A stretch of DNA of 64,000 nucleotides from Rhipicephalus microplus (lineage: Eukaryota; Arthropoda; Arachnida; Ixodida; Ixodidae): positions 5,394,001-5,458,000 of the forward strand of contig NW_027464602.1 of NCBI RefSeq assembly GCF_043290135.1, written 5' to 3'. The first letter of the stretch is position 1; every line of letters starts with the position of its first letter. The translations under genes were made by a program, and so were the position numbers. This document shows, piece by piece, positions 1 to 64,000 of the stretch. The notes below the pieces were generated by a model. The model was given only the letters and a program-made list of their open reading frames with translations, made no database searches and had not been told where the DNA came from.

Positions 1-22
1 CGCAAAGAAAAAAGCAACACAC

Positions 23-96
23 CACTCCCGGGAAGGCTCGAAACTCCAAACTTTCGATTAACAGCCGATCGCGCTAGCCAATTGCGCCACGGAGAC
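23..96 (-). tRNA. tRNA-Asn(GTT)-like unit, class II, probable pseudo-tRNA
   Basis: First complete element in the window and a representative of the class with plus-strand cactcccgggaaggctcgaa. On the minus strand it begins GTCTCCG, has A box TGGCGCAATTGG, D stem GCGC/GCGC and anticodon loop CTGTTAA (anticodon GTT). It ends CGGGAGT plus discriminator G. The 3' acceptor strand pairs with the 5' strand only through three G-C pairs and several G-U wobbles, with a C-A mismatch at 3-70. The B box is weakened (GTTTCGAGCC). A T6 run at 8-13 lies 9 nt past the 3' end. It is best regarded as a tRNA-derived repeat unit that could be transcribed by Pol III. Confidence 0.6.
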
Positions 97-1052
97 AGTC
101 GTGCTCCACTCTCACCACCATCAGAACATATCTTCAAAGCTATCAGCGCAAAGAAAAAAGCAAAACACCACTCCCGGGAGGGCTCGAACCTCCAACGTTT
201 CGGTTAACAGCCGATCGCGCTGGCCAATTGCGCCACGCAGACAGTCCTGCTCCACTCTCACCACAATTAGAACATATCTTCAGAGCTATCACCACAAAGA
301 AAAAAGAAGCGCCGCACCACCACCGGGTGGGCTCGAACCTCCAACCTTTCGGTTAACAGCCGATCGCGCTAGCCAATTGCCCCACGGAGACAGTCGTGCT
401 CCACTCTCACCACCGTCAGAACATTTCTTCAGAGCTATCACCCCGAAGAAAAAAAAGTGCCGCACCACCACCGGTCGGGCTCGAACCTCCAACCTTTCGG
501 TTAACAGCCGATTGCGCTAGCCAATTGCGCCACGAAGACAGTCCTGCTCCACGCTCACCACCATCAGAACATATCTTCAAAGCTATTACCGCAAAGAAAA
601 AAGCAACACTTCATTCCCGGGAGGGCTCAAAACTCCAACCTTTCGGTTAACAGCCGATCGCGCTAGCCCAATGCGCCACGGAGGCAGTCTTGCTCCACTC
701 TCACCATCATCAGAACATATCTTCAAAGCTATCAGCGCAAAGAAAAAAAAGCGCTGCACCACCACTGGGTGGGCTCGAACCTCTAACCTTTCGGTTAACA
801 GCCGATCGCGCTAGCCCATTGCGCCACAAAGACAGTCTTGCTCCACTCTCACCACCATCAGAACATAACTTCAAAGCTATCAGCGCAAAGAAAAAAGCAA
901 CACACCACTCCCGGGAGGGCTCGAAACCCCAACCTTTCGGTCAAAAGCCGATCGCGCTAGCCCATTGCGCCACGCAGGCAGTCTTGCTCCACTCTCACCA
1001 TCATCAGAACATATCTTCAAAGCTATCAGCCCAAAGAAAAAAAGCGCCATAC

Positions 1053-1126
1053 CACCACCGGGTGGGCTCGAACCTCCGACCTTTTGGTTAACAGCCGATC
1101 GCGCTAGCCAATTGCGCCATGGAGAC
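1053..1126 (-). tRNA. tRNA-Asn(GTT)-like unit, class III (degenerate anticodon stem)
   Basis: Representative of a recurring class whose plus strand reads gccataccaccaccgggtgg and cgaccttttggttaac. The anticodon loop is still CTGTTAA (GTT), but the 3' side of the anticodon stem is CCAAA instead of CCGAA, which breaks the 29-41 pair. The 5' acceptor strand is GTCTCCA. The B box GGTTCGAGCCC is perfect and a T-run follows. Intact promoter boxes with a damaged stem fit selection on, or passive amplification of, the transcription unit rather than a working tRNA. Similar units occur near 4800, 7600, 18480, 20240, 27600, 43200 and 61160. Confidence 0.55.
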
Positions 1127-2084
1127 AGTCCTGCTCCACTCTCACCACCATCAGAACTTATCTTCAAAGCTATCAGCCCAAAGAAAAAAAAGTGCCGCAC
1201 CACCACCGGTTGGGCTCGAACCTCCAACCTTTCGGTTAACTGCCGATCGAGCAAGCCAATTGCGCCACGAAGACAGTCCTGCTCCGCGCTCACCACCATC
1301 ACAACATATCTTCAAAGCTATTACCGCAAAGAAAAAAGCAACACTTCACTCCCGGGAGGGCTCAAAACTCCAACCTTTCGGTTAACAGCCGATCGCGTTA
1401 GCCCATTGCGCCACGGAGGCAGTCTTGCTCCACTCTCACCATCATCAGAACATATCTTCAAAGCTATCAGCGCAAAGAAAAAAAAGTGCTGCACCACCAC
1501 TGGGTGGGCTCAAACCTCCAACCTTTCGGTTAACAGCCGATCGCGCTAGCCCATTGCGCCACGGAGACAGTCTTGCTCCACTCTCACCACCATCAGAACA
1601 TATCTTCAAAGCTATCAGCGCAAAGAAAACAGCAACACACCAGTCCCGGGAGGGCTCGAAACTCCAACCTTTCGGTCAACAGCCGATCGCGCTAGCCCAT
1701 TGCGCCACGGAGACAGTCTTGCTCCCCTCTCACCACCATCAGAACATATCTTCAAAGCTATCAGCCCAAAGAGAAAAAAGCACCGCACCACCACCGAGTG
1801 GGCTCGAACCTCCAACTTTTCGGTTAACAGCCGATCGCGCTGGCCAATTGCGCCACAGAGACAGTCCTGCTCCACTCTCACCACAATTAGAACATATCTT
1901 CAAAGCTATCAGCCCAAAGAAAAAAAAGCGCCGCACCACCACCGGGTGGGCTCGAACCTCCAACCTTTCGGTTAACAGCAGATCGCGCTAGCCAATTGCT
2001 CCATGGAGACAATCGTGCTCCACTCTCACCACCATCAGAACATATCTTCAAAGCTATCAGCGCAAAGAAAAAAAAGCGCCGCAC

Positions 2085-2158
2085 CACCACCGGGTGGGCT
2101 CGAACCTCCAACCTTTCGGTTAACAGCCGATCGCGCAAGCCAATTGCGCCACGGAGAC
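2085..2158 (-). tRNA. tRNA-Asn(GTT)-like unit downstream of the gypsy remnant
   Basis: Representative of the majority class I. On the minus strand: acceptor GTCTCCG, TG, D stem GCGC/GCGC with loop AATTGGCTT, anticodon stem ATCGG/CCGAA (A27-A43 mismatch, four pairs intact), loop CTGTTAA with anticodon GTT (plus-strand aac at 2122-2124), T stem GGAGG/CCACC with one A-A mismatch, T loop TTCGAGC, 3' acceptor CGGTGGT and discriminator G. The acceptor keeps four Watson-Crick pairs and two wobbles, with a U-U mismatch at 4-69. A T8 run (2068-2075) lies 9 nt downstream. Its 5' flank is interrupted 35 bp upstream, between 2193 and 2194, by a gypsy LTR. Confidence 0.65.
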
Positions 2159-2193
2159 AGTCCTGCTCCACTCTCACCACCATCAGAACATAT

Positions 2194-2360
2194 TGTCACG
2201 ATGAGTCACAAGTACTGGGGGATTTATTGAACAACCGGGTGGCTAGCTCTAGGACGATGCGTCAGTCGGGGCTGGCTCTAGAGCAGAGAAGAACGCGATC
2301 TTCTTCTTTCCTCCAGATTTAGAGCCGCTCTTGCTGCCAACCCACTACGTGCTGGCGGCA
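2194..2360 (-). repeat. 3' LTR of the truncated gypsy element
   Basis: Read on the minus strand it starts TGCCGCC just after a purine-rich tract and ends GTGACA next to array ATAT, giving the usual TG...CA termini and a length of about 167 bp. An AATAAA polyadenylation signal lies on the minus strand at 2223-2228. The outer end (2194) is firm because array sequence resumes there. The inner end (2360) is inferred from the first TG after the polypurine tract and could be off by a few bases. No partner LTR survives. Confidence 0.65.
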
Positions 2361-2374
2361 TTATCCCCCCTTCC
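2361..2374 (-). promoter_or_regulatory. Polypurine tract of the truncated gypsy element
   Basis: Minus strand GGAAGGGGGGATAA lies immediately before the LTR start. This is the expected place for the plus-strand primer of reverse transcription. The intact element has the comparable GGGGGAAA before its 3' LTR. Confidence 0.6.
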
Positions 2375-2589
2375 GAAAAGAAAAAAAAAACAAGTACCAA
2401 AAAGAGGAAAGGAAAGTACATAGCAGCACCGCGATGCTACTACATAGGCACGTGAAAAAAAAATGAAAATTCGGATGAAGTGAAAGTAAAAATTGAAGAG
2501 CGTGCCTACATAAGAAACGTCAATGAACGAGAAAGTAAGTTCACAAAATAAACAAAAAACACACAGAACGCTGTACGGTAAAGGAAAAG
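2375..2589 (-). other. 3' untranslated region of the truncated gypsy element
   Basis: About 215 bp between the integrase stop and the polypurine tract. On the minus strand it is T-rich with homopolymer runs. A hydrophobic open frame crosses it into the LTR, but its composition simply reflects the T-rich DNA and it has no recognisable domain, so I see no gene here. Confidence 0.55.
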
Positions 2590-3466
2590 TTACGAACAAC
2601 GCGCAATAAATGGCTTCATGCGCAACACATGAACGACGTCCGGCATCAGCCGTGTCCTGCTCCGTGCATGGGGTGTTGAGTCCGGAACCACTTCGTAGTT
2701 CACGTCACTGACGCGGCGTAACACTTTATATGGGCCAAAGTACCGGCTCAGCAACTTTTCACTAAGGCCACGGCGGCGGACGGGCGTCCACACCCAAACT
2801 TGATCTCCGGGGCTGAAAACACTTCTCTGTGGCGGGTATTATAGCGTCGTGCGTCTGCCTGCTGTTGCTGGCCGATGTGCAGTCGCGCGAGCTGCCGGGC
2901 TTCCTCGGCACGCTCTGCGAATTCTTCGGCGTCTGTTGCCAACTCGTCTTCGTCCTGACACGGTAGCATTGAGTCTAGCATGGTCTGTACTTCGCGGCCG
3001 TAGAGAAGTCGAAATGGCGTGAATCGCGTGGTCTCTTGCACGGCGGTATTATACGCGAAGGTCATGTAAGGCAAGATCCGGTCCCATGTTTTGTGCTGTA
3101 CGTCGATGTACATTGAGATCATGTCTGCGAGGGTCTTATTCAGTCGTTCAGTAAGTCCGTTGGTTTGCGGGTGGTACGCAGTTGTCCTTCGGTGTCTGAT
3201 GTTGCTCAGTTTGAAAACTTCGTCCGTAAGCTGCGCCGTGAATGCCGTCCCTCTGTCCGTTATTACACTGGAAGGAGCACCGTGTCGTAACACGATGTGG
3301 CGCATGAAAAATTGTGCTACCTCAGAAGCCGTGGCTCGTGGGATCGCCTGGGTTTCAGCGTAGCGTGTCAAATAGTCGGTCGCGACGATCACCCATTTGT
3401 TGCTGTCCGCAGACATAGAAAAAGGCCCGAGAATGTCCATGCCGACTTGGTCGAACGGCGTGCAGG
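2590..3466 (-). pseudogene. Ty3/gypsy integrase fragment, frameshifted
   Basis: Integrase inserts retrotransposon cDNA into the host genome. The fragment opens in the region just before the catalytic core; in-frame residues PFDQVG precede MDILGPF at 3440. The core then runs with all three acidic catalytic residues at canonical spacing: Asp in MDILGPF, Asp in ITDRG (59 residues between), and Glu in HPQTNGLTER (35 residues between). The reading frame is lost near 2815-2825. The C-terminal domain, with the GPY/F-type motif FGPYKVLRRV, continues in another frame to a stop at 2590. That frame change plus loss of everything upstream makes it a pseudogene. The zinc-binding HHCC domain lies beyond the break and is absent. 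Family assignment is secure; activity is excluded. Confidence 0.9.
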
Positions 3467-6400
3467 GCTCGAGCCTCTGACTTTTCGGTTAACAGCCGAT
3501 CGCACTAGCCAATTGCGCCACGGAGACAGTCCTGCTCCGCTCTCACCACCATCAGAACATATCTTCAAAGCTATCAGCCCAAAGAAAAAAACCACCGCAC
3601 CACCACCGGGTGGGCTCGAACCAAAACCTTTCGGTTAACAGCCGATCGCGCTAGCCAATTGCCCCACGGAGACAGTCGTGCTCCACTCTCACCACCATCA
3701 GAACATTTCTTCAGAGCTATCACCCCAAAGAAAAAAAAGTGCCGCACCACCACCGGGTGGGCTCGAACCTCCAACCTTTCGGTTAACAGCCGATCGCGCT
3801 AGCCAATTGCGCCACGAAGACAGTCGTGGTCCACTCTCACCGCCATCAGAACATATCTTCAAAGCTATTACCGCAAAGAAAAAAGCAACACACCACTCCC
3901 GGGAGGCCTCAAAACTCCAACCTTTCGGTTAACAGGCGATCGCGCTAGCCCATTGCGCCACGGAGGCAGTCTTGCTCCACTCTCACCATCATCAGAACAT
4001 ATCTTCAAAGCTATCAGCCTAAAGAAAAAAAAGCGCCGCACCACCACCGGGTGGGCTCGAACCTCCAACTTTTCGGTTAACAGCCGATCACGCTACCCAA
4101 TTGCGCCACGGAGACAGTCCTGCTCCACTCTCACCACCATCAGAACATATCTTCAAAGCTATCAGCCCACAGAAAAAAAGCGCCGCACCACCACCAGGTG
4201 GGCTCGAACCTCCAACCTTTCGGTTAACAGCCGATCGCGCAAGCCAATTGCGCCACAGAGACAGTCCTGCTCCACTCTCACCACCATCAGAACATATCTT
4301 CAAAGCTATCAGCCCAAAGAAAAAAAAGCACCGCACCACAACCGGGTGGGCTCGAACCTCCAACATTTCGGTTAACAGCCAATCGCGCCAGCCAATTGCA
4401 CCACGGAGACAGTCCTGCTCCACTATCACCACCATCAGAACATATCTTCAATACTATCAGCACAAAGAAAAAAAGCGCCCCACCATCACCGGGTGGGCTC
4501 GAACTTCCAACCTTTCTGTTAACAGCCGATCGCGCTAGCCAACTGCGCCACGGAGACAGTCGTGCTCCACTCTCACCACCATCAGAACATATCTTCAAAG
4601 CTATCAGCGCAAAGAAAAAAGCAACACACCACTCCAGGGAGGGCTCGAAACTCCAGCCTTTCGGTTAACAGCCGATCGCGCTAGCCAATTGCGCCACGGA
4701 GACAGTCCTGCTCTACTCTTACCACCATCAGAACATATCTTCAAAGCTATCAGCCCAAAGAAAAAAAACGCCATACCACGACCGGATGGGCTCGAACCTC
4801 CGACCTTTTGGTTAACAGCCGATCGCGCTAGCCAATTGCGCCATGGAGACAGTCCTGCTCCACTCTCACCACCATCAGAACATATCTTCGAAGCTATCAG
4901 CCCCAAAAAAAGCGCCGCACCACCACCGGGTGGGCTCGAACTACCAACTTTTCGGTTAACAGCCGATCACGCTAGCCAATTGCGCCACGGAGACAGTCCT
5001 GCTCCACTCTCACCACCATCAGAACATATCTTCAAAGCTATCAGCCCAAAAAAAAGCGCCACACCACCAGCGGGAGAGCTCGAACCTCCAACTTTTCGGG
5101 TAACAGCCGATCGCGCTAGCCAATTGCGCCACGGAGACAGTCCTGCTCCACTCTCACCACCGTCAGAACATTTCTTCAGAGCTATCAGCCCAAAGAAAAA
5201 AAAAGCGCCGCACCACCACCGGGTGGGCTCGAACCTCCAACCTTTCGGTTAACAGTTGATCGCGCTAGCCAATTGCCCCACGGAGACAGTCGTGCTCCGC
5301 TCTCACCACCGTCAGAACATTTCTTCAGAGCTATCACCCCAAAGAAAAAAAAAGCGCCGCACCACCACCGGTTGGGCTCAAACCTCTAACCTTTCGGTTA
5401 ACAGCCGATCGCGCTAGCCAATTGCGCCACGAAGACAGCCCTGCTCCAGTCCCACCACAATCAGAACATAATTTCAAAGGTATTACCGCAAAGAAAAAAG
5501 CAACACACCACTCCCGGGAGGGCTCGAACCTCCAAACTTTCGGTTAACAGCCGATCGCGCTAGCCAATTGCGCCACGGAGACAGTCGTGCTCCACTCTCA
5601 CCACCATCAGAACATATCTTCAAAGCTATCAGCGCAAAGAAAAAAGCAAAACACCACTCCCGGGAGGGCTCGAACCTCCAACGTTTCGGTTAACAGCCGA
5701 TCGCGCTGGCCAATTGCGCCACGCAGACAGTCCTGCTCCACTCTCACCACAATTAGAACATATCTTCAGAGCTATCACCACAAAGAAAAAAGAAGCGCCG
5801 CACCACCACCGGGTGGGCTCGAACCTCCAACCTTTCGGTTAACAGCCGATCACGCTAGCCAATTGCGCCACGGAGACAGTCCTGCTCCACTCTCACCACC
5901 ATCAGAACATATCTTCAAAGCTATCAGCCCACAGAAAAAAAAGCGCCGCACAACCACCGGGTGGGCTCGAACCTCCAAATTTTCGGTTAACAGCCGATCG
6001 CGCTAGCCAATTTCGCCACCGAGACAGTCGTGCTCCACTCTCACCACCATCAGAACATATCTTCAAAGCTATCAGCGCAAAGAAAAAAGCAAAACACCAC
6101 TCCCGGGAGGGCTCGAAACTCCAACCTTTCGGTCAACAGCCGATCGCGCTAGCCCATTGCGCCACGGAGACAGTCTTGCCCCCCTCTCACCACCATCAGA
6201 ACATATCTTCAAAGCTATCAGCCCAAAGAAAAAAAAGCACCGCACCACCACCGGGTGGGCTCGAACCTCCAACCTTTCGGTTAACAGCCGATCGCGCTAG
6301 CCAATTTTGCCACGGAGACAGTCGTGCTCCACTCTCACCACCATCAGAACATATCTTCAAAGCTATCAGCGCAAAGAAAAAAGCAAAACACCACTCCCGG

Positions 6401-9400
6401 GAGGGCTCGAACCTCCAACTTTTCGGTTAACAGCCGATCGCGCTGGCCAATTGCGCCACGCAGACAGTCCTGCTCCACTCTCACCACCATCAGAACATAA
6501 TTTCAAAGCTATTACCGCAAAGAAAAAAGCAACACACCTCTCCCGGGAAGGCTCGAAACTCCAAACTTTCGAATAACAGCCGATCGCGCTAGCCAATTGC
6601 GCCACGTAGACAGTCGTGCTCCACTCTCACCACCATCAGAACATATCTTCAAAGCTATCAGCGCAAAGAAAAAAGCAAAACACCACTCCCGGGAGGGCTC
6701 GAACCTCCAACGTTTCGGTTAACAGCCGATCGCGCTGGCCAATTGCGCCACGCAGACAGTCCTGCTCCACTCTCACCACAATTAGAACATATCTTCAGAG
6801 CTATCACCACAAAGAAAAAAGAAGCGCCGCACCACCACCGGGTGGGCTCGAACCTCCAACCTTTCGATTAACAGCCGATCGCGCTAGCCAATTGCCCCAC
6901 GGAGACAGTCGTGCTCCACTCTCACCACCGTCAGAACATTTCTTCAGAGCTATCACCCCGAAGAAAAAAAAGTGCCGCACCACCACCGGTTGGGCTCGAA
7001 CCTCCAACCTTTCGGTTAACAGCCGATTGCGCTAGCCAATTGCGCCACGAAGACAGTCCTGCTCCACGCTCACCACCATCAGAACATATCTTCAAAGCTA
7101 TTACCGCAAAGAAAAAAGCAACACTTCACTCCCGGGAGGGCTCAAAACTCTAACGTTTCGGTTAACAGCCGATCGCGCTAGCCCAATGCGCCACGGAGGC
7201 AGTCTTGCTCCACTCTCACCATCATCAGAACATATCTTCAAAGCTGTCAGCGCAAAGAAAAAAAAGCGCTGCACCACCACTGGGTGGGCTCGAACCTCCA
7301 ACCTTTCGGTTAACAGCCGATCGCGCTAGCCCATTGCGCCACAAAGACAGTCTTGCTCCACTCTCACCACCATCAGAACATAACTTCAAAGCTATCAGCG
7401 CAAAGAAAAAAGCAACACACCACTCCCGGGAGGGCTCGAAACCCCAACCTTTCGGTCAAAAGCCGATCGCGCTAGCCCATTGCGCCACGCAGGCAGTCTT
7501 GCTCCACTCTCACCATCATCAGAACATATCTTCAAAGCTATCAGCCCAAAGAAAAAAAAGCGCCATACCACCACCGGGTGGGCTCGAACCTCCGACCTTT
7601 TGGTTAACAGCCGATCATGCTAGCCAATTGCGCCACGGAGACAGTCCTGCTCCCTCTCACCACCATCAGAAGATATCTTCAAAGCTATCAGCCCAAAGAA
7701 AAAAACCACCGCACCACCACCGGGTGGGCTCGAACCTCCAACCTTTCGGTTAACAGCCAATTGCGCTAGCCAGTTGCGCCACGGAGACAGTCCTGCTCCA
7801 CTCTCACCACCATCAGAACATATCTTCAAAGCTATCAGCACAAAGAAAAAAAGCGCCGCAACACCACCGGGTGGGCTCAAACCTCCAACCTTTCGGTTAA
7901 CAGCCCACCGCGCTAGCCAACTGCGCCACGGAGACAGTCGTGCTCCACTCTCACCACCATCAGAACATAACTTCAAAGCTATCAGCGCAAAGAAAAAAGC
8001 AACACACCACCACCGGGAGAGCTCGAACCTCCAACTTTTCGGGTAACAGCCGATCGCGCTAGCCAATTGCGCCACAGAGACAGTCCTGCTCCACTCTCAC
8101 CACCGTCAGAACATTTCTTCAGAGCTATCAGCCCAAAGAAAAAAAAAGCGCCGCACCACCACCGGGTGGGCTCGAACCTCCAAACTTTCGGTTAACAGTT
8201 GATCGCGCTAGCCAATTGCCCCACGGAGACAGTCGTGCTCCACTCTCACCACCGTCAGAACATTTCTTCAGAGCTATCACCCCAAAGAAAAAAAAAGCTC
8301 CGCACCACCACCGGTTGGGCTCAAACCTCTAACCTTTCGGTTAACAGCCGATCGCGCTAGCCAATTGCGCCACGAAGACAGCCCTGCTCCAGTCCCACCA
8401 CCATCAGAACATAATTTCAAAGGTATTACCGCAATGAAAAAACAACACACCACTGCCGGGAGGGCTCGAACGTCCAAACTTTCGGTTAACAGCCGATCGC
8501 GCTAGCCAATTGCGCCACGGAGACAGTCGTGCTCCACTCTCACCACCATCAGAACATATCTTCAAAGCTATCAGCGCAAAGAAAAAAGCAAAACACCACT
8601 CCCGGGAGGGCTCGAACCTCCAAATTTTCGGTTAACAGCCGATCGCGCTGGCCAATTGCGCCACGCAGAAAGTCCTGCTCCACTCTCACCACAATTAGAA
8701 CATATCTTCAGAGCTATCACCACAAAGAAAAAAAAGCGCCGCACCACCACCGGGTGGGCTCGAACCTCCAACCTTTCGGTTAACAGCCGATCGCGCTAGC
8801 CAATTGCCCCACAGAGACAGTCGTGCTCCACTCTCACCACCGTCAGAACATTTCTTCAGAGCTATCACCCCAAAGAAAAAAAAGTGCCGCACCACCACTG
8901 GTTGGGCTCGAACCTCCAACCTTTCGGTTAACAGCCGATCGCGCTAGCCAATTGCGCCCCGAAGACAGTCCTGCTCCACGCTCACCACCATCAGAACATA
9001 TCTTCAAAGCTATTACCACAAAGAAAAAAGCAACACACCACTCCCGGGAGGGCTCGAAACTCCAACCTTTCGGTTAACAGCAGATCGCGCTAGCCAATTG
9101 CTCCATGGAGACAATCGTGCTCCACTCTCACCACCATCAGAACATATCTTCAAAGCTATCAGCGCAAAGAAAAAAAAGTGCCGCACCACCACCGGGTGGG
9201 CTCGAACCTCCAACCTTTCGGTTAACAGCCGATCGCGCAAGCCGATTGCGCCACGGAGACAGTCCTGCTCCACTCTCACCACCATCAGAACATTACTTCA
9301 AAGGTATCAGCCCAAAAAAAAAAGCGCCGCACCGCCACTGGGTGGGCTCGAACCTCTGACTTTTCGGTTAACAGCCGATCATGCTAGCCAATTGCGCCAC

Positions 9401-9886
9401 GGAGACAGTCCTGCTCCCTCTCACCACCATCAGAAGATATCTTCAAAGCTATCAGCCCAAAGAAAAAAACCACCGCACCACCACCGGGTGGGCTCGAACC
9501 TCCAACCTTTCGGTTAACAGCCAATTGCGCTAGCCAGTTGCGCCACGGAGACAGTCCTGCTCCATCTCACCACCATCAGAACATATCTTCAAAGCTATCA
9601 GCACAAAGAAAAAAAGCGCCGCAACACCACCGGGTGGGCTCAAACCTCCAACCTTTCGGTTAACAGCCCACCGCGCTAGTCAACTGCGCCACGGAGACAG
9701 TCGTGCTCCACTCTCACCACCATCAGAACATATCTTCAAAGCTATCAGCGCAAAGAAAAAAGCAACACACCACCACCGGGAGAGCTCGAACCTCCAACTT
9801 TTCGGGTAACAGCCGATCGCGCTAGCCAATTGCGCCACAGAGACAGTCCTGCTCCACTCTCACCACCGTCAGAACATTTCTTCAGA

Positions 9887-11948
9887 GCTATCAGCCCAAA
9901 GAAAAAAAAAGCGCCGCACCACCACCGGGTGGGCTCGAACCTCCAAACTTTCGGTTAACAGTTGATCGCGCTAGCCAATTGCCCCACGGAGACAGTCGTG
10001 CTCCACTCTCACCACCGTCAGAACATTTCTTCAGAGCTATCACCCCAAAGAAAAAAAAAGCTCCGCACCACCACCGGTTGGGCTCAAACCTCTAACCTTT
10101 CGGTTAACAGCCGATCGCGCTAGCCAATTGCGCCACGAAGACAGCCCTGCTCCAGTCCCACCACCATCAGAACATAATTTCAAAGGTATTACCGCAAAGA
10201 AAAAACAACACACCACTGCCGGGAGGGCTCGAACCTCCAAACTTTCGGTTAACAGCCGATCGCGCTAGCCAATTGCGCCACGGAGACAGTCGTGCTCCAC
10301 TCTCACCACCATCAGAACATATCTTCAAAGCTATCAGCGCAAAGAAAAAAGCCAAACACCACTCCCGGGAGGGCTCGAACCTCCAACTTTTCGGTTAACA
10401 GCCGATCGCGCTGGCCAATTGCGCCACGCAGAAAGTCCTGCTCCACTCTCACCACAATTAGAACATATCTTCAGAGCTATCACCACAAAGAAAAAAAAGC
10501 GCCGCACCACCACCGGGTGGGCTCGAACCTCCAACCTTTCGGTTAACAGCCGATCGCGCTAACCAATTGCCCCACGAAGACAGTCGTGCTCCACTCTCAC
10601 CACCGTCAGAACATTTCTTCAGAGCTATCACCCCAAAGAAAAAAAAGTGCCGCACCACCACTGGTTGGGCTCGAACCTCCAACCTTTCGGTTAACAGCCG
10701 ATCGCGCTAGCCAATTGCGCCCCGAAGACAGTCCTGCTCCGCGCTCACCACCATCAGAACATATCTTCAAAGCTATTACCACAAAGAAAAAAGCAACACT
10801 TCACTCCCGGGAGGGCTCAAAACTCCAACCTTTCGGTTGACAGCCGATCGCGCTAGCCCATTGCGCCACGCAGAAAGTCCTGCTCCACTCTCACCACAAT
10901 TAGAACATATCTTCAGAGCTATCACCACAAAGAAAAAAAAGCGCCGCACCACCACCGGGTGGGCTCGAACCTCCAACCTTTCGGTTAACAGCCGATCGCG
11001 CTAGCCAATTGCCCCACGGAGACAGTCGTGCTCCACTCTCACCACCGTCAGAACATTTCTTCAGAGCTATCACCCCAAAGAAAAAAAAGTGCCGCACCAC
11101 CACTGGTTGGGCTCGAACCTCCAACCTTTCGGTTAACAGCCGATCGCGCTAGCCAATTGCGCCCCGAAGACAGTCCTGCTCCACGCTCACCACCATCAGA
11201 ACATATCTTCAAAGCTATTACCACAAAGAAAAAAGCAACACTTCACTCCCGGGAGGGCTCAAAACTCCAACCTTTCGGTTGACAGCCGATCGCGCTAGCC
11301 CATTGCGCCACGGAGGCAGTCTTGCTCCACTCTCACCATCATCAGAACATATCTTCAAAGCTATCAGCGCAAAGAAAAAAAAGCGCTGCACCACCACTGG
11401 GTGGGCTCGAACCTCCAACCTTTCGGTTAACAGCCGATCGCGCTAGCCCATTGCGCCACAGAGACAGTCTTGCTCCACTCTCACCACCATCAGAACATAT
11501 CTTCAAAGCTATCAGCGCAAAGAAAAAAGCAACACACCACTCGCGGGAGGGCTCGAAACTCCAACCTTTCGGTTAACAGCAGATCGCGCTAGCCAATTGC
11601 TCCATGGAGACAATCGTGCTCCACTCTCACCACCATCAGAACATATCTTCAAAGCTATCAGCGCAAAGAAAAAAAAGTGCCGCACCACCACCGGGTGGGC
11701 TCGAACCTCCAACCTTTCCGTTAACAGCCGATCGCGCAAGCCGATTGCGCCACCGAGACAGTCCTGCTCCACTCTCACCACCATCAGAACATTACTTCAA
11801 AGGTATCAGCCCAAAGAAAAAAAAGCGCCGCACCGCCACTGGGTGGGCTCGAACCTCTGACTTTTCGGTTAACAGCCGATCATGCTAGCCAATTGCGCCA
11901 CGGAGACAGTCCTGCTCCCTCTCACCACCATCAGAAGATATCTTCAAA
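9887..11948. repeat. 2,062-bp higher-order repeat, copy 1
   Basis: Fourteen units whose order of variants is repeated directly next door at 11949-14010 with a constant shift of 2,062 bp. Diagnostic shared variants include the bases cagttgatcgcg (near 9960 and 12022), the cagaaagtcc leader and a gccccgaagac acceptor. Boundaries were placed where the flanking variants stop matching (agagctatcag versus aaagctatcag) and are good to a few tens of bases. Confidence 0.75.
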
Positions 11949-14010
11949 GCTATCAGCCCAAAGAAAAAAAAAGCGCCGCACCACCACCGGGTGGGCTCGA
12001 ACCTCCAAACTTTCGGTTAACAGTTGATCGCGCTAGCCAATTGCCCCACGGAGACAGTCGTGCTCCACTCTCACCACCGTCAGAACATTTCTTCAGAGCT
12101 ATCACCCCAAAGAAAAAAAAAGCTCCGCACCACCACCGGTTGGGCTCAAACCTCTAACCTTTCGGTTAACAGCCGATCGCGCTAGCCAATTGCGCCACGA
12201 AGACAGCCCTGCTCCGGTCCCACCACCATCAGAACATAATTTCAAAGGTATTACCGCAAAGAAAAAACAACACACCACTGCCGGGAGGGCTCGAACCTCC
12301 AAACTTTCGGTTAACAGCCGATCGCGCTAGCCAATTGCGCCACGGAGACAGTCGTGCTCCACTCTCACCACCATCAGAACATATCTTCAAAGCTATCAGC
12401 GCAAAGAAAAAAGCCAAACACCACTCCCGGGAGGGCTCGAACCTCCAACTTTTCGGTTAACAGCCGATCGCGCTGGCCAATTGCGCCACGCAGAAAGTCC
12501 TGCTCCACTCTCACCACAATTAGAACATATCTTCAGAGCTATCACCACAAAGAAAAAAAAGCGCCGCACCACCACCGGGTGGGCTCGAACCTCCAACCTT
12601 TCGGTTAACAGCCGATCGCGCTAGCCAATTGCCCCACGAAGACAGTCGTGCTCCACTCTCACCACCGTCAGAACATTTCTTCAGAGCTATCACCCCAAAG
12701 AAAAAAAAGTGCCGCACCACCACAGGTTGGGCTCGAACCTCCAACCTTTCGGTTAACAGCCGATCGCGCTAGCCAATTGCGCCCCGAAGACAGTCCTGCT
12801 CCGCGCTCACCACCATCAGAACATATCTTCAAAGCTATTACCACAAAGAAAAAAGCAACACTTCACTCCCGGGAGGGCTCAAAACTCCAACCTTTCGGTT
12901 GACAGCCGATCGCGCTAGCCCATTGCGCCACGCAGAAAGTCCTGCTCCACTCTCACCACAATTAGAACATATCTTCAGAGCTATCACCACAAAGAAAAAA
13001 AAGCGCCGCACCACCACCGGGTGGGCTCGAACCTCCAACCTTTCGGTTAACAGCCGATCGCGCTAGCCAATTGCCCCACGGAGACAGTCGTGCTCCACTC
13101 TCACCACCGTCAGAACATTTCTTCAGAGCTATCACCCCAAAGAAAAAAAAGTGCCGCACCACCACTGGTTGGGCTCGAACCTCCAACCTTTCGGTTAACA
13201 GCCGATCGCGCTAGCCAATTGCGCCCCGAAGACAGTCCTGCTCCACGCTCACCACCATCAGAACATATCTTCAAAGCTATTACCACAAAGAAAAAAGCAA
13301 CACTTCACTCCCGGGAGGGCTCAAAACTCCAACCTTTCGGTTGACAGCCGATCGCGCTAGCCCATTGCGCCACGGAGGCAGTCTTGCTCCACTCTCACCA
13401 TCATCAGAACATATCTTCAAAGCTATCAGCGCAAAGAAAAAAAAGCGCTGCACCACCACTGGGTGGGCTCGAACCTCCAACCTTTCGGTTAACAGCCGAT
13501 CGCGCTAGCCCATTGCGCCACAGAGACAGTCTTGCTCCACTCTCACCACCATCAGAACATATCTTCAAAGCTATCAGCGCAAAGAAAAAAGCAACACACC
13601 ACTCGCGGGAGGGCTCGAAACTCCAACCTTTCGGTTAACAGCAGATCGCGCTAGCCAATTGCTCCATGGAGACAATCGTGCTCCACTCTCACCACCATCA
13701 GAACATATCTTCAAAGCTATCAGCGCAAAGAAAAAAAAGTGCCGCACCACCACCGGGTGGGCTCGAACCTCCAACCTTTCCGTTAACAGCCGATCGCGCA
13801 AGCCGATTGCGCCACCGAGACAGTCCTGCTCCACTCTCACCACCATCAGAACATTACTTCAAAGGTATCAGCCCAAAGAAAAAAAAGCGCCGCACCGCCA
13901 CTGGGTGGGCTCGAACCTCTGACTTTTCGGTTAACAGCCGATCATGCTAGCCAATTGCGCCACGGAGACAGTCCTGCTCCCTCTCACCACCATCAGAAGA
14001 TATCTTCAAA
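11949..14010. repeat. 2,062-bp higher-order repeat, copy 2
   Basis: Adjacent copy of 9887-11948. Isolated differences are visible, for example ccggtcccacc at ~12213 against ccagtcccacc at ~10151 and a ccacaggttgg variant near 12720. The first part, 11949-12902, recurs a third time at 14597-15550 (shift 2,648 bp), after which the match continues with a different offset. This fits unequal exchange in whole-unit steps. Confidence 0.75.
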
Positions 14011-14596
14011 GCTATCAGCCCAAAGAAAAAAACCACCGCACCACCACCGGGTGGGCTCGAACCTCCAACCTTTCGGTTAACAGCCAATTGCGCTAGCCAG
14101 TTGCGCCACGGAGACAGTCCTGCTCCACTCTCACCACCATCAGAACATATCTTCAAAGCTATCAGCACAAAGAAAAAAAGCGCCGCAACACCACCGGGTG
14201 GGCTCAAACCTCCAACCTTTCGGTTAACAGCCCACCGCGCTAGCCAACTGCGCCACCGAGACAGTCCTGCTCCACTCTCACCACCATCAGAACATTACTT
14301 CAAAGGTATCAGCCCAAAGAAAAAAAAGCGCCGCACCGCCACTGGGTGGGCTCGAACCTCTGACTTTTCGGTTAACAGCCGATCATGCTAGCCAATTGCG
14401 CCACGGAGACAGTCCTGCTCCCTCTCACCACCATCAGAAGATATCTTCAAAGCTATCAGCGCAAAGAAAAAAGCAACACACCACCACCGGGAGAGCTCGA
14501 ACCTCCAACTTTTCGGGTAACAGCCGATCGCGCTAGCCAATTGCGCCACAGAGACAGTCCTGCTCCACTCTCACCACCGTCAGAACATTTCTTCAG

Positions 14597-15550
14597 AGCT
14601 ATCAGCCCAAAGAAAAAAAAAGCGCCGCACCACCACCGGGTGGGCTCGAACCTCCAAACTTTCGGTTAACAGTTGATCGCGCTAGCCAATTGCCCCACGG
14701 AGACAGTCGTGCTCCACTCTCACCACCGTCAGAACATTTCTTCAGAGCTATCACCCCAAAGAAAAAAAAGCTCCGCACCACCACCGGTTGGGCTCAAACC
14801 TCTAACCTTTCGGTTAACAGCCGATCGCGCTAGCCAATTGCGCCACGAAGACAGCCCTGCTCCAGTCCCACCACCATCAGAACATAATTTCAAAGGTATT
14901 ACCGCAAAGAAAAAACAACACACCACTGCCGGGAGGGCTCGAACCTCCAAACTTTCGGTTAACAGCCGATCGCGCTAGCCAATTGCGCCACGGAGACAGT
15001 CGTGCTCCACTCTCACCACCATCAGAACACATCTTCAAAGCTATCAGCGCAAAGAAAAAAGCCAAACACCACTCCCGGGAGGGCTCGAACCTCCAACTTT
15101 TCGGTTAACAGCCGATCGCGCTGGCCAATTGCGCCACGCAGAAAGTCCTGCTCCACTCTCACCACAATTAGAACATATCTTCAGAGCTATCACCACAAAG
15201 AAAAAAAAGCGCCGCACCACCACCGGGTGGGCTCGAACCTCCAACCTTTCGGTTAACAGCCGATCGCGCTAGCCAATTGCCCCACGAAGACAGTCGTGCT
15301 CCACTCTCACCACCGTCAGAACATTTCTTCAGAGCTATCACCCCAAAGAAAAAAAAGTGCCGCACCACCACTGGTTGGGCTCGAACCTCCAACCTTTCGG
15401 TTAACAGCCGATCGCGCTAGCCAATTGCGCCCCGAAGACAGTCCTGCTCCGCGCTCACCACCATCAGAACATATCTTCAAAGCTATTACCACAAAGAAAA
15501 AAGCAACACTACACTCCCGGGAGGGCTCAAAACTCCAACCTTTCGGTTGA
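14597..15550. repeat. Partial third copy of the 2,062-bp higher-order repeat
   Basis: Matches 11949-12902 at a shift of 2,648 bp (18 units), sharing the cagttgatcgcg, cagaaagtcc and gccccgaagac variants in the same order. The following units match 13280-13640 at a shift of 2,206 bp, so three units present in the earlier copies are missing between them. Confidence 0.65.
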
Positions 15551-18500
15551 CAGCCGATCGCGCTAGCCCATTGCGCCACGGAGGCAGTCTTGCTCCACTC
15601 TCACCATCATCAGAACATATCTTCAAAGCTATCAGCGCAAAGAAAAAAAAGCGCTGCACCACCACTGGGTGGGCTCGAACCTCCAACCTTTCGGTTAACA
15701 GCCGATCGCGCTAGCCCATTGCGCCACAGAGACAGTCTTGCTCCACTCTCACCACCATCAGAACATAACTTCAAAGCTAGCAGCGCAAAGAAAAAAGCAA
15801 CACACCACTCCCGGGAGGGCTCGAAACTCCAACCTTTCGGTCAACAGCCGATCGCGCTAGCCCATTGCGCCACGGAGACAGTCTTGCTCCCCTCTCACCA
15901 CCATCAGAACATATCTTCAAAGCTATCAGCCCAAAGAAAAAAAGGAATGCACCACCACCGGGTGGGCTCGAACCTCCAACTTTTCGGTTAACAGCCGATC
16001 GCGCTGGCCAATTGCGCCACAGAGACAGTCCTGCTCCACTCTCACCACAATTAGAACATATCTTCAAAGCTCTCAGCCCAAAGAAAAAAAAGCGCCGCAC
16101 CATACCGGGTGGGCTCGAACCTCCAACCTTTCGGTTAACAGCAGATCGCGCTAGCCAATTGCTCCATGGAGACAATCGTGCTCCACTCTCACCACCATCA
16201 GAACATATCTTCAAAGCTATCAGCGCAAAGAAAAAAAAGCGCCGCACCACCACCGGGTGGGCTCGAACCTCCAACCTTTCGGTTAACAGCCGATCGCGCA
16301 AGCCGACTGCGCCACGGAGACAGTCCTGCTCCACTCTCACCACCATCAGAACATATCTTCAAAGGTATCAGCCCAAAGAAAAAAAAGCGCCGCACCACCA
16401 CTGGGTGGGCTCGAACCTCTGACTTTTCGGTTAACAGCCGATCATGCTAGCCAATTGCGCCACGGAGACAGTCCTGCTCCCTCTCACCACCATCAGAAGA
16501 TATCTTCAAAGCTATCAGCCCAAAGAAAAAAACCACCGCACCACCACCGGGTGGGCTCAAACCTCCGACCTTTTGGTTAACAGCCGATCGCGCTAGCCAA
16601 TTGCGCCACGAAGACAGTCCAGCTCCACTCTAGCCACCATCAGAACATATCTTCAAAGCTATCAGCGCAAAGAAAAAAAGCGCCGCACCACCACCGGGGG
16701 GGGCTCGAACCTCCAACTTTTCGGTTAACAGCCGATCACGCTAGCCAATTGCAGCACGAAGACAGTCCTGCTCCACTCTCACCACCATCGGAACATATCT
16801 TCAAAGCTATCAGCCCACAGAAAAAAAGCGCCGCACAACCACCTGGTAGGCTTGAACCTCCAACTTTTCGGTTAACAGCCGATCACGCTAGCCAATTGCG
16901 CCACGGAGACAGTCCTGCTCCACTCTCACCACCATCAGAACATATCTTCAAAGCTATCAGCCCACAGAAAAAAAGGCGCCGCACAACCACCGGGTGGGCT
17001 CGAACCTCCAAATTTTCGGTTAACAGCCGATCGCGCTAGCCAATTGCGCCACCGAGACAGTCGTGCTCCTCTCTCACCACCATCAGAACATATCTTCAAA
17101 GCTATCAGCGCAAAGAAAAAAGCAAAACACCACTCCCGGTAGGGCTCGAAACTCCAACCTTTCGGTCAACAGCCGATCGCGCTAGCCCATTGCGCCACGG
17201 AGACAGTCTTGCCCCCCTCTCACCACCATCAGAACATATCTTGAAAGCTATCAGCCCAAAGAAATAAAAGCACCGCACCACCACCGGGTGGGCTCGAACC
17301 TCCAACCTTTCGGTTAACAGTCGATCGCGCTAGCCAATTTCGCCACGGAGACAGTCGCGCTCCACTCTCACCACCATCAGAACATATCTTCAAAGCTATC
17401 AGCGCAAAGAAAAAAGCAAAACACCACTCCCGGGAGGGCTTGAACCTCCAACTTTTCGGTTAACAGCCGATCGCGCTGGCCAATTGCGCCACGCAGACAG
17501 TCCTGCTCCACTCTCACCACCATCAGAACATAATTTCAAAGCTATTACCGCAAAGAAAAAAGCAACACACCACTCCCGGGAGGGCTCGAAACTCCAAACT
17601 TTCGATTAACAGCCGATCGCGCTAGCCAATTGCGCCACGGAGACAGTCGTGCTCCACTCTCACCACCATCAGAACATATCTTCAAAGCTATCAGCGCAAA
17701 GAAAAAAGCAAAACACCACTCCCGGGACGGCTCGAACCTCCAAATTTTCGGTTAACAGCCGATCGCGCAGGCCAATTGCGCCACGCAGACAGCCCTGCTC
17801 CACTCTCACCCCCATCAGAACATAATTTCAAAGCTATTACCGCAAAGAAAAAAGCAACACACCACTCCCGGGAGGGCTCGAAACTCCAAACTTTCGATTA
17901 ACAGCCGATCGCGCTAGCCCATTGCGCCACGGAGGCAGTCTTGCTCCACTCTCACCATCATCAGAACATATCTTCAAAGCTATCAGCGCAAAGAAAAAAA
18001 AGCGCTGCACCACCACTGGGTGGGCTCGAACCTCCAACCTTTCGGTTAACAGCCGATCGCGCTAGCCCATTGCGCCACAAAGACAGTCTTGCTCCACTCT
18101 CACCACCATCAGAACATAACTTCAAAGCTATCAGCGCAAAGAAAAAAGCGACACACCACTCCCGGGAGGGCTCGAAACTCCAACCTTTCGGTCAAAAGCT
18201 GATCGCGCTAGCCCATTGCGCCACAAAGACAGTCTTGCTCCACTCTCACCACCATCAGAACATAACTTCAAAGCTATCAGCACAAAGAAAAAAGCAACAC
18301 ACCACTCCCGGGAGGGCTCGAAACTCCAACCTTTCGGTCAAAAGCCGATCGCGCTAGCTCATTGCGCCACGCAGGCAGTCTTGCTCCACTCTCACCATCA
18401 TCAGAACATATCTTCAAAGCTATCAACCCAAAGAAAAAAAAGCGCCATAACACCACCGGGTGGGCTCGAACCTCCGACCTTTTGGTTAACAGCCGATCGC

Positions 18501-20651
18501 GCAAGCCAATTGCGCCACGGAGACAGTCCTGCTCCACTCTCACCACCATCAGTACATATCTTCAAAGGTATCAGCCCAAAGAAAAAAAAGCGCCGCACCA
18601 CCACTGCGTGGGCTCGAACCTCCAACCTTTCGGTTAACAGCCGAGCGCGCTAGCCAATTGCGCCACGAAGACAGTCCTGGTCCACTCTCACCACCATCAG
18701 AACATATCTTCAAAGCTATTACCGCAAAAAAAAGCAACACACCACTCCCGGGAGGGCTCAAAACTCCAACCTTTCGGTTAACAGGCGATCGCGCTAGCCC
18801 ATTGCGCCACGGAGGCAGTCTTGCTCCACTCTCACCATCATCAGAACATATCTTCAAAGCTATCAGCCCAAAGAAAAAAAGCGCCGCACCACCACCGGGT
18901 GGGCTCGAACCTCCAACGTTTTGGTTAACAGCCGATCACGCTAGCCAATTGCGCCACGAAGACAGTCCTGCTCCACTCTCACCACCATCAGAACTTATCT
19001 TCAAAGCTATCAGCCCGTAGAAAAAAAGCGCCGCACAACCACCGGGTAGGCTCGAACCTCAAACTTTTCGGTTAACAGCCGATCACGCTAGCCAATTGCG
19101 CCACCGAGACAGTCGTGCTCCACTCTCACCACCATCAGAACATATCTTCAAAGCTATCAGCGCAAAGAAAAAAGCAAAACACCACTCCCGGTAGGGCTCG
19201 AAACTCCAACCTTTCGGTCAACAGCCGATCGCGCTAGCCCATTGCGCCACGGAGACAGTCTTGCCCCCTCTCACCACCATCAGAACATATCTTCAAAGCT
19301 ATCAGCCCAAAGAAAAAAAAGCACCGCACCACTCCCGGGAGGGCTCGAAACTCCAAACTTTCGGTTAACAGCCGATCGCGCCAGCCAATTGCGCCACGGA
19401 GACAGTCGTGCTCCACTCTCACCACCATCAGAACATATCTTCAAAGCTATCAGCGCAAAGAAAAAAGCCAAACACCACTCCCGGGAGGGCTCGAACCTCC
19501 AACTTTTCGGTTAACTGCCGATCGCACTGGCCAATTGCGCCATGCAGACAGTCCTGCTCCACTCTCACCACCATCAGAACATAATTTCAAAGCTATTACC
19601 GTAAAGAAAAAAGCAACACCCCACTCCCGGGAGGGCTCGAATCTCCAAACTTTCGATTAACAGCCGAGCGCGCTAGCCCATTGCGCCACGGAGGCAGTCT
19701 TGCTCCACTCTCACCATCGTCAGAACATATCTTCAAAGCTATCAGCGCAAAGAAAAAGAAGCGCTGCACCACCACTGGGTGGGCTCGAACCTCCAACCTT
19801 TCGGTTAACAGCCGATCGCGCTAGCCCATTGCGCCACAAAGACAGTCTTGCTCCACTCTCACCACCATCAGAACATAACTTCAAAGCTATCAGCGCAAAG
19901 AAAAAAGCAACACACCAATCCGGGGAGGGCTCGAAACTCCAAACTTTCGGTCAAAAGCCGATCGCGCTAGCCCATTGCGCCACAAAGACAGTCTTGCTCC
20001 ACTCTCAGCACCATCAGAACATAACTTCAAAGCTATCAGCACAAAGAAAAAAGCAACACACCACTCCCTGGAGGGCTCGAAACTCCAACCTTTCGGTCAA
20101 AAGCCGATCGCGCTAGCTCATTGCGCCACGCAGGCAGTCTTGCTCCACTCTCACCATCATCAGAACATATCTTCAAAGCTATCAGCCCAAAGAAAAAAAA
20201 GCGCCATACCACCACCGGGTGGGCTCGAACCTCCGACCTTTTGGTTAACAGCAGATCGCGCTAGCCAATTGCTCCATGGAGACAATCGTGCTCCACTCTC
20301 ACCACCATCAGAACATATCTTCAAAGCTATCAGCGCAAAGAAAAAAAGCGCCGCACCACCACCGGGTGGGCTCGAAGCTCCAACCTTTCGGTTAACAGCC
20401 GATCACGCAAGCCAATTGCGCCACGGAGACAGTCCTGCTCCACTCTCACCACCATCAGTACATATCTTCAAAGGTATCAGCCCAAAGAAAAAAAAAGCGC
20501 CGCACCACCACTGGGTGGGCTCGAACCTCTGACTTTTCGGTTAACAGCCGATCGCGCTAGCCAATCGCGCCACGGAGACAGTCCTGCTCCTTCTCACCAC
20601 CATCAGAACATATCTTCAAAGCTTTCAGCCCAAAGAAAAAAACCACCGCAC

Positions 20652-20724
20652 CACCACCGGGTGGGCTCGAACCAAAACCTTTCGGTTCACAGCCGATCGC
20701 GCTAGCCAATTGCGCCACGAAGAC
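20652..20724 (-). tRNA. tRNA-like unit with anticodon changed to GTG (His-type)
   Basis: 73-nt unit in which the anticodon loop is CTGTGAA instead of CTGTTAA (plus-strand cac at 20688-20690), a one-base change that would read as His. It also lacks one base in the T-stem/variable region (plus strand gctcgaaccaaaacc), so the T stem cannot form normally. The same unit recurs near 24798, 29948, 40392 and 47598. It is a degenerate tRNA-Asn derivative, not a true tRNA-His, because the rest of the body is that of the Asn unit. Confidence 0.5.
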
Positions 20725-21531
20725 AGTCCTGGTCCACTCTCACCATCATCAGTACATATCTTCAAAGCTATTACCGCAAAGAAAAAAGCAACACACCACT
20801 CCCGGGAGGGCTCAAAACTCCAACCTTTCGGTTAACAGGCGATCGCGCTAGCCCATTGCGCCACGGAGGCAGTCTTGCTCCACTCTCACCATCATCAGAA
20901 CATATCTTCAAAGCTATCAGCCCAAAGAAAAAAAAGCGCCGCACCACCACCGGGTGGGCTCGAACTTCCAACCTTTCGGTTAACAGCCGATCGCGCTAGC
21001 CAACTGCGCCACGGAGACAGTCGTGCTCCACTCTCACCACCATCAGAGCATATCTTCAAAGCTATCAGCGCAAAGAAAAAAGCAACACACTACTCCAGGG
21101 AGGGCTCGAAACTCCAACCTTTCGGTTACCAGCCGATCGCGCTAGCCAATTGCGCCACGGAGACAGTCCTGCTCTACTCTCACCACCATCAGAACATATC
21201 TTCAAAGCTATCAGCCCAAAGAAAAAAAAGCGCTAAACCACCACCGGGTGGGCTCGAACCTCCGACCTTTTGGTTAACAGCCGATCGCGCTAGCCAATTG
21301 CGCCATGGAGACAGTCCTGCTCCAATCTCACCACCATCAGAACATATCTTCGAAGCTATCAGCCCAAAAAAAAGCGCCGCACCACCACCGGGTGGGCTTG
21401 AACTACCAACTTTTCGGTTAACAGCCGATCACGCTAGCCAATTGCGCCACGGAGACAGTCCTGCTTCACTCTCACCACCATTAGAACATATCTTCAAAGC
21501 TATCAGCCCAAAGAAAAAAAAAGCGCCACAC

Positions 21532-21605
21532 CACCACCGGGAGAGCTCGAACCTCCAACTTTTCGGGTAACAGCCGATCGCGCTAGCCATTTGCGCCACG
21601 GAGAC
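21532..21605 (-). tRNA. tRNA-Asn(GTT)-like unit with fully paired T stem
   Basis: Representative of the class with plus-strand ccgggagagctcgaacctcc. Here the T stem GGAGG/TCTCC pairs throughout (one wobble) and the B box region GGTTCGAGC is kept. Acceptor strands are GTCTCCG/CGGTGGT. The anticodon loop is CTGTTAC, with position 38 changed. It is one of the structurally better T arms in the array, which suggests that the A-A mismatch seen in class I is a derived change that spread by amplification. Confidence 0.55.
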
Positions 21606-22413
21606 AGTGCTGCTCCACTCTCACCACCGTCAGAACATTTCTTCGGAGCTATCAGCCCAAAAAAAAGCGCCGCACCACCACCGGGTGGGCTCGAACCTCC
21701 AACCTTTCGGTTAACAGCCGATCGCGCTAGCCAATTGCCCCACGGAGACATTCGTGCTCCACTCTCACCACCGTCAGATCATTTCTTCAGAGCTATCACC
21801 CCAAAGAAAAAAAAGCGCCGCACCACCACCGGGTGGGCTCGAACCTCCAACCTTTCGGTTAACAGCAGATCGCGCTAGCCAATTGCTCCATGGAGACAAT
21901 CGTGCTCCACTCTCACCACCATCAGAACATATCTTCAAAGCTATCAGCGCAAAGAAAAAAAAGCGCCGCACCACCACCGGGTGGGCTCGAACCTCCAACC
22001 TTTCGGTTAACAGCCGATCGCGCAAGCCAATTGCGCCACGGAGACAGTCCTGCTCCACTCTCACCACCATCAGAACATATCTTCAAAGGTATCAGCCCAA
22101 AGAAAAAAAAGCGCCGCACCACCACTGGGTGGGCTCGAACCTCTGACGTTTCGGTTAACAGCCGATCATGCTAGCCAATTGCACCACGGAGACAGTCCTG
22201 CTCCCTCTCACCACCATCAGAACATATCTTCAAAGCTATCAGCCCAAAGAAAAAAACCACCGCACCACCACCAGGTGGGCTCGAACCTCCAACCTTTCTG
22301 TTAACAGCCAATCGCGCTAGCCAATTGCGCCACGGAGACAGTCCTGCTCCACTCTCACTACCATCAGAACATATCTTCAAAGCTATCAGCACAAAGAAAA
22401 AAAAGCGCCGCAC

Positions 22414-22487
22414 CACCACCGGGTGGGCTCAAACCTCCAACCTTTCGGTTAAGAGCCGATCGCGCTAGCCAACTGCGCCACGGAGAC
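22414..22487 (-). tRNA. tRNA-like unit with anticodon changed to CTT (Lys-type)
   Basis: The anticodon loop is CTCTTAA (plus-strand aag at 22451-22453), a single change from GTT. The T loop is TTTGAGC, so the B box has lost its invariant C. The same anticodon variant is seen near 23037. The body is that of the Asn unit. A functional tRNA-Lys is unlikely. Confidence 0.5.
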
Positions 22488-25286
22488 AGTCGTGCTCCAC
22501 TCTCACCACCATCAGAACATATCTTCAAGGCTATCAGCGCAAAGAAAAAAGCAACACACCACTCCCGGGAGGGCTCGAGTCTCCAACCTTTCGGTTAACA
22601 GCCGATCGCGCTAGCATATTGCGCCACGGAGACAGTCCTGCTCTACTCTCACCACCCTCAGAACATATCTTCAAAGCTATCAGCCCAAAGAAAAAAAAGC
22701 GCCGCACCACCGCCGGGTGGGCTCGAAACTCCAACCTTTCGGTCAACAGCCGATCGCGCTAGCCAATTGCGCCACGGAGACAGTCCTGCTCCACTCTCAC
22801 CACCATCAGAACATAACTTCAAAGCTATCAGTCCAAAGAAAAAAAAGCGCCATACCACCACAGGGTGGGCTCGAACCTCCGACCTTTTGGTTAACAGCCG
22901 ATCGCGCTAGCCAATTGCGCCACGGAGACAGTCCTGCTCCACTCTCACCACCATCAGAACATATCTTCAAAGCTATCAGCGCAAAGAAAAAAAGCGCCGC
23001 ACCACCACCGGGTGGGCTCGAACCTCCAACCTTTCGGTTAAGAGCCGATCGCGCTAGCCAACTGCGCCACGGAGACAGTCGTGCTCCACTCTCACCACCA
23101 TCAGAACATATCTTCAAGGCTATCAGCGCAAAGAAAAAAGCAACACACCACTCCCGGGAGGGCTCGAACCTCCAACTTTTCGGTTAACAGCCGATCACGC
23201 TAGCCAATTGCGCCACGGAGACAGTCCTGCTCCACTCTCACCACCATCAGAACATATCTTCAAAGCTATCAGCCCACAGAAAAAAAAGCGCCACACCACC
23301 ACCGGGAGAGCTCGAACCTCCAACTTTTCGGGTAACAGCCGATCGCGCTAGCCATTTGCGCCACGGAGACAGTGCTGCTCCACTCTCACCACCGTCAGAT
23401 TATTTCTTCAGAGCTATCAGCCCAAAAAAAAGCGCCGCACCACCACCGGGTGGGCTCGAACCTCCAACCCTTTGGTTAACAGCCGATCGCGCTAGCCAAT
23501 TGCCCCACGGAGACAGTCGTGCTCCACTCTCACCACCGTCAGAACATTTCTTCAGAGCTATCACCCCAAAGAAAAAAAAAGCGCCGCACCACCACCGGGT
23601 GGGCTTGAACCTCCAACCTTTCGGTTAACAGCAGATCGCGCTAGCCAATTGCTCCATGGAGACAATCGTGCTCCACTCTCACCACCATCAGAACATATCT
23701 TCAAAGCTATCAGCGCAAAGAAAAAAAAGCGCCGCACCACCACCGGGTGGGCTCGAACCTCCAACCTTTCGGTTAACAGCCGATCGCGCAAGCCAATTGC
23801 GCCACGGAGACAGTCCTGCTCCACTCTCACCACCATCAGAACATATCTTCAAAGGTATCAGCCCAAAGAAAAAAAGCGCCGCACCACCACTGGGTGGGCT
23901 CGAACCTCTGACTTTTCGGTTAACAGCCGATCATGCTAGCCAATTGCACCACGGAGACAGTCCTGCTCCCTCTCATCACCATCAGAACATATCTTCAAAG
24001 CTATCAGCCCAAAGAAAAAAACCACCGCACCACCACCAGGTGGGCTCGAACCTCCAACCTTTCTGTTAACAGCCAATCGCGCTAGCCAATTGCGCCACGG
24101 AGACAGTCCTGCTCCACTCTCACCACCATCAGAACATATCTTCAAAGCTATCAGCACAAAGAAAAAAGCAACACACCACTCCCGGGAGGGCTCGAAACTC
24201 CAACCTTTCGGTCAAAAGCCGATCGCGCTAGCTCATTGCGCCACGCAGGCAGTCTTGCTCTACTCTCACCATCATCAGAACATATCTTCAAAGCTATCAG
24301 CCCAAAGAAAAAAAAGCGCCATACCACCACCGGGTGGGCTCGAACCTCCGACCTTTTGGTTAACAGCAGATCGCGCTAGCCAATTGCTCCATGGAGACAA
24401 TCGTGCTCCACTCTCACCACCATCAGAACATATCTTCAAAGCTATCAGCGCAAAGAAAAAAAGCGCCGCACCACCACCGGGTGGGCTCGAACCTCCAACC
24501 TTTCGGTTAACAGCCGATCACGCAAGCCAATTGCGCCACGGAGACAGTCCTGCTCCACTCTCACCACCATCAGTACATATCTTCAAAGGTATCAGCCCAA
24601 AGAAAAAAAAGCGCCGCACCACCACTGGGTGGGCTCGAACCACTGACTTTTCGGTTAACAGCCGATCGCGCTAGCCAATCGCGCCACGGAGACAGTCCTG
24701 CTCCTTCTCACCACCATCAGAACATATCTTCAAAGCTATCAGCCCAAAGAAAAAAACCACCGCACCACCACCGGGTGGGCTCGAACCAAAACCTTTCGGT
24801 TCACAGCCGATCGCGCTAGCCAATTGCCCCACGGAGACAGTCGTGCTCCACTCTCACCACCATCAGAACATTTCTTCAGAGCTATCACCCCAAAGAAAAA
24901 AAAAGTGCCGCACCACCACCGGGTGGGCTCGAACCTCCAACCTTTCGGTTAACAGCCGATCGCGCTAGCCAATTGCGCCACGAAGACAGTCCTGGTCCAC
25001 TCTCACCACCATCAGAACATATCTTCAAAGCTATTACCGCAAAGAAAAAAGCAACACACCACTCCCGGGAGGGCTCAAAACTCCAACCTTTCGGTTAACA
25101 GGCGATCGCGCTAGCCCATTGCGCCACGGAGGCAGTCTTGCTCCACTCTCACCATCATCAGAACATATCTTCAAAGCTATCAGCCCAAAGAAAAAAAAGC
25201 GCCGCACCACCACCGGGTGGGCTCGAACCTCCAACTTTTAGGTTAACAGCCGATCACGCTAGCCAATTGCGCCACGGAGACAGTCC

Positions 25287-28200
25287 TGCTCCACTCTCAC
25301 CATCATCAGAACATATCTTCAAAGCTATCAGCCCACAGAAAAAAAAGCGCCCCACCATCACCGGGTGGGCTCGAACTTCCAACCTTTCGGTTAACAGCCG
25401 ATCGCGCTAGCCAACTGCGCCACGGAGACAGTCGTGCTCCACTCTCACCACCATCAGAACATATCTTCAAAGCTATCAGCGCAAAGAAAAAAGCAACACA
25501 CCACTCCAGGGAGGGCTCGAAACTCCAACCTTTCGGTTACCAGCCGATCGCGCTAGCCAATTGCGCCACGGAGACAGTCCTGCTCTACTCTCACCACCAT
25601 CAGCTCATATCTTCAAAGCTATCAGCCCAAAGAAAAAAAAGCGCTATACCACCACCGGGTGGGCTCGAACCTCCGACCTTTTGGTTAACAGCCGATCGCG
25701 CTAGCCAATTGCGCCATGGAGACAGTCCTGCTCCAATCTCACCACCATCAGAACATATCTTCAAAGCTATCAGCACAAAGAAAAAAAAGCGCCGCACCAC
25801 CACCGGGTGGGCTCAAACCTCCAACCTTTCGGTTAACAGCCGATCGCGCTAGCCAACTGCGCCACGGAGACAGTCGTGCTCCACTCTCACCACCATCAGA
25901 ACATATCTTCAAAGCTATCAGCGCAAAGAAAAAAGCAACACACCACTCCCGGGAGGGCTCGAGTCTCCAACCTTTCGGTTAACAGCCGATCGCGCTAGCA
26001 TATTGCGCCACGGAGACAGTCCTGCTCTACTCTCACCACCCTCAGAACATATCTTCAAAGCTATCAGCCCAAAGAAAAAAAAGCGCCGCACCACCGCCGG
26101 GTGGGCTCGAAACTCCAACCTTTCGGTCAACAGGCGATCGCGCTAGCCAATTGCGCCACGGAGACAGTCCTGCTCCACTCTCACCACCATCAGAACATAT
26201 CTTCAAAGCTATCAGTCCAAAGACAAAAAAGCGCCATACCACCACAGGGTGGGCTCGAACCTCCGACCTTTTGGTTAACAGCCGATCGCGCTAGCCAATT
26301 GCGCCACGGAGACAGTCCTGCTCCACTCTCACCACCATCAGAACATATCTTCAAAGCTATCAGCGCAAAGAAAAAAAAGCGCCGCACCACCACTGGGTGG
26401 GCTCGAACCTCTGATTTTTCGGTTAACAGCCGATCATGCTAGCCAATTGCACCACGGAGACAGTCCTGCTCCCTCTCACCACCATCAGAACATATCTTCA
26501 AAGCTATCAGCCCAAAGAAAAAAACCACCGCACCACAACCAGGTGGGCTTGAACCTCCAACCTTTCTGTTAACTGCATTCGCGCTAGCCAATTGCGCCAC
26601 GGAGACAGTCCTGCTCCACTCTCACCACCATCAGAACATATCTTCAAAGCTATCAGCCCACAGAAAAAAAAGCGCCACACCACCACCGGGAGAGCTCGAA
26701 CCTCCAACTTTTCGGGTAACAGCCGATCGCGCTAGCCAATTGCTCCATGGAGACAATCGTTCTCCACTCTCACCACCATCAGAACATATCTTCAAAGCTA
26801 TCAGCGCAAAGAAAAAAAAGCGCCGCACCACCACCGGGTGGGCTCGAACCTCCAACCTTTCGGTTAACAGCCGATCGCGCAAGCCAATTGCGCCACGGAG
26901 ACAGTCCTGCTCCACTCTCACCACCATCAGAACATATCTTCAAAGGTATCAGCCCAAAGAAAAAAAAGCGCCGCACCACCACTGGGTGGGCTCGAACCTC
27001 TGACTTTTCGGTTAACAGCCGATCATGCTAGCCAATTGCACCACGGAGACAGTCCTGCTCCCTCTCACCACCATCAGAACATATCTTCAGAGCTATCAGC
27101 CCAAAGAAAAAAACCACCGCACCACCACCAGGTGGGCTCGAACCTCCAACCTTTCTGTTAACAGCCAATCGCGCTAGCCAATTGCGCCACGGAGACAGTC
27201 CTGCTCCACTCTCACCACCATCAGAACATATCTTCAAAGCTATCAGCACAAAGAAAAAAAAGCGCCGCACCACCACCGGGTGGGCTCAAACCTCCAACCT
27301 TTCGGTTAACAGCCGATCGCGCTAGCCAACTGCGCCACGGAGACAGTCGTGCTCCACTCTCACCACCATCAGAACATATCTTCAAAGCTATCAGCGCAAA
27401 GAAAAATGCAACACACCACTCCCGGGAGGGCTCGAGTCTCCAACCTTTCGGTTAACAGCCGATCGCGCTAGCCAATTGCGCCACGGAGACAGTCCTGCTC
27501 CACTCTCACCACCATCAGAACATATCTTCAAAGCTATCAGTCCAAAGAAAAAAAAGCGCCATACCACCACAGGGTGGGCTCGAACCTCCGACCTTTTGGT
27601 TAACAGCCGATCGCGCTAGCCAATTGCGCCATGGAGACAGTCCTGCTCCACTCTCACCACCATCAGAACATATCTTCAAAGCTATCAGCGCAAAGAAAAA
27701 AAGCGCCGCACCACCACCGGGTGGGCTCGAACCTCCAACTTTTCGGTTAACAGCCGATCACGCTAGCCAATTGCGCCACGAAGACAGTCCTGCTCCGCTC
27801 TCACCACCATCAGAACATATCTTCAAAGCTATCAGCCCACAGAAAAAAAGCGCCGCACAAACACCGGGTAGGCTCGAACCTCCAACTTTTCGGTTAACAG
27901 CCGATCACGCTAGCCAATTGCGCCACGGAGACAGTCCTGCTCCACTCTCACCACCATCAGAACATATCTTCAAAGCTATCAGCCCACAGAAAAAAAAAGC
28001 GCCGCACAACCACCGGGTGGGCTCGAACCTCCAAATTTTCGGTTAACAGCCGACCGCGCTAGCCAATTGCGCCACAGAGACAGTCGTGCTCCACTCTCAC
28101 CACCATCAGAACATATCTTCAAAGCTATCAGCGCAAAGAAAAAAGCAAAACACCACTCCCGGGAGGGCTTGAACCTCCAACTTTTCGGTTAACAGCCGAT

Positions 28201-30436
28201 CGCGCTGGCCAATTGCGCCACGCAGACAGTCCTGCTCCACTCTCACCACCATCAGAACATAATTTCAAAGCTATTACCGCAAAGAAAAAAGCAACACACC
28301 ACTCCCGGGAGGGCTCGAAACTCCAAACTTTCGATTAACAGCCGATCGCGCTAGCCAATTGCGCCACGGAGACAGTCGTGCTCCACTCTCACCACCATCA
28401 GAACATATCTTCAAAGCTATCAGCGCAAAGAAAAAAGCAAAACACCACTCCCGGGACGGCTCGAACCTCCAACTTTTCGGTTAACAGCCGATCGCGCAGG
28501 CCAATTGCGCCACGCAGACAGTCCTGCTCCACTCTCACCCCCATCAGAACATAATTTCAAAGCTATTACCGCAAAGAAAAAAGCAACACACCACTCCCGG
28601 GAGGGCTCGAAACTCCAAACTTTCGATTAACAGCCGATCGCGCTAGCCCATTGCGCCACGGAGGCAGTCTTGCTCCACTCTCACCATCATCAGAACATAT
28701 CTTCAAAGCTATCAGCGCAAAGAAAAAAAAGCGCTGCACCACCACTGGGTGGGCTCGAACCTCTAACCTTTCGGTTAACAGCCGATCGCGCTAGCCCATT
28801 GCGCCACAAAGACAGTCTTGCTCCACTCTCACCACCATCAGAACATAACTTCAAAGCTATCAGCGCAAAGAAAAAAGCAACACACCACTCCCGGGAGGGC
28901 TCGAAACTCCAACCTTTCGGTCAAAAGCCGATCGCGCTAGCTCATTGCGCCACGCAGGCAGTCTTGCTCCACTCTCACCATCATCAGAACATATCTTCAA
29001 AGCTATCAGCCCAAAGAAAAAAAAGCGCCATACCACCACCGGGTGGGCTCGAACCTCCGACCTTTTGGTTAACAGCAGATCGCGCTAGCCAATTGCTCCA
29101 TGGAGACAATCGTGCTCCACTCTCACCACCATCAGAACATATCTTCAAAGCTATCAGCGCAAAGAAAAAAAGCGCCGCACCACCAGCGGGTGGGCTCGAA
29201 CCTCCAACCTTTCGGTTAACAGCCGATCGCGCAAGCCAATTGCGCCACGGAGACAGTCCTGCTCCACTCTCACCACCATCAGTACATATCTTCAAAGGTA
29301 TCAGCCCAAAGAAAAAAGCAACACACCACTCCCGGGAGGGCTCGAAACTCCAACCTTTCGGTCAAAAGCCGATCGCGCTAGCTCATTGCGCCACGCAGGC
29401 AGTCTTGCTCTACTCTCACCATCATCAGAACATATCTTCAAAGCTATCAGCCCAAAGAAAAAAAAGCGCCATACCACCACCGGGTGGGCTCGAACCTCCG
29501 ACCTTTTGGTTAACAGCAGATCGCGCTAGCCAATTGCTCCATGGAGACAATCGTGCTCCACTCTCACCACCATCAGAACATATCTTCAAAGCTATCAGCG
29601 CAAAGAAAAAAAGCGCCGCACCACCACCGGGTGGGCTCGAACCTCCAACCTTTCGGTTAACAGCCGATCACGCAAGCCAATTGCGCCACGGAGACAGTCC
29701 TGCTCCACTCTCACCACCATCAGTACATATCTTCAAAGGTATCAGCCCAAAGAAAAAAAAGCGCCGCACCACCACTGGGTGGGCTCGAACCTCTGACTTT
29801 TCGGTTAACAGCCGATCGCGCTAGCCAATCGCGCCACGGAGACAGTCCTGCTCCTTCTCACCACCATCAGAACATATCTTCAAAGCTATCAGCCCAAAGA
29901 AAAAAACCACCGCACCACCACCGGGTGGGCTCGAACCAAAACCTTTCGGTTCACAGCCGATCGTGCTAGCCAATTGCCCCACGGAGACAGTCGTGCTCCA
30001 CTCTCACCACCATCAGAACATTTCTTCAGAGCTATCACCCCAAAGAAAAAAAAAGTGCCGCACCACCACCGGGTGGGCTCGAACCTCCAACCTTTCGGTT
30101 AACAGCCGATCGCGCTAGCCAATTGCGCCACGAAGACAGTCCTGGTCCACTCTCACCACCATCAGAACATATCTTCAAAGCTATTACCGCAAAGAAAAAA
30201 GCAACACACCACTCCCGGGAGGGCTCAAAACTCCAACCTTTCGGTTAACAGGCGATCGCGCTAGCCCATTGCGCCACGGAGGCAGTCTTGCTCCACTCTC
30301 ACCATCATCAGAACATATCTTCAAAGCTATCAGCCCAAAGAAAAAAAAGCGCCGCACCACCACCGGGTGGGCTCGAACCTCCAACTTTTAGGTTAACAGC
30401 CGATCACGCTAGCCAATTGCGCCACGGAGACAGTCC
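25287..30436. repeat. 5,150-bp higher-order repeat A1 (first half of 10,445-bp copy A)
   Basis: Thirty-five units. Their variant order is repeated with a 5,150-bp shift in A2, and the similarity extends upstream so that the match covers 24158-28941 against 29308-34091. Near 28941 A1 passes straight to a unit with gctagctcattgcg, where A2 carries an additional unit. A1 shares private states with B1 (for example gatcgcgctagcc near 28345 and 38790), where A2 and B2 both have gatcgcgatagcc. Confidence 0.8.
28886..28959 (-). tRNA. tRNA-like unit with anticodon changed to TTT (Lys-type)
   Basis: The anticodon loop is CTTTTGA (plus-strand tcaaaag at 28921-28927; anticodon plus-strand aaa at 28923-28925), so the element would read as Lys-TTT. 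The 5' acceptor is GCCTGCG and the 3' acceptor CGGGAGT, leaving few stable pairs. This class is common: similar units occur near 940, 7455, 18190, 18330, 19950, 20095, 24210, 29360, 34070, 34215, 39365, 39810, 44515, 44660, 46430, 46575, 47010 and 47155. Identity elements outside the anticodon remain those of the Asn unit. Confidence 0.5.
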
Positions 30437-33400
30437 TGCTCCACTCTCACCATCATCAGAACATATCTTCAAAGCTATCAGCCCACAGAAAAAAAAGCGC
30501 CCCACCATCACCGGGTGGGCTCGAACTTCCAACCTTTCGGTTAACAGCCGATCGCGCTAGCCAACTGCGCCACGGAGACAGTCGTGCTCCACTCTCACCA
30601 CCATCAGAACATATCTTCAAAGCTATCAGCGCAAAGAAAAAAGCAACACACCACTCCAGGGAGGGCTCGAAACTCCAACCTTTCGGTTACCAGCCGATCG
30701 CGCTAGCCAATTGCGCCACGGAGACAGTCCTGCTCTACTCTCACCACCATCAGCTCATATCTTCAAAGCTATCAGCCCAAAGAAAAAAAAGCGCTATACC
30801 ACCACCGGGTGGGCTCGAACCTCCGACCTTTTGGTTAACAGCCGATCGCGCTAGCCAATTGCGCCATGGAGACAGTCCTGCTCCAATCTCACCACCATCA
30901 GAACATATCTTCAAAGCTATCAGCACAAAGAAAAAAAAGCGCCGCACCACCACCGGGTGGGCTCAAACCTCCAACCTTTCGGTTAACAGCCGATCGCGCT
31001 AGCCAACTGCGCCACGGAGACAGTCGTGCTCCACTCTCACCACCATCAGAACATATCTTCAAAGCTATCAGCGCAAAGAAAAAAGCAACACACCACTCCC
31101 GGGAGGGCTCGAGTCTCCAACCTTTCGGTTAACAGCCGATCGCGCTAGCATATTGCGCCACGGAGACAGTCCTGCTCTACTCTCACCACCCTCAGAACAT
31201 ATCTTCAAAGCTATCAGCCCAAAGAAAAAAAAGCGCCGCACCACCGCCGGGTGGGCTCGAAACTCCAACCTTTCGGTCAACAGGCGATCGCGCTAGCCAA
31301 TTGCGCCACGGAGACAGTCCTGCTCCACTCTCACCACCATCAGAACATATCTTCAAAGCTATCAGTCCAAAGACAAAAAAGCGCCATACCACCACAGGGT
31401 GGGCTCGAACCTCCGACCTTTTGGTTAACAGCCGATCGCGCTAGCCAATTGCGCCACGGAGACAGTCCTGCTCCACTCTCACCACCATCAGAACATATCT
31501 TCAAAGCTATCAGCGCAAAGAAAAAAAAGCGCCGCACCACCACTGGGTGGGCTCGAACCTCTGATTTTTCGGTTAACAGCCGATCATGCTAGCCAATTGC
31601 ACCACGGAGACAGTCCTGCTCCCTCTCACCACCATCAGAACATATCTTCAAAGCTATCAGCCCAAAGAAAAAAACCACCGCACCACAACCAGGTGGGCTT
31701 GAACCTCCAACCTTTCTGTTAACTGCATTCGCGCTAGCCAATTGCGCCACGGAGACAGTCCTGCTCCACTCTCACCACCATCAGAACATATCTTCAAAGC
31801 TATCAGCCCACAGAAAAAAAAGCGCCACACCACCACCGGGAGAGCTCGAACCTCCAACTTTTCGGGTAACAGCCGATCGCGCTAGCCAATTGCTCCATGG
31901 AGACAATCGTTCTCCACTCTCACCACCATCAGAACATATCTTCAAAGCTATCAGCGCAAAGAAAAAAAAGCGCCGCACCACCACCGGGTGGGCTCGAACC
32001 TCCAACCTTTCGGTTAACAGCCGATCGCGCAAGCCAATTGCGCCACGGAGACAGTCCTGCTCCACTCTCACCACCATCAGAACATATCTTCAAAGGTATC
32101 AGCCCAAAGAAAAAAAAGCGCCGCACCACCACTGGGTGGGCTCGAACCTCTGACTTTTCGGTTAACAGCCGATCATGCTAGCCAATTGCACCACGGAGAC
32201 AGTCCTGCTCCCTCTCACCACCATCAGAACATATCTTCAGAGCTATCAGCCCAAAGAAAAAAACCACCGCACCACCACCAGGTGGGCTCGAACCTCCAAC
32301 CTTTCTGTTAACAGCCAATCGCGCTAGCCAATTGCGCCACGGAGACAGTCCTGCTCCACTCTCACCACCATCAGAACATATCTTCAAAGCTATCAGCACA
32401 AAGAAAAAAAAGCGCCGCACCACCACCGGGTGGGCTCAAACCTCCAACCTTTCGGTTAACAGCCGATCGCGCTAGCCAACTGCGCCACGGAGACAGTCGT
32501 GCTCCACTCTCACCACCATCAGAACATATCTTCAAAGCTATCAGCGCAAAGAAAAATGCAACACACCACTCCCGGGAGGGCTCGAGTCTCCAACCTTTCG
32601 GTTAACAGCCGATCGCGCTAGCCAATTGCGCCACGGAGACAGTCCTGCTCCACTCTCACCACCATCAGAACATATCTTCAAAGCTATCAGTCCAAAGAAA
32701 AAAAAGCGCCATACCACCACAGGGTGGGCTCGAACCTCCGACCTTTTGGTTAACAGCCGATCGCGCTAGCCAATTGCGCCATGGAGACAGTCCTGCTCCA
32801 CTCTCACCACCATCAGAACATATCTTCAAAGCTATCAGCGCAAAGAAAAAAAGCGCCGCACCACCACCGGGTGGGCTCGAACCTCCAACTTTTCGGTTAA
32901 CAGCCGATCACGCTAGCCAATTGCGCCACGAAGACAGTCCTGCTCCGCTCTCACCACCATCAGAACATATCTTCAAAGCTATCAGCCCACAGAAAAAAAG
33001 CGCCGCACAAACACCGGGTAGGCTCGAACCTCCAACTTTTCGGTTAACAGCCGATCACGCTAGCCAATTGCGCCACGGAGACAGTCCTGCTCCACTCTCA
33101 CCACCATCAGAACATATCTTCAAAGCTATCAGCCCACAGAAAAAAAAAGCGCCGCACAACCACCGGGTGGGCTCGAACCTCCAAATTTTCGGTTAACAGC
33201 CGACCGCGCTAGCCAATTGCGCCACAGAGACAGTCGTGCTCCACTCTCACCACCATCAGAACATATCTTCAAAGCTATCAGCGCAAAGAAAAAAGCAAAA
33301 CACCACTCCCGGGAGGGCTTGAACCTCCAACTTTTCGGTTAACAGCCGATCGCGCTGGCCAATTGCGCCACGCAGACAGTCCTGCTCCACTCTCACCACC

Positions 33401-35731
33401 ATCAGAACATAATTTCAAAGCTATTACCGCAAAGAAAAAAGCAACACACCACTCCCGGGAGGGCTCGAAACTCCAAACTTTCGATTAACAGCCGATCGCG
33501 ATAGCCAATTGCGCCACGGAGACAGTCGTGCTCCACTCTCACCACCATCAGAACATATCTTCAAAGCTATCAGCGCAAAGAAAAAAGCAAAACACCACTC
33601 CCGGGACGGCTCGAACCTCCAACTTTTCGGTTAACAGCCGATCGCGCAGGCCAATTGCGCCACGCAGACAGTCCTGCTCCACTCTCACCCCCATCAGAAC
33701 ATAATTTCAAAGCTATTACCGCAAAGAAAAAAGCAACACACCACTCCCGGGAGGGCTCGAAACTCCAAACTTTCGATTAACAGCCGATCGCGCTAGCCCA
33801 TTGCGCCACGGAGGCAGTCTTGCTCCACTCTCACCATCATCAGAACATATCTTCAAAGCTATCAGCGCAAAGAAAAAAAAGCGCTGCACCACCACTGGGT
33901 GGGCTCGAACCTCTAACCTTTCGGTTAACAGCCGATCGCGCTAGCCCATTGCGCCACAAAGACAGTCTTGCTCCACTCTCACCACCATCAGAACATAACT
34001 TCAAAGCTATCAGCGCAAAGAAAAAAGCAACACACCACTCCCGGGAGGGCTCGAAACTCCAACCTTTCGGTCAAAAGCCGATCGCGCTAGCCCATTGCGC
34101 CACAAAGACAGTCTTGCTCCACTCTCACCACCATCAGAACATAACTTCAAAGCTATCAGCACAAAGAAAATAGCAACACACCACTCCCGGGAGGGCTCGA
34201 AACTCCAACCTTTCGGTCAAAAGCCGATCGCGCTAGCTCATTGCGCCACGCAGGCAGTCTTGCTCCACTCTCACCATCATCAGAACATATCTTCAAAGCT
34301 ATCAGCCCAAAGAAAAAAAAGCGCCATACCACCACCGGGTGGGCTCGAACCTCCGACCTTTTGGTTAACAGCAGATCGCGCTAGCCAATTGCTCCATGGA
34401 GACAATCGTGCTCCACTCTCACCACCATCAGAACATATCTTCAAAGCTATCAGCGCAAAGAAAAAAAGCGCCGCACCACCAGCGGGTGGGCTCGAACCTC
34501 CAACCTTTCGGTTAACAGCCGATCGCGCAAGCCAATTGCGCCACGGAGACAGTCCTGCTCCACTCTCACCACCATCAGTACATATCTTCAAAGGTATCAG
34601 CCCAAAGAAAAAAAAGCGCCGCACCACCACTGGGTGGGCTCGAACCTCTGACTTTTCGGTTAACAGCCGATCGCGCTAGCCAATCGCGCCACGGAGACAG
34701 TCCTGCTCCCTCTCACCACCATCAGAACATATCTTCAAAGCTATCAGCCCAAAGAAAAAAAAGTGCCGCACCACCACCGGGTGGGCTCGAACCTCCAACC
34801 TTTCGGTTAACAGCCGATCGCGCTAGCCAATTGCGCCACGAAGACAGTCTTGGTCCACTCTCACCACCATCAGAACATATCTTCAAAGCTATTACCGCAA
34901 AGAAAAAAGCAACACACCACTCCCGGGAGGGCTCAAAACTCCAACCTTTCGGTTAACAGGCGATCGCGCTAGCCCATTGCGCCACGGAGGCAGTCTTGCT
35001 CCACTCTCACCATCATCAGAACATATCTTCAAAGCTATCAGCCCAAAGAAAAAAAAGCGCCATACCACCACAGGGTGGGCTCGAACCTCCGACCTTTCGG
35101 TTAACAGCCGATCACGCTAGCCAATTGCGCCACGAAGACAGTCCTGCTCCGCTCTCACCACCATCAGAACATATCTTCAAAGCTATCAGCCCACAGAAAA
35201 AAAGCGCCGCACAACCACCGGGTAGGCTCGAACCTCCAACTTTTCGGTTAACAGCCGATCACGCTAGCCAATTGCGCCACGGAGACAGTCCTGCTCCACT
35301 CTCACCACCATCAGAACATATCTTCAAAGCTATCAGCCCACAGAAAAAAAAGCGCCGCACAACCACCGGGTGGGCTCGAACCTCCAAATGTTCGGTTAAC
35401 AGCCGACCGCGCTAGCCAATTGCGCCACAGAGACAGTCGTGCTCCACTCTCACCACCATCAGAACATATCTTCAAAGCTATCAGCGCAAAGAAAAAAGCA
35501 AAACACCACTCCCGGGAGGGCTTGAACCTCCAACTTTTCGGTTAACAGCCGATCGCGCTGGCCAATTGCGCCACGCAGACAGTCCTGCTCCACTCTCACC
35601 CCCATCAGAACATAATTTCAAAGCTATTACCGCAAAGAAAAAAGCAACACACCACTCCCGGGAGGGCTCAAAACTCCAAACTTTCGATTAACAGCCGATC
35701 GCGCTAGCCCATTGCGCCACGGAGGCAGTCT
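30437..35731. repeat. 5,295-bp higher-order repeat A2 (second half of 10,445-bp copy A)
   Basis: Homologous to A1 at +5,150 bp up to ~34091, then offset by one extra unit (+5,296). Its last ~1.1 kb (34700-35730) differs from the matching end of A1 and includes units with gcacaaccaccgggtaggc. The block is followed immediately by B1. Confidence 0.8.
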
Positions 35732-38700
35732 TGCTCCACTCTCACCATCATCAGAACATATCTTCAAAGCTATCAGCCCACAGAAAAAAAAGCGCCCCAC
35801 CATCACCGGGTGGGCTCGAACTTCCAACCTTTCGGTTAACAGCCGATCGCGCTAGCCAACTGCGCCACGGAGACAGTCGTGCTCCACTCTCACCACCATC
35901 AGAACATATCTTCAAAGCTATCAGCGCAAAGAAAAAAGCAACACACCACTCCAGGGAGGGCTCGAAACTCCAACCTTTCGGTTACCAGCCGATCGCGCTA
36001 GCCAATTGCGCCACGGAGACAGTCCTGCTCTACTCTCACCACCATCAGCTCATATCTTCAAAGCTATCAGCCCAAAGAAAAAAAAGCGCTATACCACCAC
36101 CGGGTGGGCTCGAACCTCCGACCTTTTGGTTAACAGCCGATCGCGCTAGCCAATTGCGCCATGGAGACAGTCCTGCTCCAATCTCACCACCATCAGAACA
36201 TATCTTCAAAGCTATCAGCACAAAGAAAAAAAAGCGCCGCACCACCACCGGGTGGGCTCAAACCTCCAACCTTTCGGTTAACAGCCGATCGCGCTAGCCA
36301 ACTGCGCCACGGAGACAGTCGTGCTCCACTCTCACCACCATCAGAACATATCTTCAAAGCTATCAGCGCAAAGAAAAAAGCAACACACCACTCCCGGGAG
36401 GGCTCGAGTCTCCAACCTTTCGGTTAACAGCCGATCGCGCTAGCATATTGCGCCACGGAGACAGTCCTGCTCTACTCTCACCACCCTCAGAACATATCTT
36501 CAAAGCTATCAGCCCAAAGAAAAAAAAGCGCCGCACCACCGCCGGGTGGGCTCGAAACTCCAACCTTTCGGTCAACAGGCGATCGCGCTAGCCAATTGCG
36601 CCACGGAGACAGTCCTGCTCCACTCTCACCACCATCAGAACATATCTTCAAAGCTATCAGTCCAAAGACAAAAAAGCGCCATACCACCACAGGGTGGGCT
36701 CGAACCTCCGACCTTTTGGTTAACAGCCGATCGCGCTAGCCAATTGCGCCACGGAGACAGTCCTGCTCCACTCTCACCACCATCAGAACATATCTTCAAA
36801 GCTATCAGCGCAAAGAAAAAAAAGCGCCGCACCACCACTGGGTGGGCTCGAACCTCTGATTTTTCGGTTAACAGCCGATCATGCTAGCCAATTGCACCAC
36901 GGAGACAGTCCTGCTCCCTCTCACCACCATCAGAACATATCTTCAAAGCTATCAGCCCAAAGAAAAAAACCACCGCACCACAACCAGGTGGGCTTGAACC
37001 TCCAACCTTTCTGTTAACTGCATTCGCGCTAGCCAATTGCGCCACGGAGACAGTCCTGCTCCACTCTCACCACCATCAGAACATATCTTCAAAGCTATCA
37101 GCCCACAGAAAAAAAAGCGCCACACCACCACCGGGAGAGCTCGAACCTCCAACTTTTCGGGTAACAGCCGATCGCGCTAGCCAATTGCTCCATGGAGACA
37201 ATCGTTCTCCACTCTCACCACCATCAGAACATATCTTCAAAGCTATCAGCGCAAAGAAAAAAAAGCGCCGCACCACCACCGGGTGGGCTCGAACCTCCAA
37301 CCTTTCGGTTAACAGCCGATCGCGCAAGCCAATTGCGCCACGGAGACAGTCCTGCTCCACTCTCACCACCATCAGAACATATCTTCAAAGGTATCAGCCC
37401 AAAGAAAAAAAAGCGCCGCACCACCACTGGGTGGGCTCGAACCTCTGACTTTTCGGTTAACAGCCGATCATGCTAGCCAATTGCACCACGGAGACAGTCC
37501 TGCTCCCTCTCACCACCATCAGAACATATCTTCAGAGCTATCAGCCCAAAGAAAAAAACCACCGCACCACCACCAGGTGGGCTCGAACCTCCAACCTTTC
37601 TGTTAACAGCCAATCGCGCTAGCCAATTGCGCCACGGAGACAGTCCTGCTCCACTCTCACCACCATCAGAACATATCTTCAAAGCTATCAGCACAAAGAA
37701 AAAAAAGCGCCGCACCACCACCGGGTGGGCTCAAACCTCCAACCTTTCGGTTAACAGCCGATCGCGCTAGCCAACTGCGCCACGGAGACAGTCGTGCTCC
37801 ACTCTCACCACCATCAGAACATATCTTCAAAGCTATCAGCGCAAAGAAAAATGCAACACACCACTCCCGGGAGGGCTCGAGTCTCCAACCTTTCGGTTAA
37901 CAGCCGATCGCGCTAGCCAATTGCGCCACGGAGACAGTCCTGCTCCACTCTCACCACCATCAGAACATATCTTCAAAGCTATCAGTCCAAAGAAAAAAAA
38001 GCGCCATACCACCACAGGGTGGGCTCGAACCTCCGACCTTTTGGTTAACAGCCGATCGCGCTAGCCAATTGCGCCATGGAGACAGTCCTGCTCCACTCTC
38101 ACCACCATCAGAACATATCTTCAAAGCTATCAGCGCAAAGAAAAAAAGCGCCGCACCACCACCGGGTGGGCTCGAACCTCCAACTTTTCGGTTAACAGCC
38201 GATCACGCTAGCCAATTGCGCCACGAAGACAGTCCTGCTCCGCTCTCACCACCATCAGAACATATCTTCAAAGCTATCAGCCCACAGAAAAAAAGCGCCG
38301 CACAAACACCGGGTAGGCTCGAACCTCCAACTTTTCGGTTAACAGCCGATCACGCTAGCCAATTGCGCCACGGAGACAGTCCTGCTCCACTCTCACCACC
38401 ATCAGAACATATCTTCAAAGCTATCAGCCCACAGAAAAAAAAAGCGCCGCACAACCACCGGGTGGGCTCGAACCTCCAAATTTTCGGTTAACAGCCGACC
38501 GCGCTAGCCAATTGCGCCACAGAGACAGTCGTGCTCCACTCTCACCACCATCAGAACATATCTTCAAAGCTATCAGCGCAAAGAAAAAAGCAAAACACCA
38601 CTCCCGGGAGGGCTTGAACCTCCAACTTTTCGGTTAACAGCCGATCGCGCTGGCCAATTGCGCCACGCAGACAGTCCTGCTCCACTCTCACCACCATCAG

Positions 38701-40881
38701 AACATAATTTCAAAGCTATTACCGCAAAGAAAAAAGCAACACACCACTCCCGGGAGGGCTCGAAACTCCAAACTTTCGATTAACAGCCGATCGCGCTAGC
38801 CAATTGCGCCACGGAGACAGTCGTGCTCCACTCTCACCACCATCAGAACATATCTTCAAAGCTATCAGCGCAAAGAAAAAAGCAAAACACCACTCCCGGG
38901 ACGGCTCGAACCTCCAACTTTTCGGTTAACAGCCGATCGCGCAGGCCAATTGCGCCACGCAGACAGTCCTGCTCCACTCTCACCCCCATCAGAACATAAT
39001 TTCAAAGCTATTACCGCAAAGAAAAAAGCAACACACCACTCCCGGGAGGGCTCGAAACTCCAAACTTTCGATTAACAGCCGATCGCGCTAGCCCATTGCG
39101 CCACGGAGGCAGTCTTGCTCCACTCTCACCATCATCAGAACATATCTTCAAAGCTATCAGCGCAAAGAAAAAAAAGCGCTGCACCACCACTGGGTGGGCT
39201 CGAACCTCTAACCTTTCGGTTAACAGCCGATCGCGCTAGCCCATTGCGCCACAAAGACAGTCTTGCTCCACTCTCACCACCATCAGAACATAACTTCAAA
39301 GCTATCAGCGCAAAGAAAAAAGCAACACACCACTCCCGGGAGGGCTCGAAACTCCAACCTTTCGGTCAAAAGCCGATCGCGCTAGCTCATTGCGCCACGC
39401 AGGCAGTCTTGCTCCACTCTCACCATCATCAGAACATATCTTCAAAGCTATCAGCCCAAAGAAAAAAAAGCGCCATACCACCACCGGGTGGGCTCGAACC
39501 TCCGACCTTTTGGTTAACAGCAGATCGCGCTAGCCAATTGCTCCATGGAGACAATCGTGCTCCACTCTCACCACCATCAGAACATATCTTCAAAGCTATC
39601 AGCGCAAAGAAAAAAAGCGCCGCACCACCAGCGGGTGGGCTCGAACCTCCAACCTTTCGGTTAACAGCCGATCGCGCAAGCCAATTGCGCCACGGAGACA
39701 GTCCTGCTCCACTCTCACCACCATCAGTACATATCTTCAAAGGTATCAGCCCAAAGAAAAAAGCAACACACCACTCCCGGGAGGGCTCGAAACTCCAACC
39801 TTTCGGTCAAAAGCCGATCGCGCTAGCTCATTGCGCCACGCAGGCAGTCTTGCTCTACTCTCACCATCATCAGAACATATCTTCAAAGCTATCAGCCCAA
39901 AGAAAAAAAAGCGCCATACCACCACCGGGTGGGCTCGAACCTCCGACCTTTTGGTTAACAGCAGATCGCGCTAGCCAATTGCTCCATGGAGACAATCGTG
40001 CTCCACTCTCACCACCATCAGAACATATCTTCAAAGCTATCAGCGCAAAGAAAAAAAGCGCCGCACCACCACCGGGTGGGCTCGAACCTCCAACCTTTCG
40101 GTTAACAGCCGATCACGCAAGCCAATTGCGCCACGGAGACAGTCCTGCTCCACTCTCACCACCATCAGTACATATCTTCAAAGGTATCAGCCCAAAGAAA
40201 AAAAAGCGCCGCACCACCACTGGGTGGGCTCGAACCTCTGACTTTTCGGTTAACAGCCGATCGCGCTAGCCAATCGCGCCACGGAGACAGTCCTGCTCCT
40301 TCTCACCACCATCAGAACATATCTTCAAAGCTATCAGCCCAAAGAAAAAAACCACCGCACCACCACCGGGTGGGCTCGAACCAAAACCTTTCGGTTCACA
40401 GCCGATCGCGCTAGCCAATTGCCCCACGGAGACAGTCGTGCTCCACTCTCACCACCATCAGAACATTTCTTCAGAGCTATCACCCCAAAGAAAAAAAAAG
40501 TGCCGCACCACCACCGGGTGGGCTCGAACCTCCAACCTTTCGGTTAACAGCCGATCGCGCTAGCCAATTGCGCCACGAAGACAGTCCTGGTCCACTCTCA
40601 CCACCATCAGAACATATCTTCAAAGCTATTACCGCAAAGAAAAAAGCAACACACCACTCCCGGGAGGGCTCAAAACTCCAACCTTTCGGTTAACAGGCGA
40701 TCGCGCTAGCCCATTGCGCCACGGAGGCAGTCTTGCTCCACTCTCACCATCATCAGAACATATCTTCAAAGCTATCAGCCCAAAGAAAAAAAAGCGCCGC
40801 ACCACCACCGGGTGGGCTCGAACCTCCAACTTTTAGGTTAACAGCCGATCACGCTAGCCAATTGCGCCACGGAGACAGTCC
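35732..40881. repeat. 5,150-bp higher-order repeat B1 (first half of 10,445-bp copy B)
   Basis: Matches A1 at a constant +10,445 bp with only scattered single-base differences that I could find. One example is gatcgtgctagcc near 29960 against gatcgcgctagcc near 40405. It also matches A2 at +5,295 bp up to ~39386. The junction with A2 is ambiguous within about 46 bp because all flanks share those bases. Confidence 0.85.
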
Positions 40882-43800
40882 TGCTCCACTCTCACCATCA
40901 TCAGAACATATCTTCAAAGCTATCAGCCCACAGAAAAAAAAGCACCCCACCATCACCGGGTGGGCTCGAACTTCCAACCTTTCGGTTAACAGCCGATCGC
41001 GCTAGCCAACTGCGCCACGGAGACAGTCGTGCTCCACTCTCACCACCATCAGAACATATCTTCAAAGCTATCAGCGCAAAGAAAAAAGCAACACACCACT
41101 CCAGGGAGGGCTCGAAACTCCAACCTTTCGGTTACCAGCCGATCGCGCTAGCCAATTGCGCCACGGAGACAGTCCTGCTCTACTCTCACCACCATCAGCT
41201 CATATCTTCAAAGCTATCAGCCCAAAGAAAAAAAAGCGCTATACCACCACCGGGTGGGCTCGAACCTCCGACCTTTTGGTTAACAGCCGATCGCGCTAGC
41301 CAATTGCGCCATGGAGACAGTCCTGCTCCAATCTCACCACCATCAGAACATATCTTCAAAGCTATCAGCACAAAGAAAAAAAAGCGCCGCACCACCACCG
41401 GGTGGGCTCAAACCTCCAACCTTTCGGTTAACAGCCGATCGCGCTAGCCAACTGCGCCACGGAGACAGTCGTGCTCCACTCTCACCACCATCAGAACATA
41501 TCTTCAAAGCTATCAGCGCAAAGAAAAAAGCAACACACCACTCCCGGGAGGGCTCGAGTCTCCAACCTTTCGGTTAACAGCCGATCGCGCTAGCATATTG
41601 CGCCACGGAGACAGTCCTGCTCTACTCTCACCACCCTCAGAACATATCTTCAAAGCTATCAGCCCAAAGAAAAAAAAGCGCCGCACCACCGCCGGGTGGG
41701 CTCGAAACTCCAACCTTTCGGTCAACAGGCGATCGCGCTAGCCAATTGCGCCACGGAGACAGTCCTGCTCCACTCTCACCACCATCAGAACATATCTTCA
41801 AAGCTATCAGTCCAAAGACAAAAAAGCGCCATACCACCACAGGGTGGGCTCGAACCTCCGACCTTTTGGTTAACAGCCGATCGCGCTAGCCAATTGCGCC
41901 ACGGAGACAGTCCTGCTCCACTCTCACCACCATCAGAACATATCTTCAAAGCTATCAGCGCAAAGAAAAAAAAGCGCCGCACCACCACTGGGTGGGCTCG
42001 AACCTCTGATTTTTCGGTTAACAGCCGATCATGCTAGCCAATTGCACCACGGAGACAGTCCTGCTCCCTCTCACCACCATCAGAACATATCTTCAAAGCT
42101 ATCAGCCCAAAGAAAAAAACCACCGCACCACAACCAGGTGGGCTTGAACCTCCAACCTTTCTGTTAACTGCATTCGCGCTAGCCAATTGCGCCACGGAGA
42201 CAGTCCTGCTCCACTCTCACCACCATCAGAACATATCTTCAAAGCTATCAGCCCACAGAAAAAAAAGCGCCACACCACCACCGGGAGAGCTCGAACCTCC
42301 AACTTTTCGGGTAACAGCCGATCGCGCTAGCCAATTGCTCCATGGAGACAATCGTTCTCCACTCTCACCACCATCAGAACATATCTTCAAAGCTATCAGC
42401 GCAAAGAAAAAAAAGCGCCGCACCACCACCGGGTGGGCTCGAACCTCCAACCTTTCGGTTAACAGCCGATCGCGCAAGCCAATTGCGCCACGGAGACAGT
42501 CCTGCTCCACTCTCACCACCATCAGAACATATCTTCAAAGGTATCAGCCCAAAGAAAAAAAAGCGCCGCACCACCACTGGGTGGGCTCGAACCTCTGACT
42601 TTTCGGTTAACAGCCGATCATGCTAGCCAATTGCACCACGGAGACAGTCCTGCTCCCTCTCACCACCATCAGAACATATCTTCAGAGCTATCAGCCCAAA
42701 GAAAAAAACCACCGCACCACCACCAGGTGGGCTCGAACCTCCAACCTTTCTGTTAACAGCCAATCGCGCTAGCCAATTGCGCCACGGAGACAGTCCTGCT
42801 CCACTCTCACCACCATCAGAACATATCTTCAAAGCTATCAGCACAAAGAAAAAAAAGCGCCGCACCGCCACCGGGTGGGCTCAAACCTCCAACCTTTCGG
42901 TTAACAGCCGATCGCGCTAGCCAACTGCGCCACGGAGACAGTCGTGCTCCACTCTCACCACCATCAGAACATATCTTCAAAGCTATCAGCGCAAAGAAAA
43001 ATGCAACACACCACTCCCGGGAGGGCTCGAGTCTCCAACCTTTCGGTTAACAGCCGATCGCGCTAGCCAATTGCGCCACGGAGACAGTCCTGCTCCACTC
43101 TCACCACCATCAGAACATATCTTCAAAGCTATCAGTCCAAAGAAAAAAAAGCGCCATACCACCACAGGGTGGGCTCGAACCTCCGACCTTTTGGTTAACA
43201 GCCGATCGCGCTAGCCAATTGCGCCATGGAGACAGTCCTGCTCCACTCTCACCACCATCAGAACATATCTTCAAAGCTATCAGCGCAAAGAAAAAAAGCG
43301 CCGCACCACCACCGGGTGGGCTCGAACCTCCAACTTTTCGGTTAACAGCCGATCACGCTAGCCAATTGCGCCACGAAGACAGTCCTGCTCCGCTCTCACC
43401 ACCATCAGAACATATCTTCAAAGCTATCAGCCCACAGAAAAAAAGCGCCGCACAAACACCGGGTAGGCTCGAACCTCCAACTTTTCGGTTAACAGCCGAT
43501 CACGCTAGCCAATTGCGCCACGGAGACAGTCCTGCTCCACTCTCACCACCATCAGAACATATCTTCAAAGCTATCAGCCCACAGAAAAAAAAAGCGCCGC
43601 ACAACCACCGGGTGGGCTCGAACCTCCAAATTTTCGGTTAACAGCCGACCGCGCTAGCCAATTGCGCCACAGAGACAGTCGTGCTCCACTCTCACCACCA
43701 TCAGAACATATCTTCAAAGCTATCAGCGCAAAGAAAAAAGCAAAACACCACTCCCGGGAGGGCTTGAACCTCCAACTTTTCGGTTAACAGCCGATCGCGC

Positions 43801-46176
43801 TGGCCAATTGCGCCACGCAGACAGTCCTGCTCCACTCTCACCACCATCAGAACATAATTTCAAAGCTATTACCGCAAAGAAAAAAGCAACACACCACTCC
43901 CGGGAGGGCTCGAAACTCCAAACTTTCGATTAACAGCCGATCGCGATAGCCAATTGCGCCACGGAGACAGTCGTGCTCCACTCTCACCACCATCAGAACA
44001 TATCTTCAAAGCTATCAGCGCAAAGAAAAAAGCAAAACACCACTCCCGGGACGGCTCGAACCTCCAACTTTTCGGTTAACAGCCGATCGCGCAGGCCAAT
44101 TGCGCCACGCAGACAGTCCTGCTCCACTCTCACCCCCATCAGAACATAATTTCAAAGCTATTACCGCAAAGAAAAAAGCAACACACCACTCCCGGGAGGG
44201 CTCGAAACTCCAAACTTTCGATTAACAGCCGATCGCGCTAGCCCATTGCGCCACGGAGGCAGTCTTGCTCCACTCTCACCATCATCAGAACATATCTTCA
44301 AAGCTATCAGCGCAAAGAAAAAAAAGCGCTGCACCACCACTGGGTGGGCTCGAACCTCTAACCTTTCGGTTAACAGCCGATCGCGCTAGCCCATTGCGCC
44401 ACAAAGACAGTCTTGCTCCACTCTCACCACCATCAGAACATAACTTCAAAGCTATCAGCGCAAAGAAAAAAGCAACACACCACTCCCGGGAGGGCTCGAA
44501 ACTCCAACCTTTCGGTCAAAAGCCGATCGCGCTAGCCCATTGCGCCACAAAGACAGTCTTGCTCCACTCTCACCACCATCAGAACATAACTTCAAAGCTA
44601 TCAGCACAAAGAAAATAGCAACACACCACTCCCGGGAGGGCTCGAAACTCCAACCTTTCGGTCAAAAGCCGATCGCGCTAGCTCATTGCGCCACGCAGGC
44701 AGTCTTGCTCCACTCTCACCATCATCAGAACATATCTTCAAAGCTATCAGCCCAAAGAAAAAAAAGCGCCATACCACCACCGGGTGGGCTCGAACCTCCG
44801 ACCTTTTGGTTAACAGCAGATCGCGCTAGCCAATTGCTCCATGGAGACAATCGTGCTCCACTCTCACCACCATCAGAACATATCTTCAAAGCTATCAGCG
44901 CAAAGAAAAAAAGCGCCGCACCACCAGCGGGTGGGCTCGAACCTCCAACCTTTCGGTTAACAGCCGATCGCGCAAGCCAATTGCGCCACGGAGACAGTCC
45001 TGCTCCACTCTCACCACCATCAGTACATATCTTCAAAGGTATCAGCCCAAAGAAAAAAAAGCGCCGCACCACCACTGGGTGGGCTCGAACCTCTGACTTT
45101 TCGGTTAACAGCCGATCGCGCTAGCCAATCGCGCCACGGAGACAGTCCTGCTCCCTCTCACCACCATCAGAACATATCTTCAAAGCTATCAGCCCAAAGA
45201 AAAAAAAGTGCCGCACCACCACCGGGTGGGCTCGAACCTCCAACCTTTCGGTTAACAGCCGATCGCGCTAGCCAATTGCGCCACGAAGACAGTCTTGGTC
45301 CACTCTCACCACCATCAGAACATATCTTCAAAGCTATTACCGCAAAGAAAAAAGCAACACACCACTCCCGGGAGGGCTCAAAACTCCAACCTTTCGGTTA
45401 ACAGGCGATCGCGCTAGCCCATTGCGCCACGGAGGCAGTCTTGCTCCACTCTCACCATCATCAGAACATATCTTCAAAGCTATCAGCCCAAAGAAAAAAA
45501 AGCGCCATACCACCACAGGGTGGGCTCGAACCTCCGACCTTTCGGTTAACAGCCGATCACGCTAGCCAATTGCGCCACGAAGACAGTCCTGCTCCGCTCT
45601 CACCACCATCAGAACATATCTTCAAAGCTATCAGCCCACAGAAAAAAAGCGCCGCACAACCACCGGGTAGGCTCGAACCTCCAACTTTTCGGTTAACAGC
45701 CGATCACGCTAGCCAATTGCGCCACGGAGACAGTCCTGCTCCACTCTCACCACCATCAGAACATATCTTCAAAGCTATCAGCCCACAGAAAAAAAAGCGC
45801 CGCACAACCACCGGGTGGGCTCGAACCTCCAAATGTTCGGTTAACAGCCGACCGCGCTAGCCAATTGCGCCACAGAGACAGTCGTGCTCCACTCTCACCA
45901 CCATCAGAACATATCTTCAAAGCTATCAGCGCAAAGAAAAAAGCAAAACACCACTCCCGGGAGGGCTTGAACCTCCAACTTTTCGGTTAACAGCCGATCG
46001 CGCTGGCCAATTGCGCCACGCAGACAGTCCTGCTCCACTCTCACCCCCATCAGAACATAATTTCAAAGCTATTACCGCAAAGAAAAAAGCAACACACCAC
46101 TCCCGGGAGGGCTCAAAACTCCAAACTTTCGATTAACAGCCGATCGCGCTAGCCCATTGCGCCACGGAGGCAGTCT
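40882..46176. repeat. 5,295-bp higher-order repeat B2 (second half of 10,445-bp copy B)
   Basis: Matches A2 at +10,445 bp, including the extra unit near 44520-44660 and the rare gatcgcgatagcc variant (33500 and 43943). The match ends at 46222, where atcagcgcaaag replaces atcagcccacag. Rare private differences include gcaccgccaccggg near 42864 and gcaccccaccatc near 40943 (the latter at the end of B1). Confidence 0.85.
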
Positions 46177-49100
46177 TGCTCCACTCTCACCATCATCAGA
46201 ACATATCTTCAAAGCTATCAGCGCAAAGAAAAAAAAGCGCTGCACCACCACTGGGTGGGCTCGAACCTCCAACCTTTCGGTTAACAGCCGATCGCGCTAG
46301 CCCACTGCGCCACAAAGACAGTCTTGCTCCACTCTCACCACCATCAGAACATAACTTTAAAGCTATCAGCGCAAAGAAAAAAGCAACACACCACTCCCGG
46401 GAGGGCTCGAAACTCCAACCTTTCGGTCAAAAGCCGATCGCGCTAGCTCATTGCGCCACAAAGACAGTCTTGCTCCACTCTCACCACCATCAGAACATAA
46501 CTTCAAAGCTATCAGCACAAAGAAAAAAGCAACACACCACTCCCGGGAGGGCTCGAAACTCCAACCTTTCGGTCAAAAGCCGATCGCGCTAGCTCATTGC
46601 GCCACGCAGGCAGTCTTGCTCCACTCTCACCATCATCAGAACATATCTTCAAAGCTATCAGCCCAAAGAATAAAAGCGCCATACCACCACCGGGTGGGCT
46701 CGAACCTCCGACCTTTTGGTTAACAGCAGATCGCGCTAGCCAATTGCTCCATGGAGACAATCGTGCTCCACTCTCACCACCATCAGAACATATCTTCAAA
46801 GCTATCAGCGCAAAGAAAAAAAGCGCCGCACCACCAGCGGGTGGGCTCGAACCTCCAACCATTCGGTTAACAGCCGATCGCGCAAGCCAATTGCGCCACG
46901 GAGACAGTCCTGCTCCACTCTCACCACCATCAGAACATAACTTCAAAGCTATCAGCGCAAAGAAAAAAGCAACACACCACTCCCGGGAGGGCTCGAAACT
47001 CCAACCTTTCGGTCAAAAGCCGATCGCGCTAGCCCATTGCGCCACAAAGACAGTCTTGCTCCACTCTCACCACCATCAGAACATAACTTCAAAGCTATCA
47101 GCACAAAGAAAAAAGCAACACACCACTCCCGGGAGGGCTCGAAACTCCAACCTTTCGGTCAAAAGCCGATCGCGCTAGCTCATTGCGCCACGCAGGCAGT
47201 CTTGCTCCACTCTCACCATCATCAGAACATATCTTCAAAGCTATCAGCCCAAAGAAAAAAAAGCGCCATACCACCACCGGGTGGGCTCGAACCTCCGACC
47301 TTTTGGTTAACAGCAGATCGCGCAAGCCAATTGCGCCACGGAGACAGTCCTGCTCCACTCTCACCACCATCAGTACATATCTTCAAAGGTATCAGTCCAA
47401 AGAAAAAAAAGCGCCGCACCACCACTGGGTGGGCTCGAACCTCTGACTTTTCGGTTAACAGCCGATCGCGCTAGCCAATCGCGCCACGGAGACAGTCCTG
47501 CTCCTTCTCACCACCATCAGAACATATCTTCAAAGCTATCAGCCCAAAGAAAAAAACCACCGCACCACCACCGGGTGGGCTCGAACCAAAACCTTTCGGT
47601 TCACAGCCGATCGCGCTAGCCAATTGCCCCACGGAGACAGTCGTGCTCCACTCTCACCACCATCAGAACATTTCTTCAGAGCTATCACCCCAAAGAAAAA
47701 AAAGTGCCGCACCACCACCGGGTGGGCTCGAACCTCCAACCTTTCGGTTAACAGCCGATCGCGCTAGCCAATTGCGCCACGAAGACAGTCCTGGTCCACT
47801 GTCACCACCATCAGAACATATCTTCAAAGTTATTACCGCAAAGAAAAAAGCAACACACCACTCCCGGGAGGGCTCAAAACTCCAACATTTCGGTTAACAG
47901 GCGATCGCGCTAGCCCATTGCGCCACGGAGGCAGTCTTGCTCCACTCTCACCATCATCAGAACATATCTTCAAAGCTATCAGCCCAAAGAAAAAAAAGCG
48001 CCGCACCACCACCGGGTGGGCTCGAACCTCCAACTTTTTGGTTAACAGCCGATCACGCTAGCCAATTGCGCCACGGAGACAGTCCTGCTCCACTCTCACC
48101 ATCATCAGAACATATCTTCAAAGCTATCAGCCCACAGAAAAAAAAGCGCCCCACCATCACCGGGTGGGCTCGAACTTCCAACCTTTCGGTTAACAGCCGA
48201 TTGCGCTAGCCAACTGCGCCACGGAGACAGTCGTGCTCCACTCTCACCACCATCAGAACATATCTTCAAAGCTATCAGCGCAAAGAAAAAAGCAACACAC
48301 CACTCCAGGGAGGGCTCGAAACTCCAACCTTTCGGTTACCAGCCGATCGCGCTAGCCAATTGCGCCACGGAGACAGTCCTGCTCTACTCTCACCACCATC
48401 AGAACATATCTTCAAAGCTATCAGCCCAAAGAAAAAAAAGCGCTATACCACCACCGGGTGGGCTCGAACCTCCGACCTTTTGGTTAACAGCCGATCGCGC
48501 TAGCCAATTGCGCCATGGAGACAGTCCTGCTCCAATCTCACCACCATGAGAACATATCTTCGAAGCTATCAGCCCAAAAAAAAAGCGCCGCACCACCACC
48601 GGGTGGGCTTGAACTACCAACTTTTCGGTTAACAGCCGATCACGCTAGCCAATTGCGCCACGGAGACAGTCCTGCTTCACTCTCACCACCATCAGAACAT
48701 ATCTTCAAAGCTATCAGCCCAAAGAAAAAAAAAGCGCCACACCACCACCGGGAGAGCTCGAACCTCCAACTTTTCGGGTAACAGCCGATCGCGCTAGCCA
48801 ATTGCGCCACGGAGATAGTCCTGCTCCACTCTCACCACCATCAGAACATATCTTCAAAGGTATCAGCCCAAAGAAAAAAAAGCGCCGCACCACCACTGGG
48901 TGGGCTCGAACCTCTGACTTTTCGGTTAACAGCCGATCATGCTAGCCAATTGCACCACGGAGACAGTCCTGCTCCCTCTCACCACCATCAGAACATATCT
49001 TCAAAGCTATCAGCCCAAAGAAAAAAACCACCGCACCACCACCAGGTGGGCTCGAACCTCCAACCTTTCTGTTAACAGCCAATCGCGCTAGCCAATTGCG

Positions 49101-49284
49101 CCACGGAGACCGTCCTGCTCCACTCTCACCACCATAAGAACATATCTTCAAAGCTATCAGCACAAAGAAAAAAAAGCGCCGCACCACCACCGGGTGGGCT
49201 CAAACCTCCAACCTTTCGGTTAACAGCCGATCGCGCTAGCCAACTGCGCCACGGAGACAGTCGTGCTCCACTCTCACCACCATC

Positions 49285-50711
49285 AGAACATATCTTCAAA
49301 GCTATCAGCGCAAAGAAAAAAGCAACACACCACTCCCGGGAGGGCTCGAGTGTCCAACCTTTCGGTTAACAGCCGATCGCGCTAACATATTGCGCCACGG
49401 AGACAGTCCTGCTCTACTCTCCCCACCCTCAGAACATATCTTCAAAGCTATCAGCCCAAAGAAAAAAAAGCGCCGCACCACCGCCGGGTGGGCTCGAAAC
49501 TCCAACCTTTCGGTCAACAGCCGATCGCGCTAGCCAATTGCGCCACGGAGACAGTCCTGCTCCACTCTCACCACCATCAGAACATATCTTCAAAGCTATC
49601 AGTCCAAAGAAAAAAAAGCGCCATACCACCACAGGGTGGGCTCGAACCTCCGACCTTTTGGTTAACAGCCGATCGCGCTAGCCAATTGCGCCACGGAGAT
49701 AGTCCTGCTCCACTCTCACCACCATCAGAACATATCTTCAAAGCTATCAGCGCAAAGTAAAAAAGCGCCGCACCACCACCGGGTGGGCTCGAACCTCCAA
49801 CTTTTCGGTTAACAGCCGATCACGCTAGCCAATTGCGCCACGAAGACAGTCCTGCTCCGCTCTCACCACCATCAGAACATATCTTCAAAGCTATCAGCCC
49901 ACAGAAAAAAAGCGCCGCACAACCACCGGGTAGGCTCGAACCTCCAACTTTTCGGTTAACAGCCGATCACGCTAGCCAATTGCGCCACGGAGACAGTCCT
50001 GCTCCACTCTCACCACCATCAGAACATATCTTCAAAGCTATCAGCCCACAGAAAAAAAAGCGCCGCACAACCACCGGGTGGGCTCGAACCTCCAAATTTT
50101 CGGTTAACAGCCGATCGCGCTAGCCAATTGCGCCACAGAGACAGTCGTGCTCCACTCTCACCACCATCAGAACATATCTTCAAAGCTATCAGCGCAAAGA
50201 AAAGCGCAAAACACCACTCCCGGGAGGGCTCGAAACTCCAACCTTTCGGTCAACAGCCGATCGCGCTAGCCCATTGCGCCACGGAGACAGTCTTGCCCCC
50301 CTCTCACCACCATCAGAACATATCTTCAAAGCTATCAGCCCAAAGCAAAAAAGCACCGCACCACCACCGGATGGGCTCGAACCTCCAACCTTTCGGTTAA
50401 CAGTCGATCGCGCTAGCCAATTTCGCCACGGAGACAGTCGTGCTCCACTCTCACCACCATCAGAACATATCTTCAAAGCTATCAGCGCAAAGAAAAAAGC
50501 AAAACACCACTCCCGGGAGGGCTCGAACCTCCAACTTTTCGGTTAACAGCCGATCGCGCTGGCCAATTGCGCCACGCAGACAGTACTGCTCCACTCTCAC
50601 CACCATCAGAACATAATTTCAAAGCTATTACCGCAAAGAAAAAAGCAACACACCACTCCCGGGAGGGCTCGAAACTCCAAACTTTCGATTAACAGCCGAT
50701 CGCGCTAGCCA
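49285..50711. repeat. Higher-order duplication with 2,940-bp shift, copy 1
   Basis: About 1.43 kb matching 52225-53651 at a constant shift of 2,940 bp (20 units). Shared rare variants include gcaaagtaaaaaagcgcc (A-run interrupted by T, ~49752 and ~52692), ggagatagtcctgc and ctctccccaccctc. The match ends where ccatttgcgcc (50709) meets ccaattgcgcc (53649). Confidence 0.7.
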
Positions 50712-52224
50712 TTTGCGCCACGGAGACAGTGCTGCTCCACTCTCACCACCGTCAGAACATTTCTTCAGAGCTATCAGCCCAAAAAAAAGCGCCGCACCAC
50801 CACCGGGTGGGCTCGAACCTCCAACCTTTCGGTTAACAGCCGATCGCGCTAGCCAATTGCCCCACGGAGACAGTCGTGCTCCACTCTCACCACCGTCAGA
50901 ACATTTCTTCAGAGCTATCACCCCAAAGAAAAAAAAAGCGCCGCACCACCACCGGGTGGGCTCGAACCTCCAACCTTTCGGTTAACAGCAAATCGCGCTA
51001 GCCAATTGCTCCATGGAGACAATCGTGCTCCACTCTCACCACCATCAGAACATATCTTCGAAGCTATCAGCGCAAAGAAAAAAAAGCGCCGCACCACCAC
51101 CGGGTGGGCTCGAACCTCCAACCTTTCGGTTAACAGCCCATCGCGCAAGCCAATTGCGCCACGGAGACAGTCCTGCTCCACTCTCACCACCATCAGAACA
51201 TATCTTCAAAGGTATCAGCCCAAAGAAAAAAAAGCGCCGCACCACCACTGGGTGGGCTCGAACCTCTGACTTTTCGGTTAACAGCCGATCATCCTAGCCA
51301 ATTGCACCACGGAGACAGTCCTGCTCCCTTCACCACCATCAGAACATATCTTCAAAGCTATCAGCCCAAAGAAAAAAACCACCGCACCACCACCAGGTCG
51401 GCTCGAACCTCCAACCTTTATGTTAACAGCCAATCGCGCTAGCCAATTGCGCCACGGAGACAGTCCTGCTCCACTCTCACCACCATAAGAACATATCTTC
51501 AAAGCTATCAGCACAAAGAAAAAAAAGCGCCGCACCACCACCGGGTGGGCTCAAACCTCCAACCTTTCGGTTAACAGCCGATCGCGCTAGCCAACTGCGC
51601 CACGGAGACAGTCGTGCTCCACTCTCACCACCATCAGAACATATCTTCAAAGCTATCAGCGCAAAGAAAAAAGCAACACACCACTCCCGGGAGGGCTCGC
51701 GTGTCCAACCTTTCGGTTAACAGCCGATCGCGCTAACATATTGCGCCACGGAGACAGTCCTGCTCTACTCTCACCACCCTCAGAACATATCTTCAAAGCT
51801 ATCAGCCCAAAGAAAAAAAAGCGCCGCACCACCGCCGGGTGGGCTCGAAACTCCAACCTTTCGGTCAACAGCCGATCGCGCTAGCCAATTGCGCCACGGA
51901 GACAGTCCTGCTCCACTCTCACCACCATCAGAACATATCTTCAAAGCTATCAGTCCAAAGAAAAAAAAGCGCCATACCACAACAGGGTGGGCTCGAACCT
52001 CCGACCTTTTGGTTAACAGCCGATCGCGCTAGCCAATTGCGCCACGGAGACAGTCCTGCTCCACTCTCACCACCATCAGAACATATCTTCAAAGCTATCA
52101 GCGCAAAGAAAAAAAGCGCCGCACCACCACCGGGTGGGCTCGAACCTCCAACTTTTCGGTTAACAGCCGATCACGCTAGCCAATTGCGCCACGAAGACAG
52201 TCCTGCTCCGCTCTCACCACCATC

Positions 52225-53651
52225 AGAACATATCTTCAAAGCTATCAGCGCAAAGAAAAAAGCAACACACCACTCCCGGGAGGGCTCGAGTGTCCAACCT
52301 TTCGGTTAACAGCCGATCGCGCTAACATATTGCGCCACGGAGACAGTCCTGCTCTACTCTCCCCACCCTCAGAACATATCTTCAAAGCTATCAGCCCAAA
52401 GAAAAAAAAGCGCCGCACCACCGCCGGGTGGGCTCGAAACTCCAACCTTTCGGTCAACAGCCGATCGCGCTAGCCAATTGCGCCACGGAGACAGTCCTGC
52501 TCCACTCTCACCACCATCAGAACATATCTTCAAAGCTATCAGTCCAAAGAAAAAAAAGCGCCATACCACCACAGGGTGGGCTCGAACCTCCGACCTTTTG
52601 GTTAACAGCCGATCGCGCTAGCCAATTGCGCCACGGAGATAGTCCTGCTCCACTCTCACCACCATCAGAACATATCTTCAAAGCTATCAGCGCAAAGTAA
52701 AAAAGCGCCGCACCACCACCGGGTGGGCTCGAACCTCCAACTTTTCGGTTAACAGCCGATCACGCTAGCCAATTGCGCCACGAAGACAGTCCTGCTCCGC
52801 TCTCACCACCATCAGAACATATCTTCAAAGCTATCAGCCCACAGAAAAAAAGCGCCGCACAACCACCGGGTAGGCTCGAACCTCCAACTTTTCGGTTAAC
52901 AGCCGATCACGCTAGCCAATTGCGCCACGGAGACAGTCCTGCTCCACTCTCACCACCATCAGAACATATCTTCAAAGCTATCAGCCCACAGAAAAAAAAG
53001 CGCCGCACAACCACCGGGTGGGCTCGAACCTCCAAATTTTCGGTTAACAGCCGATCGCGCTAGCCAATTGCGCCACAGAGACAGTCGTGCTCCACTCTCA
53101 CCACCATCAGAACATATCTTCAAAGCTATCAGCGCAAAGAAAAACGCAAAACACCACTCCCGGGAGGGCTCGAAACTCCAACCTTTCGGTCAACAGCCGA
53201 TCGCGCTAGCCCATTGCGCCACGGAGACAGTCTTGCCCCCCTCTCACCACCATCAGAACATATCTTCAAAGCTATCAGCCCAAAGAAAAAAAGCACCGCA
53301 CCACCACCGGATGGGCTCGAACCTCCAACCTTTCGGTTAACAGTCGATCGCGCTAGCCAATTTCGCCACGGAGACAGTCGTGCTCCACTCTCACCACCAT
53401 CAGAACATATCTTCAAAGCTATCAGCGCAAAGAAAAAAGCAAAACACCACTCCCGGGAGGGCTCGAACCTCCAACTTTTCGGTTAACAGCCGATCGCGCT
53501 GGCCAATTGCGCCACGCAGACAGTACTGCTCCACTCTCACCACCATCAGAACATAATTTCAAAGCTATTACCGCAAAGAAAAAAGCAACACACCACTCCC
53601 GGGAGGGCTCGAAACTCCAAACTTTCGATTAACAGCCGATCGCGCTAGCCA
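52225..53651. repeat. Higher-order duplication with 2,940-bp shift, copy 2
   Basis: Second copy of 49285-50711. A further related stretch lies right of the intact gypsy element: 50.7-52.2 kb matches 59.87-61.4 kb at a shift of ~9,157 bp, and 53.1-53.6 kb matches 61.69-62.2 kb at 8,560 bp. The array on both sides of that insertion therefore belongs to the same family of blocks. Confidence 0.7.
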
Positions 53652-54035
53652 ATTGCGCCACGGAGACAGTCGTGCTCCACTCTTACGACCATCAGAACAT
53701 ATCTTCAAAGCTATCAGCGCAAAGAAAAAAGCAAAACACCACTCCCGGGAGGGCTCGAACCTCCAACTTTTCGGTTAACAGCCGATCGCGCTGGCCAATT
53801 GCGCCACGCAGACAGTCCTGCTCCACTCTCACCACCATCAGAACATAATTTCAAAGCTATCAGCCCAAAGAAAAAAAAGCGCCGCACCACCACCGGGTGG
53901 GCTCGAACCTCCAACTTTTAGGTTAACAGCCGATCACGCTAGCCAATTGCGCCACGGAGAGAGTCCTGCTCCACTCTCACCATCATCAGAACATATCTTC
54001 AAAGCTATCAGCCCACAGAAAAAAAAGCGCCCCAC

Positions 54036-54109
54036 CATCACCGGGTGGGCTCGAACTTCCAAACTTTCGGTTAACAGCCGATCGCGCTAGCCAACTGCGC
54101 CACGGAGAC
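54036..54109 (-). tRNA. tRNA-Asn(GTT)-like unit just downstream of the intact gypsy insertion
   Basis: Minus strand: acceptor GTCTCCG with 3' strand CGGTGAT (five Watson-Crick pairs, one wobble, one U-U mismatch, a better acceptor than most units). The A box is TGGCGCAGTTGG, D stem GCGC/GCGC and anticodon loop CTGTTAA. The T stem is poor (GGAAG against CCACC). A T8 run (54019-54026) lies 9 nt past the 3' end. The 5' flank is intact for 35 bp, up to the ATAT target at 54141-54144, where the gypsy LTR begins. Confidence 0.6.
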
Positions 54110-54140
54110 AGTCGTGCTCCACTCTCACCACCATCAGAAC

Positions 54141-54144
54141 ATAT
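54141..54144. repeat. Target site duplication (ATAT), left
   Basis: ATAT directly before the 5' LTR, repeated directly after the 3' LTR at 59328-59331. The uninterrupted repeat unit contains a single acatatcttc at this point, as at 48231-48300, so the duplication is 4 bp. This is the length expected of a Ty3/gypsy integrase. Confidence 0.9.
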
Positions 54145-54281
54145 TGACACACCTCGATGGGCGCATGAAGAGGAAGAGGGGGAAGCGGTCTGGCTCACGA
54201 GCAGCTCGGTCGCCGGTTTTCTGGCTCTGAGCTGTACCGATCTCAACCATTTCCTGTAAATAAACGCGTTCCTTCGTCACA
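54145..54281 (+). repeat. 5' LTR (137 bp)
   Basis: Starts TGACACACC and ends TTCGTCACA, giving TG...CA termini. Base for base it matches the 3' LTR at 59191-59327 as far as I can read. An AATAAA signal lies at 54259-54264, 17 bp before the end. At 137 bp it is short for a gypsy element, where several hundred bases is usual. I see no convincing TATA box, so initiation would probably rely on an initiator/downstream element; this is inference. Confidence 0.95.
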
Positions 54282-54419
54282 GTTGTGGTGGAAGGTGCTG
54301 GGTAAGCCAGCTACTGTCAAGCGAGACCGGAGAGCAGCCGTCTACTAACGACGGAACCGCAAGAGCACGAGCTTCGCCGCAGCCGTCGACTAGCGGGCTT
54401 GCCACCACTACCTCAAGAT
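54282..54419 (+). other. Element 5' leader with candidate primer-binding site
   Basis: 138 bp between the 5' LTR and the first ATG of gag. The primer-binding site should begin with TGG, the complement of a tRNA CCA end. The nearest match is tggtggaaggtgctggg starting at 54286, 4 bases after the LTR. I do not recognise a tRNA whose 3' end matches it, so the primer is unassigned. It does not match the 3' end of the tRNA-Asn-like satellite unit. Confidence 0.45.
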
Positions 54420-55649
54420 ATGAACTTGGACGGAGACATCCAGCAGCCGGTCGCGAGGGCGCCGTCTTTCCACTACCGAGAGCCACGCACATTTACAGGA
54501 AAACCTGGCGATGACGTTGAAGAATGGCTCAGCCACTATCAACGGGTGAGCCGAGCCAATGGCTGGAATGCGGCCAGCCAGTTGTCCCACGTGGGTCTAT
54601 TTCTCGATGGCAGTGCTTTAGTGTGGTTCGAGAATCACGAAGACACCTTGACAACATGGGACCAGTTTATGGAGGAGATCAAGAAGTGCTTTGGCGACCC
54701 TGCGACGAAGAAGAAACGTGCAGAGCAAATGTTGTCGCAGAGAGCTCAAGCTTGTGGTGAGACATGCAGAACCTACATTGAGGAGGTACTGAAACTGTGC
54801 AAATGTGTGGACACCAACATGACGGAAGAGGACAAGGTGGGCCACATTCTCAAAGGAATTGCGGAAGACGTCTACCACTTCCTTATCGGCAAGGAGAGTC
54901 TTGAGTCTGTGGCCGATGTGATTGGGCACTGCCGAACGTTTGAGGCCCTGAAGACTCGCCGCATCACTACGAAGTTCGGACGCCTTGCCAATGTTACGAC
55001 CGTCGCCACTGTCGATGTGTGCCAAGACTCCGTGCCTACCGACCTTTCGTCAACGATTCGCCTCATTGTACGTGAGGAACTTCGTCGTCACCTTTACGCG
55101 CCCTTGAACGCCCGAGAACCACCGTGCGATACACCGTCCACAAGTATCAATGCTACGAGTTTCGAGGAGCGCAGCTATTCCAACCGCGGCCCTCAGCTAA
55201 GGGCTCCACCACCGGCGTCTTCTTATGTAGAGCCGCCTTATGCTCCCCACAGTCGTTACGGCTACAACAGCCATCCACCTCCTTTTGCGTCTCAGTGGGA
55301 ACAGAGCGCCGCGTACCCTCAACATCCAGCGACGTTCCCTATGCCCCGTGAACGGCCCGTCTGCTACCAGTGCGGTGTTCGTGGACATATCGCCCGATTT
55401 TGCCCAATGCGACGTAATCCACGTTCGACATTCCCTCAGAGATCCGCGACGTTTGCACAACGAAGCCAACGGCCTGACTACACCTACTGGCCCCCCAACC
55501 CAACTGACGAGCGGCACGCCTACCAGCCGATCAACCGGAGTGATTCGCCCGGATCTGTGCGCAGCTTAACGCCGCCCACCACCCGTCCACCTCGGTCACC
55601 ATCTCCACGGCGCCGGTCACGAATGTCGTCTCCGCCACCGGGAAACTAG
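54420..55649 (+). CDS. Gag polyprotein (capsid and nucleocapsid) of the gypsy element
   Basis: Gag forms the virus-like particle and packages the element RNA in the cytoplasm. Counting from the first ATG (54420) the protein is 409 aa; the frame is open a little further upstream, with an in-frame TTG at 54399, but ATG is preferred for a eukaryote. The N-terminal half is a helix-rich capsid-like region with FTGKPGDDVEEWLSHY and LVWFENHE, typical of gypsy retrotransposon gag. A proline-, serine- and arginine-rich C-terminal region contains a single CCHC zinc knuckle, CYQCGVRGHIARFC (C-X2-C-X4-H-X4-C), which binds RNA. The stop codon TAG (55647-55649) directly follows a slippery heptamer, and the pol frame overlaps its end. 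No internal stop or frameshift is seen. Confidence 0.93.
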   Translation: MNLDGDIQQPVARAPSFHYREPRTFTGKPGDDVEEWLSHYQRVSRANGWNAASQLSHVGLFLDGSALVWFENHEDTLTTWDQFMEEIKKCFGDPATKKKRAEQMLSQRAQACGETCRTYIEEVLKLCKCVDTNMTEEDKVGHILKGIAEDVYHFLIGKESLESVADVIGHCRTFEALKTRRITTKFGRLANVTTVATVDVCQDSVPTDLSSTIRLIVREELRRHLYAPLNAREPPCDTPSTSINATSFEERSYSNRGPQLRAPPPASSYVEPPYAPHSRYGYNSHPPPFASQWEQSAAYPQHPATFPMPRERPVCYQCGVRGHIARFCPMRRNPRSTFPQRSATFAQRSQRPDYTYWPPNPTDERHAYQPINRSDSPGSVRSLTPPTTRPPRSPSPRRRSRMSSPPPGN

Positions 55650-55680
55650 CCAGCGCGGCCGACGGAGGTGAGGTCGCTGG
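55640..55680 (+). promoter_or_regulatory. -1 ribosomal frameshift signal between gag and pol
   Basis: The heptamer GGGAAAC at 55640-55646 is in the right phase relative to gag (G GGA AAC), fitting the X XXY YYZ rule, and the gag stop TAG follows at once. A one-base backward slip here enters the pol frame (GGG AAA CTA GCC), which is open from 55544 onward. A 6-bp perfect inverted repeat, CCAGCG (55650-55655) and CGCTGG (55675-55680), could form a downstream stimulatory hairpin with a 19-nt loop. Its 3-nt spacing from the heptamer is shorter than the usual 5-9 nt. The same heptamer is an established -1 site in some retroviruses. Function here is inferred. Confidence 0.75.
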
Positions 55681-55702
55681 ACGTACCGATTTTCATCAAA
55701 GA

Positions 55703-58700
55703 ATGCCTCCACCAGTTTCTATGCTTCAGAATAAGGTTCAGGTACTTGTTGACGACGTTCCCACGATGGCATTGATAGACACTGGCGCAAGTGTTTCCGT
55801 GATGAGTTTAGTTTTTAAGCAACGACTAGGCCGTAAGGTTATGTTTCACTGGGACAAACCTGCCACATTTCGGGCAGTGAGCGGCGCATTCTTGCGTCCT
55901 GTCGGCGTCTGCACTGCGTCTGTTAGTGTTGCCGGTAAAACGTTCAAGGCGGAATTCACAGTACTGGCTCAATCAACGCATGACGTTATACTTGGCATAG
56001 ACTTTTTGCGAGAGTGTCGTGCGACCGTGGATTGTGGAGCAGGTGAGGTTCTGTTGTCTACTCTCGCCCAGCAGCCTGATTGTGAGAAAGGTAACCTCAC
56101 TGTAGCTAAAGATGTACTTCTGCCAGCGTGGTCCACGGCCAGCGTACAAGTGACCACTTCGGAAACCAACTCGAGTTTGAATTCACGTGACATAGTGATT
56201 GAGCCGTTGCCTGTAGCTTGTCTCAAGAAAAACATCTTTGTACCACGATGCATTGTATCTCTCGCAGACGAGACGGCTCAATTATGGGTGATAAACAGCT
56301 CACCCGAGTCGGTTGTACTACCGGCTGGTATGCGCCTTGCCCTGTTCGAAAAGCAGAGCAGCACCTGCATTGGAGCTTTAAGCGATCTTGAAAGGGCGGG
56401 TCCGGAAACTTCTGGTATGGAAGCTGAATTTTCAAAAATGGTTAGCAAGTCCATTTCCTCACAGAAGCGCAAAGACCTGGTTGCACTGCTGGCGAGACAT
56501 GCTAAAGTATTTGATTTTGCACGGAAGGTGCCTAGGGCTCAGATACCGACCACGCGCGCTCGTCACAAGATCGATACTGGCTCTGCTCATCCTCTCCGAC
56601 AAAAGCCCTATCGCGTGTCCGTGTCCGAACGCAAAGTTATTGCTGAACAAGTTGGCGAGATGCTAGCCACTGGTGTAATTCAAGAATCGTCAAGTCCGTG
56701 GGCTGCGCCTGTTATTTTGGTAAAGAAAAAAGACGGGTCCTGGAGGTTCTGTGTTGATTATCGGCGTCTCAATTCTATAACCAAGAAGGACGTGTACCCC
56801 CTCCCCCGCATTGATGACGTAATTGACTGCCTTCATTCAGCTTCCTACTTTTCTTCGGTAGACTTGCGATCCGGGTATTGGCAGATTCCCATGGATCCAG
56901 TTGATAAAGAGAAGACGGCTTTTGTAACGCCAGACGGTCTATTTGAATTTAATGTTATGCCGTTCGGCTTGTGTAATGCTCCGGCAACATTTGAACGCTA
57001 TATGGATACCGTCTTGAGAGGCCTTAAATGGGAAATTTGTTTATGTTACCTGGACGATGTGGTTATTTTTGGACGAACTTTTGAAGAACATAATCATCGC
57101 CTTGACGTTGTTCTAACATGTTTGGAGAAAGCCGCCTTGACACTGAACTCAAAAAAATGTCGTTTCGGTGAACGGCAAACACTGGTTTTAGGACACCTTG
57201 TGGACAAAGCTGGTGTTAGACCGGACCCGCAGAAAGTGGACGCCGTCAGCAAGTTTAAGCAGCCACAGTCTATCCGCGAGCTACGAAGCTTTCTGGGCCT
57301 ATGCTCTTATTTTCGCCGCTTTGTACCTAATTTTGCTGAAAAGGCCCAGCCACTGACTGACTTGCTGCGCAAGGACGTCCCTTTCCACTGGACACCAAAT
57401 TGTGAGTCAGCGTTTAAGCAACTAAAGTTCGCTCTCACTTCCGGGCCAATACTATGCCACTTCGATCCCTCTGCTTCCACGGAAATCCACACCGATGCCA
57501 GTGGAGTTGGTCTCGGCGCGGTGCTTATTCAACGACACAACAATGCTGAACACGTCGTCGCCTATGCAAGCCGGTCCCTGAGCAAGGCAGAGCGTAATTA
57601 TACGGTTACCGAATTGGAGTGCCTCGCCGTCGTTTTCGCCGTACACAAGTTTCGCCCCTACATCTACGGTCGTCGTTTCTCAGTTATCACAGATCATCAC
57701 TCTCTTTGCTGGTTGGTGAGCCTACGTGATCCATCTGGTCGACTTGCGCGATGGGCCATACGGTTACAAGAATTTGACTTCACGGTCCGCTACAAGAGCG
57801 GTAATCGCCACGCAGACGCTGACTGCCTGTCACGGCTTCCTCTACCAACGACCGAGTGTGAAGCTGATAATTTTGACGATTTTATCACAGCTATTGACTC
57901 TCATTTTCCTGACATCGCGGCTTTCCGGACAGCACAGCACGAGGATCATTGCTTAGATCACCTGTTTGCCTCCGCGAATGACCCGGCCAGTTCAAGCTCT
58001 TTTGTAGTCCATGACGCCGTCCTTTACAAGAAGAATTATTCTGGCCAAGGCGCCCGTCTGCTTCTGGTAGTTCCACGCACTCTACGTCCCCAAATTTTTC
58101 GGTTCTGCCATGACAACGCAACCAGTGGGCACATGGGCTTCGCCAGAACGTTTCATCGCATCCAGCAAAGGTTTTACTGGCCCAAGATGCGACGCGACAC
58201 AGAAAAATACGTAGCGGGTTGCGAACAATGTCAACGTCACAAGCGTCCCACGACTACATCACCCGGACTTCTCCATCCCGTACCACCTCCTAGCTCTCCC
58301 TTCGAGATTGTTGGTGTCGACCTTCTAGGTCCGTTTCCGCGTTCAGCCAGTGCCAATCGATGGGTCATCGTGTGCGTCGACCACCTGACGCGCTACGCAG
58401 AAACTGCGGCTATACCTACTGCAACAGCCTTTCACGTGTCGCAGTTTATGCTTCGGCATATCATTCTCCGTCATGGCCCTCCACGAGTCGTCATTAGCGA
58501 CCGGGGACGTCAGTTCGTCGCTGACGTCGTTGAAGAGATCCTACGCCTGTCTGCCAGCCAATTCCGCCACGCAACCCCGTATCACCCCCAGACGAATGGC
58601 CTCGTAGAGCGGACCAACAGGACGCTAACGAACATGTTGTCAATTTATGTTGATGCCAAGCACAAAAACTGGGACGAAGTACTGCCCTATATCACATACG

Positions 58701-59155
58701 CCTACAACACCGCGAAACACGAGACAACAGGGTACGCGCCCTTTTTCCTGCTCTACGCCCGCTCCCCCCGCAGTTACCTCGACACCATTCTGCCTTTTAC
58801 GTTAGATGTGGAAACATCGGTTGCCGAGTCACTATGCCGCGCTGAAGAAGCCCGTCGCGTCGCACGCCTTCGAACCATTGCATCTCAACAGCGCTCCAAG
58901 ACCCGGTACGACGCCCACCATCACTCCGTTGCCTACACAAAGGGTGACCTGGTGTGGTTGTGGACACCTGTCCGCAAACGTGGTTTATGCCAAAAGTTTC
59001 TGGCCCACTACTCCGGACCATTTGTAGTCATTGACCGTCTCAGTGACGTCACATACGTCATCTCCGGCGTCACAAGCAATGGTCGGCGCTCTAGCAAGAC
59101 ACAGCTGACACACGTCGCGCGCCTCAAGCCATATCACCACCAACCTTCCTATTGA
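55703..59155 (+). CDS. Pol polyprotein: protease, reverse transcriptase, RNase H, integrase
   Basis: An uninterrupted 1150-aa frame counted from ATG 55703; the frame is open from 55544, so it is probably made as a gag-pol fusion by -1 frameshifting. Aspartic protease: ALIDTGAS, catalytic Asp26, with ILGID at ~96-100. Reverse transcriptase: ~315-500, with catalytic Asp387 in SSVDL and the YLDD box at 449-452. RNase H: ~590-710, with Asp598 (HTDAS), a Glu in TELEC, and Asp664 (ITDHHS). Integrase: zinc domain His803, His810, Cys840, Cys843; core Asp873, Asp933, Glu969 (D-X59-D-X35-E); GPY/F-type motif at ~1105. All catalytic residues are present. The stop TGA ends 27 bp before the polypurine tract. 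No chromodomain or env follows. Confidence 0.95.
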   Translation: MPPPVSMLQNKVQVLVDDVPTMALIDTGASVSVMSLVFKQRLGRKVMFHWDKPATFRAVSGAFLRPVGVCTASVSVAGKTFKAEFTVLAQSTHDVILGIDFLRECRATVDCGAGEVLLSTLAQQPDCEKGNLTVAKDVLLPAWSTASVQVTTSETNSSLNSRDIVIEPLPVACLKKNIFVPRCIVSLADETAQLWVINSSPESVVLPAGMRLALFEKQSSTCIGALSDLERAGPETSGMEAEFSKMVSKSISSQKRKDLVALLARHAKVFDFARKVPRAQIPTTRARHKIDTGSAHPLRQKPYRVSVSERKVIAEQVGEMLATGVIQESSSPWAAPVILVKKKDGSWRFCVDYRRLNSITKKDVYPLPRIDDVIDCLHSASYFSSVDLRSGYWQIPMDPVDKEKTAFVTPDGLFEFNVMPFGLCNAPATFERYMDTVLRGLKWEICLCYLDDVVIFGRTFEEHNHRLDVVLTCLEKAALTLNSKKCRFGERQTLVLGHLVDKAGVRPDPQKVDAVSKFKQPQSIRELRSFLGLCSYFRRFVPNFAEKAQPLTDLLRKDVPFHWTPNCESAFKQLKFALTSGPILCHFDPSASTEIHTDASGVGLGAVLIQRHNNAEHVVAYASRSLSKAERNYTVTELECLAVVFAVHKFRPYIYGRRFSVITDHHSLCWLVSLRDPSGRLARWAIRLQEFDFTVRYKSGNRHADADCLSRLPLPTTECEADNFDDFITAIDSHFPDIAAFRTAQHEDHCLDHLFASANDPASSSSFVVHDAVLYKKNYSGQGARLLLVVPRTLRPQIFRFCHDNATSGHMGFARTFHRIQQRFYWPKMRRDTEKYVAGCEQCQRHKRPTTTSPGLLHPVPPPSSPFEIVGVDLLGPFPRSASANRWVIVCVDHLTRYAETAAIPTATAFHVSQFMLRHIILRHGPPRVVISDRGRQFVADVVEEILRLSASQFRHATPYHPQTNGLVERTNRTLTNMLSIYVDAKHKNWDEVLPYITYAYNTAKHETTGYAPFFLLYARSPRSYLDTILPFTLDVETSVAESLCRAEEARRVARLRTIASQQRSKTRYDAHHHSVAYTKGDLVWLWTPVRKRGLCQKFLAHYSGPFVVIDRLSDVTYVISGVTSNGRRSSKTQLTHVARLKPYHHQPSY

Positions 59156-59182
59156 CTCGCCCAGTGGGCATCGTCTGCGAAC

Positions 59183-59190
59183 GGGGGAAA
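59183..59190 (+). promoter_or_regulatory. Polypurine tract
   Basis: GGGGGAAA lies immediately before the 3' LTR. This is the plus-strand primer position in LTR retrotransposons. Confidence 0.85.
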
Positions 59191-59327
59191 TGACACACCT
59201 CGATGGGCGCATGAAGAGGAAGAGGGGGAAGCGGTCTGGCTCACGAGCAGCTCGGTCGCCGGTTTTCTGGCTCTGAGCTGTACCGATCTCAACCATTTCC
59301 TGTAAATAAACGCGTTCCTTCGTCACA
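59191..59327 (+). repeat. 3' LTR (137 bp)
   Basis: Same sequence as 54145-54281 with no difference seen across 137 positions. An AATAAA signal lies at 59305-59310. It is followed by the right ATAT duplication. Confidence 0.95.
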
Positions 59328-59331
59328 ATAT
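59328..59331. repeat. Target site duplication (ATAT), right
   Basis: ATAT after the 3' LTR. Array sequence then resumes with cttcaaagctatcagcgc, exactly continuing the unit interrupted at 54144. Confidence 0.9.
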
Positions 59332-62300
59332 CTTCAAAGCTATCAGCGCAAAGAAAAAAGCAACACACCACTCCAGGGAGGGCTCGAAACTCCAACCTTT
59401 CGGTTACCAGCCGATCGCGCTAGCCAATTGCGCCACGGAGACAGTCCTGCTCTACTCTCACCACCATCAGAACATATCTTCAAAGCTATCAGCCCAAAGA
59501 AAAAAAAGCGCTGTACCACCACCGGGTGGGCTCGAACCTCCGACCTTTTGGTTAACAGCCGATCGCGCTAGCCAATTGCGCCATGGAGACCGTCCTGCTC
59601 CAATCTCACCACCAACAGAACATATCTTCGAAGCTATCAGCCCAAAAAAAAAGCGCCGCACCACCACCGGGTGGGCTTGAACTACCAACTTTTCGGTTAA
59701 CAGCCGATCACGCTAGCCAATTGCGCCACGGAGACAGTCCTGCTTCACTCTCACCACCATCAGAACATATCTTCAAAGCTATCAGCCCAAAGAAAAAAAA
59801 AGCGCCACACCACCACCGGGAGAGCTCGAACCTCCAACTTTTCGGGTTACAGCCGATCGCGCTAGCCATTTGCGCCACGGAGACAGTGCTGCTCCACTCT
59901 CACCACCGTCAGAACATTTCTTCAGAGCTATCAGCCCAAAAAAAAGCGCCGCACCACCACCGGGTGGGCTCGAACCTCCAACCTTTCGGTTAACAGCCGA
60001 TCGCGCTAGCCAATTGCCCCACGGAGACAGTCGTGCTCCACTCTCACCACCGTCAGAACATTTCTTCAGAGCTATCACCCCAAAGAAAAAAAAGCGCCGC
60101 ACCACCACCGGGTGGGCTCGAACCTCCAACCTTTCGGTTAACAGCAAATCGCGCTAGCCAATTGCTCCATGGAGACAATCGTGCTCCACTCTCACCACCA
60201 TCAGAACATATCTTCGAAGCTATCAGCGCAAAGAAAAAAAAGCGCCGCACCACCACCGGGTGGGCTCGAACCTCCAACCTTTCGGTTAACAGCCCATCGC
60301 GCAAGCCAATTGCGCCACGGAGACAGTCCTGCTCCACTCTCACCACCATCAGAACATATCTTCAAAGGTATCAGCCCAAAGAAAAAAAAGCGCCGCACCA
60401 CCACTGGGTGGGCTCGAACCTCTGACTTTTCGGTTAACAGCCGATCATGCTAGCCAATTGCACCACGGAGACAGTCCTGCTCCCTTCACCACCATCAGAA
60501 CATATCTTCAAAGCTATCAGCCCAAAGAAAAAAACCACCGCACCACCACCAGGTGGGCTCGAACCTCCAACCTTTATGTTAACAGCCAATCGCGCTAGCC
60601 AATTGCGCCACGGAGACAGTCCTGCTCCACTCTCACCACCATAAGAACATATCTTCAAAGCTATCAGCACAAAGAAAAAAAAGCGCCGCACCACCACCGG
60701 GTGGGCTCAAACCTCCAACCTTTCGGTTAACAGCCGATCGCGCTAGCCAACTGCGCCACGGAGACAGTCGTGCTCCACTCTCACCACCATCAGAACATAT
60801 CTTCAAAGCTATCAGCGCAAAGAAAAAAGCAACACACCACTCCCGGGAGGGCTCGCGTGTCCAACCTTTCGGTTAACAGCCGATCGCGCTAACATATTGC
60901 GCCACGGAGACAGTCCTGCTCTACTCTCACCACCCTCAGAACATATCTTCAAAGCTATCAGCCCAAAGAAAAAAAAGCGCCGCACCACCGCCGGGTGGGC
61001 TCGAAACTCCAACCTTTCGGTCAACAGCCGATCGCGCTAGCCAATTGCGCCACGGAGACAGTCCTGCTCCACTCTCACCACCATCAGAACATATCTTCAA
61101 AGCTATCAGTCCAAAGAAAAAAAAGCGCCATACCACCACAGGGTGGGCTCGAACCTCCGACCTTTTGGTTAACAGCCGATCGCGCTAGCCAATTGCGCCA
61201 CGGAGACAGTCCTGCTCCACTCTCACCACCATCAGAACATATCTTCAAAGCTATCAGCGCAAAGAAAAAAAGCGCCGCACCACCACCGGGTGGGCTCGAA
61301 CCTCCAACTTTTCGGTTAACAGCCGATCACGCTAGCCAATTGCGCCACGAAGACAGTCCTGCTCCGCTCTCACCACCATCAGAACATATCTTCAAAGCTA
61401 TCAGCCCACAGAAAAAAAGCGCCGCACAACCACCGGGTAGGCTCGAACCTCCAACATTTCGGTTAACAGCCGATCACGCTAGCCAATTGCGCCACGGAGA
61501 CAGTCCTGCTCCACTCTCACCACCATCAGAACATATCTTCAAAGCTATCAGCCCACAGAAAAAAAAGCGCCGCACAACCACCGGGTGGGCTCGAACCTCC
61601 AAATTTTCGGTTAACAGCCGATCGCGCTAGCCAATTGCGCCACAGAGACAGCCACTATCACCACCATCAGAACATATCTTCAAAGCTATCAGCGCAAAGA
61701 AAAACGCAAAACACCACTCCCGGGAGGGCTCGAAACTCCAACCTTTCGGTCAACAGCCGATCGCGCTAGCCCATTGCGCCACGGAGACAGTCTTGCCCCC
61801 CTCTCACCACCATCAGAACATATCTTCAAAGCTATCAGCCCAAAGAAAAAAAGCACCGCACCACCACCGGATGGGCTCGAACCTCCAACCTTTCGGTTAA
61901 CAGTCGATCGCGCTAGCCAATTTCGCCACGGAGACAGTCGTGCTCCACTCTCACCACCATCAGAACATATCTTCAAAGCTATCAGCGCAAAGAAAAAAGC
62001 AAAACACCACTCCCGGGAGGGCTCGAACCTCCAACTTTTCGGTTAACAGCCGATCGCGCTGGCCAATTGCGCCACGCAGACAGTTCTGCTCCACTCTCAC
62101 CACCATCAGAACATAATTTCAAAGCTATTACCGCAAAGAAAAAAGCAACACACCACTCCCGGGAGGGCTCGAAACTCCAAACTTTCGATTAACAGCCGAT
62201 CGCGCTAGCCAGTTGCGCCACGGAGACAGTCGTGCTCCACTCTTACGACCATCAGAACATATCTTCAAAGCTATCAGCGCAAAGAAAAAAGCAAAACACC

Positions 62301-64000
62301 ACTCCCGGGAGGGCTCGAACCTCCAACTTTTCGGTTAACAGCCGATCGCGCTGGCCAATTGCGCCACGCAGACAGTCCTGCTCCACTCTCACCACCATCA
62401 GAACATAATTTCAAAGCTATTACCGAAAAGAAAAAAGCAACACACCACTCCCGGGAGGGCTCGAAACTCCAAACTTTCGATTAACAGCCGATCGCGCTAG
62501 CCCATTGCGCCACGGAGGCAGTCTTGCTCCACTCTCACCATCATCAGAACATATCTTCAAAGCTATCAGCGCAAAGAAAAAAAAGCGCTGCACCACCACT
62601 GGGTGGGCTCGAACCTCCAACCTTTCGGTTAACAGCCGATCGCGCTAGCCCATTGCGCCACGGAGACAGTCTTGCTCCACTCTCACCACCATCAGAACAT
62701 AACTTCAAAGCTATCAACGCAAAGAAAAAAGCAACACACCACTCCAGGGAGGGCTCGAAACTCCAACCTTTCGGTCAACAGCCGATCGCGCTAGCCCATT
62801 GCGCCACGCAGGCAGTCTTGCTCCACTCTCAACATCATCAGAACATATCTTCAAAGCTATCAGCCCAAAAAAAGCGCCATACCACCACCGGGTGGGCTCG
62901 AACCTCCGACCTTTTGGTTAACAGCCGATCGCGCTAGCCACTTGCGCCATGGAGACAGTCCTGCTCCACTTTCACCACCATCAGAACATATCTTCAAAGC
63001 TATCAGCCCAAAGATAAAAAAGCGCTGCACCACCACAGGGTGGGCTCGAACTACCAACGTTTCGGTTAACAGCCGATCACGCTAGCCAATTGCGCCATGG
63101 AGACAGTCCTGCTCCACTTTCACCACCATCAGAACATATCTTCAAAGCTATCAGCCCAAAGATAAAAAAGCGCTGCACCACCACAGGGTGGGCTCGAACC
63201 TCTGACTTTTCGGTTAACAGCCGATCGCGCAAGCCAATCGCGCCACGGAGACAGTCCTGCTCCCTCTCACCACCATCAGAACATATCTTCAAAGCTATCA
63301 GCCCAAAGAAAAAAAAGTGCCGCACCACCACCGGGTGGGCTCGAACCTCCAACCTTTCGGTTAACAGCCGATCGCGCTAGCCAATTGCGCCACGAAGACA
63401 GTCCTGGTCCACTCTCACCACCATCAGAACATATCTTCAAAGCTATTACCGCAAAGAAAAAAGCAACACACCACTCCCGGGAGGGCTCAAAACTCCAACC
63501 TTTCGGTTAACAGGCGATCGCGCTAGCCCATTGCGCCACGGAGGCAGTCCTGCTCCACTCTCACCACCATCAGAACATATCTTCAAAGCTATCAGCCCAT
63601 AGAAAAAAAGCGCCGCACAACCACCGGGTAGGCTCGAACCTCCAACTTTTCGGTTAACAGCCGATCACGCTAGCCAATTGCGCCACGGAGACAGTCCTGC
63701 TCCACTCTCACCACCATCAGAACATATCTTCAAAGCTATCAGCCCACAGAAAAAAAAGCGCCGCACAACCACCGGGTGGGCTCGAACCTCCAAATTTTTG
63801 GTTAACAGCCGATCGCGCTAGCCAATTGCGCCACCGAGACAGTCCTGCTCACTCTCACCACCATCAGAACATAATTTCAAAGCTATTACCGCAAAGAAAA
63901 AAGCAACACCCCACTCCCGGGAGGGCTCGAAACTCCAAACTTTCGATTAACAGCCGAGCGCGCTAGCCCATTGCGCCACGGAGGCAGTCTTGCTCCACTC
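59332..64000 (-). repeat. tRNA-Asn-derived 147-bp tandem array, block 3
   Basis: About 32 units, same orientation and classes as before, running off the right edge. The first stretch (59348-59870) matches 48280-48800 at a shift of 11,068 bp. The next (59.87-61.4 kb) matches 50.7-52.2 kb at ~9,157 bp. Local lesions include loss of about 11 bases in the leader near 61650 (gacagccactatcacc) and A-runs broken by T near 63015 and 63164 (aaagataaaaaagcg). No other genes are visible. Confidence 0.95.
59369..59442 (-). tRNA. tRNA-like unit with anticodon changed to GGT (Thr-type)
   Basis: First full unit right of the intact gypsy element. The anticodon loop is CTGGTAA (plus-strand acc at 59406-59408), which would read as Thr. 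The 3' acceptor strand is CTGGAGT and the T stem GGAGT/CCTCC has one mismatch. The same unit recurs near 21125, 25535, 30685, 35980, 41130 and 48335. Everything except the anticodon is that of the Asn unit, so it is most likely a drifted copy. Confidence 0.5.

Follow-up and report, generated by a model that had tools for sequence, protein, structure and literature searches.

The question raised by this locus is why two gypsy elements in the tick Rhipicephalus microplus entered a satellite array at the same base of its repeat unit. The window (the whole stretch of 64,000 nucleotides that was analysed) carries a tRNA-Asn-like satellite with a unit of ~148 bp and its tRNA-like units on the minus strand (1-2193, 3468-54144 and 59332-64000). 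Similarity of the gag also points to Rhipicephalus, a hard tick. Both LTR boundaries, namely the inverted 3' LTR end of a minus-strand family A remnant (2193/2194) and the 5' LTR start of a plus-strand family B element (54144/54145), read ...catcagaacATAT followed by TG, with cagaacATAT directly preceding the LTR alike. The ATAT (2190-2193 and 54141-54144) lies 32-35 bp upstream of the tRNA-Asn-like unit in either case. At the plus-strand element, the Rfam tRNA model (42.0 bits) places the minus-strand tRNA-like unit at 54036-54109, so that 35 bp intervene (54110-54144). For the unit next to the remnant, ARAGORN gives 2159 as the end, and the base equivalent to Rfam's first is 2158, giving again 35 bp. 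The original prediction of a shared boundary with tRNA-like 5' ends 35 bp away, at 2158 and 54109, is thus confirmed at both junctions.

The two LTRs of the plus-strand element (54145-54281 and 59191-59327) are identical and 137 bp long, and the element is flanked by ATAT on each side, the right copy lying at 59328-59331. This is a 4-bp target duplication, and the element is the only one among the family A and B copies for which both sides were read. Its gag ORF (54399-55649) contains Retrotrans_gag and zinc knuckle domains, and its pol ORF (55703-59155), scanned in two separate pieces, specifies the reverse transcriptase, RNase H and integrase. No plus-strand ORF of at least 60 amino acids that might represent env lies wholly within the 35 bp that separate the 3' LTR from the pol ORF; some derivatives lack env. 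The family A remnant (2194-3467, the end being approximate) is truncated: it keeps a single LTR end along with the integrase C-terminal domain and a partial integrase core (Integrase_p58_C, SH3_Tf2-1 and rve), and the satellite resumes mid-unit near 3468. The two families are distinct, with different LTRs and integrase pieces that are only 53% identical over 216 amino acids. Together with the differing orientations, this upholds the earlier view of two independent events. Two such events would share a register about once in 148 times if there were no site preference. However, ~310 of the 319 ATAT sites in the window's array fall in the junction register, so that a shared register is to be expected if the elements require ATAT.

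A preference of this kind is apparent among copies read across the genome. Using queries that ended at the LTR edge, we read the 40 best-scoring copies of each family, from 1747 (A) and 522 (B) first-look candidates. A first family B search, whose query included 15 bp of flanking DNA and was hence biased toward ATAT and satellite copies, had its ranking set aside, and only 24 of its 30 loci were kept, these being places also present in the LTR-edge search. Among these best 40 copies, family A has ATAT at 36 of 39 intact LTR ends, one end being lost (the exceptions are ATAC, AAAT and GTAT), and family B at 38 of 40 (the exceptions are ATAC and GTAT). This amounts to 74 of 79 intact ends, against a background density of 5.65 ATATs per kb in chromosome samples. 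Of the 80 copies, 67 lie outside the satellite (4/40 of A and 9/40 of B lie within it). The ATAT preference that the original prediction had offered as one of two mechanisms is strongly supported by these counts. A weaker leaning is seen in the neighboring bases: outside the satellite, G follows ATAT in 12 of 30 unique family A flanks versus 40 of 228 random ATATs (Fisher p 0.007), and family B shows a weak preference for a preceding C (7/29 versus 31/228 random ATATs, p 0.09).

The satellite consensus, built from 97 of 385 units, has a single ATAT in the context aaCATATCtt, and the fixed register of the insertions follows from there being one such site per consensus unit. An exact 38-base satellite pattern had no matches in viral and prokaryote contigs, and literature searches, which extended to Rhipicephalus satellites and to satellites as insertion hot spots, listed nothing on this satellite. 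Genome-wide, the exact satellite-ATAT|TG junction occurs 332 times versus 4 for the backward control. The ATAA variant of the junction has 4 pattern matches, located away from the listed satellite clusters, versus 6 for its backward control; this comparison rests on ~8 expected events, since ATAA units are rare outside the window. They make up 44 of 314 units in the window and 4 of 194 elsewhere, the latter share leaning to ATAT because the units come partly from loci chosen for an ATAT junction, with a second sample free of this bias. Of 40 junctions read, 38 run into non-satellite, LTR-like sequence and two are mutated satellite. Thirty-seven of the 38 form 26 sequence clusters, while the remaining one, L216, has its first 15 bases in common with L202; accordingly, at least 26 LTR-like kinds use the same register. 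Of the 40, 29 start with TGNNRCG, resembling the inverted family A end (the TG itself being required by the search pattern). Only three of the 38 could be assigned to a family studied here, in each case family A. Four other interruptions were seen in the arrays sampled, and one of them, L220, stops a few bases or less from the ATAT. We count these interruptions against the explanation developed below, along with the weak C preference of family B and the small number of junctions assigned to a studied family.

We propose that ATAT-seeking gypsy elements, combined with a single ATAT per satellite unit, explain the shared base and render tRNA-guided targeting unnecessary, a reading to which we assign a probability of roughly 0.9. 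The integrases of a group of tick Ty3/gypsy elements would join LTR DNA to the target at ATAT, duplicating 4 bp, and would have a weaker leaning toward C before and G after it (CATATG-like). The tRNA-Asn-derived satellite presents one ATAT per consensus unit, 32-35 bp upstream of the tRNA-like part. Whichever member of the group enters the array, and in whichever orientation, would therefore arrive at the same base. The constant distance to the tRNA-like unit would then result from every array insertion landing at the sole ATAT of its unit. The specificity is probably seated in the integrase rather than in a host factor, and the LTR-like kinds other than A and B are likely to be ATAT-specific as well.

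A possible, though tentative, elaboration is that a secondary bias toward the satellite is superimposed on the choice of ATAT. Its source might be linker DNA left open where nucleosomes are phased at 148 bp, the presence of Pol III factors, weak selection against insertions into the satellite, or array amplification copying inserted units. The last of these does happen—identical 700-bp flanks in the pairs L005/L006 and L169/L170 point to amplified inserted copies. The satellite makes up ~3.8% of the genome, and 5 of 90 random points fell in it. Of two draws of 80 random points each, 60 of one and 20 of the other were sampled. Family B exceeds this, with 9 of 40 copies in the satellite, at most 7 of 38 being independent (binomial p 0.0005; Fisher p 0.04 against the random points), the query being itself an array copy. 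This modest excess is not accounted for by ATAT supply alone and leaves room for chromatin or Pol III to play a small part. Against such a bias, the family A share is not clearly above 3.8% (binomial p 0.06, Fisher p 0.46) and fits the 10.7% expected when only C-ATAT half-sites count. The satellite is a landing pad, as had been suggested, in the literal sense of its 332 exact junctions, but the share of family A in it fits the C-ATAT supply and that of family B exceeds this supply only modestly. A bolder version, in which many tick gypsy families are strictly ATAT-specific while the single ATAT is exposed by phased nucleosomes or by Pol III factors on the tRNA-like units, strikes us as improbable; sequence choice and Pol III occupancy would then jointly make the multi-megabase satellite a preferred harmless sink for the entire group.

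Even less probable is direct guidance, in which the integrase would be anchored at a constant spacing by TFIIIB/TFIIIC bound to the tRNA-like unit, in the manner of Ty3 or DGLT-A. These Ty3/gypsy elements likewise sit at a set position 5' of a tRNA sequence, and the tick ATAT, 32-35 bp upstream, lies just past the 13-33 bp window of DGLT-A; the modest family B excess could be cited in the same vein. However, Ty3, and DGLT-A on average, are placed ~12-15 bp from the mature tRNA on its upstream side, at tRNA genes generally (PMC5006619, PMC5911963), whereas the tick position is set by the local bases, as the ATAT rule at the intact ends indicates, and no insertion was seen in this relation to other tRNA-like sequences. 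With ARAGORN applied to flanks of 1.5 kb, 700 bp or ~300 bp, 0 of the 67 non-satellite copies among the best 40 per family have a tRNA-like sequence in the -35 relation. Those near another such sequence are at disparate places: L045 ~172 bp upstream, L056 32 bp downstream and L034 ~162 bp past the 3' end. Within the array, ARAGORN-accepted neighbors are not over-represented at junctions (19/40 versus 199/392, p 0.74), and the ATAA variant, at 4 matches versus 332 for ATAT, again tracks the bases. The Pol III-guided mechanism of the original prediction is therefore not supported, and we reject it as the cause of the register, the dispersed ATAT insertions showing no enrichment at -35, which is in the main the outcome that the original prediction had itself named as refuting. 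The attractive idea that gypsy integration in a metazoan is directed by tRNA genes gives way to a measured ATAT rule in two families. Chance, or one event duplicated with the array, is rejected as having a negligible likelihood: inserted units are indeed sometimes duplicated along with the array (L005/L006), but the two insertions differ in family and orientation, and at least 26 kinds share one register.

The ATAT-seeking reading has close parallels in Drosophila. Reportedly, histone H3 genes receive the 297 element within their TATA box; a literature search on 297/17.6 and TATA boxes found no paper. That case would likewise involve a sequence-specific gypsy element entering a tandem repeat at a single AT site close to the promoter, but with a Pol II gene and a single element. 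Gypsy-superfamily elements with ATAT target motifs are described for the Idefix clade (297, Quasimodo and Transpac), and more weakly for the 412 clade (PMC3276498). Like the tick elements, these have 4-bp duplications with a palindromic ATAT core, and in the Idefix clade C and G flank the ATAT, comparable to the weaker CATATG-like leaning in the tick (PMC3276498). Unlike these, the tick satellite gives one site per unit that is used by many LTR-like kinds. If the tick families fall outside the errantiviruses, strict ATAT choice would be wider than has been stated, and the hundreds of insertions that share a single known base would constitute a natural assay of it. The Ty3/gypsy lineages described in the tick Ixodes scapularis are Mag, CsRn1, Squirrel and Toxo, and the passage on them states no ATAT specificity (PMC4748124). 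According to the same passage, they share with the elements studied here gag and pol ORFs, a CCHC-type gag, TG..CA LTRs and a 4-bp duplication (PMC4748124).

The array that fills most of the window (1–54144 and 59332–64000, with tRNA-Asn-like sequence on the minus strand of its units) is a tandem satellite whose unit measures about 148 bp, and it is interrupted by two Ty3/gypsy pieces. It has 392 anchors, most commonly spaced 148, 146 and 147 bp apart; most of the 199 tRNAs that ARAGORN predicts in the window are tRNA-Asn, and five units within 53400–54144 have Rfam tRNA scores of 29.5–44.3 bits. The first gypsy piece, an inverted remnant (2194 to ~3467; family A), retains one end of an LTR together with part of the integrase core and the integrase C-terminal domain. 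The second, a plus-strand element (54145–59327; family B), has a gag ORF, a long pol ORF and identical LTRs of 137 bp each with ATAT on each side, and a piece of its gag matches two R. microplus proteins, P0005 (92% identity across 52% of the piece) and P0007 (98% across 47%), which marks the host as a hard tick and, on this likeness, a Rhipicephalus. Judging by their integrase pieces, which are 53% identical over 216 aa, the two families are distinct yet related. The original prediction that both joined the satellite at a common base, 35 bp from the 5' end of a tRNA-like unit, is borne out: either junction reads cagaacATAT followed by TG, a strikingly regular arrangement.

Under uniform insertion the odds of such a shared register would be about 1 in 148. 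However, the satellite consensus (built from 97 of 385 units) has a single ATAT, and some 310 of the 319 ATAT sites in the array share the junction register, with nine in another; the coincidence is therefore expected if the elements require ATAT. The genome-wide copies show this preference in both families. The family A query stops at the last LTR base and thus imposes no bias on the flank; it drew 40 scored copies from 1747 first-look candidates, and the 3' flank was read for each. One copy (L041) has lost its LTR end, and among these best copies ATAT adjoins 36 of the 39 intact ends, the exceptions being ATAC, AAAT and GTAT, one each. The family B query begins at the first LTR base, and its 40 copies, out of 522 candidates, are the best-scoring rather than a random draw, with those at 99% identity tied in rank; their flanks read ATAT in 38 cases and ATAC and GTAT in one each. 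Six AT repeats end eight of the 40 family B flanks. Among unique non-satellite family A flanks G follows ATAT in 12 of 30, against 40 of 228 random ATATs; here L051, L052 and L057, which have one common flank, count once, and L049 and L085, alike but not identical, count separately.

Guidance by Pol III factors, one of the two mechanisms originally offered, would place copies at a fixed distance from tRNA-like sequences elsewhere too, but the distance check on both families goes against it. ARAGORN applied to the flanks of 67 non-satellite copies (36 of family A and 31 of family B, L041 and shared-flank copies included) places none at −35 from a tRNA-like sequence; the scanned flanks vary between 1.5 kb, 700 bp and about 300 bp, and degenerate units can escape the program. 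Only four copies have any tRNA-like sequence within the scanned stretch: L034 (tRNA-Thr-like, about 162 bp past the 3' end), L017 (tRNA-Thr-like, several hundred bp away), L045 (about 172 bp upstream of a tRNA-Asp-like unit in a different satellite with a 295-bp period) and L056 (a tRNA-Val-like sequence, with the copy 32 bp downstream of it). Two of 20 random 1.5-kb samples also hold one. Drosophila gypsy-superfamily clades are described as having palindromic target motifs, that of the Idefix clade being ATAT with C before and G after it (PMC3276498), and a review limits such specificity to errantiviruses and two-ORF elements derived from them (PMC5408687); 4-bp duplications made by gypsy elements are described in Ixodes (PMC4748124). 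Ty3 and DGLT-A average about 12–15 bp upstream of mature tRNAs, with a window of 13–33 bp for DGLT-A (PMC5006619, PMC5911963). The tick elements behave like the ATAT-specific Drosophila elements and lack the tested defining features of the tRNA-directed ones. The shared register is best explained by sequence-specific integration.

The satellite position recurs well beyond these two insertions. The string CATCAGAACATATTG, satellite ATAT followed by TG, has 332 exact matches in the genome against four for its backward control. Among the 40 junctions read (from the first 100 places listed of the 332, with TG required by the pattern), 38 run into non-satellite sequence past the TG, and the remaining two (L179 and L180) are mutated satellite. 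Thirty-seven of the 38 group into 26 sequence clusters, implying at least about 13 families, since the two ends of one family may cluster apart. From their starts and the adjoining ATAT we infer that these are probably LTR ends: 29 of the 40 open with TGNNRCG, as does the inverted family A end. Three match family A and none family B. An ARAGORN tRNA lies beside 19 of the 40, much as in the array (199 of 392; p 0.74). The remaining interest lies in how broadly the ATAT rule extends among tick gypsy families and in the satellite as a natural recorder of insertions with one site per unit. In L216, the last of the 38, which shares its 15 starting bases with L202, satellite resumes after 27 bp; this TG..CA footprint flanked by ATAT copies within the satellite may be the relic of an LTR that was recombined or deleted internally.

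Units with ATAA at the target place provide a natural test, since position alone would allow them to be hit too. In the window, 44 of 314 target sites are ATAA, against 258 ATAT, compared with 4 of 194 in other loci (3/104 and 1/90), and therefore the window array is a divergent local variant; the window sites reading CATCAGAACATAA are such variants. About 57 ATAA junctions are expected by the window ratio and about eight by the ratio elsewhere, whereas CATCAGAACATAATG, the ATAA junction string, has four matches genome-wide (one at C4:77 Mb, the other three on C10, and all of them away from the 100 listed ATAT junctions) and its backward control six. This scarcity favours a sequence requirement, the test being modest under the lower expectation. 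Of twenty 1.5-kb samples taken from array clusters, two held no satellite and four showed an edge with other sequence, approximate because drawn from BLAST coverage. Three of these edges clearly belong to other registers: L219 breaks in the T run, L222 within the tRNA-like part and L225 close to the 3' end of that part. The fourth, L220, which has a repeated TGAAA tail, stops a few bases at most from the ATAT site. With three of four elsewhere, the register is not general to other insertions in this small sample, one case being close. Two of the four carry simple-repeat tails, as in non-LTR elements.

The assembly comprises 3.26 Gb in 1202 contigs, at least 11 of them over 100 Mb. The satellite occupies roughly 3.8% of it, size-weighted: 1 of the 59 random points on large contigs fell within it, as did 4 of the 31 on unplaced ones, the latter a rough sample (ten points at one fixed coordinate, estimated contig weights, contigs up to C59 only). 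Plain ATAT is about as frequent in the array as in chromosome samples (5.53 vs 5.65 per kb), but C-ATAT is about seven-fold denser (5.41 vs 0.77), and these half-sites alone predict a satellite share of 10.7%. The family A share, 4 of 40 (the window copy L031, L032, L033 and L055), fits this prediction. Family B has nine of 40 in the satellite, in either orientation, but within each of two pairs the 700-bp flanks are identical, so that at most seven of 38 are independent; this share exceeds 10.7%, and differs from 3.8% (binomial p 0.0005) and from the 5 of 90 random points (Fisher p 0.04). We regard the excess as unproven, because the query itself comes from the array and amplification within the array can be seen.

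The satellite, with its nucleosome-length, tRNA-Asn-derived unit, forms multi-megabase clusters, for instance at C2:5–10 Mb and close to the end of C3, and was also noted at random points L096, L135, L141, L155 and L159 and in cluster samples L217–L236. The 149-bp R. microplus repeat RMR-1 may be the same satellite; a literature search for RMR-1 yielded no paper. A second tRNA-derived satellite, tRNA-Asp-like, with a 295-bp period about twice the tRNA-Asn unit, occupies L045:1–1501 and contains the family A insertion there. L034, L017 and L064 each carry a tRNA-Thr(CGT)-like sequence, accompanied in the first two by (AT)n in the same stretch; this recurrent sequence is perhaps a SINE or small repeat. 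Within the window, tRNA-His-like variants at 24765, 29915 and 40360 (in 20651–47639), in steps of 5150 and 10445 bp, hint that the array contains large higher-order repeats.
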